Origin: Baffinella frigidus
Taxonomy: Eukaryota; Cryptophyceae; Cryptomonadales; Baffinellaceae
Assembly: GCA_026770585.1 (NCBI GenBank)
Contig: MU646630.1
Coordinates: forward strand, 28,399 to 92,398
Length of the DNA stretch: 64,000 nucleotides
Direction of reading: 5' to 3'
A program made the translations under genes and the position numbers. Numbering within the stretch: the stretch's first letter is position 1; the number at the start of each line of letters is the position of its first letter. This document shows positions 1-64,000 of this stretch, in pieces. The notes below the pieces were generated by a model that was not told the origin of the DNA, did no database searches, and saw only the letters and a program-made list of their open reading frames with translations.

Positions 1-477
1 AAACCCTAAACCCCAAACCCTAAACCCTAAGCCCTAAATCCTAAACCCAAAACTCTAAACCCGAAACCCTGAACCTGAAACCCTAAACCCGAAACCCTGA
101 ACCCTGAACCCTGGACCCCGAACCATGAACCTCAAACCCCAAACCCTAAATTCCATACCCTCAATTCTCAACCCTACACCCTGAACCCTTAACCCCGAAT
201 CCTGAACCCTAAAATATTCACCCTAAACCCTAAACCCTTAACCCTAAACCCTAAACCCTAAACCCTAAACCCTCAACCCTAAACACTACACCCTACACCC
301 TAAAACCTTACTATCAAACCCCAAACCCTAAACCCTACACCCAAAACCATAAATCCCAAACTCTGAACGCTGAACCCTAAACCCTGAACCCTGAACCCTG
401 AACCCTGAAACCTGCACCCTGAACCCTGAACCCTGAACCCTGAAACCCTGAACACTGAACCCTAAACTCCAAAACAG
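1..477 (+). repeat. Degenerate telomere-type (CCCTAAA/CCCTGAA)n array
   Basis: The block is made of CCCTAAA, CCCTGAA and CCCTCAA variants. It is not a clean chromosome end, because the units are heavily diverged and single-copy coding sequence follows directly. The array ends in AAAACAG at 477, a usable 3' splice site, and an open coding frame begins at 478. I read it as the 3' part of an intron of the Sfi1-like gene whose upstream exons lie outside the window. The CCCTAAA strand is the sense strand of that gene. Confidence 0.85.
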
Positions 478-3400
478 CGCGTCGTGAGCGCGCAAGTGCT
501 GGGTTCGCTGACGCCTGAGCTCTCGCACATCCTGCGCTCGACCCTGATCGGCGAGCGCGAGGAGGTTGCGCTGCTGCGCGTGGCGCTGACCAGCACGGAG
601 GAGGCTGCGGCGCCACAGGAGGCCGAGTGCGGCAGGCTGGGCGCGCGCCTGCGCCACGTCACGCAGCAGGTGGCTGTCATGCCCCACCGGGCGCCCGAGG
701 GAGAGTGCCAGAGCATGGCAGGCTTCAAGCGTCGGCTCTACTCGCGAGCTGCTCGCGATCTGCTCGCGATCAGAGGCGATGGAGGGGCGTTGGTTCAGGA
801 CCAACGCCTATGTACGAGCTAACACTCGTGTAAACTGTTCGCACGTGCTGGCGGGGGGGCGGTGGGCCGTGATTTGCACGAGGATGGTTGCGTCGGTTCT
901 TGCGTGGTGGACCACCACTTGCCCGGCAGTTGTGTTTGGCCTCTGGGTAGATACAGTTTCTCTGCCCAGAGACAGACATTGTTAGGATACGTGTCTGTTG
1001 AGACGCAGGACTGTGGCGTGGCGCACGCGCTTCCCGGATCCGGACTGAGCGGCACCGAACGCGTCCGCCCGCAGGCGGTGGGGATGCTGCTCTTCATCCA
1101 CTTGCAAGCGGCGTTCCGGACCTTCGTCGGACGCGCGCGCGCCAGCATCCGCCGCTCGCGCAGTCTCAGCAAGGCCGCCAGGATTGTCCTGGGGCGCCTC
1201 GCCCAGGGCGGACAGGCCAGGGCGCTCGCGGGGTGGCGGGCGCGCGCGACCAAGGACAAGCTCCTGCGCGCCGCCGCGGGAAAATTCGTATGCCGCGTGC
1301 TCCACGCGCACGCCGCCCGCGCGGTGGGTGCCTGGCGGGCGCGCGCCAAGGCGCAGCGCCGCGTGCGCGAGGTGGGCGCGCGCGTGGTGCGGCACCTCAA
1401 GATGCGCAGCGCCTCCGCCGCGTGGGGCGCCTGGGACGCGGCCCGCCTGGAGCACAAGCGACGGGGGGGTGTTCTCGCGCGCACTCTCGCGCGGATGCGG
1501 AGCATGCTCGTGGCGGGGGCCTATGCGTCGTGGCGGGACCACGCGCGAGAGCAGGCGCACGCTCGCGAGGTGTGCACGCACGTCGTGCAGCGGCTCGTGT
1601 CGTTGCAGGCTGCCTGGGCGCTCGCCACGTGGGCGAGCAACGTGCAAGAGCTCTCGCAGCGACGAATTGCGATGTCGCAGATAGTGGCGCGGATGCGGCA
1701 CGCGGGGCTGGCCAAGGCGGTCCTCGCGTGGTCTGCGAACGCAGGGGAGATGCGGCGGCACCGGGAAGTGCTGTCGCGCGTGGCGGGACGTATGCTGCAC
1801 CGGGACCTCTCCGCCGCGCTGGAGCGTTGGCAGGGGCAGCTGCGCGGAGCTAAGCGCGCGCGCAAGGTGGAGGTGCAGGTCGTCCGGCGGATGCTCGCCT
1901 CCTCGTGCGGCGCCGCGCTTGAAAGCTGGAAATGCCATGTTTGCCACAACCGCGACGTGCGGAAACTCTTGACACGCCACGTGGGTCGCTGGCGCTCGGG
2001 CGCAATCGGGGGGGCGTTTGCTCGGTGGATGGAGGCGTCGCGCGAGGTGAGGAAGGTGCGCGCGCGAATGCAGACTGTGTCGCGGCGGTGGCGCTCGGGG
2101 AAGGCCGGGGCTGCTCTGTCTCGCTGGAGCGTGGCTGTCGCGGAGGGCAAGCGCATGCGGAAGATCGAGACCAAGGCTGTGAGGCAGATGCTGAACCGCT
2201 CGTGCGCAGCTGCCTGGGAAACTTGGCGGCATACAGTGGTGACGGACCGGGCGCGCACGGGTCGTATGGAGACGACGCAGCGTCGGTGGGTCATGAGCAA
2301 GGACGGGGCGGCGTTCATGCGGTGGCGGGAGTCGGCGTGTGAGGCCAAGCGGATGCGCAACATCCTTGATCGAGCGGTGAATCGGTGGAACCAGACGCTG
2401 GTGTCTGGAAGCTTCGCTCGGTGGGAGGAGCAAGTGTGCGAGCTGAAGCGGCAACGGGCGGTTCTGGAGCGTGTGGTCAGGCGGTGGGTTCACGGTCAGC
2501 TGGCGAGCTGCATGCTGCGGTGGCGGGAGCAAGTGTGCGGGCCCAAGCGGCAACGGGCGATTCTGGAGCGTGTGGTCAGGCGGTGGGATCATGGGCAGCT
2601 GGTGAACCGCATGCTGCGGTGGCGGGAGCAGGTGTGCGGGGTAAAGCGGCATCGGGCGTTTCTGGAACGCGTGGTGAAGCGGTTGAACAAGACTCTGGTT
2701 TCTGGAAGCATTGCTCGGTGGGAGGAGCAAGTTTGCGGGCTGAAGCGGCATCGGGCGATTTTGGAACGGGCGGTGGTGGGATGGAATAAGACGTTGGGGT
2801 CGAGAAGCTTCAATCGGTGGGAAGATCAAATGTTCGAGCTTAAGCGGCTTCGGGGGATCCGGGAACGTTTGGTGAAGCGATGGGAATCTGTGCAGCTTGC
2901 GAGGTGGATGCTGCGGTGGCGTGAGCAAGTCTCAGACGCCAAGCGCGCGCGCAAGCTGGAGGTACAGGTCGTCCGCCAGATGCTCGCCTCCTCGTGCGGC
3001 GCCGCTCTCCACTCCTGGAACACCCATGTGCGCCGAAACCGTGACGTGTGGCACCTCATGACAAGGTGGGACACGCTGCAGCTGGGGAGCGGCTTCTTGC
3101 GCTGGTGGGAGCAGGTGTGCGAGGCGAAGAGGCAGAGGGGCGTTCTGGGACGCGTTGAGGTGCGGTGGAACACGATGCTGGGTTCGAAGAACTTCGCTCG
3201 GTGGGAGCATCAAGTGGCTGAGCTGAAGCGGTATCGCGCGATTCTGGAACGCGTGGTCAGGCGGTGGGATCATTTGCAGCTGGCGAGCTGCATGGTGCGG
3301 TGGCAGGTGCAGGCGTGCGGGGTAAAGCGGCATCGGGTGGTTCTGGAACGCGTGGTGGTGCGGTGGGATCATTTGCAGCTTGCGAGGAGCATGTCGCAGT

Positions 3401-3979
3401 GGGGAGGGGAGGTCGCAGACGCCAAGCGCGCGCGCAACCTGGAGGTGCAGGTCGTCCGGCGGATGCTCGCCTCTGCGTGCGGCGTGGTGCTCGACTGCTG
3501 GAAGCACCGGGTGGTGCGCAACCGCGACGTGCGGAGGCACATGGCACGCGCCGGGTGCCGCTGGCGGGCCGCTGCGATCGCGCGGGGCGTCGCGCGCTGG
3601 AGGGAGGTGGCAAGCCGGGAGCGCCGGGCGCGCGTTGTGCTAGCGCGCGTGGTGCGTCGCTCGGAGCACCACCACTTTTCCCGCGCAGTCTCCTGCTGGA
3701 TGCGGCATCGCGAGGAGGCGGTCAGCGTGCGCGAGCGCGCCGCCGGGGCCGTGCGCCGTGTGGTGCTCCTCTGCCTGGCTGCAGCGGTCGCGGGATGGAG
3801 GGATGCTTTGCTCGCGGCTCCGCTCGCTGTGGAGGCCCTTCGGTCGATTGATGCGAGAAGGTATGCGTCTGAGGTGTCATGTGCACATGGGGTAGAGACA
3901 GGGCGCTAGATGGAGGGGGGGGGGGGGGTGATAGGGAGTAAGAGACAGAGCGCCATACAGAGCCATAGAGAGAGAGAGA

Positions 3980-4023
<44 letters not shown>

Positions 4024-5882
4024 CTGTCAGGCAGACAGACAGATATAGAGACAGACAGACAGACAGACAGATAATAGAGACAGACAGACAGACAGACAGA
4101 TATAGAGACATACAGACAAGCAGACAGACAGAAAGACAGACAGACAACCAGCCAGACAGACAGACATAAACAAAGGCAGACAGACAGAGAGAGACAGGGA
4201 GCGCGCGTGCGGGCAGCGGCGCCATCCCATCCGGCTCGACCTGCCCAGCGTGCACTGACGCGCCCGCGCCCCGCTCCCAGGACGGCGCGCGTGCGGCACA
4301 CAGCGTTCCTCTGGCTGGCATCCGCGGCCAGGGCAGGGAAGCTTCTCGGGAAGGTGGCGGCGCACGGCGCGGCGCGCCGGAGGAGGAGAGAGGTGGCGTT
4401 TGGCATTGAGAGATGGAGCCTTGCGGCACGGCAGCGCCGCGCGTGGCGCCCGGTCAAGGTGCGAGCTCTCGTGCCACGAGCCCTGCCGGGATCCCTCGGA
4501 CCAGTGAAGCTCTGGCGCGCGATGCAGTGGCAGTGCTGCGTGGGCGACCCTCCGCTCTGATCCTGAAGTGACTGGTGCGATGGGTGAGCAGGAGCGCGCG
4601 ATTGAGGTGTACCACCTCTCGGTGATGCGCAAAGTGTTCCAGCTCCTCCTCGACCCCTGCGCCGCGGAGCCCTTCCACCCTCTCGAGTGGTCGACCGTCG
4701 TCGCCGCGCTCGACCCCCTCGATCATTCGCTCGACGCGGAAGGGGGGGGGGACGTCGAGATCTCGCCCGGGGGGAGCGCTGGGGGGAGCGTCAGGATCGG
4801 GGTGGGGCACGGGCGCGGGCTCAAGGCCGTGGGGCGGCGTGCGGCGCGGCGCATCATCGCCGGGACCTTCTCGGCCATCGCGTCTGCCGCTGCGCACGGT
4901 AGCTAGCGCCCCCCTACACACACATCGTGTGGTTGCGCCACGCGCCAGTGTGGTGGCAGTGCCTGAGCGACTTGCGGATCGTGCCGGACCAGAGCACGGC
5001 CGACCCGTGCTCTCGCGGCAACTTCCCGGGCAGGCGTGGACGGGTTTCTGGGCGCGGCCTTGCTCGGGTTGCTGACCTTGGCTGGGCGACGGCAGCGCGC
5101 GAGAGCGAGGGGGTGGCGGAGAGGCACGCGGCCGCCGTCGCGATCCGGAGGCGCATCTCGACGAAAGCCAGGAGCCTCGCAGCCTGGCGCACCCATTCGG
5201 CGCACAAGCAGGTTGTTGCGATACACAATGTCCACCCTCTCCCGTGCATCCTCTTTGCTAGCCGTGTTGGTCGTGGTGGTCTGACTGGCCGCAGTTTCGA
5301 GCGACGATTCCTCCCCGGAATCCAGGCGGTTTCGGGACGTCCACTCACAAGCGTTTACGTATAGTCTTGGAGCACCAGTCTATAGAGCAGCGTCGGGTGC
5401 AGCAGCCGGTCTACAAGCCCGACATTGGAAGGTGGTGTTGGCGGACAGTGCGGGTACGGAGAGGAGGGGCCCTCCGCGTGACGGCGGGTGACACGGGTTG
5501 GCAGGCATCTTCGCTTCTCGCGGAGAAGATGGCGCTGATGGACGCGGTGCAAGATGCCCTCGTCGAGCAGCGCGACCTAGCCGCAACCTTCCGCACCCTC
5601 TTCGGCGCCGCCCCCTCCTTGCCCGGCAAGAAGCCCGGCAAGCTCCGGACGCACACCCGCGCGCACGCCCCCCCCACACGTACGCCAGGCTCAGCATTCG
5701 CCGGCTACTCCTCTCCCTTGAAGGAGAGGCAGCCGGGTCTGGTCGGGAGGGTGGGCGCGGCGGCCAGGGGGCTGCGCGAGAGCTACTCGGCGATGGGGGG
5801 GGGGGGCAGGGGAGGCGTGTCGGGAGACAGTGCTGGGGTCAGGCCGGGCCAGGTGTGCTTCCGAAGGCTTGGCGGGTGTTGA
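478..5882 (+). CDS. Sfi1-like centrin-binding repeat protein (5' partial, six exons visible)
   Basis: The protein is a long helical array of about 30 tryptophan-centred repeats, each of the form A-L-x-x-W-(R/E)-x-x-x, mostly 33-35 residues apart, with basic K-R-x-R linkers. This layout is that of Sfi1-type proteins, whose repeats each bind a centrin in contractile fibres at basal bodies or spindle poles; centrin binding here is inferred. Proposed exons: 478-669, 1075-3860, 4281-4458, 4592-4898, 5096-5211, 5505-5882. Each intron starts with GT and ends with AG, phases agree at all five junctions (0, 2, 0, 1, 0), and the joined frame is open for 1318 codons. The repeats continue in the small exons (F-L-W-L near 4310, I-E-R-W near 4410, A-A-W-R near 5185). 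The first exon lacks an ATG, so the start is outside the window. The last exon may instead splice at CAG|GTGTGC (5852). The 420-nt third intron is almost pure GA and GACA repeat. An open frame on the opposite strand of the long exon is a composition shadow. Confidence 0.8.
3966..4199 (+). repeat. Purine microsatellite (GA)n and (GACA)n in an intron
   Basis: An uninterrupted GA run is followed by GACA/GATA tetranucleotide repeats. The tract fills most of the intron at 3861-4280 of the Sfi1-like gene, between donor GTATGC and acceptor CTCCCAG. Confidence 0.95.
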
Positions 5883-8725
5883 GCGTACCCAGCACCGGAT
5901 GTATTGATATTGCGCAGCGCTTGGTTTGAACTAGGGTGGTGATGTTCGCATATGCTCCAGATCCTCCATCCCTGCCAGGGACTCCTTTCGCCTGTCCTGC
6001 ATTTCGGCGTCCTGCAGTGGGTGTGGTTGTGCGGGGAAGCGCCTTCACTTTGAGCCAGCCTCTCCTGACTCTGGCGCGCCCCCCCGCTTTCGGCAGACTC
6101 GGGTGGGCATCTCGCGCGAAACAGCGCTGTCGATCGGAGCTGCACCCTCGCGAGAGAGCGCTCCCGCTCGACAGAGCGCTCCCGCTCGACAGATCGCGTC
6201 CGCACGTAAGCCACCCCCGATCGCGCTCCCCATGCCCAGTCGCCGTCAAACTGTTCACGTCAAGAATCAGCGAGACTACAAACACTCTCCTCCTCACAAG
6301 CTAACCTGCGATGCCCCACCGCACTCCCTGCTTCTCCGCCAGAGAGGGGAAGCGAGCCAGGGCCACTCCGCCTGAACCCGGAACCCCTGACCCAGCGGCA
6401 GGTGGGTCGCCGCACGAGGTTCCCGGCGCAGGCGCTGCCCCTGTGCGGAGCGAATTGGAGGCGACGCCATCGGCGGGCACGGTGACGCCCCCGCAGCAGA
6501 GAGCTGGCCCTCTCGCAGGCAGTCAGGCGGGCGGGGGAGTACCGTGGGCAGTCAGGCGCAGTCCGCCGCATGTGCAGAGCCCTGCCCGCAAGTTGGGGGA
6601 GGGCGAGAACCCTCCGCGGTAGGTGGGGGGGGTGGGGGTGCTCGGTGCCGCGGTCTGAATGGGCCCGCCTCGGAGTTGTCGAGAGGACAAGAGGACGCCC
6701 GCGCTGTGCCGAGAGGGGTCCTCAACAGGAGGGGTCCTCAACAGGACCACTCGCATGTCATGTAGTTTTGTGGTGTGAGCGATGTAGAAAGGGTGTTGTA
6801 AATGAAGGTTGGTGTAAAAGGGCAGCACCCGCTGCAGCGTGTCGTCGCTCGGCACCACACGCGTCCGCCTTTTGGAGGCTGCTTGCCTTGTGCGCTCCCC
6901 GAGGGCTGTGCGTTGCGTCTACAAGCATTCGTTCGCACTCGTCAAAACAAACCTTTCAGCACTCACACTCAACTCTGCAGAAGGAACACCCTCGACTGCT
7001 AACTGAATCGGGCGCACTACTAGAGCGCCCAATGAGGCACTCGAGAGCACCAAAGGCTGAGTGGACTGCTCTCGCGTCCGGTCGACTGGGCTGCGAACCG
7101 AGGCCGCGACATTGAGGGTGGAGGCGTGAAGCGGTGCGTGTCGTGGTTGAGCTTTGCTGGGGGGCGAAATCTGTCACCTGGGGCTCTGCGTTGACAAACA
7201 GGAGAGCTGCGATTGGGGGGAGCGGAACGCAAACTGTCCCCACAATGAGTGATGTATGGTCTGTCGGATTTCCACATGCTTTGACAGTCATGAGATCTGG
7301 TAATGAACTACAGCCTGAAGGCAAGGGTGGCCGACGAGTCAAGGCGAAGGCCACCCATCAGTTTTCAAGCAACAGAGAAGGCTAACCATCAGTGATTTAC
7401 ACCAAAACACTGGCATTGTGGGCCAGTTTTTTGGTCGAAAACTGAAAATTCAGACTCACCACAGTCAGTTTCAGTTTTTAACAAAACAACTAGTAGTTAT
7501 GAGACTGGTTGATGAGTTCTCGTCGGCCACACTTTCATGAACTCCCTCGTAAATCGCCAGGCAATGATTCATGTAACAGTGTCACGGTGTGGGGCTTAAA
7601 AAGCCAATGGTGTGATGTTTAAAACTTCAGGAAGCGGAAAGTTCAGGATCAAAGAGAGACCAACACCAACACGACCGCCATTTGTTTTTTGGAATTTCAC
7701 GCCATACGTTGACAGGTTTAACTTCCAAGAAGGAAATGTCATCGCGCAATTTTCGCGCTCCTGAGCGAGTTCACCTCCACAGTGGTGTAACCCTCATGGC
7801 ATAGGCGCGATAAAGCACGAACCCTGATACATAGCACGGCGCCCGTGGTCCCGAGAATCCTGGGGTAGAAATCGACCAATGGCATTTTCTGGGTCCACAG
7901 GCTAGCACGATTATATTTTGGCGGGATGGCCCCAAAAAGTCCAAACTGGAGGAGGGAGCGCCGGCGGGGAACCCCATGGCGGGCGGGCGAGGGCAATCTC
8001 TTTTTCGATAATGCTACTCTCTCCGGACGGGAAAAAGCTCGAGAGGATAGCCGCACCAGTTTTTGTCCTGAGCAGACCCGGCGTTTGAGTGCCACAACGG
8101 CGAAGCCTCCCTGCACCGTCGCGACGGCGCTGCGCCGCAATCGCGCGCCCAGATCAACCTTCCCTCAGCTCACGCAGGAAGTGAGCGAGTGTGGGCCCGT
8201 TCTTCAAAGGGGCACGATTTATTCTGCAACTTAAGCAACGGACATGTCTTTTCCGACGATTTTAGACAGTCGGCGTCCACGTCGTACAAAAGATCCGCGT
8301 GACCAGATTTGGTGACGTTTTTGCTACCACCTTGTCCGTCAAGGAGGACATTGCTCAGGACAAGACCGTGTGTGTTCGTGACCAGGTTCTTGAATCGTTG
8401 CATTTGAAAGCAGGACCGCTTGATGACAGACACACCGGCTATTCTTAAGTCAATTTTTGCGATTTGGATCTGGTACAAAAAGTTCTAATAACTATTTTAG
8501 TGATACATTCCGTCAACTTTTGCGTTAAATGTTTCCTTGGGGATGTTCAAACGAAACTGTGACAGTGTGTAGTAATATGGTTCAGTGTGTAGTAATGTGG
8601 TTCAGTGTGTAGTAATGTGGTTCATCTTTACCACCAACTTTACTGCTGGGGACCGACCAGCTGGGCTTCTGGGAGGGGGGGAACAAAAAATCATTCTTCC
8701 CGAGGTCACACAGCGCTGTCAAACA
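5883..8725. other. Intergenic stretch without a supported gene
   Basis: A candidate downstream exon of the Sfi1-like gene lies at 6343-6622. It follows a good pyrimidine-rich acceptor (CTTCTCCGCCAG) and is open and Pro/Gly-rich, but its phase does not fit the last exon placed upstream. From about 7400 the DNA becomes AT-richer. A weak frame at 8170-8478 on the minus strand has no recognisable domain. A GGTTCAGTGTGTAGTAAT unit is repeated three times at 8570-8625. Confidence 0.5.
7430..7545 (+). repeat. Interspersed AT-rich repeat, related to 52990-53115 and 53665-53725
   Basis: The text CAGTTTTTAACAAAACA, then GTAGTTATGAGACTGGTTGATGAGTTC, recurs with small changes at 53055-53110 and, partly, at 53675-53720. 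I see no coding potential and no clear termini. Confidence 0.6.
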
Positions 8726-9607
8726 ATGAGAGGCTTGCCTAACATTTTTGGGCGGGATGCGGCGCGCCCTGCCACCAGCGCAGCGCCGGCAAAGCCGTGG
8801 CTCCCGAGCATGGCTCGGTTGAAGTCGCTGATCAAGCCGCGTGAGCGATCGGGCTCTGTGACTGGCCAGGGTCCACGGGCCCATTTCCCGGCCGCACAGC
8901 GACGAGAGAGCGTGGAGCTGGAGCGGTCGCCCAACTGCCTTCTGCACCGTAGTGCAGAGGACTGTGACTGCGAGAAGGTATCCATGCCCCTCGCGAGTTC
9001 GTACCAAGCAGGCCAGATGCTCCGAAGGCGGTTTATCGAGAGGTCTGGGTCGTCGAGATCCGCGGCCGCCTCAACGGGGAGGGCATCTACGGGGATGGCA
9101 TCCTCGAGGTACAGCGAGGAGGTGTGCGACGAAGTGTCGGAGTTCACGGCGGAAGCCGCGGCTGCGCGCTTCTTGCCCACGAAGTCCTCCACGGAAGCGG
9201 CCAGCAACTCAACCCGTTCGACGGAAAGCAGCGCTTCGGCGCGAAGGAGGGAGTTCCGACTCAAAAGCAAAGACTGTGGCATCAAGACGGCGGGGACCAC
9301 GGACAACGACTTCTACCGGGCAGGCGTTTCGCTTGCGGGATCATCACTCAACGATGCCTTGGTCACGTACTACGCATCCTCCGTCAATCCCCTGCCTTCG
9401 TCAACCACCTCGTTTTTGACCGACGAGTTCCCCCCGCGCACGCCGAACGGGGGGAAGCAGGCGAACATGTTGCCCATGCCCGCCTCGCGTCCCGAGGGGC
9501 CGATCGTTCCGCTTGCCAGTCCGGGCGAGCGCAGCCGGGCGAGGCAAGCGGGCGAGGCCTCGCTTGCCTCGCCAGCCCTTGGTCGCGCGAGCCTTCTCAA
9601 GAACTAG
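8726..9607 (+). CDS. Hypothetical Ser/Arg/Ala-rich protein
   Basis: This is a single open frame of 293 codons starting at ATG 8726 (context AAACAATGAG, purine at -3). I chose this ATG because the frame upstream to 8585 is AT-rich, repeated sequence, and GC content rises sharply at about 8700. The product starts MRGLPNIFGRDAARP. It is rich in Ser, Arg and Ala, with several S-R and R-S pairs and no membrane segment, and looks largely disordered. I recognise no domain. The stop at 9607 is followed after 14 nt by a foldback element (9622-9725). A minus-strand frame over the same stretch (8719-9306) is a probable shadow; without homologues the strand choice rests on the start context and the length of the frame. 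Confidence 0.45.
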   Translation: MRGLPNIFGRDAARPATSAAPAKPWLPSMARLKSLIKPRERSGSVTGQGPRAHFPAAQRRESVELERSPNCLLHRSAEDCDCEKVSMPLASSYQAGQMLRRRFIERSGSSRSAAASTGRASTGMASSRYSEEVCDEVSEFTAEAAAARFLPTKSSTEAASNSTRSTESSASARRREFRLKSKDCGIKTAGTTDNDFYRAGVSLAGSSLNDALVTYYASSVNPLPSSTTSFLTDEFPPRTPNGGKQANMLPMPASRPEGPIVPLASPGERSRARQAGEASLASPALGRASLLKN

Positions 9608-9621
9608 TGCCCAGTAATGTA

Positions 9622-9725
9622 CAGGGGTACCTCGCTCATAAGAAAATGCTTCCTCCTAGGGCCCTAGAGTGGGCCCAATGGTGGTCCTAGGGGGGGGGCA
9701 CTTTCTTATGAGCGAGGTACCCCTG
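9622..9725. mobile_element. Foldback element family A (copy 1)
   Basis: This is a near-perfect hairpin. The left arm starts CAGGGGTACCTCGCTCATAA and the right arm is its reverse complement. The centre holds TAGGGCCCTAGAGTGGGC and GGTCCTAGG. It is flanked by TA on the left and CA on the right; the other copies have TA on both sides. There is no coding capacity. Confidence 0.9.
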
Positions 9726-10474
9726 CAGGCATAGTAAAACACGTCAAGAAATCAATACATTCCTTTCAACACAACCGGTGTGAGCCAGCCTGCTGCCTCA
9801 ATGCGATGCATTCCTGCAGACTCCTCTCCTGTCAACGATGCTCGATTCATTCGTCTGGTGTGCAACCAAATCCCCAAACAGAGATAAAGTTTCTGGCTCA
9901 GCCTTACAGTTTCGTTTTGTTGGGGTGAGGAGCTTGACGATGGAGAAGCCCGTGAAGAGAAGAGAAGGTGTCCGAGCAAGCCCAAGAGGTGCTGAATCTT
10001 CTTGGTGTTTCTTCTTCTCGCACCGGGATGATCTACATGCTGTTCGCGGGGTTCCACAGCTCGTTTGCAGTGATGACAACCTGTGAAGGCCTCTACGGGG
10101 ACCTAGCTAGGGTCCTGGCCAGGGTATTCCGAGTATTCCTGTACATGTACGTCCTTGAGGGTTTAAACGGTCCCATGTGAGCCTCGGTCGGACAGGTGAC
10201 GAGCCTCGGTGGTTGACTAATGAAGTTAAGTTCTCTCTCGCTTGTGTGTGGGCCTTGGCCGGCGCGGCCTCTCTCCTCCCAAGCGGGGTCACATCTGGTA
10301 GCGAAGGTCGTTCCGGGGCTCTGTTCCCCGGATGGATCAACGGATGGCAGAAAAAACGGCGGGCGGAGCGCTCGCGAAGCGGCCCACTCCCATCATGCAG
10401 GGATACTTCGTGTATTAAGCAAATGCAGCTTAAGGAAACGGCCCGGATTCGAACCCCAAGTTTCCCTAATTTAG

Positions 10475-10525
10475 TACCAGAGAGTTGAATAAATCTCGCG
10501 TTCGTTAACCCTCTGGTACAAATTT
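10475..10525. repeat. Small hairpin repeat (TTAGTACCAGAGGGTTAA), second copy at 25154-25214
   Basis: The arms TTAGTACCAGAGAGTT and AACCCTCTGGTACAAATT pair around a short loop. The copy at 25154-25214 keeps the arms and differs in the loop. Both follow a conserved stretch containing CGGATT-GA/AGCCCC and TTTCCCTAATTTAG. Confidence 0.6.
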
Positions 10526-10575
10526 TAAAGTGCGTGCGCGCGAGCTTGCGCATCCCCAGCTCCTCTGGGGTTTCT

Positions 10576-11041
10576 AGGACAATCCACTCACCGGGCACGC
10601 CTCGTGAGGGGGTGTCTGGGGACAATACCCCACATAGAGACGGCCGGAGCGACTTTACACAAGTCACGTCCACTTAGTCAAGTGTCCACTTTCGGTCCCG
10701 CCCGAGCGGGATCTCGGGGAACATCTCCCGGCCCGAGCCGGGGACTTCTGTTCTCCCAAGTAAAACTTCAAGCCGACATGCGACTCCCTGTAGATTTGCA
10801 GATCTGCAGGGGGGGAACTGTCGAGAGGAGCGACATGTGGACGGGAGTCGCGTGTCGGCTTGGAATTCTACTTGAGGAGAACAGAAGTCCCCGGCTCGGG
10901 CCAGGAGATATTCCTCGAGATTCCACTCGGGCGGGACCGAAAGTGGACGTGACTTGTGTAAAATCGCTCCGGCTATCTCTATGTGGGGTATTATCCCCAG
11001 AAACCCCCTCACGAGGCGTGCGCAGTGAGTGGATTTTCCTA
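10576..11041. mobile_element. Large imperfect inverted repeat (arms ~220 bp)
   Basis: The left arm (about 10576-10813) and right arm (about 10829-11041) are reverse complements over most of their length. Examples are CACTCACCGGGCACGCCTCG against CGAGGCGTGCGCAGTGAGTG, and GGGACTTCTGTTCTCC against GGAGAACAGAAGTCCC. Only about 15 nt separate them, around an AGATTTGCAGATCTGCAG palindrome. No transposase frame is present, so it is either a large non-autonomous foldback element or a palindromic duplication. Confidence 0.8.
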
Positions 11042-11104
11042 AAAACCCCTTCTTTGGATGACATTCCTAAGATAGTGTTCTCTTTCGATTTGTGTAAATA
11101 CCCA

Positions 11105-11371
11105 GGAACCCTAACTCCTGAACCCTCAACCCTGAAACCTAAACCTAGAATCCAAAACCTTCAACCCTGACCCCTAAACACAAAACCCTGAAACACAAAC
11201 CCTAAACCCTAAACCTTGAACCCTAAATCCTACATCATCAACCCTGGACCCTGAACACTAAACCCTAAACCCTAAACCCTAAACCCTAAACTCTAAACCC
11301 TGAACCCTAAACCCTAAACCCTAGACCCGACACCCTGAATCCTAGTACCTGAACCCTAAATCGCTGGACCT
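11105..11371 (+). repeat. Degenerate telomere-type CCCTAAA array
   Basis: The units are CCCTAAA with CCCTGAA and CCCTCAA variants on the plus strand. The array is bounded on the right by unrelated AT-rich sequence from about 11372. Confidence 0.9.
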
Positions 11372-11824
11372 CCCATCGGATCCGCCTTTTTCTCAAAAAA
11401 AGAAACTTTTCGACTAGAAACTAAATGGCTCAAAGCACTCAAGAAAACAGCACCAAGGTACCAATCGATTATTACGGAATTTTCCCGACGAAAATGGACG
11501 ATCAAACCCGAAAGGACCTACAATGCCACTTAGGTGATCGGGAAAAGACTACGATGGGAGCACTTCTGCAAAAGATAAAAAAGACACTACAGACCAATTC
11601 TTTCCAACTGACAACTGAAACCACACTGGACTCACGCAGGAAAAGGCTAAATACCTGATCGTTGGTGCTTGGGGGGAGGGGGAAAGAAAGGGGCTCGGCT
11701 GGACCTGCATGGGTTGGGTCGAGGAGCTCACCCGTAGATTGTTCCCATCTCTTTCAGAGTGAGGTGGGCGTGGCCTTTGATGTGAGTGTGATACAAAGCA
11801 CCAAAGAAACAAAGTATCTGCGAG

Positions 11825-12055
11825 GGTCCTTTCTACGGAAGGGCGTGTCGTTGGCATATGTTGGGGGCATTTGAAACCTAAAGGATCTAAAGGTATCTCC
11901 TTTTTTTCAGGTTGCCTTTACCCGGTTTCTGCTGCGATCCTTTGCACCGGGGGGGCTGGATGTGATCCGAAAGAAAACATGGCTTTTCTGCAGAACCAGT
12001 TCCAGTGTCCGCCTATGTTGGGAGCTCGAAGAACCTGGAGAACCTAAAGGATGTT
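11825..12055 (+). repeat. Two SINE-like repeat copies (family S)
   Basis: Copy one (11825-11894) contains TTTCTACGGAAGGGCGTGTC and GTTGGCATATGTTGGGGGCA, and ends in CCTAAAGGATCTAAAGG. Copy two (11938-12055) contains GATGTGATCCGAAAG, CATGGCTTTTCTGCAG and GTCCGCCTATGTTGGGAG, and ends in ACCTAAAGGATG. The same text recurs, in both orientations, at many places at 24, 35, 41 and 47-52 kb. The shared feature is a 3' tail of one to three CCTAAAGGA units. Confidence 0.75.
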
Positions 12056-12173
12056 ATGGCACCTGTCTGCGATGTTGGGCAGCAGGGATTGGTGCTTACG
12101 ACTGAGGAGCTGTGTGGCGCGTGTCATGCTTGCGACTCCGGAGCTCTGTGGCGCTTGTCCCCAAAATCACACC

Positions 12174-14655
12174 GTAAACCATAAAACCTGAACCCTCAAC
12201 TCTGAACCCTAAACCCTACACCCTGAACCCTAAACCCTAAACCCTCAATCCTGAACCCTAAACCCTAAACCCTAAACCCTAAACCCTAAACCCTAAACCT
12301 TAAACCCCAAACCCTAAACCCTGAACCCTAAACCCTCAACCTCAACCACAAACCCTTAACCCTAAGCCCTAAACCCTAAACTAAAACTCCTGAACCAAAA
12401 ACCCCAATCCCTGAATGCAGAACCCTCAACCCTGAACCCTGAACCCTGACCCCATACCCTACACCTTGAACCCCAGATGATCAACACAAAACACTTGACA
12501 CTAACAACTAACACTGAACCCCAAAAGCTACACCCTCAAACCTCAAACCCAAAATCGAAACACGAAACCCTAAACTCAAAGCCCCAAAACCTCATGTAGG
12601 GTTTAGGGTTCAGTGACGAATACATGTAAGAAAGAAATATACAATCCAAAGCCAACCGATTTGCATGCAAATATTTTCAGGCACACCTCAATGCTTCAAA
12701 GTCAACCGATTTTCATATAATGACTGTCATAAAAACGCAACGCTTCAGCCATAAAAAATAGTTGAAGTCGTTACTCTTTTGAAGCTTGTACGAAAAAACA
12801 CATTGAACCACCCTAAACCCTAAACACTGAAACTTAAACTTTGAAAAACCAAATTATACGCACCGAAGGCTGAACCCTAAACACTAAACCCTAAACCCTA
12901 AACCCTAAACTTTGAATCCTCCAACCTAAACCCTCAACCCTAAACCGTAACCCCTAAACTTTGAACCCTGAACACTCAACCTTCGACTCTAAACCCTGAA
13001 CCCTCAACCCTCAACCACAAACTTTATACCCTAGACCAAAACCCTGAACCCTAAACCCTGAACCCGAAACCCTAAAACCTAAACTCTTAACCCTACACCC
13101 TACACCCAAATCCCCAAACCCTCAACCACCGAGTCTATACCCTCAACCCTAAACCCTTAACCGTGCACTCTGCACCCTAAACCTTGAACCCTAAACCTTT
13201 AAAACTCTCAAATGTAAACCCTAAACCCTAAACCCTAAACCTTAAACCCTAAACTCTGAACCATCAACCCTGAACCCTGAACCCTAAACCTTTAAACCTG
13301 AACCCTACACCTAAACACAAAACAATAAACCCTAAACACTAAAACCTAAACAATAAACCCAACCCCTAAACCCTGACCCCTAAACCTTATATCCTGAACC
13401 CTGAAACCTCAACCCTAAACCCTAACACCTAAACCCTAAACCCTAAACCCTAAACCCCACAACTTCAACCCTAAACCCTAAACCCTACACCCTAAACCCT
13501 TAAACCTGAACCCTACACCTGAACACAAAACAATAAACCCCAAACCCAAACCTTACACCCTGACCCCTAAACCCTAAATACTGAACCCTGAATTCTCAAC
13601 CCTAAACCCCAACACCTAAACCCTAAACCCTAAACCCTAAACACCACAACTTCAACCCTAAACCCTAAACCCTACACCCTACACCCCAAACTTCTACACT
13701 TTGAACCCTCAAACCCCAACCCTATACCTTATAACCTGAACCTTGAATCTTCGACCCTTAAATCTTATCTGAAACTTATACCCTAAACCCTAAACCCTTA
13801 ACCCTGACCCCTAAACCCTCAAATCCAAATCACAAACCCAAACCTCCAGACCCTAAACAATGAAACCCATACCATGTGCCCTAAACTCTGAACCCTAAAC
13901 TCCTCGCCCCGAACCCTAAACCCTCAACGCTAAACCCTGAACCCCAAACCTTGATCCGATAACCTTCCACCCCAAACCCTCTCTCCTAAACCCTCAATAC
14001 CCAATCTAGACACCTACACCCAAAACCTTACAAATCATACCATCAACCCTAAACCCTAAAACCTCCACCTCTCCACCCTTCACCCTAAACCATAAACCCT
14101 CAATCCTAAGCCCTAAACTCTAAACCCTAAACCCTAAACCTTGAACTCTAAAACCTAAACCCGAAACCCTAAACTATGAACCCCAAACTATAAACCATAA
14201 AACATAACCTTAAACTCTATACCCTAAACCTCAAAGCCTCAAACCTCAACCCCAAACCCTCAACCCTCAACCCTCAACCGGAAACCCTCCACCCTAAAAC
14301 CTAAACCCTCAAACCTCAACCCCAAACCCTCAACCCTCAACCCTCAACCGGAAACCCTCCACCCTAAAACCTAAACCAACCGGAAACCCTCCACCCTAAA
14401 ACCCAAACCCTTAACCCTAAACACCAAATCTAAACACCTATACTCGAAACCATCAACCTCATACCATCAACCCTAAACCCTTAAACCTCCATCCTCTAGA
14501 CACACCTCCACCCTAAACCCTAAACCCTAAACCCTAAACCTTGAACCCTAAACCCCAAACCCTAAACCCGAAAGTATGAACCCTAAACTACAAACCACTG
14601 AAACCCAAATTCTATACCTAGTATACCCTGAACCTTAGAGCCTCAAATCTGATCC

Positions 14656-14687
<32 letters not shown>

Positions 14688-15002
14688 ACCATCAAATCTA
14701 AACCTTGAACCATCAACCTAAAAACCCAAAACCCCAACTCTAACCCCTCAATCCTAAACAATAAACCCTAAACCTTGCACCCTGAACCCTGCACCGTGAA
14801 CCGTACGCACACCATCGACCGTGAAATGTCAACCCTGAACCCTGAACCCTCAATCCCTCAACCCTGAACCATAAACCCCTAAACCCTTCAACCGCAACCC
14901 TACACCCTGAATCCCAACGCTCAACCCTGAGCCCTATCCGCTAAACCCCAAATATTTAATCCTCAACCCCAAACCATATACCGTCAACCCCAAACCCTAA
15001 AC
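12174..15002 (+). repeat. Long degenerate telomere-type CCCTAAA array (2.8 kb)
   Basis: This is the largest telomere-like block in the window, with CCCTAAA variants throughout. Exact CCCTAAACCCTAAA runs occur in places (for example around 12250-12300), and higher-order duplications occur (14230-14390, where a unit of about 80 bp containing CAACCGGAAACCCTCCACC repeats). A stretch of about 200 bp of unrelated AT-rich DNA at 12600-12810, with two copies of a CAAAG(C/T)CAACCGATTT motif, interrupts it. No gene can be placed in it. Confidence 0.95.
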
Positions 15003-15330
15003 GGAGGCAGCAGGAGGCGGTTCGCCCCGCGGCCGGCGAGCGCGGCTTCACCGCCCAGCAGCCTTCACCGAGAGGCTCGAATCATGGGCGTGGTTCACGA
15101 GCATCAGGACCCTCCCGCGGGCGTAAGGTCTTGGCAACAGCTTGCGTCCCCACCCAAACCTAGGATTTTGAACCGTCCACCACAAAAGTCATCAGGTCCA
15201 CTTTGGTTGATGGTCAAACTTCGATTCGAACGATTTTTTCGATTCGTACGATTTTTTTAGAGGATGTTGATGGCACCTGTCTGCGATATTGGGCAGCGGG
15301 GATTGGTGCTCACGATATAGGATCCAGTCC

Positions 15331-15533
15331 CTTAACCCTGCACCCTAATCCATAAACCCCGAGCCCTGAACCCTAAACCCTAAACCCTACACCCTAAACC
15401 CTAAACCCCTCTCCCTACCCCCCCCACCCTCAACCCTAAACCCTGAACCCTACACCCTGAACCCTAAACCCTTCACCCTACACCCCAAACCCTAAACCCT
15501 AAACCCTAAACTCTAAACCCTTAACCCTCACTT
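15331..15533 (+). repeat. Degenerate telomere-type CCCTAAA array
   Basis: Plus-strand CCCTAAA and CCCTGAA units with a short CCCTACCCCCCCCACC interruption. It is separated from the array ending at 15002 by about 330 bp of non-repeat DNA. Confidence 0.9.
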
Positions 15534-15816
15534 GACCCGCTCCTGTCTCTGAAGATGGGGGCTCGCGGGCCCTGGTTGCACGAGTGGTGCTGCCTCTCGT
15601 CATGGTGTTGGACTCTTCCCCCAATCTTGTCAGTCTGACAACGTCAGACCAAAGCGAAGACGGGAACATGTTGCCGGACAAGACGCCTCCTAGTTGGCGA
15701 TACTGCCTCGAGAGAAGCCTGATCGAAACCAACACGACCACCATGTATTCCCGGGGGATCCTTCCAGGCACGGGTTGGCCGAGGATTTGCGAAACGTCAC
15801 TTCTAGTTGGCTAATC

Positions 15817-15924
15817 TTATCCGGGGAAACCTATTTTTCTTTCATTTTATATTACTAACAAGAACGAATTGTGTAGTAATTTTCGTTGCCATCAAATGAA
15901 AGAAAAATAGGTTCCCCCCGATAA
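15817..15924. mobile_element. Foldback element, TTATCCGGGG type (copy 1)
   Basis: The termini are TTATCCGGGGAAACC and its complement ending in GATAA. The flanks are a direct repeat, AATC at 15813-15816 and 15925-15928. The interior carries part of the CAACGAAAATTACTACAC hairpin core found in several other elements. Confidence 0.85.
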
Positions 15925-15989
15925 AATCTCTGGCAACGTATGGCCGCTAAGTGGACCGGATGGTGTCCGGACGCGTCGGTGTGCTGTGT

Positions 15990-16048
15990 GGGTATCTAGG
16001 CTCTAAGGGCATCTAAGGACGCAAGGTTATGAGGACGTCGGCGTAGAT
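15990..16048 (+). repeat. Interspersed repeat T (copy 1)
   Basis: The text GGGTATCTAGGCTCTAAGGG followed by CATCTAAGGACGCAAGGTTA recurs almost unchanged at 44112-44172 and 63728-63793, on the other strand at 54050-54123, and as fragments at 17298-17320, 52440-52475 and 55083-55112. The function is unknown. Confidence 0.85.
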
Positions 16049-16423
16049 GCCTGCAGCGTTCAGATGCTGCTCAAGGCGTCTGGTGCACGACTGCGCGTGG
16101 TACGAGGTGTGTGGAGCTTCGAAGGTGGGCGGAAGTATCGCGTTCGGCCTGTGGGGCTTGAGGGGTGGGGGGGGGTTGGAAGCGGTATGCAATGGACTGC
16201 GAAGTTTCGTGCAGGGGTGGGGTGCGGGAGTCGACGAGGAAAAGGGTGCAGTCGGAGGCTTGTGAAACAAAGTAGGTGATTGAAGCACGTAGGAACAAAG
16301 GCCCTGCACGCGAAGTGCTCTCTCCTTGGACGACTCTCAAAACCAGAAGCTCCATATCCTGGCGCGGTCCATCTGTCCATCTGGTGCGGAGCTGGGCATT
16401 AGAATGTGTAGACGCCTCGCACC

Positions 16424-17153
16424 NNNNNNNNNNNNNNNNNNNNNNNNNNNNNNNNNNNNNNNNNNNNNNNNNNNNNNNNNNNNNNNNNNNNNNNNNNNNN
16501 NNNNNNNNNNNNNNNNNNNNNNNNNNNNNNNNNNNNNNNNNNNNNNNNNNNNNNNNNNNNNNNNNNNNNNNNNNNNNNNNNNNNNNNNNNNNNNNNNNNN
16601 NNNNNNNNNNNNNNNNNNNNNNNNNNNNNNNNNNNNNNNNNNNNNNNNNNNNNNNNNNNNNNNNNNNNNNNNNNNNNNNNNNNNNNNNNNNNNNNNNNNN
16701 NNNNNNNNNNNNNNNNNNNNNNNNNNNNNNNNNNNNNNNNNNNNNNNNNNNNNNNNNNNNNNNNNNNNNNNNNNNNNNNNNNNNNNNNNNNNNNNNNNNN
16801 NNNNNNNNNNNNNNNNNNNNNNNNNNNNNNNNNNNNNNNNNNNNNNNNNNNNNNNNNNNNNNNNNNNNNNNNNNNNNNNNNNNNNNNNNNNNNNNNNNNN
16901 NNNNNNNNNNNNNNNNNNNNNNNNNNNNNNNNNNNNNNNNNNNNNNNNNNNNNNNNNNNNNNNNNNNNNNNNNNNNNNNNNNNNNNNNNNNNNNNNNNNN
17001 NNNNNNNNNNNNNNNNNNNNNNNNNNNNNNNNNNNNNNNNNNNNNNNNNNNNNNNNNNNNNNNNNNNNNNNNNNNNNNNNNNNNNNNNNNNNNNNNNNNN
17101 NNNNNNNNNNNNNNNNNNNNNNNNNNNNNNNNNNNNNNNNNNNNNNNNNNNNN
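16424..17153. other. Assembly gap (N run)
   Basis: Every base is N. Frames reported across it are meaningless. The missing 3' exons of the lumen-protein gene (minus strand, last exon seen at 17836-17874) may lie here or just to its right. Confidence 1.
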
Positions 17154-17522
17154 GAAGAGGTGTTGGTGGGTCTGGCCACGGAGCCGACAGTTTACTTTAG
17201 CAGGCGGGGGGAGAGCGCGAAAAGTCAATAATCAACTTAAAGACTTCCGCGCTCCCGATCCTTCATGGCACCCGGGATCACTCGGGCGCCCTCTGTGCCC
17301 TGAGAGCCTAGATACCCACCCACCCACCGTGAGCGAGCGAGCCAGGTCAAACAGAGGTGATGTCCTGCGTGTGACGCTTGAGGCCACAATGCTAGCTTCG
17401 CACAGAGGAATGAATGGTGGGTGGAGGAAACTTTCTCGGGGATGGCGTGGGGCTTGATGCGTTGCGTGCGGTAGTCCCTGAGGGCGTTATTGGAACTCTG
17501 GAGGGTCGAGGGGGGGCGTGCT

Positions 17523-17699
17523 TATCCCTCAAGGGGCCATGCCCTCAAATTTGTCGGCCAAGAGGTCCTAGGCAGGTCTCGAGGGGGGGCGTGCTTATCC
17601 CTCAAGGGGCCATGCCCTCAAATTTGTCGGCCAAGAGGTCCTAGGCAGGTCCTAGGGCCCTACGGTAGGGTGTATGAGCCTACTGGGCACTTAAGGGAT
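17523..17699. mobile_element. Foldback element family B with internal tandem duplication
   Basis: The element has TATCCCTCAAGGGGCCATGC at the left and GGCACTTAAGGGAT at the right, with CCTACGGTAGGG and GGTCCTAGGCAGGTC inside. About 75 bp of the left arm is duplicated head to tail (17505-17577 and 17578-17650), which is unusual among the copies here. Confidence 0.8.
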
Positions 17700-17835
17700 G
17701 GGCAATCGCTCGCATGGTCAAGGAGTCTGGTTTCGGTTGGGGGGCTGGCTAACATCCTGGACTTGATCGCCCCCCCCGACATACGACTGTTCCTGGGTAG
17801 GCATCTCCCCAGACCCAGAATGGTGCGGGGGGTAC

Positions 17836-20066
17836 CTTGACTGCCTTGCGGAAGGTCTTGGCAAGCTCCTTGACCTGCGCGGAACAGGCCGAGCGTCACC
17901 ATTGCAAATAGTCTGCGCTAGACCAAAATAAACTGTCTGCCTCTGGGCCAAGATTGGAAACAGTCTGCGCCAGGCCAAGATCAATGCATCAGGCCCCACA
18001 TTTCCACCACGCGCTAGACCAAGCGCTTGGGCATCTGGTGGAGGAAACGTGGGGCCTGACGCACATCGATCGAGCACCCCTGCTCGATCGATGCGTGCTG
18101 CAGCCGTGCTCCGCGGATCCACGCGCGGCAACGCACGCGCTGGCAACCCTGCTTCCGCGGTTCTGCTCGCATGCCCCTCTCGTTGGAGAAGCAGTCCGTC
18201 TGGCTCGGCATCAACACATGAATGAAGTGTTGGCTCTTCTTTGATCAGGGGTTCTTCCAGGGCGTGGTTGGGGTCAGGATGTTCCAGGGGCAGGGGTGGG
18301 GGCCTGACCTCAGTCTGCTCATTGCTGGAGAAACCCTTGCCAATCTTCACCATGTCGTCCCCACCCTCGTAAAACTTGCGGAGGAAGCCCTGCCGCAACG
18401 CAACGTGGGGTACACGCTCAGATCTAATCCCGCCGAGTATTCATGATGAATACGATTTTGGTGTATCTTGAGGGGTATAAATAAGACAGTCGTCTATCTA
18501 GACTTCATTTAGAGCCTCAACATACACCACAATCGAATCGGAGATCCCCGAAATCGTATTCATTATGAATACTCGTCAGGATGAGATCCGTTGAGATGCC
18601 CAACCCCACCTCTTCGAGAAAAGCGTTGTCGCGAGACACATAACCTCCGACGGGGGCCTCACTCCTGGACCAACCACGCGACCTTGGCAACAAAACTCGA
18701 AGACCACACCGGCGACGATGTGAAGCTTGTGAGGGGCGGACCTGGATGTTTGCCCACTCGGTCTTGTCCATCTCCTCGTGATGGTCCGCCACACGCACCC
18801 CAATGTCCTGTGCCACGTGCGATAATTTAGGGGAGGGTTTCGGGGTGAGGGATTAGGGAGGGGACCCTGGGCAACGGAGAGGGCGAGAGGGCCTAGCTCT
18901 GTCTCAGTCTATTTCGGCTCCATCAGCGTCCATCTCCGAGTCACTGGTCTCCACACGCGCCTTAACGGTATGTGTGGAAGATTCAGATTTAATTAAAACA
19001 ACTATCTGAGGCTTCACCCCCTCGAACCATTGAAGCTCCGTAAAAGCGCTGGCACATATTACAGAGATTCTCGTCTACATCTAGCTATGCCTGAGTTCAT
19101 CTGGTCTCCTCACGTTGAGGAGACCGGATCATTTCCCGGGTCTGCGGTACAAATTCACCGGTTGAAAACGACGAGTCAACCCGACTGATGAGTCAACCCA
19201 ACCCGACTGGTTTGAAAACGATGAGTCAACCCGACTGGTTTGAAACCGACTGGTTTGAAAACGATGAGACCGACTGGTTGGAAACGACTGGTTTGAAACC
19301 GACTGGTTTGAAAACGATTCAAACCGACTGGTTTCAAAACGATGAGTGAACCCGACTGAGGCAGAGCTAGTGCATGCATTTCCCTGCGAGGAACTTGATC
19401 TCTGCAAGGCGTCACGGCAGAACCCTGGGACCCTCGCTTCCGCGAGAGTCGGGCGGCGAACAGGGCCGGGGCCAGGGCACGACCTTCCACTGCTTCTGGA
19501 ACATCAGGACTTGCTGGAGGAGCATCATGCCCTCCGGGAGCCCCCCGTCGCCGACATCCTTGGCCAGCACCGGCGCCGCGCCGAGCAGCACCGCCGCGCC
19601 CCCGAGCGCCACACCCAGCAACTCCCGGCGGTCTGGCGGCGAGAGGTGAGATGTGAGCACGTATAAAACAGGTGGTGGGTTTCAGCATACTTTCTTGTCG
19701 GGGGGAGGCAGAACAGGACCGTTTCGGCCTTCTAAAGCGCCAGGATCATGGCCGCAGAGCTTTTGAGAGGGCTGTCCCAGTCGCAAACTTTGGACACAAA
19801 TGCACCTCACACCAGATCCTAGCCATAACTATTCAGGATGATGGGCGCGAGCGGCCTTTGAAGGGGGCGTGGGACGGGGGCGGGGTAACACCAACAGAGG
19901 ATCGCGGCGAGTCGGTGGCCATCGAGACGGCAGCACACGCCGCAGAGGCTCCGGCGCGCATGCGGAGGGGTGGAGCGGCAGCAGCCTGGAACGCAGAGGC
20001 AGCGGGGAGCGCCGCGACAGAGAGGATCACCGCTGCCGCGGTGCGCCGGGACAAGAGAGGCGCCAT
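17836..20066 (-). CDS. Thylakoid-lumen photosystem II extrinsic protein, PsbQ/Psb31-like (3' partial)
   Basis: Proposed exons on the minus strand: 20066-19892, 19632-19484, 18807-18742, 18389-18309, 17874-17836. All introns are GT-AG and phases agree (1, 0, 0, 0). The N-terminus has a hydrophobic signal peptide ending in A-A-S-A-F-Q, the phenylalanine motif that directs proteins into red-lineage secondary plastids, then an Ala/Ser/Arg transit region. Exon 2 begins with D-R-R-E-L-L-G, a hydrophobic stretch and A-P-V-L-A-K-D, a twin-arginine thylakoid signal with cleavage site. The mature part is helical, with motifs FQKQWK, EWANIQGFLRKFY, GGDDM and ELAKTFRKAVK. These match my memory of the PsbQ-type four-helix bundle, including Psb31, of algal oxygen-evolving complexes. 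Lumen targeting is the firm part; the exact family is inferred. The last helix and stop are not found and may fall in or near the gap at 16424-17153. Start codons of this and the plus-strand gene are only 177 bp apart. Confidence 0.7.
18425..18584. mobile_element. Foldback element, TAATCC/GGATGA termini, in an intron of the lumen-protein gene
   Basis: The arms are GAGTATTCATGATGAATACGA and its complement, and the termini TAATCCCGCC and GTCAGGATGA. It is flanked by GATC direct repeats at 18421-18424 and 18585-18588. It sits inside the intron at 18390-18741. Confidence 0.8.
19165..19345 (+). repeat. Minisatellite (GACTGGTTTGAAAACGATGA-type units)
   Basis: Units of 14-29 bp built from CGACTGGTTTGAAAACGATG and AGTCAACC are reiterated. 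The tract lies in the intron at 18808-19483 of the lumen-protein gene. Confidence 0.9.
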
Positions 20067-20243
20067 GCTTGGATGAGAAAGTTTGTGGTGTTCACTTTTG
20101 AACGTAATCTACTTTGGTGTTCCTGAGGCGGGCCCGGCCTGGTGTAGACTTTAGGAGACGGCCACTTTTGGTCGACGACGACGGCCTTTCGTAGGCTCCC
20201 CTTGGGCCTTTCGCATAGGCTCAAACCACCCTTGCCTTTCGTG
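20067..20243. promoter_or_regulatory. Divergent promoter region between lumen-protein gene and hypothetical gene
   Basis: This 177-bp stretch separates the two ATGs (minus-strand 20066, plus-strand 20244), so both 5' UTRs and promoters must fit in or overlap it unless an upstream exon exists. I see no TATA box. The region has GTAATCTACTTTGGTGTTCC and a GGCCTTTCG motif that occurs once and again as GGGCCTTTCG at about 20208. Confidence 0.5.
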
Positions 20244-23200
20244 ATGAGGATGAAGATCGCGGCGGCCACTGGGGCGGCGCTTCTCTCCCTGGCGCTCATC
20301 GCGTCCGTGCTCCAGTCGGGGGGGAAGGCGCCGACGGAGATGATCATGGTAACCACCCATGGTCGCCAAGACGCCCCGCTCTGCCGTGCACCCTGAAGAT
20401 GCTGCCCTGAAGGCGCGAGTGGGTGGCGTTGCTGACGATGGTGTCCCTTTGCAGCCGTGGTACACTGTGATCTCGACGGGAGACGGCACTGGCCCGGAGT
20501 CGGTAAGACCCCCCCACAACAGGCCCGCGGTTGGAGAACATCAGAAAACCCACTCTCTGCAGAGGTTCCTTTGCTGCACATGCTCGCAGCGCAGGCGCTT
20601 GGGGTTGGTGATCCGGCTTGGTCAGAAACGGCAAGATTCGGCAACGTGGCTGACGCGCTGTACGGACAGGTGGCCAACTGGAAGGAGCAGCCGCCCGTGG
20701 CGTACAGCCGCCCGCCGACCAACACCTTCCAGGAAAACCTCAACCCTGAACCCTAAATCATAAACCCTAAAACCTAAACCTGAAAATCCAAACCCTGCAC
20801 CCTGCACCCTACGCCCTAGCACCCAAACCCTACCCCCTAAAACCTAAGCCCTAAACCCTAAACCCTAAACCAGGACCCGACAAAGTGGAACGGCGACCAC
20901 ACGCTGAACGGCGGCAACAAGGAGTGGAGCGAGGAGGATGCAGCCCTGCACGCGTACACGATGGAGTAAGTGCCCGGCCCAGACACCAGTTGTCGGGATC
21001 GTTGTCGGTCCTGTAGGTAGCTCCCCGGACCTCTCAGCAGGTAGGGTTGTGTTATCAGCAGAAAACTTATCACGCTATCCGCTGAGTGCTGATGGAGCGT
21101 TTGCGGTAATTGTTGTCCGTTTTGGACGTGCGGTTTTCCGGTTTCCCGGTTTTCATTTGTACCAGAAGTGTCCATTTAAAATGTTTTACGATCTTGGAGC
21201 AGCGCTCAAAGTGTCCTTGCGAGACGCGTGGCATGCTGCACCATTGACGCGCCTTGCTGCCTGCGCCCCGCGGCGCCGCGCGCACGCACGGCAGCACGTG
21301 CTCTGATGGCGAGAGCTGGCGGTGACGAAGATGGTGGTGGCGCTGACTGGGATGGCGCGATCGCGCAGGAACTGGCGCAACTCGATCCTCAACACCCAGG
21401 TGGATCGCCAGGTGCACAACTTCAAGCTCATGCACTCTCTGCAGCAACAGGCAGCGCTGGACAACTCGCCCGCCGCCGCTACCACCCTCCAGGTCAGATC
21501 CGTCGGCAACCCGCCTTGCTCATTTTCGCATCACGGTGTTGGCCTTGCGCCTCGGCGTGAAATTGCGATGCAGAAAGTTTTTTCGGGCATGAAGAAAGAC
21601 GCACGGCGTGCACTCTTTCGCGTCCAACCCCTTCACCCCCGCGGTAGGCGACGCAGCCCGTGAAGGCTTCGGGGGAGGAGAAGCAGCTTCGGCAGCTGAC
21701 CAAGGCGGTCGCGACGCTCACCAAGGCTGTTCTCGCGGAGCACCCGCACGGGGGGGCGCGCGCCGCCGCGTCCATTGGGGGCAAGGCCGCCAGCACTGGA
21801 CAGCTGCTGCAGATGGAGAAGAACAACGCTGCGATGATGCACAAGGTGCGTGCCGTGTCCGCAATCCAGTCAGCAGCCACCGGTGCCTTAGGGAAGCGGT
21901 CCATCTAAACTATTGCCGTGCAAATTGATCCTTTCGCCAGTAACGTGACCAATTTTGACCGGATATGCGAGTACGTTGGGCGCCACTCACTTTAAAGTGG
22001 TGTCTATGCCCATCACCGCAATCTTCGACACAGCCTCTGGCATTGCACTCGGTGTGTAGTCCTCCCAGAAGTCAACATCTTAGCAACATAGGCGTTTTCG
22101 CTTCTGCATCGTTACCACTCAAAAGGCTACGAGTCACTTCTTCCCCGGATATCCGGGGATAACGTGACCAACAATTGCTGACTGTTGGCTCGTTTCCAAA
22201 GAAACAATCCAACAATAAGTTTGGGAACGTTCCCGAAATGTTGGTTGTTGGCACGGGCTGAAGGTACGACGGTAAAACCACCCTATTTTGCAATGGTGTT
22301 GTCTTCGTTTCTGGGAGCGGAGTACAGCGCGGACCCGAGTCTGAGCCTCGTGGTCTGCTTCCGAGGCAAAAGGGGGTTTGGGGCCGAGGAACAGAAGCAG
22401 TGGTGCATCTGCCCTCCCCGCCTGTCCCTGAACTGAGCCCGAGCTTCCTGCAGTCGTGCTCTGTGATGAAACAACGATGCCACCCATCGCGACCTATATC
22501 AAATCCGAGATCACAACCAACATCACAACCAACATTATTCCTCAAACAACATTATTCTTCAACACTCAACCTTCAACCCGCATCCCTCATCCCCAAACCC
22601 TGAAACCTAAACCCTTGAACCTTAACCCTAAACCCTGGACCCTAAACCCTACGACCAAAACACTAAACCCTGAATCCCAAACCCTAAACCCCTAACCCTA
22701 AACCCTACTAAATCCTAAACCCTAATCGCTCAACCCTAAAGCCTAAAGCCTAAAGCCTAAACCCTAAAGCCTAAACCCTAAACCCCAAACCCTAAACCCT
22801 AAACCCTAAATACCAAACTCTAAATCCTAGACCTCAAACCCTGAACCCTAAACCCTAAACCCTAACCCCTAAACTCTCAACCCTAAACCCTAAAACCCAA
22901 ACCCTAAACCCTAAAACATAAACCCTAAACTCTGAACCCCCAACCCTAAATCTTACAACATAAACCCGAAACCCTAAAACCTGAATCCTCAACCCAAAAC
23001 CCTGAACCATACTCAACCCTAAAACCTAAACCCTAAACGCTGAACCCTAAACCCTAAACCTTACAATCCAAACCCTAAACCCTAAACCCTAAACCCTTGA
23101 CCCTCAACCCTCAACCCAAAACACTAGACCCTGAACCCTAAACCCTAAACCCCACACCCTAAACCCGAAACCCTAAACCCTTTACCCTAAACCCTGAACC

Positions 23201-24362
23201 CTAAACCTTAAACCCTGGACCCTAAACCCTAGTCCCTAAAACCTCAACCCTCAACCCTGGACCCTAAACTCTCAACCCCCAAACACTAAACCCTAAAACC
23301 CAAATCCTGAACCCCAAACTCTCAGCCCTCAACCCTAAACCCTGAACCCTGAATCCCAAACCCTGAACCCTGAACCCTAACACCCTCAACCCTAAACCCA
23401 AAACCCTAAACCCTAAACCCTAAACCCTAGCCCGCAACTGTAAACCCCAAACTCTCAATCCTGAACCCGAACCCCTCAACCCAAAACCCTACACGACCAA
23501 CCCTGAAACCCCAACCCTAAACCCTGAACTCCAAACCCTAAACCCCAAACCCTCAACCCTCAACCCTCAACCCTCAACCCCAAACACCGAACACCGAACC
23601 CTAAACCCTAAACCCTAAACCCCAAACTCTAAACCCTAAACCCTAAACGCTAAACCCTAAACGCTAAACCCTAAACTCTAAAGCCTAAAGCCTAAACCCT
23701 ACACCCTAAACCCAACCGCGATGGTGCAGGTGATGAACCGTCTGCGGCAGCAGTCGGCGCGGGTGCACGGCGTCAAGCACCGCGAGCACCGTCTCGAGAG
23801 CAGGTTCCCCGCCCCTTGTGCATATCGTATCCCTCAAGTGGCCACTTTCAGGGGTACCTCGCTCATAAGAAAACGCTTCCCCCTAGGGACCCCCATAGGG
23901 CCCTACTGTAGGGTCCTAGGGGGGGGGCGTTTTCTTATGAGCGAGGTACCCCTGTAAGTGGACAAAACGCTTCCCCCTAGGGACCCCCATAGGGCCCTAC
24001 TGTAGGGTCCTAGGGGGGGGGCGTTTTCTTATGAGCGAGGCACCCCTGTACGGGATAGACCTTTATGATGCCAGCGCTATGCATTGGCCTCGCAGGAAGG
24101 CCCAGCACCCTCATTTCGTTTCCGCCCCTCCACGCTGGTTGCTGCCCACGCGTCCACCAAGTTCGGCATTCGTTGGCGGGGATGGCGATTCCTGGCGCGT
24201 GTCTGGAGCTAGGTTGGATCAAGTGCTGAGCCGGGTGTGTGTGGGTGTGCCAGGGACCGGGTGATCAGCGAGCTGGAGCTTCAGAACCGCAAGACGATGC
24301 GCCAGATCAGCCAGCGCCTCGGCGACCTTTCCACGGAGACGGACAAGGCGGACGACGCATGA
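20244..24362 (+). CDS. Hypothetical secretory/plastid-route coiled-coil protein, eight exons
   Basis: I do not recognise the family. Proposed exons: 20244-20348, 20455-20502, 20595-20732, 20874-20966, 21316-21492, 21657-21845, 23730-23803, 24254-24362; about 310 residues. The N-terminus (MRMKIAAATG, then a Leu/Ala-rich core) is a good signal peptide. The middle is acidic and Trp-containing; the C-terminal half is a basic helical coiled coil (KQLRQLTKAVATLTKAVLA; ELQNRKTMRQISQRL) ending at TGA 24360. Junctions 1, 2, 5, 6 and 7 are GT-AG with matching phases (0, 0, 0, 0, 2). Two junctions are not standard. The third has no GT donor and is flanked by CCAGGA direct repeats around a telomere-like insert. 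The fourth has a strong donor (ATGGA|GTAAGT), but the only acceptor that keeps the frame is one base off AG. This may mean unusual introns, an assembly error or early decay. Introns carry repeats at 22560-23720 and 23849-24048. It starts 177 bp from the lumen-protein gene. Confidence 0.6.
20733..20873 (+). repeat. Telomere-like insert acting as intron, flanked by CCAGGA direct repeats
   Basis: The 141-nt segment is nearly all CCCTAAA/CCCTGAA units. CCAGGA occurs at 20729-20734 and again at 20870-20875, exactly one insert length apart. Removing 20733-20873 joins Gln and Asp codons in phase 0 and leaves GA...AG ends, with no GT donor at the left. Confidence 0.75.
21088..21195 (+). repeat. Interspersed repeat, second copy at 42388-42478
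   Basis: The text GCGTTTGCGGTAATTGTTGT, then CGTTTTGGACGTGCGGTTTT, then TTTCATTTGTACCAGAAGTG, recurs with few changes at 42388-42478. Here it lies in the fourth intron of the hypothetical gene. Confidence 0.8.
22560..23720 (+). repeat. Degenerate telomere-type CCCTAAA array filling an intron
   Basis: This 1.1-kb run of CCCTAAA variants occupies most of the 1884-nt intron at 21846-23729. It ends at CCTAAACCCAACCGCGATGG, just before the acceptor TGCAG. The CCCTAAA strand is the sense strand of the host gene. Confidence 0.95.
23849..24048. mobile_element. Foldback element family A (copy 2) with tandem partial copy
   Basis: The full hairpin is 23849-23954. A second, left-truncated copy (about 23962-24048) repeats its interior and right arm. 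The insert splits a family B left end (TATCCCTCAAGTGGCCACTT | CAGGGG...CCCCTG | TAAGTGG). All of it lies in the intron at 23804-24253. Confidence 0.85.
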
Positions 24363-24424
24363 GACATTAAACTCTTAACACCGCTCGGAGTCGTCCAGGG
24401 CCTGAACATATGCCTTGCGGTTTT

Positions 24425-24935
24425 GGCTCCCGCGATGGCTGTTCCAATCGCCGACTTTCAGCTTTTGGAGCACATGCACCTCGCTCCAGATCCTACAGGG
24501 GTTCCTTGTTCATAAGAAACAACCCCCCCCCCTAGGACCACCACAGGGCCCTAGGCACAGGCCTACTGTAGGGTCCTAAGGGGAGGCAGTTTCTTATGAG
24601 CGAGGTACCCCTGTAGCCGAGACGGCACTGGCCCGAAGTCGGTGCCCCCCCCCTGTAGGTCCTTTAGGTTCTTCGAGCTCCCAACCTAGGCGGACACCGG
24701 AACGTATCCTGCAGAAAGGCCATGCTTCCTTTCGGATCACATCAGACCCCCCGGTGCAGCAGGATCGCGGCCCCTAAGCAGCCCACAGTTGGGAAGAACA
24801 TGCAAAAACAAACTCTCTGCCGAGGTGCTATGCTGGACTTGCTCGTAGCACGCGGGCGCTGGGGGTTCGTCAGCCGGCTTGGTCAAATACGGCAAGATTC
24901 GGCAACGTGCATCCACTGAAGCACAGGTATGCTTC
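24425..24935 (+). pseudogene. Decayed partial duplicate of the 19.8-20.65 kb region
   Basis: The segment at 24625-24650 matches the end of exon 2 of the hypothetical gene (ACGGCACTGGCCCGAAGTCG, against GGAGTCG in the parent). The segment at 24778-24912 matches its second intron and third exon start, down to GGCAAGATTCGGCAACGTG. The segment at about 24455-24495 matches 19785-19822 (ATGCACCTC-CAGATCCTA). Because intron sequence is kept, this is a DNA-level copy and not a retrocopy. It is broken by a family A foldback (24496-24613) and a SINE-like repeat (24657-24765, minus), and has no usable frame. Confidence 0.75.
24496..24613. mobile_element. Foldback element family A (copy 3), with readable empty site
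   Basis: The left end is TA|CAGGGGTTCCTTGTTCATAA and the right end TTATGAGCGAGGTACCCCTG|TA. The parental sequence at about 19815-19824 reads CAGATCCTAGCC. Here it reads CAGATCCTA-element-TAGCC. The target duplication is therefore exactly TA. Confidence 0.9.
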
Positions 24936-24982
24936 GCCGAGTCCAGGCAGGGAGTTGCACAGCACTACAGGGGTGTCTGGGC

Positions 24983-25110
24983 TATCCCGTAAGTGGCGAG
25001 TACAGGGCTCACTACATGTAGGCTCATACGCCCAACCGTAGGGCCCTAGCTAGTAGGACCTGACTAGGACCTCTTGGGGATCAATTTGACCCCCTCGCCA
25101 CTTCAGGGAA
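24983..25110. mobile_element. Foldback element family B copy
   Basis: Left end TATCCCGTAAGTGGCGAG; interior GTAGGGCCCTAGCTAG and GACCTCTTGGGGATCAA; right end CGCCACTTCAGGGAA. The arms are partly decayed. Confidence 0.75.
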
Positions 25111-25257
25111 ACCAGAACTCAAGAACACAGACCGGATTAGAGCCCCCCGTGTCTTAATTTAGTACCAGAGGGTTAACTTAATCATGCGTTTAGTCAACCC
25201 GCTGGTACTAATTTTAAGAAAACAGACACCGACCGATGTTGCAGCACCTGTGTGCTT

Positions 25258-25515
25258 ATCCCTGAAGCGGCTGGTACGCCCTACCGTAGGGCCCTAGGAC
25301 CTGCCTGGGACCTCTTGGGGTCGAATCCGAACACCTTACCACCCACACAGCGGAGTTCGAAGGGATTTTGAACAACCCTCCAGCGATAAGACCTACGACC
25401 CTACGGTAAGCAATCCGTAGGGACATAAGGAGGGTTCCTACGGATAAGGTAACCGGAAATGGCTTGATTCTGAAGATTTTTCCCCTGCGCAGCCCGCTGT
25501 GTTTCAAGGGATAGC
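25258..25515. mobile_element. Foldback element family B copy with a nested palindrome
   Basis: Left end TATCCCTGAAGCGGCTGGTA, with CCTACCGTAGGGCCCTAGGA inside. The right end is GTTTCAAGGGATA. A second palindrome (CCTACGGTAAGCAATCCGTAGG and a TCCGTAGGGAC/GTTCCTACGGAT pair, about 25390-25450) lies inside, so two insertions are superposed. Confidence 0.6.
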
Positions 25516-25578
25516 CCATCCCCTAGTAGGCAGGAGGTGCAACCGCTGGCGATAGCATCTCTCAGAGACGCTCTCGAT

Positions 25579-25687
25579 TATCCCTCAAGTGGCGAGTAGG
25601 CTCATACGCCCTACCGTAGGGCCCTAGCTAGGACCTGCCTGGGACCTCTTGGCCGCCAAATTTGGAGGCATGGGCACTTAAGGGATA
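25579..25687. mobile_element. Foldback element family B copy
   Basis: TATCCCTCAAGTGGCGAGTA at the left and GGGCACTTAAGGGATA at the right, with CTACCGTAGGGCCCTAG and GACCTGCCTGGGACCTC inside. Confidence 0.85.
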
Positions 25688-26123
25688 GCATTTCATTCTG
25701 ATGGACAGGCGCGGGGTCGCGGCTACATTTCGGCTATGTGTAGTAGTAGTCGACGTCAACGCGTCGGCCTTCCGCCTGCCCGCGCGCACACACCGTTCGT
25801 CACCACGCAGGGCTGGAGGGGGGGGTATTCCAAAGTCACATTTGTCAGGGAAATGGTATTCAAAAGTCAATTTTGGGCAGAAAACGGCTCCAAGGGCGAC
25901 CCAACGGCTCAAAGGGCGACCCTGGAATACCCCCCCGAAGGGCCCTGCGTGGCCAGGGAGCCTCGTGGAATGTCCACTTATGTACTTAAGAAATAGTCGA
26001 ATTCGACTATTTCTGCAGTGGGCCACTCTGCCCTACACTCTTGCGTGGACAGCACCCACCAAACTGCGAGGGCGAGACCCCTTTTCGTGGCCCGCGCCGG
26101 CCATCGTGACTCCCGATGCACTA

Positions 26124-26241
26124 CAGGGGTACCTCGCTCATAAGAAACCGCCCCCCCTCCTAGGACCACCATAGGTCCCTAGGCATAGTCCTACTGTAGG
26201 GTCCTGAGGGGGGGGGGGGTCTTATGAGCGAGGTACCCCTG
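26124..26241. mobile_element. Foldback element family A copy
   Basis: TA|CAGGGGTACCTCGCTCATAA at the left and GAGCGAGGTACCCCTG|TA at the right, with TAGGACCACCATAGGTCCCT in the centre and TA on both flanks. Confidence 0.9.
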
Positions 26242-26860
26242 TAAAACACCCACCAACTTGCCCTCGAAAGGCTTACAGGCTTCTCTCGAATACAAGCACC
26301 CACATATCCGTATGCGACCCACGTTAGGCCTATCCCCAGGGTCTTGAGGTGTCCCGAAGGGGGTGGGCGGGTTGGTCTGTTCGAAGCTGTTAAAAAAAGG
26401 GCCACGGAGCAGAACCTGGCAGTCTTCAGCGTCCAAGATGGATGCACGCTGCCGCCCTTCCCACACCTGCCAGCACCAGACAAACAATCCCTCACACGTC
26501 TGCACCTTTCGCACAACCATCAGGTGTTCTCCTCGGTCAAATAAAGAAACCAGACACGGTCTTCACGAAAGGGAATACACGGTGGGCATGTTGGCTTCGT
26601 TGCGTGACGAACGCATTTGTTTAAAAACAATCTCCTTGGTCAAACGGAAAACAATGCAGGGCGAGGAATTTACCTCGATGCGGATGTTGTCCGATGACAA
26701 TCCCCTCAGGCGGCCCGCGCCCTTGCCTGCGAGAACACGAAGAGAGACGCGCTCAGAGAACACGAGAAGACACACGATGGGTGTTGCCACGAGAAGAGAC
26801 ACCATCACACGTCGTGTGCGGCAACGTCACGCGGAACAAGAAAAACAAGCTGCCGGGCAG
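26242..26860. other. Stretch without a supported gene
   Basis: Open frames of up to about 190 codons exist on the plus strand (for example 26363-26944), but they run into the foldback at 26861 and show no domain, signal or splice support. There is a short GAGAACACGA(A/G)GAGA direct repeat near 26730-26770. Confidence 0.5.
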
Positions 26861-27026
26861 AGCGCTGTGCAGAGAAGTTGGCCACCGGAAAATGGGAAAA
26901 TGGAAAAATTGGAGCCATTTTATCCACTTTTGAGAAATTCTTAACTAAAATTCTGAAAAGTTGACGAAATGGCTCCAATTTCTGGATTTTCCATTATTCC
27001 CATGCCAACTTCTCTGCACAGCGCTC
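26861..27026. mobile_element. Long foldback (arms GAGCGCTGTGCAGAGAAGTT)
   Basis: The left arm AGAGCGCTGTGCAGAGAAGT and right arm ACTTCTCTGCACAGCGCTCT are perfect complements. The interior pairs GGAAAAATTGGAGCCATTT with AAATGGCTCCAATTT. No sequence relation to the other families was seen. Confidence 0.85.
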
Positions 27027-27421
27027 TAGCACCTACAGTTGGGCCTGGATTTCAAAGGCCACGAGGGTCTGGGAAATGACGTGGAAACAGATCCCCGCCC
27101 CCTGTTGGCGGCAGGGTGTTGGTGGAAGGGTCGAAAGCTGGAGCATTCGAGGGTCGAATGCTGCAACACTCTGTTGGTGGAAGGGTCGAATGGTGGAGGG
27201 GACGACCTGCGCTGCACGCGAAGAGGAAATCCACGTGCGAGACCTTCGAATTCACCACCTGCGATCCCAGAAAAGAATATGTTAAGAGGATTGACAGGAA
27301 ACTAAGGGAGATTGAGGAGATACGGGAGACACACGACCATGCGGACTGAGGGAGATTGAGCAAGCGTTGCGTGTACCCCTCAGCATCCAGTTGTCAGGCA
27401 GGAGTGGACACCACGGTAACC

Positions 27422-27520
27422 AACTCTGATAAATATCTGATAAATATCCATGCGAGAGTCGGATAAATATCCATGCGAGACTCTGATAAATATCCACTCT
27501 GATAAACATCCATGCGAGCG
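27422..27520 (+). repeat. Minisatellite (CTCTGATAAATATCCATGCGAGA)
   Basis: About five imperfect units of 12-23 bp with the core GATAAATATCCATGCGAG. A GTTGGTGGAAGGGTCGAA repeat lies just upstream (27117-27195). Confidence 0.85.
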
Positions 27521-27840
27521 TCGAGAGGTCGACGTTCGTTCCTGAGGAAAGGAAGGCTTCCAAGGATTCGGGGGGGGGGGCGTCACCGAGAGAGCGCCCC
27601 CCTCTTTGTTCCCGAAACAGAGTGCAGAGCGGCAGTGGATAACCTGCACCCGCCAGCAACCTGACGTCACTTCTGGGTGCTAGCCACGTCAATCCTGCAT
27701 CGGCAATCTCGAGAGCCAGTCATTTGACCCCCACTTTTTGTGGTGCCAAGTCGTCGGCATTTAAGGCCAGGCTCCAAATGGAGGGGGGGCGAGATTGGGC
27801 CACATGTGCACTCACGCAGCGTGAGAACATGCGTCGGTTG

Positions 27841-27945
27841 TATCCCGTAAGTGCCCAGTAGGCGCATACGCCCTACCGTAGGGCCCTAGGACCTGCCTAG
27901 GACCTCTTGCGAGTCAATTTTGACCGGCTGGCCGCTTAAGGGATA
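27841..27945. mobile_element. Foldback element family B copy
   Basis: TATCCCGTAAGTGCCCAGTA at the left and GGCCGCTTAAGGGATA at the right, with CCTACCGTAGGGCCCTAGGA and CCTGCCTAGGACCTC inside. Confidence 0.9.
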
Positions 27946-27992
27946 CGAGGTGCTGGGCGTCGCGGCAGAAATCAAAAAAGACTCTCGAGTGT

Positions 27993-28158
27993 TAATAGGG
28001 TAACGGCCTGAAAATGGGGTAGTTAGGCCTACGGCATTGCCTAGGACCTCCTACCGTAGGCCGAGGGATGCTAGGACCAAAAAGTCTCGGCCTACGGTAG
28101 GAGGTCCTAGGCAATGCCGTAGGCCTAACTACCCCATTTTGAGGCTGTTACCTTATTA
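27993..28158. mobile_element. Foldback element family C (copy 1)
   Basis: This long, nearly perfect hairpin has termini TAATAGGGTAACGGCCTG and CAGGC(...)GTTACCTTATTA, and arms GGGGTAGTTAGGCCTACGGC, TTGCCTAGGACCTCCTACCG and their complements around an AAAAAG loop. The flanks GAGTGT (27987-27992) and GAGTGT (28159-28164) are direct repeats. Confidence 0.9.
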
Positions 28159-28590
28159 GAGTGTAGAGAGACCGTAGAGGCACTGAGAAAATCAAGGTTG
28201 GCGCTGGAGTGTAGAGAGACCGTGGGAGCACTGCGGAAATCAAGGGTGGCTCTGGAGTGCAGAGAGTGTAGAGAGCCCGTGGAGGCACGAACAAGGCATT
28301 TTGCCTTCCCCCCGACAGTGCGAAAATCAAGGGTGGCTCTGGAGTGTAGAGAGACAGAGAGACCGTGTGGAGGCACGACGCCCGCGTGACCGGTCACGCG
28401 GACGCCGAAGCCAACTGTCCGAGGTGACTGCCTTGGCGTGTCTCACGCTCTGCTGGGGGCTTCCTCCATACCGAGCATGTTTGCCTTCCCCCCGACAGGG
28501 ATGCGAGGCACTGCGAAAACCCAGGTTGGCTCTGGAGTGTGAATCTGTTCGCACGGATAGCCTCGTGTGGGCAGAGAGACCGTGGAGGCG
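28155..28590 (+). repeat. Minisatellite, ~50-bp units (TGGCTCTGGAGTGTAGAGAG)
   Basis: Units containing GAGTGTAGAGAGACCGTGGA, GGCACTGCGAAAATCA and AGGGTGGCTCTGGAGTG repeat about six times with insertions. Two units contain GCATTTTGCCTTCCCCCCGA-type insertions (28295-28320, 28600-28620). Frames through it are repeat artefacts. Confidence 0.85.
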
Positions 28591-28819
28591 CGAACCAGCA
28601 TTTTTGCCTTGCCCCCGACTGTGATGCCGCGCTCGGCATTGTCGCTCCACGCAGCATCGAATCTGCAGAGCACGCAATTAGTAAAATAATAATATACTAT
28701 AATAACACCATGACCAAAACCCAATGACAAAAATAGGGCCTGGCGGCATCGCCACTGATCCCAAAGTTGCGAGAGTTGACTTGTGTGAACGCCTGGATGC
28801 GCGACGGGGCGCGTGCCAG

Positions 28820-30704
28820 CACCGCATCCGCGCACGCGCTCTCACGCCACGCAGAGCTACAGCTTCGAAACACGCACCGGTTGCGACCCCCCCCCGGGGA
28901 TCCGCGGCACGCTCCCTCGTGCCAATAACCTGACCGCCCGCGGGGAACTGACCGGCTGGCGACAGGCCGCGTGGCAGTGCCCCCAACCACCGTGCCCCGG
29001 AGGAGGACCACGCTCTGGTTGGCTGCCGTCACCGCGGCTTGTCCGCGGCTCAGCACTCTGCACTCGCCGATTGTCCACCTGTGCATGCGCCATCCCCACT
29101 GTTCAGCGGGAGTTGAGCGTTCGACGCTGAGCGTTCAGCTCTCGGGAGGCAGAAACGAGGATGGCAACCGGGACGTGTGAAAAGCTTTGGGGGTTTGGGT
29201 GCAGCGGCGTCGTCAGCGAGAACAGACACTCGAGGTTGAACCGTGCGACATTTCACGAGGCACTGTGTGCGCGTGGGACTGAGGGAAAAGCTGGGATGGT
29301 TGAGAAAGGTTGGCAGGAGCAGGATGACAGGCAGGCGCAGCACCTTCCTCCGAGAATATTGAGAGCATCGCCGTGTAGGTTCACGATCGCCAAGTTTCTC
29401 ACCTCCCCTCCGGACTCTTTCCTGAAAGATCAAACCAGCGTTCAACGTGGCTGCGAGGAGAGGGGGCAGGGGGCTGAGAAAGTGAAGGGGTGCATGATGA
29501 GCTATCTAGGATCCAATACACGCGCGCGCGTTTCTAAGAGAGATTGATCATTTATTGCCAAACAACCAGCGACTGCGCCGCACATGCTACGCATTGTGCC
29601 ACTTACTGTACCCCGTGTCGGCCGCTCATACGAGCATTTTCCGGATGGATTCTAACTCCACCTCCTACTAACTCCACCTCCTACGCGTTTCTAAGATGAA
29701 GGGCTTGCGCCTGTCTCGACAAGCAAATCGCAACCGATTCACCGATCCATGGCAGCGGAATTTTTTTTATGGTGTTGAGTGTTGAAAGGCACGGACCTGA
29801 GAATGAGGCCGAAGCGCAGCTCCGCGCCAGGGTCGCCCACCAGATTTATCTCCGACCGGACCTGCACCTGTCCGCCAGTGTGTGCTCACTCGCTGCTCCC
29901 CGAACTAATCCCGGCATTTCAACAATGACAGATCCGATCTGGACAGCCTGGTACGCATGATCGTGAGAACGTATGGGGTCTCTACACTTCCTGCGTGTGA
30001 AGGCACCGCGCGATTTGAGCGTCCGCTCTCGCAACGAAAAGTGGGGTTCGGTCGTGGCAGTGAATCTGAAGCTCGGCACACGCCGTTCATCTGTGGTACG
30101 TATTTCGTGTGAAGCACTTACCCCTGCCAAAACGCTAGGCCTGGAAAGCTGGCTTGCTCCCTGGCCCCGCGCGTGTGCGGGCCGCCTGCAAATGGAGCAG
30201 TGCATTCCACCTGCACCGGTCATAGTCTGGTGATGGCACGGGCTTGACAAAACAGCAAATCGTCTCTTCAAAATTGAGCAATGAGAACCTGGACGCCGCC
30301 GAACTTGGCGTTCTCGTTTGTTGTCCCTCTCGCGCCATGCAACCCCCGCCGAATGCGCACCTGCACCCGATCCAACTCTTCGGTCTCACTGGCATGTCCA
30401 GGATGCTTTCTTTCTGTCAAAAGAGTTAGAAAAAAATACTGCAAGTAGAGACAGTGAGGAAACGGAATTGCATCGCTCTGGTGATAGCGTAGACCGGTGG
30501 GGGTTTGCATTAACCCACACACATCACAGCAGATTTATGGATTCGATGGTTGGGGGAGCTGCGGTGGAGGGCTGGGGTGAGATGCACCGTCTGTCCAGGG
30601 CTCACGTCTAGAAGTGCTCCCTCCAAAGTGGCGAAGTCTTCCGGCACAACAACCTCCATTGCTTGGTGGCACGCGATGATGCTTTCGAACAAGTCCCCGA
30701 CATC
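28820..30704 (-). CDS. Right-handed beta-helix (pectin-lyase-fold) protein, partial exon set
   Basis: Four minus-strand exon candidates read like beta-helix coils. Exon 30704 to about 30530 starts after CTATCCGCAG and encodes V-V-V-P-E-D-F-A-T-L-E-G-A-L, then S-P-G-Q-T-V-H-L, the usual first coil (VVVPxDFxTLxxAL...PGxTVxL) of such proteins. Exon 30360-30289 (AG before, GT after, phase 0 both ends) encodes VRIRRGLHG...KFGGVQ. Exon 29098 to about 28953 encodes WTIGECRVLSRGQAAVTAAN and S-V-V-L-L-R-G-T-V-V-G-G, a typical coil. A fourth stretch near 28920-28830 has GVATGACFEAVALRGVRA. A further frame at 30020-30110 (VPSFRFTATTEPHFSLRE) may be another coil but its phase is unresolved. No start or stop is placed. 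In protists such proteins are often F-box-linked or surface proteins; nothing here decides that. Confidence 0.45.
29540..29695 (+). repeat. Interspersed repeat, second copy at 36683-36825
   Basis: Stretches such as TTGCCAAACAACCAGCG, GTACCCCGTGTCGGCCGCTC and CCGGATGGATTCT(A/G)ACTCC are shared almost exactly with 36683-36825. In this copy the ACTCCACCTCCTACTA end is duplicated. Confidence 0.85.
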
Positions 30705-31424
30705 CTGCGGATAGGTGAGATTCAGCGCGTGGTGTCTGCTCGCTCACCACTGCCGCCCTTCCCGCGTCACTCCATCCATCACTCACTCCCTCTCTCGCCG
30801 CCTCTCTCCCCCCACCACCACCATCCTCCCTCCCTCTGGGCGTCGGATTTCACGCACCCGGAGCGGAGAAGATGCGCCCAGTCGGTCGTGTGACGCCATG
30901 CAAATCGCAAGTGCCCGCGCCCGCGCAGAACTGCTGGCCGTCGCCCACTGCGGCCGCACGGGAGGATCCGCGTCCCCTTCTGGGGTCGTCACGTCATCAG
31001 CAAAGGGCCCCCAGAAGGAGGCGTGCGCGTCTGGTAGGGGCATCCAGCCCGAGAGTGATTGCAGGTTTATGGCCGCTTCGCGGGTCTTTCTTTCATGAAG
31101 GGGTGGGGGGCAGAGGACGGATGCAGTTGCCCCCCTACTCCGTGCTCAGGGTGTGTATTCCTGCCAGCTCTCCCCTGGTCAAGGGCAAGGCAGATGTACA
31201 GGTCGCAAATCCCACTTGAGCAGGGTGGCAGACTTTTGCTAAGTTGACAGTGCCTAGAATGTGTCAACTTTAGAGCAAAACTGTCCCGAGAGCCCAAATA
31301 AACCGCGACTTTAGACGCCGTCAACTTTGCGTCGGTTTGGTTCGCAGAGTCAAATTTCTCTAAAAGGAGGAGCTGAAGACGACACCATCTCAACCTCAAC
31401 ACCCACAGCAAAGAGAGGGGACAC

Positions 31425-32646
31425 ATGAGCGCCGACGAAACGTCTGGACGCGTTGGGGGGAGGCGGGGGGCCTCGAGTCCGGCGGGCTCCCCATCGCCAG
31501 CCAAGAAGTTTCACAGGTTTCCGTGCCAGGACAAGCATCCCCAGCCTCGGCGTGGTCCACTTCCCGAGGACACTGATGATGAGACCGAGCAAGCAGCAGA
31601 CACGCCCGGGGGCGCCTCGCCGGGGTCCGCGAGCGCCTCAAGGGGCACCGGGTCCAGCGCCGCTCGCCGTCTTCTGGTCTTCCTCACATCGCAGTCCAGC
31701 GAACAAGAGGGTGAGCCACTGCCCGAGACCCCTTCGATGGGATTCGCGGGCACTTCCCCGATCGGCGGGGCTGCGGCCGCGCCATCATGCCTGCGATCCA
31801 AGATGTGCCCTTCAACGGGCAACGGGGCCCTGGACGAGGGGCCCATGGGGGATGAGGAGGAGGAGTTTGAGAGCACTCTGCCGCTCTGCGAGACGTCGAC
31901 CCAGCACTCGCAGTCCAGCCAGGATGAAGAGCAGATTCCGACGCAACCCGGTTCAACCAAGGTGTTCGAGCTGCGCATTCCGCGGGGACAAAGCGTCTCT
32001 ACTCGTACGCCAACATTCCCCGCAGAAGGTCCCTATTCCCCTCAACAGACCCCTGTTGCGTCCCCCATCAACAGAGCAGAGCAGGAGCTTTTCCTCCGCG
32101 TGGGAGGTTAGACTATCAGCTGTCGGCGTTTTCCATCCGTCATTCAATTGACCTTGAGGCGTGGAGGGAACCGTTGACTGGAACTCACTTGAGCCCAAAA
32201 GCACCGCAGGCGTCTCCGTGCGAATCACAGCAAAGGAACATCTACTAGACTACCTCCCAGCCCCGACACCGCGCCGGGATACAGAGCCTGGAGCGGAGCA
32301 CTCAGGAGGGTCTCCCGAGGAGAGCACACCAAGAAGCAAGAAGTTTCACTGCGTCTGCGTCTTCGAGGAGGGTGGACGGCGCCCCGAGGTTGGAGCGCGG
32401 GTGCGCTTCTCGATTCTGCGCCGCGACGGACAGGAGGAGGTGGCTCACGAATTTCTCAGTGGCATTCGCGATGCAGATTCACCTCCTGGCCCCTGCGGAC
32501 GACGGGAGCAGGGGCGCGATGGGAGCAGCGACGATTCGACGCGAGTGTTCCTCTCAGCAGTGCTGAATGAGAAGCAACATGCGCGGGTGGTGCGCGAAGG
32601 GGGGATGGTGCATGCACGCGTGTGTGTGGGGATTGTTCGGGAGTGA
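31425..32646 (+). CDS. Hypothetical acidic/Ser-Pro-rich protein, two exons
   Basis: Exon 1 is 31425-32106 (ATG in context GACACATGAGC) and exon 2 is 32159-32646. They are joined across a 52-nt intron (GAG|GTTAGACT ... CAATTGACCTTGAG|GC) with matching phase 1 and a likely branch site at TTGAC. The product is about 389 residues. The N-terminal half is disordered, rich in Ser, Pro, Gly and Glu, with an acidic D-E-E-E-E-F run. The C-terminal third looks folded (GARVRFSILRRDG, then FLSAVLNEKQHARVVREGG). The short motif K-K-F-H occurs in both halves (residues about 26-30 and in exon 2), each preceded by S/A-K. I recognise no family. High third-position GC and the agreeing splice phase support it as a real gene. 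Upstream, 31230-31290 is a small hairpin. Confidence 0.6.
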
Positions 32647-32967
32647 ATCGTCCTGACAAATTCTTCCGAACCCTCAAAGGGCCTGCATGGCAATGAATCT
32701 CGTAGAGATTCTCCCTCTTGCACTACACTGTACACGATCCGTGGGACCCGATCTGTTGACACGGCACCAACTGCGCATGCTGCACTGTGCTGCGTGTCTG
32801 GTGGGCTGGCACTTGTCAGGGCTTGCCGAATCACCCGACCCCCTACAAGAGGCACGCACAGCCACACACGTCGCATCCGGGAGCAATCACTCTGCCTCTA
32901 CGACAAGTCGCACCTGTCAAATGCTAGAGGTGCCAAGGAGCAAGGCCTTGCAGATCTCAATGCTGTA

Positions 32968-33084
32968 CAGGGGTACCTCGATTACAAGAAAACGCCTCCC
33001 CGTAGGGCCCTACAGTAGGCCTATGCCTAGGGCCCTACGGTCGTCCTAGGGGGGTGGCGTTTTCTTGTAATCGAGGTGCCCCTG
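32968..33084. mobile_element. Foldback element family A, divergent arm variant
   Basis: The ends TA|CAGGGGTACCTCG and GAGGTGCCCCTG|TA are those of family A. The next part of the arms is ATTACAAGAAAACGCC, not CTCATAAGAAA, and both arms carry the same change (GGCGTTTTCTTGTAAT), so the pairing is kept. Confidence 0.9.
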
Positions 33085-33485
33085 TATTGAAGACATTCAC
33101 AACCCCCCCGGCTCGCAAACTCCGCCCTCAGACTCCCGAAGACACTTCTGGCGCCTGCACGTGCGCGGGGGAGGCTGTCAGCACACGCCTCAGTGCTCCA
33201 CCCACAACCTTTCCAAGACGATCCGTCCCCGTGCCCGAGGCGGGCCCTTCCTAGGACTCGGTCCTCACATCCGTGACCGCTCTCCAGGGCAACCGGGTAT
33301 CAAGGAATTCGGTTCTCGACAGGGGTTGTTGCAGGGTGGCGGGGGGGTGGAGGGTTGCGCGCGGTCCCACCTGGGGTTTGCGAGCGAAGACGACAGCCGC
33401 GAGGCGGTTGCGGCGATTGGGCAAGCGCGGCTCTCTCCGCCAGGTCACACCGTCCATGCTCTCCACCTGCCGACCGGAACCGCTG

Positions 33486-33626
33486 TTATCCGGGGAAGCC
33501 TATGTGTCTTTCATTGGATGGCAACGAAAATTACTACACAGTTCGTTTTTTATTAGTAATATTAAAGCATGTGTGTAGTAATTTTCGTTACCGTCAAATA
33601 AAAGAAAAACAGGTTTCCCCAGATAA
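33486..33626. mobile_element. Foldback element, TTATCCGGGG type (copy 2)
   Basis: Termini TTATCCGGGGAAGCC and GGTTTCCCCAGATAA; core CAACGAAAATTACTACACAG with its complement. The flanks GCTG and GCTT are a near-match duplication. Confidence 0.85.
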
Positions 33627-33679
33627 GCTTCCTGCTCGTCACGCCCTGCCCCCGCTCCGGGGGGAGGAGACAAACGTCT

Positions 33680-33737
33680 CTCTCTCTCTCTCTCTCGCTC
33701 TCTTTCACTCTCTCTCTCTCTCTCTCTCTATCACAGA

Positions 33738-33830
<93 letters not shown>
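33680..33830 (+). repeat. (CT)n microsatellite running into the assembly gap
   Basis: A CT/TC dinucleotide tract with scattered TTTCTC interruptions that ends at the N run and probably caused it. Confidence 0.95.
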
Positions 33831-34454
33831 NNNNNNNNNNNNNNNNNNNNNNNNNNNNNNNNNNNNNNNNNNNNNNNNNNNNNNNNNNNNNNNNNNNNNN
33901 NNNNNNNNNNNNNNNNNNNNNNNNNNNNNNNNNNNNNNNNNNNNNNNNNNNNNNNNNNNNNNNNNNNNNNNNNNNNNNNNNNNNNNNNNNNNNNNNNNNN
34001 NNNNNNNNNNNNNNNNNNNNNNNNNNNNNNNNNNNNNNNNNNNNNNNNNNNNNNNNNNNNNNNNNNNNNNNNNNNNNNNNNNNNNNNNNNNNNNNNNNNN
34101 NNNNNNNNNNNNNNNNNNNNNNNNNNNNNNNNNNNNNNNNNNNNNNNNNNNNNNNNNNNNNNNNNNNNNNNNNNNNNNNNNNNNNNNNNNNNNNNNNNNN
34201 NNNNNNNNNNNNNNNNNNNNNNNNNNNNNNNNNNNNNNNNNNNNNNNNNNNNNNNNNNNNNNNNNNNNNNNNNNNNNNNNNNNNNNNNNNNNNNNNNNNN
34301 NNNNNNNNNNNNNNNNNNNNNNNNNNNNNNNNNNNNNNNNNNNNNNNNNNNNNNNNNNNNNNNNNNNNNNNNNNNNNNNNNNNNNNNNNNNNNNNNNNNN
34401 NNNNNNNNNNNNNNNNNNNNNNNNNNNNNNNNNNNNNNNNNNNNNNNNNNNNNN
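33831..34454. other. Assembly gap (N run)
   Basis: Every base is N. A poly-G run and the right arm of a family A foldback (TTATGAGCGAGGCCCCCCT, 34475-34493) follow at once, so the missing DNA includes at least the left arm of that element. Confidence 1.
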
Positions 34455-34599
34455 GGGGGGGGGGGGGGGGGGGGTTATGAGCGAGGCCCCCCTCTACCGC
34501 ACCAGAGTCGACGGGCGTGTGCCGTCGACGTCAACCGCCGGACACTCGCTCACATCGTCTTTTTCTCCACATCCCAACTCCCAGAGCGTTGCACTTCGC

Positions 34600-35600
34600 A
34601 GATGATGTGTTGGAGGTGGACGGTGTGTACCGTGTGGGGGCCGATTCCCGGCAAACAGGTGGAAGGCATGGTCTAGAAAGGACGCCACGATCGAAGACAA
34701 CATCAAGTGCTCGGCATAGGGCACGTGCTGTACCGAGCAACAAGTGCTCGGTACAGGGCACGTACGATATAGGGCACGGAAGACAGCCGCACTAGCCCAG
34801 GGCGGGGGGCATGGTCTAGAAAGGATGCCACGATCAAACACACCATCAAGAATTTCGCGGGGGGGCGTATCGCAGACAACATCACGTATTTGGCAGGGGT
34901 GCGTAAGTATTTGGCAGGGGGGCGTACGGGAAGACAGCCGCGCTAGCCCAGGCGCGTTCCATATCCACAGGGGTCTTTCGCTGGAAGTTTCTCCCGTCCC
35001 ACGTGTACACCTGCGCGCACTCCGGTCACTCATGCCTGGTGTGGGTAGCCACTTGGCAGCCACCAGGGGCTGCACGGACACAGTCCATCTACTCAAATTG
35101 TATCCATTGCCCAGGAAACTAACCGGGATTTCACCTTGACTTCAAAATGAAAAGGAACTCGGCCGCCTCAGTGGTTCGCCACCTTAACCTCGGAGTTCCC
35201 CGCTCACCCAACGCACGTTGGAGTCCTCCAACCCACACATTTGACTACGGGCCTTTCTTCAAAAGACAACTAACCCTGTGATCATTTAACTTTGAGAATT
35301 TTCAAACGCAAATCTGGTCATGTTACCGCTAAATGTAGGGGTCCCGGAAGCCTCGAAGGCCACCGTGTGGCTACCCACCCCTTCTGGCCTGCGTGCGCCT
35401 GGTCTGAGAGTGCTTACCCTGCGAGGCCCGCTTGGTGCGAGGTCCACTTAGCGCAAGGTCCACTTAGTGGCAGGTCCACTTAGTGATCACGAAGTGGCAG
35501 GTCCACTTAGTGATCACTAAGTTGACCTCGCAGGGTGTCAACTTACATCGTCCTCAGGAGATGCCTTCATCCGGAGAGAAGAGCGTTTTGCACACCAGAT
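34600..35600. other. Stretch without a supported gene, with local duplications
   Basis: CATGGTCTAGAAAGGA(C/T)GCC occurs at 34667 and 34810, and GGAAGACAGCCGC(A/G)CTAGCC at 34780 and 34929. CAAGTGCTCGG-TA/CA-GGGCACGT units lie at 34709-34770. At 35440-35520 the unit AGGTCCACTTAGTG is repeated about four times and includes a GTGATCAC palindrome. Confidence 0.6.
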
Positions 35601-35610
35601 TTTCGACGCT

Positions 35611-35679
35611 ACCTTTAGGTCCTTGAGGTTTTAATTTCGCCCAACATACGCCAACGCCACGCCCTTTTGTAGAAAGGAG
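35611..35679 (-). repeat. SINE-like repeat family S, minus-strand copy
   Basis: Reading the minus strand gives TCCTTTCTACAAAAGGGCGTG, GGCGTATGTTGGGCGAAATT and CCTCAAGGACCTAAAGG, the 3' half of the family. Confidence 0.75.
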
Positions 35680-35892
35680 CCGAAATGCGTTTGCGTGACC
35701 GTGCACGGTGATTGACTACAGCAAGATTTAGAGGCTGGGTACGTGGATGGGCACACCCGAAAGATCCAGTGTAAACAACGTACTCCATCCGGTCAGCAGC
35801 ACACGCAGGGCGTTTCCAGCAAATTGTTTGCAGCAGGTGCCGCATCAGGTTGGGCATCAGGTTGAGTGTTCGGTGCTTGCAAAGGTTGCTGG

Positions 35893-36290
35893 TTGTTTAG
35901 GGTTTAGGGTTGAGGGTTGAGGTGTAGGTTTAGGGTTGGGGTCTGGGTTTTAGGGTTTAGGGTTTAGGGTTTACGATTTAGGGTTTCGAAGGTTTAGGGT
36001 TTAGGGTTTTAAGGTTTCGGGGCTGAACCGTGCGGGAGATTGCTGTATAGGCCAACCCTCCGATGACCCAGATCTGGGGGGGCGGGCACACGAAATCGTC
36101 AGAGGGTTGAGGTGCGAAAGCCCTTCACCTGCAGCTTGAAGGATGGTGGTAGGGTGGAATCAAAATTAGGGGTCGGGGTTTAGGGTTTAGGGTTTAGGGT
36201 TTAGGGTTTAGGGTTTAGGGTTTAGGGTTTAAAGTTTATGGTTTAGGGTTTGGGGTTCAGGGTTTATGGTGTGGGGTTTAGGGTGAAGGT
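35893..36290 (-). repeat. Telomere-type array, TTTAGGG on the plus strand
   Basis: Two blocks (35893-36030 and 36175-36290) of TTTAGGG variants, separated by about 150 bp of single-copy DNA. The CCCTAAA strand is the minus strand here. Confidence 0.9.
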
Positions 36291-36330
36291 GACAACACTG
36301 CGGCACGGCAGCAGAGCCCTCAGAGCACTC

Positions 36331-36474
36331 TCATCTCGCAAGATAACTGAATCAGTTCCTTCTCAATAGAAGGTTGAATAGGAGAAATTAGTTAAGGCAT
36401 AGTATATTCAATTAGGCCTCTTAATTCAACGAAAAAGCTAATTAGGGAACTGATTCACTTATCTTTCGAGATGA
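36331..36474. mobile_element. Foldback element, TCATC/GATGA termini (AATTAG type)
   Basis: Termini TCATCTCGCAAGATAACTGA and its near complement ending CTTTCGAGATGA. It is flanked by ACTC at 36327-36330 and 36475-36478. The interior is AT-rich. Confidence 0.85.
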
Positions 36475-37253
36475 ACTCTGAGGGGGGGGCAGGCAGCCTC
36501 GCACGTGGGGGTGTGGTCGAGGTTGCGCGTGGGGGTGTCAGAGTGGTCCACTTAGAGCGGTCCACTTAGTAGGGTCCACTTGCCGCCATAAGTGGCCGAG
36601 ATGGCCAGTCTCTCAGGGTGTGGTGGGGTCGGGCGCACCTTATCCTGGAAGACAGTCATGCTCGCTCCGTACACCGCCTGTGGTAGAGAGATTGATAATG
36701 AATTGCCAAACAACCAGCGTCAGCGCCGCACATGCTCGACGCATTGTGCCACTTAATGTACCCCGTGTCGGCCGCTCATACGAGCATTATCCGGATGGAT
36801 TCTGACTCCACCTCCTACGCCTGCGGTACCACTCACGTGAGGTCACTCTCTTGGTCAATCTTCTCTAGCCTTGCACGGATTGTGGATGACCCCCGATTCG
36901 ACAAACCAGCCTTGCCTGCACGAAAGTTGCGAGACCAGAGCAGAGCCCCCCCGGGCCGCTTTTGCGCGTTGCCAGCCTGCTTGTACTTTCTCGAAGACCA
37001 AGAGCCTCGCGACGAATCCCTCCGAAGAATGCAAGGGCGGTCGCTGAGCAACTCCGATACGTGCATCCGTTCTCAACCCTCATGGTTCGTAGTATGGTTT
37101 CCTTTGAATCCTCGTGTTTGCATTATTGTACGGTAGTCCTTACGGTCCTTGTGTTTCCTCTTAATCCGTTGAATAACCTCTTTTCTCAGAAACTCCATTC
37201 GCCGCAAGACGTTCAGAGGGCGGCGCTCTGCATGTTTCGGATTGCATCCGGTC

Positions 37254-37394
37254 AGGTATTTAAATTAAATGCTCGGGTGTTCCCAAAATGTACGAAAATT
37301 ACTGCACATGATCTTTCGGACACGACTCTTTTGTCGCTTGTGTAGTAATTTTCGTTGTATGGGGAACTCCGCCGAGCATTTAAATTAAATACCT
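37254..37394. mobile_element. Foldback element with ATTTAAATTAAAT arms
   Basis: Outer arms AGGTATTTAAATTAAATGCT and AGCATTTAAATTAAATACCT enclose a decayed copy of the ACGAAAATTACTGCAC / GTGTAGTAATTTTCGT core seen in other foldbacks. Confidence 0.8.
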
Positions 37395-37684
37395 GGCGGG
37401 ATGAGATTTCGGAAGCGCTGCATGTGTACGGATACGGGAATGCATACTCAACGAAACAAGAACATGTCGGATTCGGGTTCCCTTCTTTGATGTCCGTGGG
37501 TGGGCAGAGACATGACGGATCTGCTCTTTCGATTCCCGGGAGTGAGCAGAGCTGTGCAGGATTTGCTCTTTCGATTTCGAAGATATGGAAGAGAGGGAGC
37601 AGATCGGGCGCAGAGCGGAGCACGCACCGTGGGGAAGAGCTGCTCGAGAAATGACCACCGCGTCCCATCGAACAACTCCACCTG

Positions 37685-37805
37685 TCACGTCCCCCCGAGC
37701 CTCGATCAGTCACGTCCCCCCAAGCCTCGATCAGTCACGTCCCCCCGAGCCTCGATCAGTCACGTCCCCCCAAGCCTCGATCAGTCACGTCCCCCCGAAG
37801 CCTCG
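37685..37805 (+). repeat. Minisatellite (GTCACGTCCCCCCGAGCCTCGATCA)
   Basis: About five 26-bp units alternating CCCCCCGAGCC and CCCCCCAAGCC, with decayed units to about 37860. Confidence 0.9.
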
Positions 37806-38138
37806 ACCAGTCACGTATCTCCTCTCTCTTTCACGGGTCTCCTCTCTCAGTCACGTTACCCCCCCGCCTGGCTCAGTCATATGTCTGCCTCTGCAGAAAC
37901 GCCGCAGGGCTGGGGCCGCGGAGCTGCAAACAAATGCCCTTGGTCCATGTGGAATGAATCATCAACTGAGGAATTCGAGCAGACTCCGAGCAAATCCAAG
38001 AGGTCAAAAACGTTGATTGCGATGCGATGGGGTTTCTAGGACTCGGGCGCTGCACCTCAAAACCGGTTTGCCCCCCCACGACGATGATCTTGTCCTGGCA
38101 GGGGAGGGACCTGTTAGGGAGCCGCCGGCACTTGGCAG

Positions 38139-38225
38139 GGCAGTCAAGGCAGTCAAGACAGTCAAGACAGTCAAGACAGTCAAGGCAGTCAAGACAGTTA
38201 AGACAGTCAAGGCAGTCAAGGCAGA
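38139..38225 (+). repeat. Minisatellite (CAGTCAAGA/CAGTCAAGG)n
   Basis: A 9-bp unit CAGTCAAG(A/G) is repeated about nine times. Confidence 0.95.
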
Positions 38226-38296
38226 TAGCATGCAACAACAAGACCGGGCCGCACCTCCACATCCATGCCAGCAACTCGCGTGTACGATGCTCACAC

Positions 38297-38436
38297 GTTC
38301 ATCTCCATACAAGTATTAATTAATTGCCTTTGGGCAACGAAAATTACTACACGATCTGCTCATAAAAGTAATAGTAAAGCATTTGTGTAGTAAATTTCGT
38401 TGCGCCAATTATTTGATACTTTTGTGGAGATGAACG
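38297..38436. mobile_element. Foldback element with CATCTCCATA(...)AGTATTAATTAATTG arms
   Basis: CGTTCATCTCCATACAAGTA pairs with TACTTTTGTGGAGATGAACG. The core is GCAACGAAAATTACTACACG and its complement. A second copy is at 46190-46328 and a left-end fragment at 45768-45800. Confidence 0.85.
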
Positions 38437-38480
38437 TACGCCACACGGGGGAGCACTCCCCACCGGCACGACGCCGATTT

Positions 38481-38712
38481 AGGGTGTAGGGTTGTGGGTG
38501 TAGGGTTGAGAGTGTAGGGTGCACGGTTTAGCGTTTGGGGTTTAGGGTGTAGGGTTTAGCGTTTGGGGTTTAGGGTTTAAGGTTAAGGGTTTAAAGTTGA
38601 GGGTTTCGGGTTTCGGGTTTCGGGTTTAGGGTTTAGGTTCAGGGTTCAGGGTTCAGGGTTGAGGATTTAGCATTTAGAGGTTGGGGTTTAGGGTCTAGGG
38701 TTAAGGGTTTGG
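38481..38712 (-). repeat. Telomere-type array, TTTAGGG on the plus strand
   Basis: TTTAGGG, TGTAGGG and TTCAGGG variants. A GC-rich open stretch follows at 38725-39000 with no clear gene signature on either strand. Confidence 0.85.
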
Positions 38713-39000
38713 AAGAGGGCATCGGTGATTGTCCCAGCAGAGGAGCAGACACAACCTCTTCCTCTGGGGAGAGGAAGAGGAGCAGGCAGGAAACGAGCCC
38801 AAACTCACCAAGATCGTGAGCCCAAATCGACTGAGACAGAGCTAGGGGAAGACGCGGTAGCGGACCTTGTAGACCGTGGAGACGTGTCCAGATCGTTCGA
38901 TCTGGAGGCACTTGGCCGCATCTCCTACCCCCCCCTCGTCCCCGTTCGCCCCCCCTTGCATCGAACACTCCACCCGCCACTGCGCGCGCGCGATAAGTTT

Positions 39001-39235
39001 ATGGTGTAGGGTTCAGGGTTTATGGTTTATGGTTTATGGTTTATGGTTTAGGGTTTAGGGTTTAGGGTTCAGGGCTTGGGGTTAAGGGTTTGGGGGTTGG
39101 GGTTTGGGGTTTAGGGTTGAGGGTTTAGGGTTTAGGGATTAGGGTTTAGGGTTTAGGGTTTGGGGTTTCGAATTGAGGGTTTAGGGCTTAGGGTTTAGGG
39201 TTTGGGGTTTATTGTTTGGGGTTATGGCTTCAGGG
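39001..39235 (-). repeat. Telomere-type array, TTTAGGG on the plus strand
   Basis: It opens with TTTATGG units, then TTTAGGG and TTTGGGG variants. Confidence 0.85.
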
Positions 39236-39430
39236 TGTAAGATTTTAGCTTCCGCACAGTGTCCCTCGCCCCCCTGAACCGCGCCGCGTGTGTCCAGCAA
39301 GCAGGTGAAGCTCTGCTCAGGGATCCTAGGACCTGAGTCCCACCCTTCTCTGGAAGCTCTGGAAGAGGCCACTTCCAACGCCCTGCGTGCAGAGAGAGAG
39401 AGAGAGCCCTGCGTGCTCATGCTCATAGAC

Positions 39431-39577
39431 TAACGGCCTGAAAATGGGGTAGTTAGGCCTACGGCATTGCCTAGGACCTCCTACCGTAGGCCGAGGGGTC
39501 CTAGGACCAAAAAGTCTCGGCCTACGATAGGAGGTCCTAGGCAATGCCGTAGGCCTAACTACCCCATTTTCAGGCCA
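39431..39577. mobile_element. Foldback element family C (copy 2)
   Basis: CTAACGGCCTGAAAATGGGG at the left and CCCCATTTTCAGGCC at the right, around the same CCTCCTACCGTAGGCCGAGG core. The outer TAATAGGG end is missing or decayed. Confidence 0.9.
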
Positions 39578-40155
39578 TCATTCGGGAGTAGCGGCCTGCC
39601 GAGAACACTCTACTCTCTCGAATTCCAGACACCCGTTCGGATCGCGTTCGGCTCGGACGTGTGGAGGCATCGCACAGACTAGTCCAACTAATCAAAAAGC
39701 GCGCTGCCCGGTTCAGTTGTCCAAGAGCATGCTCCTGGTGCAAAATCTTCCCGGAGTGGGCCACTTGTTGGCACTGTCATGGAATCATCGGCGCAGATCC
39801 CGTGGATCGTGTTGTACTTTTATCAAGAGCGTAGGGAGGCTTGCGGTTATTTGGGCCGCGCGTACTGCTCCATTGGACTCGGTTACGATATCCGTAGGAA
39901 CACTAAAACACGTCTCCCTACGGATTACCAACCGCATCATCCCATGGATTATCCACGTACAGGTTGTCCACGAAATGCATTTGTAGAGCGCGGTGTGGGT
40001 GTGGTGCGCGGTGTGGTTGGCGGGTGGGCATCTGTTGTTCGCACCCGAGAATCGACGCGGGGGTCAAAGCTCTCGACCACGTCCGACCTTTCTCGCGACG
40101 AATGGTCCCCGGGCAGGATCCACCTGCTCCCCGAATTCAGAACAAGAGGATGCGT

Positions 40156-40322
40156 TAATAGGCTAACGGCCTGAAAATGGGGTACTTCGGCATACGGCAT
40201 TGCCTAGGATCTCCTACCGTAGGCCGAGGGATCCTAGGACCAAAAAGTCTCGGCCTACGGTAGGAGGTCCTAGGCAATGCCGTAGGCCTAACTACCACAT
40301 TTTCAGGCCGTTGCCCTATTAG
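40156..40322. mobile_element. Foldback element family C (copy 3)
   Basis: TAATAGGCTAACGGCCTGAA at the left and CAGGCCGTTGCCCTATTA at the right; GCGT lies directly outside both ends. Confidence 0.9.
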
Positions 40323-40482
40323 CGTATCTCCACCAGGGAGGAACACCTCGCGCCTAAGAGATGAGAGAACACCACATTCCCGCTCCTCAGACACTAGAGT
40401 TGGATAATCCCCGGCTACCTATGGCTACGAATCGGACATCGCCTAGAGGTCCACTCGCACTGGCTGCCAGGGCTGCTCCCGT

Positions 40483-40671
40483 CCACACGAGGCTATCCAT
40501 GCGAGCAGATTCATAAGTTAATAATTGAAGTATTGCCCAGGAAACACGTCAAAAGTCAGCATTTGATCACGTTTCCGTACGGACATCCGCACGGGAACGT
40601 GATCGTTTCCCCACAAATTTTAAAATATTCTTTTATTCTGTTCGCATGGATAGCCTCGTGTGGGTGCATCA
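40483..40671. mobile_element. Foldback with nested hairpin
   Basis: CACACGAGGCTATCCATGCG pairs with CGCATGGATAGCCTCGTGTG. Inside, GATCACGTTTCCGTACGGAC pairs with GGGAACGTGATC. The outer right arm also occurs alone at 28548-28575. Confidence 0.75.
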
Positions 40672-40883
40672 TCCTCGGCAGAGCCCTGACCCCCGGGTCG
40701 CGCCAGGACAGCACATGCGGCGAAGCTGTCAACTTGCGCTCACCTGTCAACTTGTGCTAAGCTGTCAACTCCGGCTAAAACAATCCCCCTGGGCTAACAA
40801 GCCCCTGGGTCAAGGACATCTTGTGTGCATCAGTGACTCCCTAGGCCGGACCAGGTCGGGCTTGTCACACACTTGCAACGATG

Positions 40884-41023
40884 TTATCCGGGGAAACCTG
40901 TTTTTCTTTAGTTTGATGGCAAGGAAAATTACTACACAATTCGTTCTTATTAGTAATATTAAAGCATTCGTGTGGTAATTTTCCTTGCCATCAAACTAAA
41001 GAAAAATAGGTTTCCCCGGATAA
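40884..41023. mobile_element. Foldback element, TTATCCGGGG type (copy 3)
   Basis: Termini TTATCCGGGGAAACC and GGTTTCCCCGGATAA are perfectly paired, and the direct repeats GATG at 40880-40883 and 41024-41027 flank it. The core is AAGGAAAATTACTACACAAT. Confidence 0.92.
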
Positions 41024-41078
41024 GATGCCTGCAAGCATGCTCGGTAGGCATGCCTGCAAGCATGCTCGGTAGGCCGCG

Positions 41079-41195
41079 ATCCTTCTGCACCGGGGGGCCT
41101 GATGTGATCCGAAAGGACGCATGGCCTTTCTGCAGGATACGTTCCGGTGTCCGCCTATGGTGGGAGTTGAAAGAACCTAAAGGACCTAAAGGACG
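41079..41195 (+). repeat. SINE-like repeat family S copy
   Basis: It contains CTGATGTGATCCGAAAG, CATGGCCTTTCTGCAG and GTCCGCCTATGGTGGGAGTT, and ends in two CCTAAAGGA units. It is closest to the copies at 11938 and 24657. Confidence 0.8.
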
Positions 41196-41439
41196 CCGTG
41201 TGCCGAGGGCCCGCTTCGGTGGGTCTGGGTCGACTCGCCCACACTCGGGATCCTCCACAGATGAGAGAAGAAGCAGACTCGGGACCCGGGGACAGATGAG
41301 AGCAAGATGACATCACGAGAGGCATCCGTCGAGGGCGGAAAGGTATCACTGTTTCGCCCGTGCGCCGCTATCCCACGCCGGCCCTCTCGTCCGTGCGGCG
41401 CTATCCCACGCCATCCCTCTGCGCCGCTATCCCACGCCG

Positions 41440-41600
41440 TCCCTCTCGACCCTCTCGACCCTCCCCCTCTCGACCCTCTCGACCCTCCCCCTCTCGACCC
41501 TCTCAACCCTCTCCCTCTCGACCCTCTCGACCCTCTCCCTCTCGACCCTCTCGACCCTCTGAACCCTCTCCCTCTCGACCCTCCAAACCTCCCTCCCTCC
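41440..41600 (+). repeat. Minisatellite (CCCTCTCGA)n
   Basis: A 9-bp unit CCCTCTCGA with CCCTCCCCCTCTCGA variants. Two further copies of CGCCGCTATCCCACGCC lie just upstream. Confidence 0.95.
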
Positions 41601-41847
41601 CTCCACTACCGAGGTCTGTCTTCTGGGACCCAAAAAACAAACAGCAACTTTCTGGCCAGCCCTTGAAATTGCACCCCTGCATGATCGAGTCCCGAAATCG
41701 CATCCCAGAAGATAATTTCGAGACTGGAATGTAGTTTCGAGGGTGGGCTAGAAACGTGCATTTTTACACTCGGGTGGTCCAGAGGGGGGACAAACGTACC
41801 CGTCTCTGCTGCAAGAGGTGTCAGGATCCTCAGCCACAGACACGACT

Positions 41848-42170
41848 TTGCACAATGTCTTGCCCCCGATCGCATAGATGCGGCCCCTGCCGGTGAATTC
41901 TCTTGAGGATAGTGAATTCTCTTCTGCATAGTAAATTCTGCCCCGGATGGTGAATTTTGGTCTTCTGGATAGTGAATTTTCCCCCGTGTAGTGAATTTTG
42001 GTGTTGCACAACGTCTTGCCCCCGGTCGCATAAATCCGCCCCCTGCCGATCCACACCAAAATTCACTATCCGGAAAAGAATGCGCTATCCACACGAAAGT
42101 GAACTATCCACAAGACAATTCACTATGCACAAGAGAAATTCACTATGCTGTCGCAGCGGACACCGTCGGA
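41848..42170. repeat. Duplicated block with reiterated ATAGTGAATT units
   Basis: CTTGCCCCCGATCGCATAGATGCGG (41862) recurs as CTTGCCCCCGGTCGCATAAATCCG (42015). Between and after them the unit (A/T)TAGTGAATT occurs at least six times. It switches to the opposite strand (AATTCACTAT) from about 42058. Confidence 0.7.
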
Positions 42171-42556
42171 AGCTACACTGAGGCGCCGGAGAACGTTGCT
42201 CGGCAACTCCCCCCCAAAAAGGTGTTCTGATTTTCGACAGAGTCGAATTGGTCGCAACCCTGCAGGATCCCACCGCGTTAGTCATCCATGCAGGCATAGC
42301 TGGCCTCTGGTTATGTAGTAAGTAACCTTGGTTAAGTTGAGGAGCTGTTTTCATTTGGGATCCCACGATGCAACGGGCCAGGCAGAGCGTTTGCGGTAAG
42401 TGTTGTCCGTTCTGGACGTGCGGTTTCCCAGTTTTCCGGTTTTCATTTGTACCAGAAGTGTCCATCTAAAATGTTTTACGACCTTGACAACATTTTATAA
42501 CGCTCTAGCGACATCAAGTGGCTGGTGTTCGAGCATCTGATGGGGCTCCTATATGA

Positions 42557-42831
42557 CATCCCTTAAGTGGCCAGTAGGCTCATACGCCCTACGGTAGGGC
42601 CCTAGGACCTGCCTAGGACCTCTTGGCCGTCCAATTTGACGGCATGGCCACTTAAGGGAAATACCCGTATCTATCGACAGCTGTTTCCGTGAGGGTCAAT
42701 GGCAAGACGAAGGTCCCATGCCCCCCTATCCCTTAAGTGGCCAGCCGGTCAAAATTGACCCGCAAGAGGTCCTAGGCAGGTCCTAGGGCACTACGGTAGG
42801 GCGTAGGAGCCTACTGGCCACTTGAGGGATA
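42557..42831. mobile_element. Two foldback elements of family B in opposite orientation
   Basis: Copy one (42557-42661) reads CATCCCTTAAGTGGCCAGTA to CCACTTAAGGGAA. Copy two (42727-42831) reads TATCCCTTAAGTGGCCAGCC to CCACTTGAGGGATA, with the asymmetric interior (CCTACGGTAGGG / GGTCAAAATTGACC) inverted relative to copy one. Confidence 0.9.
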
Positions 42832-43017
42832 CAGTCACGAGGTATATCATCTGGTCACGCGTCTTGTCTCTGAGGCGGGCCCCTTTCTTGAGGCGCATAG
42901 ACCTTTGTATCACTCAACTCAAGGCTCAAGGGCCTGTTTTAGGACCTGCTTCGAGAGTAATAAAGAAGAAAAAGAGAAGAGTGCACGACGCTCGCGATCC
43001 TTGAGTGTCGCACGTGC

Positions 43018-43089
43018 GAGAGAGAGAGAGAGGGAGAAGGAGGGAGAGAGGACGAGAGAGAGAGAGAGAGAGATAGAGAGAGCGAGTAA

Positions 43090-43130
<41 letters not shown>

Positions 43131-43135
43131 TAGCC
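43018..43135 (+). repeat. (GA)n and (GT)n microsatellites
   Basis: GA-rich runs with a GTGTGTGTGTGTGTGTGTGA tract at 43090-43108. Confidence 0.95.
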
Positions 43136-43149
43136 CCCGCGCGTCGAGC

Positions 43150-43460
43150 GGTTCGGGGTTTAGGATTTAGAGTTCAGGGTTCAGGGTTAAGGGTTCAGGG
43201 TTTAGGGTTTAGGGGTTAGGGTTAAGGGTTTAGGGTTCAGGGTTCAGGGTTTAGGGTTTAGGGTTTAGGGTTGAGGGTTTAGGGTTTGGGGTTTAGAGTT
43301 TCGAGTTTAGGGTTCAGGGTTGAGGGTTCAGGGTTTAGGGTTTGGGGGTTAGGGTTAAGGGTTTAGGGTTCAGGGTTCAGGGTTTAGGGTTTAGGTTTTA
43401 TGGTTTAGGGTTTAGGGTTTGGGGTTTAGAGTTTAGGGTTTAGGGTTTAGGGTTTAGGGT
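43150..43460 (-). repeat. Telomere-type array, TTTAGGG on the plus strand, at the 3' side of the kelch gene
   Basis: TTTAGGG/TTCAGGG units abut the last exon seen of the minus-strand kelch gene, so CCCTAAA is the sense strand of that gene. The in-frame TGA at 43461-43463 comes from a CCTGAACCC unit of the array, or the array is the body of one more intron. Confidence 0.9.
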
Positions 43461-46400
43461 TCAGGAGTTGTCGCGGGACCTGTAGACGGCGAGAGAGAGG
43501 CCGCCTCTGTGGAAGTTGAGGCCAGGCTCCTTGCGCCACTTCCCGCCTGCCACGCCAGAGTGCAGGAGGGTGTTGATTTTTTTTGTTGATTTTTTAAAAC
43601 CGCGTCTGAAAGCGGTTGTTGACTTTTGAAAACCACTGCCATGAGGAGGAATTGACTTTTGTCGACCCCTTCCAAGGCTCTGGCGTGGTGCCAGAGCCAC
43701 TGTCACGCCAAGAGGCCTCTCGACCTCCCCTCTCCGAAACCGCAGCCACTCTTAACCCTTGAGGGTTCATCACTCAAGGGCTAAGAGTGGTCTTAACCCT
43801 TGAGTGATCAACCAGACCGCGCTTAACCCTTGAGTGATGAACCCTTTAACGAATAACCCTTTGGTGGTAAACCCTTGAACGATGAACTCTTCAACGGCAA
43901 TACCGAGACCCTCACGGTTCACGCCTTCCGACAACAACGCGTGTTCTTATTCGCGAGCTTTTTATTCGCGAGCAACCCCTGTATCCTCTACATCTACATA
44001 AAGACACCACTCCACAGCCCCGCATCGGCTCTGGGCGCGCGCATGAGTCTATGGCTGCTCCGTGATGGGGTGTGGGGCGGGTGGCTCAGCAGCTTCCGTA
44101 AGAGTCACTGCGGGTATCTAGGCTCTAAGGGCATCTAAGGACGCAAGGTTATGAGGACGTCGGCGTAGATTCACTTAGGCCTCCTTAAGTGCATTCACTT
44201 AGGCCGTCTAACTCTAGCGTTCACCGTCACAGTTGGTGCGAGGGTGCATCCGCTACCGAGCGAGGACGGGACACGATCTTAAAAACTTTAACCTGAATCC
44301 TGAAGGAAATGGACTTTTAAGATGAAAAGCCAGGACCGGAATCCCGGTCCTGGCTGTCTTATATGTGACGAGTTGGCTCGACAGCGATACTGGATGTCTG
44401 CTGCACGGAGCCTTGCAGGAAGCACTACTGACTTCATCGCGATCCATAATAGAATTAATCTCGGAACTGTCCTTCTAAACAATTCTTGGTACAACTCCTG
44501 ATATTTTAAAGCCCTAAAATTACGAATACTTTGAAACCCTAAAAGTTATTGGTACAGATCTTCGTTTAGAAGGACGTTTCAGAGATTAATTATGTTTGGT
44601 GCTGGGACTAGCTATATTTGGTGCTGGGACTAATATATTTGGTGCTGGGACGGACCTGGGGAGCCGTCATACGAGTGGACGTCCCCCCACCCCGAGTGGC
44701 CAACCGCGTAGATCCGTCCCGCCAACACCACCGCCCCTGTCGACAGTCCGTACCTTCCAGGGGGGTTGAGGTTAGGGTGTGGGGTTGGGGGTGGGGCTCA
44801 GGGGTTAGGGGTTAGGCGCACACGTGTTGCAATTTACTGGAAGCCCATCAAATCGCGAAATGCTTGGTGTTACTGAGCGATAACAACAGACCCAGGCGTT
44901 CGGCCGAGGCTCTTACACTTGAGATGGAAATGCAGCATGGGGCGGGGGCGCCTGATCCCTGAACCCTGATCCCTGAATTTGAATCTGGAGAACAAAAAAA
45001 CTGAAAGACGCAGAAGTTTGAGGTTTAGGGTTCACGATTTAGGGCAAGTATTTGAGGTGTATGGGGTTTAGGGTTTAGGGTTTAGGGTTTAGGGTTTAGG
45101 GTTGAGGGTTTAGGGTTCAGGGTTCGAGGTTGAGTGTTTGGGGTTTAGGGTTTAGGGTTTAGGGTTTAGGGATCAGGGTTTAGGGTTTAGGGTGTAGGGT
45201 TTAGGGTTCAGGGGGCAGGGTCTAGGGTCTAGGGTGTAGGGTATAGATAGGCACCCGTAGGTTCCGAACTTGTTGGGCGGCAGCATCTGCTCCGAGCCCC
45301 AAGTTGTTCCGTTGAATGCCTCCACCGCTGGCAGAAACGTCCTGCCCATCCACAGGGAGTGTTACCCATTTGTTTTGACGACACGGATCCGGAAACGATT
45401 GGCCCGAAAATGGATAGAGGTGAGTGGGGTAGGTGTCTGGGGCTTTCTCGCGGCTCACCCAGCAATGGTTTCGAGTTGCCGGAGTCAGTTGAGATTCAGA
45501 GCTGTGGTTGGACTTATGCTCCGGCCGGGACGACTCCGCGCTTACCATCGCGCAGCATGCGTGTATTAATCCAGTTGTACTAAGATTTATGAAGAAGGTG
45601 CACGCCCTTCATTAAGAAGGTACACGCCCAAGGAAATTCCGGCGCCAGTTGAATTCTGACGGAGCAGAGCAAGCAGGCTAGGAAGCGGCTCGGGGTTGAG
45701 TGCGAGTGTTGCGTGTTGCAGGTGAGGCAGACAGAAGCACACGGACGGACGGGGTTGAGAAGAGACGTAATCTCCATAGAAGTATTAATTAATTGCTTAA
45801 ATTCTGACGGAGCGTTTCTTAAGGCTCATAGACTTTTCTATCACTCAACTCAAGGCACAGAGGCCTGTTTTAGGACCTGCATCGAGAGTAATCAAGAAGA
45901 AGAAGAAGAAGTAGCAGAGCAAGCAGGCTAGGAAGCGGCGCGGGGTTGAGTACCAGTGTTGCGTGTTGCAGGTGAAGCCAATAGGGTAACGGCCTGAAAC
46001 TGGGGTAGTTAGGCCTACGGGATTGCCTAGGACTTCCTACCGTAGGCCGAGACTTTTTGGTCCTAGGATCCCTCGGCCTACGGTAGGAGGTCCTAGGCAA
46101 CACCGTATGCCTGACTACCCCATTTTCAGGCCGTTAGCCTATGAAAGCAGACAGAAGCACACGGACGGATGGGGTTGAGAAGAGACGCAATCTCCATAGA
46201 AGTATTAATTAATTGCTTTCGGGCGATGAAAATTACTACACGACTTACGCATAAAAGTAATAGTAAAGCATTTGTGTAGTAAATTTCGTCGCGCCAAAAA
46301 CAATTAATTAATACTTTTGTGGAGATGAGACTGGGGCGATTACCCTGGGCCTGAATCAGCGCCACCGACGGCGAAGAGGCACGACACGTTGACTCCACAC

Positions 46401-47210
46401 ACACTGCCAGTGGCGGGGCGGAAGGTTGAGAGAGTGACGCTGGTCGGCAAGGAGGTGGTCGCCACACGCGGCTACTTCGCGCGGCGTCTGCGATGTCATC
46501 CGGGAACATGTTCAATTTAAAAGAAAATGGCCTATCATACCCGGTTCTGATTCTAATTAAATTTACTTGGGGCCATCATCAACCTTCTCCCAACGCTTAT
46601 GAACAAATGGGGATCCATTTTCTTTTAAATTCAACATGTCCCCGGATGAGATGGGTGCCAGCGGGGGGGGCAGTGTGCCCGATGCCAGGGGTTTCGCGAA
46701 GAGACGGTCAGGCTCTGGGTGGTCGCACCTTGGTGGCGTGGCGAGTCCGCCTGGGATCTCGAGAGAAGGCATCGGCTGATAGTAGTAGAAGTACGTGAAG
46801 ATTAGAGAGAGACCCATCCAGATCGTGACCACGAACAGCGTCACCGCTGCGGCCTTCTGCTCATTGCGGACACTTCAGACCAGAGCTGGATCGTGTGTAT
46901 TGACTAACGGTATTCATCTGGGGGGTGGCGGCACCTCTCTCCTTGCTGAGCCTACGAGGCAGGAGGAGGGGTGGCGCCAACGTTCCTGGCACCAGGAACC
47001 TCAATTTTCTCATCCCGGCTTCCGCCTCAAGTTCCGGGACTCTGGAAATAGCTATCCAGGAGCAGAGAGGCAAACCTGGGGTTGACTCATTCTCGCCCAT
47101 CCTCTCTTCAGCCGCTCTCGCAGCGACGGGGCTCGCTTCTCGCGGTACGAGTACTCTTCAGCCATGTCTCCCACCTCCACATCCGAGTTCGGTGTCTGCT
47201 TCCGTGCCAT
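43461..47210 (-). CDS. Membrane-anchored kelch-repeat protein (3' end uncertain), six exons
   Basis: Proposed minus-strand exons: 47210-47076, 46856-46729, 46439-46344, 45341-45255, 44753-44656, 43546-43461. All introns are GT-AG and phases agree at all five junctions (0, 2, 2, 2, 1), over 209 codons. Exon 1 starts MARKQTPNSDVEVG and is basic and cytosolic in character. Exon 2 has one membrane anchor (TLFVVTIWMGLSLIFTYFYYY region) followed by a Pro-rich linker, giving a type II topology. The rest reads as kelch blades: CLFAVGGADSGPG, PAVEAFNGTTW, then TGAVVLAGRIYAVGHSG, VHSYDGS and GKWRKEP...HRGGLSLAVY. Three blades are visible; a full propeller needs 5-7, so exons are missing. The last exon may splice at TACAG|GTCCCG (43480) instead of ending at the array-derived TGA. 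Introns hold two telomere-type arrays, a family C foldback and two others. Carbohydrate or protein binding outside the cytosol is only inferred. Confidence 0.7.
43745..43900 (+). repeat. Degenerate repeat (TTAACCCTTGAGTGATGAACC)
   Basis: About six units built from AACCCTTGAGTGATCAACC, some with ATGAACCCTTTAACGA. The tract lies in the last intron of the kelch gene. Confidence 0.8.
44112..44172 (+). repeat. Interspersed repeat T (copy 2)
   Basis: GGGTATCTAGGCTCTAAGGG through GACGTCGGCGTAGATTCACT is nearly identical to 15990-16048 and 63728-63793. It is followed by TTAGGCCTCCTTAAGTG, shared with the minus-strand copy at 54040-54123. Confidence 0.85.
44453..44591. mobile_element. Foldback element with ATTAATCTC arms
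   Basis: ATTAATCTCGGAACTGTCCT pairs with AGGACGTTTCAGAGATTAAT. The interior contains an inverted TTGGTACAACTC / TTATTGGTACAG pair. It lies in an intron of the kelch gene. Just to its right, TTTGGTGCTGGGACTA is repeated three times (44598-44655). Confidence 0.75.
45020..45248 (-). repeat. Telomere-type array in a kelch-gene intron, TTTAGGG on the plus strand
   Basis: TTTAGGG and TTCAGGG units lie in the intron at 44754-45254. CCCTAAA is the sense strand of the minus-strand kelch gene, and the array reaches to within a few bases of the donor at 45254. Confidence 0.92.
45980..46142. mobile_element. Foldback element family C (copy 4), with empty site nearby
   Basis: AATAGGGTAACGGCCTGAAA to TTTTCAGGCCGTTAGCCTA. 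It interrupts a segment duplicated in the same intron: the empty copy at 45712-45740 reads TTGCAGGTGAGGCAGACAGA, while the filled copy reads TTGCAGGTGAAG(C)-element-TGAAAGCAGACAGA. The duplicated target is therefore about TGAAG/TGAAAG. Confidence 0.9.
46190..46328. mobile_element. Foldback element with AATCTCCATAGAAGTATTAA arms
   Basis: Second copy of the 38297-38436 type, with core GATGAAAATTACTACACGAC and its complement. It lies in the intron between kelch exons 3 and 4. Confidence 0.85.
46496..46649. mobile_element. Foldback element, TCATCCGGG/CCCGGATGA termini, in a kelch intron
   Basis: TCATCCGGGAACATGTTCAA pairs with TTCAACATGTCCCCGGATGA. It is flanked by GATG at 46492-46495 and 46650-46653. 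The arms also share CAATTTAAAAGAAAATGG. Confidence 0.88.
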
Positions 47211-47594
47211 GCCTGAAAGCCCTTCTTCCAGACTCCCCCGCTTCCTCGTCAGGATCCAGCGGAGATGCGTCCAGCGCTCAGCCTCTCACAGATCCCTGCG
47301 ACTTGCGTTTCCAAGGAGACAAGGCAGCAGCGGCGCAGAAAGTCCCCCCGAAATGAAGAGCAAAACCCCCTCCTCTCCACCCTCCTCCTCTTTTTGGCAC
47401 CTAGCGATCAGATCGGCCTAGCGAACAGATTTGAGGGTCCAGCGGAGACTGCCCAGCTCTCGGGCGCTCAGATCGCTGAAGCGAGCGTTCGTCCAAGGAG
47501 CAGAAAGAAGGAACTCCCCTTTCCTCTGGAACCCGAAATGAAACCTGAAGTCAGGTTGTGAGACCCACCCACAAACCAAGAACCTTGGCGAAAC

Positions 47595-47940
47595 GCATTT
47601 CTACGGAAGGGCGTGTCGTTGGCATATGTTGGGAGAAATTAAAACCTAAAGGACCTAAAACTAAGGAGGAGGACGCTAATGCGTACTTCTCCTGTGTGGA
47701 CCCCCCATTATGGGTAGTGGCAGTTTCTTGAATAGGAAAACTTTGGTGCAGTTCCCAGATCTTTTTTCTAATCTCGCCTCAATTCTTGCACCGTGTAATT
47801 CACTTTCGAATAAAGTCAATAAGTGTCAATAAGTGATATGAAAGCAAACATGCTTTCCCTGCAGATCCCTTCTACGGAACGGCGTGTCGTTGGCATATGT
47901 TGGGAGCATTTAAAACCTAAAGGACCTAAAGGACCTAAAG
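47595..47940 (+). repeat. SINE-like repeat family S, two copies
   Basis: Copies at 47600-47660 and about 47838-47940 both contain TTCTACGGAA(G/C)GGCGTGTCG and TTGGCATATGTTGGGAG, and end in CCTAAAGGACCTAAA. The second has three CCTAAAGGA units before AATCAGTAATCAGTAA. Confidence 0.8.
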
Positions 47941-47999
47941 TAATCAGTAATCAGTAAGCAGGCTATCTAAATAAGGACCCTCAGGGGGATCCAGAATAC

Positions 48000-49200
48000 A
48001 ACCGCCGCCCAAAACCCTACATCAGGTGAGACGAACAGCCGACAATCATGAACCAACGATAGAATGAGTGGAACCTTGCAGGCCAAGGTTCTTTAAGCCA
48101 CACATGCATACATGCAGACGACTCAGAAGGTCCACAGGACCTTATGGCATGCCCCACCTATGAGAGGTGGAGGCATGAGTCTTGGAAGGTCAAATGTGGT
48201 ACAACCATCGCGGAATGGCCACGGGGTAAATTCAACCACATACAGCCGGATGGAGGAGTCGGCTCCCTGAAGGAGCCGACCTGAGTTGGATTGGCTAACC
48301 GATCGGATGAGCGGTTAACCAATACAACTCCTCCCTTTTTCAAGAACCCGACCCCGCCCGGAATGATAGGTCTATATCGATGAGACCGGGCTGTTAATTC
48401 TGTCAAAACTCGTGGACCTACCAAACCTCTCCTTCGTCGTTTACTTCATCCGCGCCAATCTTCGGGGAGCATCCCTCGGAGACAGACTGAGTGTCAAAGC
48501 ACTTTGGTGCTTTACTCTCTTTGGGGAACGTCGACCCCTTAGGGGCTCCAACCCCGTAGATTGCTTGTGCAATTTAGTGTGGTCTGCCCGGAATTCTTAA
48601 GTTGACGGAATTCTTAAGTCCGAAACTGCCGAATTCGGAGAGTATTTTTAGGAGCAGGAACCGTTTCGGTTCCGGCTCAAGGGAAAAGTGGGGGGTCCGA
48701 CACGGGAATCCCCAACCTTCAGTCCAAGGGAGGACCGGCACGCCAGCTCCTCCCATGTTGAGTACAAAGCCGAAACATCAGCCCCTGGCCTTTTACTTCG
48801 CTCATCCCCACCGCGCTCCTGCGTACAGTTCGTTGGGTTGTGCGCTGATGCTTGATGCCCTCTCCTGCTAGCCACGTGTGCGTCTAGCACTTCACCGCCT
48901 TAGGGCGTGGCCATGCAGGGGAGGACTGACAGCTGTGCGCTTGCGCGGTGAATCCTGACTAAACCAGAAGCGCTGCCCAGCTTGAGTGTGCGTCACAGCA
49001 CTCCTCCTCCTTTGGACGCAAGCAGGCTTAGCAGCTGAGGTTCAGGGCATGCTAGTCAGGTGGGACCTTAACGCATGTCTTGACACTGAGCGGGGTATAA
49101 AATGGACCGATCATAGTCTGGTAATGGCACGGGTTAGGCAATAACGGCGAACCCTCTTTAATAAATTCAGTAATCAGTAATATGCACCAAAGCACCAAAG
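48000..49200. other. Stretch without a supported gene, with short hairpins
   Basis: I see small stem-loops (GTCGGCTCCCTGAAGGAGCCGAC at 48258-48282; GGTTAACC/GGCTAACC pairs nearby; CCTTAGGGCG near 48898), but no coding frame with support and no match to a known structural RNA that I can recognise. AATTCTTAAGT occurs twice at 48590-48620. Confidence 0.5.
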
Positions 49201-49236
49201 CACCTTTAGACATGCGTTTGGTTTGACATCTGTCTC

Positions 49237-49773
49237 ATCTCACACCCCCACACAACCCCCCTCGCCTTGTGGGGTATCCGTGGCTGGAGCTTTTATACTC
49301 CAACCATGGGATACCATGAGCCTCATAATGGCTGACTTGGGTTCGGTGTGTGCGCGAGCGTGCTCCCACTTGGGACTCCTCAAACACCCCAAGAGAGCCA
49401 CCCTGTATCCCCTCTTCACGAGCCTATGCACTGGAGAGCGAAACGCGATCCGAAAGCAAACATGCTTTCTCTGCAGTCCTTTCTACGGAAGGGCGTGTCG
49501 TTGGCATATGTTGGGAGCATTTAAAACCTAAAGGACCTAAAAGGGGATCCCAATGGCGGAGGCTGACTTGGGTTCGGTGCGTGTAAGTGAGCATGGGAGC
49601 GATATCGCATACCTTCACCCACCCCAACAGAGCCGCCCTGTATCCCCTCTTCACGAGCCTCTGCACTGGAGAGCTAAACGCGATCCGAAAGCGAAAATGC
49701 TTTCTCTGCAGATCCCTTCTACGGAACGGCGTGTCGTTGGCGTATGTTGGGGGCATTTAAAACCTAAAGGACC
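49237..49773 (+). repeat. SINE-like repeat family S, long copy plus truncated tandem copy
   Basis: The long copy (49237-49541) runs from CACCCCCACACAACCCCCCT through GGGATACCATGAGCCTCATA, TGGCTGACTTGGGTTCGGTG, CGATCCGAAAGCAAACATGC and TTGGCATATGTTGGGAGCAT to CCTAAAGGACCTAAAAG. A second copy lacking the first 100 bp follows directly (49552-49773). This is the best copy for defining the ~305-bp unit. Confidence 0.85.
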
Positions 49774-50329
49774 CATTTCAAGCTCGCCTCATTTCTGCAC
49801 CGTGCATTTCTCTTTCGAATAAAGTCAATGAGTGTCAATAAGTGTCACTTCCGAGGCTCGCCACCTGTCTTTGTGAAAATACGCCGGGACGCGGCTTCAC
49901 GCTTAAAAGGCTTTGACGTGTGTGGCGGGTTTTGAACGCGTGTGGTGAGGTGAACTTGGACGAGTGTGGTCTGGCTCCGATTGTCTCTGACGCGTCTGGG
50001 TTGACTCTGACGCGCTTTTCTAGCTCTGCCTCACTTGGGTCGACCGACTACTCTCAAGTTGCACTAAACACTCAACACTCAACACTAACTGACTCGTGTC
50101 GGTGGGCATTGACGCGAGTGGGTGAGCTCTAACACGTGTGGATTGGCTCTGACGCGTGTGACTTGCCCCTTTAGAAACCCTCAACCCTCACCCCAATTCC
50201 CTAGCCCCTAATGTTGTTGTTTCTAACGCTTGGATTGTCCCCCACTTTTCTGACGTCCGTACATTGGGGGTAACCCCTACACAACCACATTTCTTTCCTT
50301 GAATTCTTGATGTCCAACGCATTTCACTT

Positions 50330-51007
50330 CACACCCCTACACAATCCCTCTTGCCTTGTGGGGTATTCGTGATTGAAGTTCTTAAACTTCAACCATGGGA
50401 TATACCATGAGCGTAGATGGCTCGAAAGCAAAAATGGACCTGTCGAACCGCCGCGGAATCTGCGAATTCTGGCCTTGGATGTCCCTTGGATGACAGTCCG
50501 TGACCCTTTTCAGGGGACGTGAGTCGCACCCTTTTGAGTCTTTCTACAACCAAGTCCATGAAATCCTGGCAAGGGAAAGCGAGAATTCTTGCCCTTGAAT
50601 TGCCTTGATTCAAGGGCAAGAAAAACACGTGGTTCTGCTTGACCGGCCTCTGTGAGGCCCACCAATGGGCCCATTTCACTTCCGAGGCTCGCCACCTGTC
50701 TTTTTGAAAAAAAACCTAACGCCTTTTTCTAAGGTCGAAATAACGGTCTAACTCAAACACCCCAACAGAACCACCCTTCATCCCCTCTTCATACCAATAC
50801 CTCAATCATGGGATACCATGAGCCTCATAAAGGCTGACTTGTGGTTCGGTGTGTGGGCGAGCGCGCGCCCAGTATGTACGAGCCTCTGCACTGGAGAGCT
50901 AAACGCGATCCGAAAGCAAAAATGCTTTCTCTGCAGTCCTTTCTACGGAACGGCGTGTCGTTGGGCTATGTAGGGCGAAATTAAAACCTCAAGGACCTAA
51001 AGGACCA
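50330..51007 (+). repeat. SINE-like repeat family S, fragment and longer copy
   Basis: A 5' fragment (50330-50420, CACACCCCTACACAATCCCT to GGATATACCATGAGC) and a longer copy (about 50750-51007) ending in CCTCAAGGACCTAAAGGACC. Confidence 0.8.
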
Positions 51008-51412
51008 TAGGGGGGGAAATGGGAGGCATGAGGGGAGACAGAAATAGAGGAAACTCTTCAAGGGGGGCCTACATCTCGAGTAGCCTAAACGTGGGCAACA
51101 GGCGGGGATGACGAGTGACAGGAACCTTATTGAAAAGCGGGGGATCACTGATACTCTCGTTGTTGTGCTAACTTGTATTATGATCTGTGAAACTGGGTTG
51201 GTCTTGACTCTGCTGACTCACACTGACACTGCGGGAGACAACAGGATAACTCATGCTAGGCTTGTCCCTGACTCTACTGACTTGTGTGTACATTAGGGAA
51301 CCCCCCTACACAACCAGCATTTTCTCTCCTTTCATCTTTAGTGTCTGGCTGATCTCACCTCACATCCCCACCACATTTTCTTTCCTTTCAATTTTGGTGT
51401 CTGGCTGATCTC

Positions 51413-51731
51413 ACCTCACGTCCCCCACACAATCCCCATACAACTCACCTCACCTTGCGGGGTATCCGTGGTTGGAGCCCTTACACTTCAACCGTGGGAT
51501 ACCATGAGCCTCTTAAAAGCTGACTTGGGTTCGGTGTGTGGGCAAGCGCGCGCCCACTTGGGCTGCCTCAAACGCCACAAGAAAGCCACCCTTTATCCCC
51601 TCTTCACTGGCCTCTGCACTGGAGAGGTAAACGCGACCCGAAAGCAAAAATGCTTTCTATGCAGTCCTTCCTACGGAACGGCGTGTCGTCGGGCTATGTT
51701 GGGGAGAAATTAAAACATAAAGGACCTAAAA
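51413..51731 (+). repeat. SINE-like repeat family S, long copy
   Basis: Nearly full length from CTCACCTCACGTCCCCCACA to CATAAAGGACCTAAA, colinear with 49237-49541. Confidence 0.85.
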
Positions 51732-51889
51732 ATTGAGGGTGCTGATGGATCCCCCAATATGGGTAGTGGAAATTTCTTGCCTGAGGATTCAACCGGAGAG
51801 TACCCGGATATTTCCCTAAGCTCGCTTCATTTCTGCACCGTGCATTTCTCTTTTGAATGAAGTCAATGAGTGTCAATGGGTGCACGATC

Positions 51890-51956
51890 TTCCGACAAGA
51901 CCCAAAAAAAAGTTGGTCCACAAAAGTGCCTCCAACTTTTTTCGGGTCTTGTCGGA
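51890..51956. repeat. Hairpin TTCCGACAAGACCC
   Basis: TTCCGACAAGACCCAAAAAA pairs with TTTTTTCGGGTCTTGTCGGAA, with an inner AAGTTGG/CCAACTT pair. The loop is about 12 nt. Confidence 0.8.
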
Positions 51957-52555
51957 ACACCTCAAAAACGGGCCATAAAACATTTTCGGTACCTGAGGCG
52001 GGGCCGTCCGGAGAAGAAAAAAAGACAATAATCAACTTTTGGCAACATTTCAGGGGGATCGATGTCAACTTTTGATCTGTTTCACCACCCTTCCAAACTT
52101 AAAACCTAAACCCCGAATTCTAAACCCCAAACCCGAAACCTCTGGAAAGCCCAAGGAAAGTTGAGCTTAAAAATTTGTTTGAAGTTCCCAATTAAGCTTG
52201 GGAATTCGGTCGAAGCCGCCCCCGGATTCAATGAGCAAAATGGTATTTTGGAAAACAGAATTGGGGGGGGGGGGGGCACAATTGTTTTGCTCAAGCACCT
52301 CTGTAGATTTCAGTTTTTTAGACTTCATGTACAGGGGTGCCTAGAATCACATCACATCACTCCATTTTTACAATAGAGACTCAGAGTTCAGGATTAAGGA
52401 TGGATGTTGGAGCCTTAGTGTTGCCGATTTGAACGCTACACGGATGCAAGGTTATGAGGCTTCCAGTAGATTCACTTGGAGAGCATCTCAATCTTGCATT
52501 CTCAGGTGACAGTGTGGCCGACGAGGATCAGCGAAAGCTGACAATCAGTTTTTAG

Positions 52556-52645
52556 GCACCAGACAAGGCCACCAATCAGTTTTGTAAACCAATGAACTGG
52601 CAGTTTATTAGTGTAAAAAACGGATTGGTGGCCTCTTCTGGTAAA
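52556..52645. repeat. Hairpin repeat CCAATCAGTTT
   Basis: ACCAGACAAGGCCACCAATC pairs with GATTGGTGGCCTCTTCTGGT. A second imperfect inverted repeat (ACTTTTACTTACTTTTAGTC / GACTAGAAGTACGTAAAAGT) lies at 52690-52775. Confidence 0.75.
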
Positions 52646-53874
52646 GCTGGTCCCTTATTAGTTGGTACTTGGGGAAGGTTGAAAACTCCAAAACTTTTAC
52701 TTACTTTTAGTCAACTCGGTGGATTTGTATCAGCAATTCCTTCAAATGGACAGAGTTGACTAGAAGTACGTAAAAGTTTCGAAGCTTTCGTCCTTTTCGA
52801 TTGCCATCTCAAAAGGGACCTGCTCTACTCGTCGGCGGTGGGGATCTAGGCTCTAAAGGCACCGAATAGTCTTGCGGACAAGAACTAACCACTCTGTCTC
52901 ATGCGTACCAAGATTTTTCTGAAAATTGAAAATGGGCGGTGTGTCAGTCTGTTTTGCAGGTTTGTAGCACAAGAACAGTCCCAAACTGCCAGTTTATTGG
53001 CAGTTCAGGCCAGTTTGTTTATGTCAAAACTGAACAGACCCACACACTAGCTAGTGTTTAGTTTTTTAACAAAACAGTGGTACTTGTGAGACTGGAAGAT
53101 TTGTTCGCATCGGCTACCCGATCCAGCCTTGAGGATAGAGCTTCCAGGTTTCCGGACAAATATTTCAAGCTTCTCGATAGACGTTTCAATTCCAAAACCG
53201 TTGGTGTCTGCATTTTGAAACAGCCAGTTTGATGGGTCCCCACACGAAAACACTGTTTGTTTTTTCTTCGCTGATACTCGACGGCCACACTATCCTTCTT
53301 TTTAGTCTTTGCGAACACAGGAGATGACTCTCCCTACTCTCCTATTCAGACTCCTAGCTAATGCTGGCCACCCTGGCCATTTATGGCGACAAGTGGACCG
53401 CACTAAGTGGACTACTCTCAGCCTGAAAAAACAAGAACGAAAAAGTGACCGTTTTCCCACGAACTTCAAGTTTTGTGGGTGACAATCAAGTTTTGTGGGT
53501 GACACGCCGACGAGTTGGAGCTGGAAACATCCATCTTGAAGCCTGTACATCTATCCTGAAGCATGGGACATCCATCTTGAAGCTCTTAAATTGTATCCTG
53601 AAGCTTCCAGCCTCCACTCTGACGCCCCCCTCAGAAACAGGCCAACAAATCTAGTACCCCAACCCCCAGCAACGTTCAGTTTTGTTTTAGACTGATAGTT
53701 ATGAGACTATTTGATGGAGTCGAGAGCAGGGAGGCCGAAAATTTAGAACCATTTTTACTGTTATCCTTTCATAGTAAGAACGAAAAGGGGTCCGTTTCCC
53801 CTGTTGGTCATAAATACGGAGAACGAAATGACCAGTGTTTACAAATCACAAGCACCTTATCGCTGAGCGATGTA

Positions 53875-53989
53875 CAGGGGCACCTCGCTCATAAGAAACG
53901 CCCACCCCCCTAGGACCACCATAGGGCCCTAGGCATAGGGATACTATGCTCCTAGTGGGGGTCGGTTTCTTATGAGCGAGGTACCCCTG
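53875..53989. mobile_element. Foldback element family A copy
   Basis: GTA|CAGGGGCACCTCGCTCATAA to GAGCGAGGTACCCCTG|TAC. The flanks ATGTA and TACAT continue the palindrome around a TA target. Confidence 0.9.
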
Positions 53990-54049
53990 TACATTGCGAC
54001 GAGGGATCTTCTCTCGGCCCTGCCCTGCTCTCACTAAGTGAAAGTACTT

Positions 54050-54123
54050 AAGGAGGCCTAAACGAATCTACGCCGACGTGCTCATAACCTTGCGTCCTTA
54101 GATGCCCTTAGAGCCTAGATACC
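54050..54123 (-). repeat. Interspersed repeat T (copy 3, minus strand)
   Basis: The reverse complement reads GGGTATCTAGGCTCTAAGGG, CATCTAAGGACGCAAGGTTA and GACGTCGGCGTAGATTC-type text, followed by TTTAGGCCTCCTTAAGT. Confidence 0.85.
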
Positions 54124-54309
54124 CACACACTGCGCTGGAGACGGTCGATTGCTTTACACCTTCATTTCTGTACACCTCGGCTGCAGCGTGCGACCCGCCT
54201 AGTCCTCGATCGCCACAGCCAGCTACACCCGGTTATCCGGGACACCCTTGACACCCTTGACACCCTCGACACCTTTGACACCCTACACGCGCACCGCCCC
54301 GACACCCTA

Positions 54310-54429
54310 CAGGGGTTTCCTCGCTCATAAGAAACCGCCCCACCCTAGCACCCTACAGTAGGCCCATGCCTAGGGCCCTAGGGTGGTCCTAGGGGGGGGC
54401 GGCGGTTTCTTATGAGCGAGGTACCCCTG
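54310..54429. mobile_element. Foldback element family A copy
   Basis: TA|CAGGGGTTTCCTCGCTCATA to GAGCGAGGTACCCCTG|TA. A (GACACCCTT)n minisatellite lies immediately to its left (54238-54300). Confidence 0.9.
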
Positions 54430-54575
54430 TACATGCGCCCCCGGCCCTTCGCAGCGCAGCGATCACGGTGGTCGAGACTGGGCCATCGCCGCGCGCTTCT
54501 TGGCCAAGGTCTCGCGGCGGTTCTGGCTCTCCCGTGCGCCTGCGCCAACAACACGCCCGCCGCGTCAGCCCTCTA

Positions 54576-54695
54576 CAGGGGTACCTCGCTCATAAGAAAC
54601 CGCCTCGTCCTAGGACCCTACAATAGGCCTATGCCTAGGGCCCTATGGTGGTCCTAGAGGGGGGGGGGCGGTTTCTTATGAGCGAGGTACCCCTG
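54576..54695. mobile_element. Foldback element family A copy
   Basis: TA|CAGGGGTACCTCGCTCATAA to GAGCGAGGTACCCCTG|TA. Only 146 bp of GC-rich unique DNA separate it from the copy at 54310-54429. Confidence 0.9.
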
Positions 54696-54945
54696 TAGTG
54701 TCAGCACGGAGTACCAGGAAGCGCCCGCTTGTGGCAAGGAGAAGCATCATCTCGGATGTATTCGGGGGCTTACTGTGCTCAAATATAGCGGGAGCATCGC
54801 AAACAGGAAACGCGCGAGCGCGTGCGGGGATGGGATGGGAGGGCAGGGCATGGGAGGGGAGTGGAGGTGATGGGACTCGCGGGGCGTGGGTAGGATGACA
54901 ACTCCGACATGCATGCACCTGCACTGGAAGAGTGAATCAGAAACC

Positions 54946-56708
54946 TCAAAGAGGGGGCGGCGGTCGGGAGGTACCGGCAAGCTTCTTCTTCATGCGGTTT
55001 CGCAGCTCGTCTTGCGTCATCGGTCGTGCGTCATCCTCCTCGTCCCCGTCCTCCTGCACACGCCACCCGACGCGTTAATTTGATGCCCTTAGAGCCTAGA
55101 CACCCACAAACGTGAGACCCTCATAACATGACTGAGGAGGCGGCCGCGTGACGTTCGTTACGGAAGCGCTTAGCCCTGGATGGCCGTTATTCCCCTTGAA
55201 AACACTTTTAGATACCCCCCTTTAGATTTGAGGCTTCAAAGACGGATTTGTACACCGAACAACTCGAGAAAGGCTTTCAGGGCTGAGCGCTTCCGTAACG
55301 AACGTCACGCGCCCGCCTCCCCAGTCAGGTTATGAGGGGCTCACGTTCCCGCTTTGGGTGCAGTCCCCCCCCTTCCCTCGGGCTAGTTCCCCGCACAGCC
55401 CATGCACCTGTCGTGCCCCCTGGTGGAGCTTGACGCTGTCGTGCCTTCACGTTCGTGTCAATAAAGAGCCTTTCTCCCCCGTCCTCCTCCACCCGCCCCG
55501 CGCTTTCCCGCGCTCCGGACCACTCGAGGCTGGAAGTGTGACTATTTTAAAACAGGGTTTGCTTTACAAGTGAAGTGAAAAACAAAGTGTGTCGCAAGTT
55601 TCACACACATAGGGGCGTTTGGTCACGTTGCTCAAGTTATAGCTTGAGCAACGCGACCAAGCCTGCCCGTGACTGGTACTAAATTTAACAACCCCACATG
55701 TAAAATAGTCCCTCTTCCAGCCTCGAGTGGGAGCCTCGAGTGTCCCCGCACGCCGGGAGCAGCGAGACCCCCCCAGTACCCGCGGTTGTTTCCATCATGG
55801 CATCCACACAGTGATTCAAGCCATTCCCCGTTACCTTATCCGCAGGAACCCCCCCTATGCCCCTACGGATTGCCTACCGTAGGGTCCTAGGCCGTATTGC
55901 TCAAGACTTGTACGATATGACACCATGCACGACGGGAGAGGAGGGGGGGGGGGGGCACCTCCATCTCGTCGCCACTCTTGTCCTCTGTCTCGATCTTGGG
56001 GGGCTGCACGCGCACAAGGCTCGCGCCGATGGGCGTGGCTGGCCCGAAGCCGAGGGGCGTGGGTGCGCCGAGCCGCAGGTCCCGCTGGGGCGCGTCGTCC
56101 AACGCCGTCGCCTGTTGCCACGGTCGGGGGTCAGGTGCATGGACCCTACGCCCGCAACCCAAATCCCGGAACTATAAACCCTCACCCTCAATAATAACCC
56201 CTACACAAACTAACTCCTAAACTCCAAACTGTAAACCCTAGTCCCTTAACCCCAGGTGCATGGCGCGGTTGCGCGGGTGGTTGGGATGCCGCGGTGAGTG
56301 GCGGTAGGTGAGGTAGGTGAGGCACCAGAACAATGGCGTGGATTTAATCGCGGCGAGTATTTGAGTCAAATGAGATCTTGGTAACGAATTTTACTACACA
56401 CCAGGTTTTACTATTACTTTCATGAACCAATTGTGTAGTAATTTTCGTTGATAGGTCCTAGAAATCGTATTTGACTCAAATACTCGCCCGGATGAGATCG
56501 AGGTGAGGAGCTGTCTCGACTGGTCAGGGTTGTCTGCAGGTGTCGCGCGCTCGAGAGTACAGCACCACACGCCCCCTGTCAATCGCGGACGGCGGGCGGG
56601 CGTTGGTGTGTGCGGGCGGGCGCTTCATCAACTCCCGGGTCCCTACAGTAAAGCAACACACGCCCCCTGCCCCCCCGCGGTAGGCGTGCGTGCCTGGACC
56701 CGTGGGAG

Positions 56709-56803
<95 letters not shown>

Positions 56804-58242
56804 GGCGGGGACCTGCGAGTTGATGAAGCGGAGGATGAGCTCCGTGGAGCGCTGCTCGACAACCCCGAGGAACAGCATCACGTTGGCCTCGTTGATGATG
56901 GGGTTGCCGTTGGGCCCGCACTGGAAGGAGTCGTTGGTGTTGATCAGCCGCGAGCACCTGCACCCCACGCGCGCGCCCGGCCGTTAGCCGTCTCGCCCGG
57001 CCGTTAGCCGTCATCACACACGAGAGAGGCGGGGGGCAGGCCTGCGCCATCCCTCTAGGCAGCCACGTGGGCGCTCATCGAGGTGCGGGAAAGCGCGAGC
57101 CAATCCGTCGCTGTCTGCGCCAAGTGGGCGTTGTTCGTTCGTTCGTTCGTTCGTTTGTCTGGCTGAGTGGGTGATTGACTGTCTGGAGGGCGCGGCGACG
57201 GGGCATCTTCAACACTTGCAGCCGCGAGTGGGATCGGCAACGCACCCGAGCTCCTCGTACATGCGGCGGATGATCTTGAGCACCTCCCGCACCTTGGAGC
57301 CCTCCTCCTCCTCGAGCTCGAACAGCTCCTCGCCCTTGGCCTGCGTCTGCGCCAGCTGCTCCTCCAGCCGCCGCTCCATGCTCTTCTTCGCATGCTCGTC
57401 TCCTGGATAGGGTTTGGTTTTTTTTATAGATCTGAGATCTTTTTTTATAGATCTTAGATCTTTGGGGTTTAGATGTTAGACCGTTTCGGGTGTGGGGTTC
57501 AGGGTTTAGACCTGGATCGTTCATCCTGTTCCGCTCCACCGCCATCTTGTGCACCTGGCTCAGGGCTCAGGGCTCAGGGCTCAGGGCTCAGGGCTCAGGG
57601 CTCAGGGCGCAGGGCTCACAGGGCTCACAGGGCTCAGGTTTCAGGGTTAGATTTCAAGGTTTAGGGTGTAACCTGCTCAGCGAGACGCTCCTCCTCCTGG
57701 TTGAGTTCGTTGACAAACTTGAAGAGCTTGAAGTTCTGCTCCTCCGCCTCCAGGAAGGTGGTCACAAGCTCGTCAATGTCCTTGAGCCCCGTCGCCTCCT
57801 GTGGGAGGACCCGCATGAACCACCGTCAGTCCACGCTGAGCCATCGTCAAGGGAAGTGAACCCCTGCCTCGTCAAGGGAAGTGAACCCCTGCCTCCCACC
57901 AGAAAAAGGCCAGACTCTCCCACCCACCGTCAGTCCACGCCGAGCCATCTTTGTCAACAGGCAATCCAACCCCGACCCACCACCAGAAAATGGTAATCCT
58001 ATCCGTTACCCCCCCCCCCCCACGCCTGCTCATGTGAGCTTCCCCTGGATACTGCGTCACCGTCGTATGCAGCCCGCCAGACCGGTGAAGATCGACACGG
58101 CGACCGGCCGGATGAGCCTCGGAACCGCATACGGTCAGTCCACAGTACCAACCTCACCCGGTTCAGTCAACAGTGGGACGGGGGGCTCTCAAGGCCTGGA
58201 ACAGGGTTGTCCACGCCTGTCGTGAGTGTGTGCGTGTGTGCG

Positions 58243-58313
<71 letters not shown>

Positions 58314-61300
58314 CTATCCTCATCACTTTCTGGAAGCCTGCTCGGACAACCCTGCGCAATTCATCCAACCGCAAGTTCGGCTCTCATGGGGGGGGCGGGG
58401 CACCTGCAGCTTAGCGAACGCGTTCTCAAAGCGCTCGACGTCAGCCTTGGAGGCCTCGTACTTGGCAGTCAGCTCCTGCAGCTGGGCCTTCTCCGCATCC
58501 TCGTCCTCTGTCAGTCTGCTGTTCTTCGCCTCTGCGTCCATCCTCGCCTTTACCTGGTGTTGGGGTTGGGGGTTTAGGGTTTCACGCCGTCGCTGCCCCG
58601 TTCGGCAGAGCGATGCCCCGTGCGACCCCCCCCCCCCCCCATGTGTCCAATCCCCTCTCTACTCGATGTTGCACCATTCCCTTCCCTCGTGAAGGGACCC
58701 ACGCCTTTCCAGCCCTGCTCTCACTGCTTGAGTAACCGCCCGGATGCATTCCCTTGGGCCCCTTGGGCCCCTTGGGCCCCTCGGGGCCCCTCGGGTCCTC
58801 GGGTCCTCGGGTCCTCGGGTCCTCGGGTCCTCTCTGCACCCCTTTCCCCGTCACTACGCCTGACTCATCAGGGCTGATCCCACAACAGTGGCGCGAAACC
58901 TGAGCCGGACTACCCTCAGGGTTTCTACCGCAATTCCCACCCACCATGCTGCTCAGGTCGCCCCCACCACCCTCGGCATCACGGTAGGCTAAGCCATGGA
59001 TGGACCGATACATATACTACTATAGTAATACTATCCCGTAAGTGCCCAGTAGGCTCATACGCCCTACCGTAGGGCCCTAGGACCAGCCTAGGACCTCAGG
59101 CCCCCAAATTTGGAGGCCTGGTCACTTAAGGGATAGTGTTGTTGTGGCAAATATTTGACCATCAAAATATTTGACCGGACCCTACGAGGGGCACCTGCAA
59201 GCAGTAGGGCAGGCACGCAACCTACTGAATTCACCTAAATGGAACAACCTGTTCGCTTCAACGAAACGCAGCACACCTACACAACAAAACATGAAAATCT
59301 CCAGAACCAATATAATTCATTATTAATTGAAACCTGGCGGCGGCGCTTCTCCTCAGAGTCCATCTCCTCATCGAGGTTGCGCCACTCGGCGTCAAACTCC
59401 GCCTGGCACTTGGTGAGCTGCTCGGTCGCCTCGGCGATCTTCTTGTTGGCAGCGTTGCGCGTCTCGAGCGCCACGTTGGTCGCCTGCGGGACGGGGTCCA
59501 GCCAATCACGGACCCGAATCAACCACCGTCAGTCCACGCTGAGCCATCTTTGTCAAGGGAATTGAACCCCTGCCTCCCACCAGAAAAGGCCAGACTCTCC
59601 CACCCACCATCAGTCCACGCCGTTGCGCGTCTCGAGCGCCACGTTGGTTGCCTGCGGGATGGGGTCCAGCCAATCTCATCCGCACGAGTATTTGAGTCAA
59701 ATACGATTTCTAGGACCTATCAACGAAAATTACTACACAATTGGTTCATAAAAGTAATAGTAAAACCTGGTGTGTAGTAAATTTCGTTGCCAAGATCGAG
59801 CGCCACGTTGGTTGCCTGCGGGATTTATCCGGGGAAACCCATTTTTCTTTCATTTGATGGCAACGAAAATTACCACACAATTCGTTTCTATTAGTAATAT
59901 TAAAGAAGTTGTGTAGTAATTTTCGTTGCCATCAGATGAAAGAAAAACAGTTTTCCCGGAAAAGGATGGGGTCCAGCCAATCACGCTTCCGACACGAGCG
60001 CCTCGTACCCACCCGGACTGCCTGCCTCATCTGGAGGCAGCTATCTGGAAGCGACTGTTCCCCGAACACGCAGGGGTCCTTGCCAGCAACACCTGCTCGC
60101 CCCTCCTGCTCGCCCCTCCTGCTCGCCCCTCGCCCCTCGCAACCGCGCAGGCTGCGACAAACAGGCGCCTCGGACCTGTTTCGCTGCCGGTGCCGGGAGT
60201 GCCGGGACATTTGAGGCCACCCAAGGGTGACAAACATCGCTAGGGAGTGCTGTCAGAGAACGCTGGATCACACTGGCAGAGATTCTCCACCGAAGCTGGC
60301 AGAAGAGGTGCAGGAAACCTCCACGCTGGCCAGTCTCGTCTCTCTGCGACCCCTTCCCAGCTGCAGTCACTGTGCAATTGGAGACGGGGCGCGAGACCGA
60401 GCGGGGGAAGGTGGAGGAGGAGAAGGAGGATGGGGAGAATGGGAGAAGGGCGGAGGGAGGCACCTCGAGGAGGGGGGGAAGCGGAGTGTGGGAAGGTGGG
60501 AGAGGAGGATGGGGAGGATGGGGAGAATGGGAAGAAGGGGGGAGGAGGGCACCTCGAAGGAGAAGGAGGAGGGGGAGAAGGGGGGAAAGGGGATGGCCTG
60601 AGGGGGAGAAGGGCGGAGGGCGGCACCTCGATGAGGAGGATGGGGAGAATGGGGAGAAGGGGGGGAAGGACACCTCGATGGCCTGCGCGATCTCAGCCTT
60701 CTTCTGGTTGAGCTGGGCCTCGAGCCTGGCCTGCACCAGGTCGAAGCTGATGCGCTCCTTTCGCAGGTGGTCGATCTCCGCGCGCAGAAGCTTGTTCACC
60801 ACCAGCGACTCGTTGAACCGCTGCAGCGTCTGTCCAACACCGCCGGGAAGGGGAGGGGTCAGCGCTCTGCTGCCGCTCACCGGGGTTTCAGCTGGGGGGG
60901 CAACGGCCAGCGCTGGAATGGCGGAAGAGAGCAGTGTTGGAGGGTCGAGGCGGGGCTCGGGATGGGGGGGAGGATGCAGGGTAGGCGTCAGACCTGCTGC
61001 ACTCGGTTCTCGAGCATCTCGAGCTTCTTCTTCATCTTGGAGTCTGCCACGTAACTCAACGACTTGCACACGTCGTTTTTGCTCCGGTATTTCTCCCCGT
61101 TTGGCCCCTCGAAGATGGTGCGGCTCCCCTCCTTGACTGGGTTGAAGCCCAGATCATGCAGCTGAGCGACCGTCATTTCCACAGGCTTAACCTTGCCCCG
61201 CATTCGCTGCTGGTATTCGTCGATCTTGGTCGCCACCTCCTGGATTGCAATTTCCAGCAACTCAAGCTCCCGCTCCTCTATTTCAATCTTGGCCGTGTAT

Positions 61301-61578
61301 CCATCGACAGTGTTGTGCATATTGGCCTGCGTCTCCTCCATCGCGGCGAGCACGGACACCTTTGGACGGGAGAGCTCATTGACCTTGATGCGGAGGCGCT
61401 CGTTGTCCTCGCGAATGAGGACCTGCTGCTTGTTCTGGTAAAGCACCTTGTCGGCGCAGTCCTTAGAGAACGAATGGTTCTCCTTCTCCAGCAGCTTTAC
61501 CACGGTCCGCAGGTGCTTGACCGCCCGCTGCTCATCCCCCTCCACCATGTCCGGCAGCGACGTCAAGAACGTCGACAT
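54946..61578 (-). CDS. ODA1: Outer dynein arm docking complex subunit (ODA1/DC2; CCDC63/CCDC114-like), ten exons
   Basis: Minus-strand exons: 61578-60994, 60829-60674, 59483-59334, 58553-58404, 57798-57673, 57554-57512, 57402-57246, 56957-56813, 56111-55959, 55053-54946. Every intron is GT-AG and phases agree at all nine junctions (0,0,0,0,0,1,2,0,0); the joined frame is 590 codons, close to the 550-670 residues of the family. The product is coiled-coil throughout. Diagnostic stretches are RFNESLVVNKLLRAEIDHLR, then R-I-S-F-D; TGLKDIDELVTTFLEAEEQN; and FKLFKFVNELNQEEERL. These match the conserved N-E-x-L-x-x-N-K-x-L-R-x-E-I and T-G-I-x-D-x-D-E-L-V blocks of ODA1/CCDC63/CCDC114. The acidic tail ends ...RMKKKLAGTSRPPPPL. 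The protein anchors outer dynein arms to axonemal doublet microtubules, so the cell is flagellated. Intron 5 contains TCAGGGC/CCCTAAA-type repeats, intron 7 a (GT)n run, and intron 2 two duplicated splice sites with foldback insertions. It is divergent from the COA3-like gene at 62111. Confidence 0.88.
55109..55347. mobile_element. Foldback in the last intron of the docking-complex gene
   Basis: ACGTGAGACCCTCATAACAT pairs with GGTTATGAGGGGCTCACGTT, and GCGTGACGTTCGTTACGGAA with TTCCGTAACGAACGTCACGC. The loop is about 85 bp. The arms total about 75 bp each. Confidence 0.88.
55520..55730. mobile_element. Foldback with nested hairpin, in an intron of the docking-complex gene
   Basis: CCACTCGAGGCTGGAAG pairs with CTTCCAGCCTCGAGTGG. 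Inside, TTGGTCACGTTGCTCAAG pairs with CTTGAGCAACGCGACCAA (55618-55660). Confidence 0.85.
56349..56495. mobile_element. Foldback element with ATTTGAGTCAAAT arms
   Basis: GCGAGTATTTGAGTCAAATG to CATTTGACTCAAATACTCGC-type arms with the GTAACGAATTTTACTACACA core. It shares its arms with 59674-59796. It lies in an intron of the docking-complex gene. Confidence 0.85.
56714..56805 (+). repeat. (GT)n microsatellite
   Basis: An unbroken GT run in the intron at 56112-56812. Frames of poly Cys/Val or His/Thr through it are artefacts. Confidence 0.98.
57555..57668 (-). repeat. (GGCTCA)n tract grading into telomere-type repeat
   Basis: CAGGGCTCAGGGCTCAGGGC grades into TTTCAGGGTTAGATTTCAAGGTTTAGGGTG. It fills the intron at 57555-57672. 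On the sense (minus) strand this reads CCCTAAA... then (GAGCCCT)n. Confidence 0.9.
58214..58312 (+). repeat. (TG)n microsatellite
   Basis: A TG run with a few TGCG interruptions, in the intron at 57799-58403 of the docking-complex gene. Confidence 0.98.
58754..58832 (+). repeat. (CCCCTTGGG)n and (GTCCTCGG)n minisatellites
   Basis: Three to four units of each, adjacent, in an intron of the docking-complex gene. Confidence 0.9.
59032..59136. mobile_element. Foldback element family B copy
   Basis: C|TATCCCGTAAGTGCCCAGTA to GGTCACTTAAGGGATA|G, with CCTACCGTAGGGCCCTAGGA inside and TA on each side of TCCC...GGGA. Confidence 0.9.
59620..59990. repeat. Duplicated exon-3 splice-site segment, split by two foldbacks
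   Basis: The segment CGTCTCGAGCGCCACGTTGG + (T/C)GCCTGCGGGA + (T/C)GGGGTCCAGCCAATC, which in its first copy (59455-59510) contains the start of docking-complex exon 3 and its acceptor, recurs at 59629-59673 and again at 59797-59824 plus 59964-59985. Foldbacks lie at 59674-59796 and 59825-59963. Confidence 0.85.
59825..59963. mobile_element. Foldback element, TTATCCGGGG type (copy 4), with empty site
   Basis: TTATCCGGGGAAACCCATTT to a decayed TTTTCCCGGAAAA end. The duplicated target GGAT (59821-59824 and 59964-59967) is single in the empty copy CCTGCGGGATGGGGTCC at 59650-59668. Confidence 0.92.
60395..60675 (+). repeat. Purine-rich minisatellite (GGAGGATGGGGAGAATGGGA)
   Basis: Units of 20-25 bp such as GAGGATGGGGAGAATGGGAG and GGCACCTCGAGGAGGGG are reiterated in the intron at 59484-60673, so the transcribed sense strand is pyrimidine-rich up to the donor side. 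The long minus-strand frame here is compositional. Confidence 0.9.
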
Positions 61579-62110
61579 CCTGCCCCGGGCCGCCTAGGTT
61601 CCCCGCGGCTGCCGCTGCGCCCCAAGCCGCTACAGCCGCTCCAGGCCAGAGATAGCAGCAGCGGACGAAATTTCCCGTGCCACGCGCGCCTACAAGATCG
61701 CAGCTCCAGCGGTCGCTGATGCAGAACGCCGCCCCTCTTGAGGCCGCCCCGCGCCCCGCTTGCCTCCTCCTTGGAATGCGATGCCGTTATTTCTCGCTGT
61801 TGACTAATATCCACTACGTTGGAGCCATTGAATGGCTCCAACCCGTTTAAAACCATTTTAGCAAAACTAATCTCAATCTCACGAAATCTCAAAATCAAAA
61901 TCCTTCCACGCCAGAGGCTCGAAACAAATCGACTTTTGACATATTTCTTGCGAAATCACCTGAAAACTTAAGTCAACATCGCCAGATCTTGCGTGGGTAA
62001 GGACTCGGTTTCCCTCGAGCCCTCTGGCGTGGTTGGGTCCCAAGGTTACACCCCACGAGCCGGGCGACCCTCTCTAAAGATAGGTAGACGGGTAGAGAGG
62101 GAAGGCACAC
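61579..62110. promoter_or_regulatory. Divergent intergenic region between docking-complex and COA3-like genes
   Basis: 532 bp separate the two start codons. The GC-rich part next to 61578 gives way to an AT-richer stretch (61790-61980) without repeats. No TATA box stands out. Confidence 0.45.
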
Positions 62111-62272
62111 ATGGCTCACGCGCAGACGTTCAACAACATCAAGGTCGGCCTCGGGCTCGCGGGCTTCGTCGCCACCACCTACTTCTACACCATCTACAAG
62201 ATGAAGCAGTCCGTCGAGGGCCACCTCGCCGAGTTTTCGGACAAGCCTGGCTCTGCCGCTAACGCCAAGTGA
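62111..62272 (+). CDS. Small single-pass membrane protein, COA3-like (cytochrome c oxidase assembly factor 3)
   Basis: A 53-codon frame starts in good context (GCACACATGGCTC). It has a polar head, one membrane segment at about residues 12-31 (V-G-L-G-L-A-G-F-V-A-T-T-Y-F-Y-T-I-Y-K-M), and a short charged tail. Length, single segment and the G-L-x-x-G-F-V-x-x-x-Y-x-Y-T-I-Y pattern agree with the conserved core of COA3/CCDC56/Cox25, an inner mitochondrial membrane factor that helps Cox1 translation and assembly. The match rests on memory of the pattern, so the name is tentative; another small mitochondrial or ER membrane protein is possible. The stop is only 43 nt before the next ATG on the same strand, an unusually short gap in this repeat-rich window. 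Confidence 0.6.
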   Translation: MAHAQTFNNIKVGLGLAGFVATTYFYTIYKMKQSVEGHLAEFSDKPGSAANAK

Positions 62273-62315
62273 AGGCGCTTACGCTCAAGAGCTCAAGAGC
62301 GCCGGTCCGTCGGCC

Positions 62316-62948
62316 ATGGCGCCGCCTTCTGCGCGCTTGCTAGGAGCGCTGTGCTGCGGCGCGCCTCTGGCCCGCGTGCCAGCTATCGGGACTCTTTCAC
62401 GTGCTGCGCTGTTCGCGGTCCTGGCGATATGCCTGGGCCCGGCGCTTGCGGCAGGAGGCGTGGCCCCGCACAGCGCAGGGGCTGCTTGCCGACCGGTGGT
62501 GTCGCGTGCTCGTGACGCAAATGTTCGCGTGGAAGGCCCGTCGCGCCACTTGGCTCTGCGGATGCGGGGTGGCGGGAAAGATGATGAGGAGGAAGAGGAC
62601 CCTGCACGGGCGCAGAAGGACAACGAGCTGATCTCGCAGCTGCAGGGTATGCGGAACCAGTGCACCCAACTTACAGAGCGCATCTCAATGATCGAGACGG
62701 AGATCGAGGACCATGCCTCGGCCGCCAACGTCCTGCGCGACTACGCGGCAGCCCGGCCGTGCAAGCGCATGGTGGGCGGGGTCCTCATCGACTCGACGGT
62801 GGGCGAGGTGCTCCCCGCTGTGGAGAACGAGGGCGCCATGCTGACCAAGGCTGTCGAGGACCTGATCGGGAAGCTGCGCGAGCGCCGCGACACCCTCGAG
62901 GAGTTCAAGCGCACCCACAACATCCGCGTGTCCGCTGGGCGTCAGTAG
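62316..62948 (+). CDS. PFDN2: Prefoldin subunit 2 with N-terminal signal-peptide-like extension
   Basis: A 210-codon intronless frame. Residues about 105-206 are a prefoldin beta subunit 2: helix, hairpin, helix with the diagnostic CKRMVGGVLIDSTVGEVLPA block and a C-terminal F-K-R-T-H-N-I-R. Subunit 2 is part of the hexameric prefoldin that passes unfolded actin and tubulin to the CCT chaperonin in the cytosol. Family members are normally about 110-155 residues without a presequence. Here about 80 residues precede Met83 (62562): a hydrophobic core (A-A-L-F-A-V-L-A-I-C-L-G-P-A-L-A-A at about 30-46), an Arg/Ala-rich stretch, then L-R-M-R-G-G-G and an acidic run. Either the protein enters the secretory/plastid route or translation starts at Met83 and the upstream part is leader. 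Codon use upstream of Met83 is GC-rich but less biased. Confidence 0.88.
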   Translation: MAPPSARLLGALCCGAPLARVPAIGTLSRAALFAVLAICLGPALAAGGVAPHSAGAACRPVVSRARDANVRVEGPSRHLALRMRGGGKDDEEEEDPARAQKDNELISQLQGMRNQCTQLTERISMIETEIEDHASAANVLRDYAAARPCKRMVGGVLIDSTVGEVLPAVENEGAMLTKAVEDLIGKLRERRDTLEEFKRTHNIRVSAGRQ

Positions 62949-63460
62949 CCAGCCACCGCGGACTCCCCTGCGGACGATTGCTGCCACACCTCTGCAATCG
63001 GGGGAGGCACTTCTTCGGCCCACCGGGGGCAGGGGAGCCGCGCTGGGCGTAGGGCCGCTGCGGATCCTGCTTGACGACGGCCGGAAGGTTGGAGGCGAGG
63101 GAAAGGGGCGGAAATTGAGCCATCTGGGGCTGCCATGTTGGCCAGCCCGCAGCTGCTGGGCTTCAACCTCCAAAGAGCCACCCTGGATGCAACTCATGGG
63201 CAAATCGATGGTTTCTTAAGTCAACTCCCATACAAATGCGCCCAGAATCCGGGCGCATCTGTGGGAGACTGACTTGAGATTTGCCCCTGGGTTGCCTCCA
63301 GGGTGGGTTGGGCAGTCCGCAGGTGCTGGGCTGCAACCTCCAGAAAGATGGACGCGGGAGAGGGTTGGTTGGGTTTGTCGGTCTCGCGAAGGTGGCGTGG
63401 GTGCGTTGGCTTCCCCGTCCTGATCGCAAGCGCGCAGGGAGTGTATGGTGCCTCACTCCC
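62949..63460. other. 3' flank without a supported gene, with a hairpin
   Basis: A foldback at 63197-63289 pairs GGGCAAATC with GATTTGCCC and AAGTCAACTCCCATACAAAT with its imperfect complement, around a GCGCCCAGAATCCGGGCGC hairpin. A direct repeat, GCAG(C/G)TGCTGGGCT(T/G)CAACC, occurs at 63150 and 63319. Confidence 0.6.
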
Positions 63461-63463
63461 TTG

Positions 63464-63566
63464 AACCCTTGAGTAGCCATGCGGTCAAATATGACCGCAG
63501 AGAGATCGTAGGCAGGTCCTAGGACCGTACGGTAGGGCGTATGAGCCTACTGGCCACTTAAAGGTT
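63464..63566. mobile_element. Foldback element family B, decayed ends
   Basis: ACCCTTGAGTAGCCATGCGG to CTACTGGCCACTTAAAGGTT, with GCAGGTCCTAGGACCGTACG and GTAGGGCGTATGAGCC inside. Confidence 0.8.
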
Positions 63567-63727
63567 AAGACGCAGGTTGAAAGGGAAAGGCCAAGGCGCA
63601 GGGGATGCAGTTTCCGAGGGTGGAGCTTTACTTGTCTGTGTGGTTTGTAAATGCCTGTAAAATGATGACGATGGAAGCACGCGCTGGTGCAGACGCGCCG
63701 CGCGTCGTTTGGGTGGGTGTGCAGCGT

Positions 63728-63793
63728 GTGGGTATCTAGGCTCTAAGGGCATCTAAGGACACAAGGTTATGAGGACGTCGGCGTAGATTCACT
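63728..63793 (+). repeat. Interspersed repeat T (copy 4)
   Basis: GGGTATCTAGGCTCTAAGGG to GACGTCGGCGTAGATTCACT; one change (ACACAAGG for ACGCAAGG) against the copy at 44112. Confidence 0.88.
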
Positions 63794-63879
63794 TCTTGAG
63801 TACATTCACACAGCGAGAGAAAAGAGAGTCGAGAGCAGTCCTTGCCGGCAAGGACCAGTAAGCGGGGCGAGCGTTGTTA

Positions 63880-64000
63880 CAGGAGTACCTCGCTCATAAG
63901 AAACTGCCCCCCCCATAGGACCACCATAGGGCCCTAGGCATAGCCCCACTGTAGGGTCCTTGGGGGAGGCAGTTTCTTATGAGCGGCACAGTTTCTTATG
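63880..64000. mobile_element. Foldback element family A, running to the window edge
   Basis: CAGGAGTACCTCGCTCATAA at the left. The right arm reads CAGTTTCTTATGAGCGGCAC and then starts CAGTTTCTTATG again, a local duplication or rearrangement of the arm at the window end. Confidence 0.85.

Follow-up and report, generated by a model that had tools for sequence, protein, structure and literature searches.

Telomere-type repeats lie within introns of several genes in the window, by which we mean the whole 64 kb stretch of Baffinella frigidus DNA analysed here, and they raise the question of why the C-rich strand, CCCTAAA, should be the one read as sense. In the window (GC content 56.0%) CCCTAAA occurs 246 times, against a mean of 9.2 and a maximum of 17 in 100 shuffles. 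The repeat is also a genome-wide feature, since three exact units in a row gave 53 120 matches (27 288 + 25 832, overlaps counted) across the 382 457 362-base assembly of 1364 contigs and the reversed pattern gave only 27 (14 + 13). Arrays are internal in contigs C1, C23 and C65 (2.1, 1.3 and 1.0 Mb), and thus interstitial. TTTAGGG is presumably the telomere repeat of this organism.

The initial annotation had named four window genes with intronic arrays and reported CCCTAAA as the sense strand in each. This was borne out, and the strands of the arrays are as it listed them, although the list itself was short, lacking four arrays in the kelch gene and a large block on the + strand. The ODA1-like gene, on the − strand, is real: one exon matches Pfam ODAD1_CC (E = 3.9e-12) as well as solved ODA1 proteins, and the joined exons align with a solved ODA1 (6u42) at E = 4.8e-18, gapless across the intron at 57672–57555. 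The strand of that array had been given correctly, but it is mostly a CCCTGAG 7-mer with a single CCCTAAA unit. In the following lines, as elsewhere, a slash marks a junction.

57555..57672, − strand: ODA1-like intron GTTACACCCTAAACC...GAGCCAG/G, one telomere-type unit followed by CCCTGAG repeats; junction gapless against solved ODA1.
57403..57511, − strand: ODA1-like intron ATCCAG/GTCTAAACCCTG...CTATCCAG/GAG, array part 57461–57510, with joined exons.
58553..58582, − strand: short telomere-type tail in the ODA1-like gene, ahead of acceptor CACCAG/G.

The kelch gene occupies approximately 47.2 to 34.9 kb of the − strand. Between 35.8 and 45.3 kb six − strand arrays were called; each lies inside this span and is sense, two of them having been listed initially. 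When the exons FQDK/IWVIGG..ISRT/VYTWDG are joined, the product matches Kelch_1 at residues 3–33 (E = 3.6e-4; 20.4 bits, cut-off 20.1), and two array introns have their junctions within the match.

44754..45254, − strand: kelch intron holding sense array 45062–45246.
43155..43465, − strand: sense array in the kelch span, after exon segment GGLSLAVYR.
38997..39239, − strand: sense array in the kelch span, overlooked initially.
38476..38712, − strand: sense array in the kelch span, overlooked initially.
36074..36638, − strand: kelch intron holding sense array 36149–36285 (not listed initially); Kelch_1 spans the junction.
35011..36028, − strand: kelch intron with sense array 35894–36021 as its 5′ part (not listed initially); Kelch_1 spans the junction.

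The remaining two genes are assigned from open frames and a codon model (approx. 1050 weighted codons, this window). Pfam gave only sub-cut-off matches for them (Ntox14, 19.1 of 25 bits; DUF2478, 17.6 of 22.3 bits) and none to Sfi1.

1..477, + strand: Sfi1-like gene (the name is that of the initial annotation), 3′ part of a CCCTAAA-type intron ending ...CTCCAAAACAG/CGCG; coding strand by codon model.
20733..20873, + strand: coiled-coil gene intron, 84% array, with a non-GT donor (CCAG/GAAAACC) and acceptor CTAAACCAG/GACCCG; the flanking exons, VANWKEQPPVAYSRPPTNTF and PTKWNGDH, have open frames.
21846..23729, + strand: long intron of the coiled-coil gene, 1884 nt, with sense array 22591–23715.
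11106..15530, + strand: block of six called CCCTAAA-type arrays, the largest array block of the window (approx. 4.4 kb), with no gene assigned.

A weak − strand coding segment (15051–15125) lies at the edge of the last of these. Within the window, the called + arrays are all before 23.8 kb and the − arrays all after 35.8 kb. Strand and region are therefore confounded here, and the claim that the orientation is not a regional bias required the rest of the genome.

We turned to dynein heavy chains, found by domain search, which yielded two multi-exon genes (on C23 and C65) and a single-match one on C13. The C23 gene (+ strand) has 1254 nt of coding sequence split by 17 introns; its spliced product aligns with 8glv_Fm at E = 9.6e-178, with a sole gap of six residues that lies within an exon. 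The C65 gene (− strand) is open over 1035 residues once its six introns are removed; residues 1–693, covering every junction, align with 9fqr_D0 at E = 2.1e-269, gapless at the junctions. Sense array makes up at least 40% of 20 of these 23 introns, above 80% of 10 and above 90% of five, and the fullest arrays run from donor to acceptor. Many arrays are therefore the intron rather than mere occupants of it.

Exact junctions are available for 33 introns, namely all 23 from the two dynein stretches and ten picked because they hold arrays, so this is not a random sample. Sense array exceeds antisense in 33/33 (mean coverage 65% versus 2%); sense coverage is at least 40% in 26/33, and antisense reaches 24% at most. 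Donors are GT in 29, GC in three and GA in one, the 3′ end is AG in every case, and the first exon base is G in 31/33. The four non-GT donors are at window 20733, C65 introns 2 and 6, and L015 1500. Typical array introns read CAACT/GTAAACCCTAAACCC...CTAAACCAG/GGAGG and CGTG/GTAAACCCTAAACCC...CTAAACCAG/GGCTT. In such introns G plus repeat (G/TAAACCC) can serve as donor, and the acceptor (AAACCAG/G) departs from the repeat by one or two changes; many arrays end directly at such acceptors, in agreement with the initial remark that several arrays stop within a few bases of the 3′ splice site. With GT-AG (minor GC-AG) ends, and with removal giving open, alignable frames, these would be spliceosomal introns, their splicing being predicted because the joined exons align as protein. 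Judged from the DNA, the arrays in the validated genes fill introns from donor to acceptor, almost always in the sense orientation.

The bias holds when orientation is counted by gene. Over 15 loci (dynein heavy chains, kinesins and others, the window genes included), 44 arrays were sense and four antisense with a 40-nt window caller, 43 and three with a 50-nt window caller, and exact CCCTAAA units divided 358 to 13. Among the nine dynein and kinesin loci that were retrieved through a protein domain rather than through an array, 30 of 31 arrays were sense (binomial 3e-8, arrays taken as independent). As arrays within one gene are non-independent, we also give the count by locus: 13 of the 14 with any signal were mainly sense (p = 0.002), ODA1 being scored on its exact units (two sense, zero antisense). 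Seven kinesin stretches, picked by eye from 45 matches for short gaps between matches, contributed nine called sense arrays and zero antisense, and one of them was array-free. Outside these counts stand the C13 dynein (L046; two + arrays and a + exon, with a single exon match), arrays in L014 and L019–L022 (gene strand not established), the array-free kinesin on C62 and antisense-type stretches below the caller's threshold. Of 20 stretches sampled, 15 were all N and two mostly N. In L022, at 6626–7081, two arrays of opposite orientation adjoin with 13 bases between them. Regional strand bias as a cause is rejected, as other contigs and both strands agree; the earlier dismissal of it, which the window could not carry, thus stands on the wider count. 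Many introns of this algal nuclear genome are almost entirely degenerate telomere-type repeat, with the C-rich strand nearly always the RNA, whichever strand the gene is on and in genes unrelated to one another, as the initial annotation had proposed for its four.

The rule does have exceptions, so the word 'always' did not survive. Three of the antisense arrays are in one locus on C121, alongside one sense array, and they adjoin − strand coding-like segments.

L034 (C121) 6535–6758, 7418–7455 and 7882–7939: antisense arrays; coding segments on the − strand, in tandem copies; the main exception to the sense rule.

With its tandem copies of one segment, this gene may be decayed. By eye, C121 has further G-rich antisense stretches under the caller's threshold, at approximately 8435–8577 and 5545–5600 and of GGGTCAA and GGGTTGA types, and L053 has such stretches at 230–300 and 455–525. 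The fourth called antisense array is in the C23 dynein gene, where two introns start with a short antisense stretch beside the donor (one called, one sub-threshold) and end with a sense array; in both, the array nearest the acceptor is sense. Antisense coverage in the exact-junction introns is 1.1% over the last 60 nt or so and 4.0% over the first 60. The suggestion that only sense arrays would splice was accordingly too strong, given these C23 introns and the C121 arrays.

What the two orientations offer a spliceosome differs markedly. Over 5838 nt of window arrays, GT occurs 3.4 times per kb in the sense direction and 138.7 times in the antisense direction (window background 57.6), and [CT]AGG occurs 0 and 75.5 times (background 11.9), which in the antisense direction means one GT per 7 bases or so and one (C/T)AGG per 13. 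The C-rich array, almost without GT and without (C/T)AGG, is therefore a near-blank spacer. AG is likewise sparse ahead of the acceptor, with 0 per kb at 5–15 nt, 5 at 15–30 nt and 13–23 further in.

We consider it probable that telomere-type repeats became introns after arriving by telomerase-type repair or array recombination, with orientation then filtered by splicing. Telomere-type DNA would enter genes by telomerase-type break repair or by recombination between arrays. In the sense direction it would be a nearly blank spacer lacking GU and YAG/G, with the true sites at its edges, a donor of G plus repeat and an AAACCAG/G acceptor. An antisense array would be dense in UUUAG/GG acceptors and GG/GUUUAG donors and would carry G-runs able to fold as quadruplexes; it would mis-splice and be purged, above all near the acceptor. 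On this reading the genome would have an excess of AGCAGGT with CCCTAAACCC no more than 25 nt downstream over the same with GGGTTTAGGG, of CCCTAAACCAGG over CCCTAAACC(C/G/T)GG, and of GTAAACCCTAAACCC over (A/T)TAAACCCTAAACCC. Because the sense array is blank and the antisense one full of false sites, the bias is explained without branch points in the repeat. The base composition follows from the repeat itself, so the argument is no proof of selection; we infer selection on orientation, and a splice-signal filter is the best cause, simpler than branch points, to which we return below.

How the arrays arrived is a separate matter. Copies of exon ends are found inside introns at C23:1297710 and 1297916, C23:1299462 and 1299572, L053 200–600 and L056 348–649; those in C23 and L053 include the donor or the array start, and one copy has a stop. 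These are segmental duplications around arrays, and since introns contain duplicate pieces that join exon and array, array recombination takes part. It is possible that some introns pre-existed and were later filled by arrays. More tentatively, telomere repeat synthesis could have served as an intron factory, in which telomerase-type repair of exon breaks made introns genome-wide; donor, spacer and acceptor would all come from the repeat, and splicing would retain mostly the products with the C-rich strand in sense.

The orientation might instead have been inherited, if a few sense-repeat founder introns were copied to new sites, as introners are, by template switching or array recombination. 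The duplication of exon ends, donor and array within the C23 and L053 introns indicates that array segments do recombine, and one architecture recurs across many genes. On the other hand, the intron sequences are degenerate and mutually different, antisense pieces imply that reverse-direction copying also occurs, and target-site duplications give no signal: end repeats of 26 array introns average 3.42 against 3.25 shuffled (p = 0.15). The ATCCAGG and CCAGGA pairs of the window, read as such duplications, are not above shuffles in the same 26 introns. We regard inheritance from founders as fairly unlikely.

The initial annotation suggested that the repeat was retained for the branch point, CTAA, built into every unit. 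In its favour, CTAA[AC] has a density of 51.4 per kb in the window arrays read as sense, against 0 read as antisense and 3.5 in the background, and 21/26 array introns have CT[AG]A 15–43 nt before the acceptor. But positional enrichment is small and varies with the window chosen: CTAA 12–35 nt before the acceptor is only slightly commoner than inside introns (31 versus 22.2, 25 versus 18.8 and 20 versus 16.6 by window), and the fraction of random windows that reach the observed count is 0.02–0.21 for these comparisons and 0.02–0.56 over 15 tests. Moreover, CTAAA differs from CTRAY, the usual branch-point consensus. Retention for this reason is unlikely, although branch points in the repeat are possible and would be compatible with a splice-signal filter.

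Insertion itself could set the orientation if telomerase, at a CCAGG break, extended the antisense 3′ end ..CCTGG by TTTAGGG, which would give a C-rich sense strand with a ready CCAG/G acceptor. Ends of AAACCAG/G or ACCAG/G are recurrent, and mammalian telomeric repeats are reported to enter breaks with an in-register 3′ end at 31 of 40 informative loci (PMC7215372). However, sense-strand AGG breaks would prime the opposite orientation equally, and YAG/G is the splice consensus anyway, which leaves this quite improbable. If the pattern were an artefact, or if microsatellites had grown neutrally in old introns of an ordinary kind and chance or regional bias had set the orientation, the regional orientation in the window and the three kelch introns that are just 18–49% array would fit. 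This is highly improbable given that independent contigs and both strands agree, that array exceeds 90% in five of the 23 dynein introns and that the reversed pattern is so rare genome-wide.

Several known systems come close to these introns. Introners and introner-like elements bring mass intron gain by transposons (PMC9860276), and the likeness lies in many introns genome-wide that form one sequence family and bring along their own splice sites. They differ in that the family here is a 7-base telomere-type tandem repeat, not many copies of a complex sequence, and in the target-site duplications, for which the 26 introns give no signal. A large introner survey, as described, discarded low-complexity families (PMC9860276), so telomere-type introns were probably filtered out. 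Interstitial telomeric sequences share the position of telomere-type repeats off chromosome ends (PMC7215372, PMC2246262). Those of mammals are described as inserted at double-strand breaks, and of the human ones 31% are intronic, compatible with random insertion, the authors leaving the effect on splicing for testing (PMC7215372). Here, in contrast, arrays are whole introns and strongly orientation-biased. The plant telo box (AAACCCTA) is likewise a short telomere motif in and near genes, reported as 5′UTR-enriched and, in Arabidopsis introns, close to expectation (3829 versus 3945) (PMC3022908). In the intron-rich chlorarachniophyte alga Amorphochlora, introns were gained at AG/G proto-splice sites, as may be the case here, but according to its authors the new introns lack conserved sequence or terminal inverted repeats (PMC12730881). 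No title or opening of an abstract in the open-access literature searched concerns introns of telomere-type repeat, and in the main text of the Baffinella sp. CCMP2293 genome paper (PMC9756366) the strings 'intron' and 'telomer' are absent. That paper gives a GC content of 53.9%, which fits the 56.0% of the window.

Telomere-like DNA may have contributed introns to this genome on a large scale, and a genome with many telomere-type introns in one orientation would offer a second, testable intron source. It suggests that repeat RNA lacking GU and AG is tolerated as the body of an intron and may even be ideal for it. Surveys that drop low-complexity introns would overlook such cases.

The window gave no tRNA and no Rfam match. 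A putative plastid protein gene lies on the − strand at 19410–20067, with no match in the Pfam scan; its signal ends ASAFQ and is followed by RRELLGVALGGAAVLLGAAPVLA, a twin-arginine thylakoid signal, a combination that we take to point to a red-type secondary plastid. In view of these motifs, read by eye, a dinoflagellate source, which the GA and GC donors had brought to mind, was set aside. On the + strand, 62205–62945 encodes a Prefoldin_2 domain (E = 2.5e-14). The window also has short palindromic repeats that resemble miniature inverted-repeat elements, at 23870–24050, 42049–42146, 39440–39560 and other positions; one example surrounds CCCTTAAGTGGCC.
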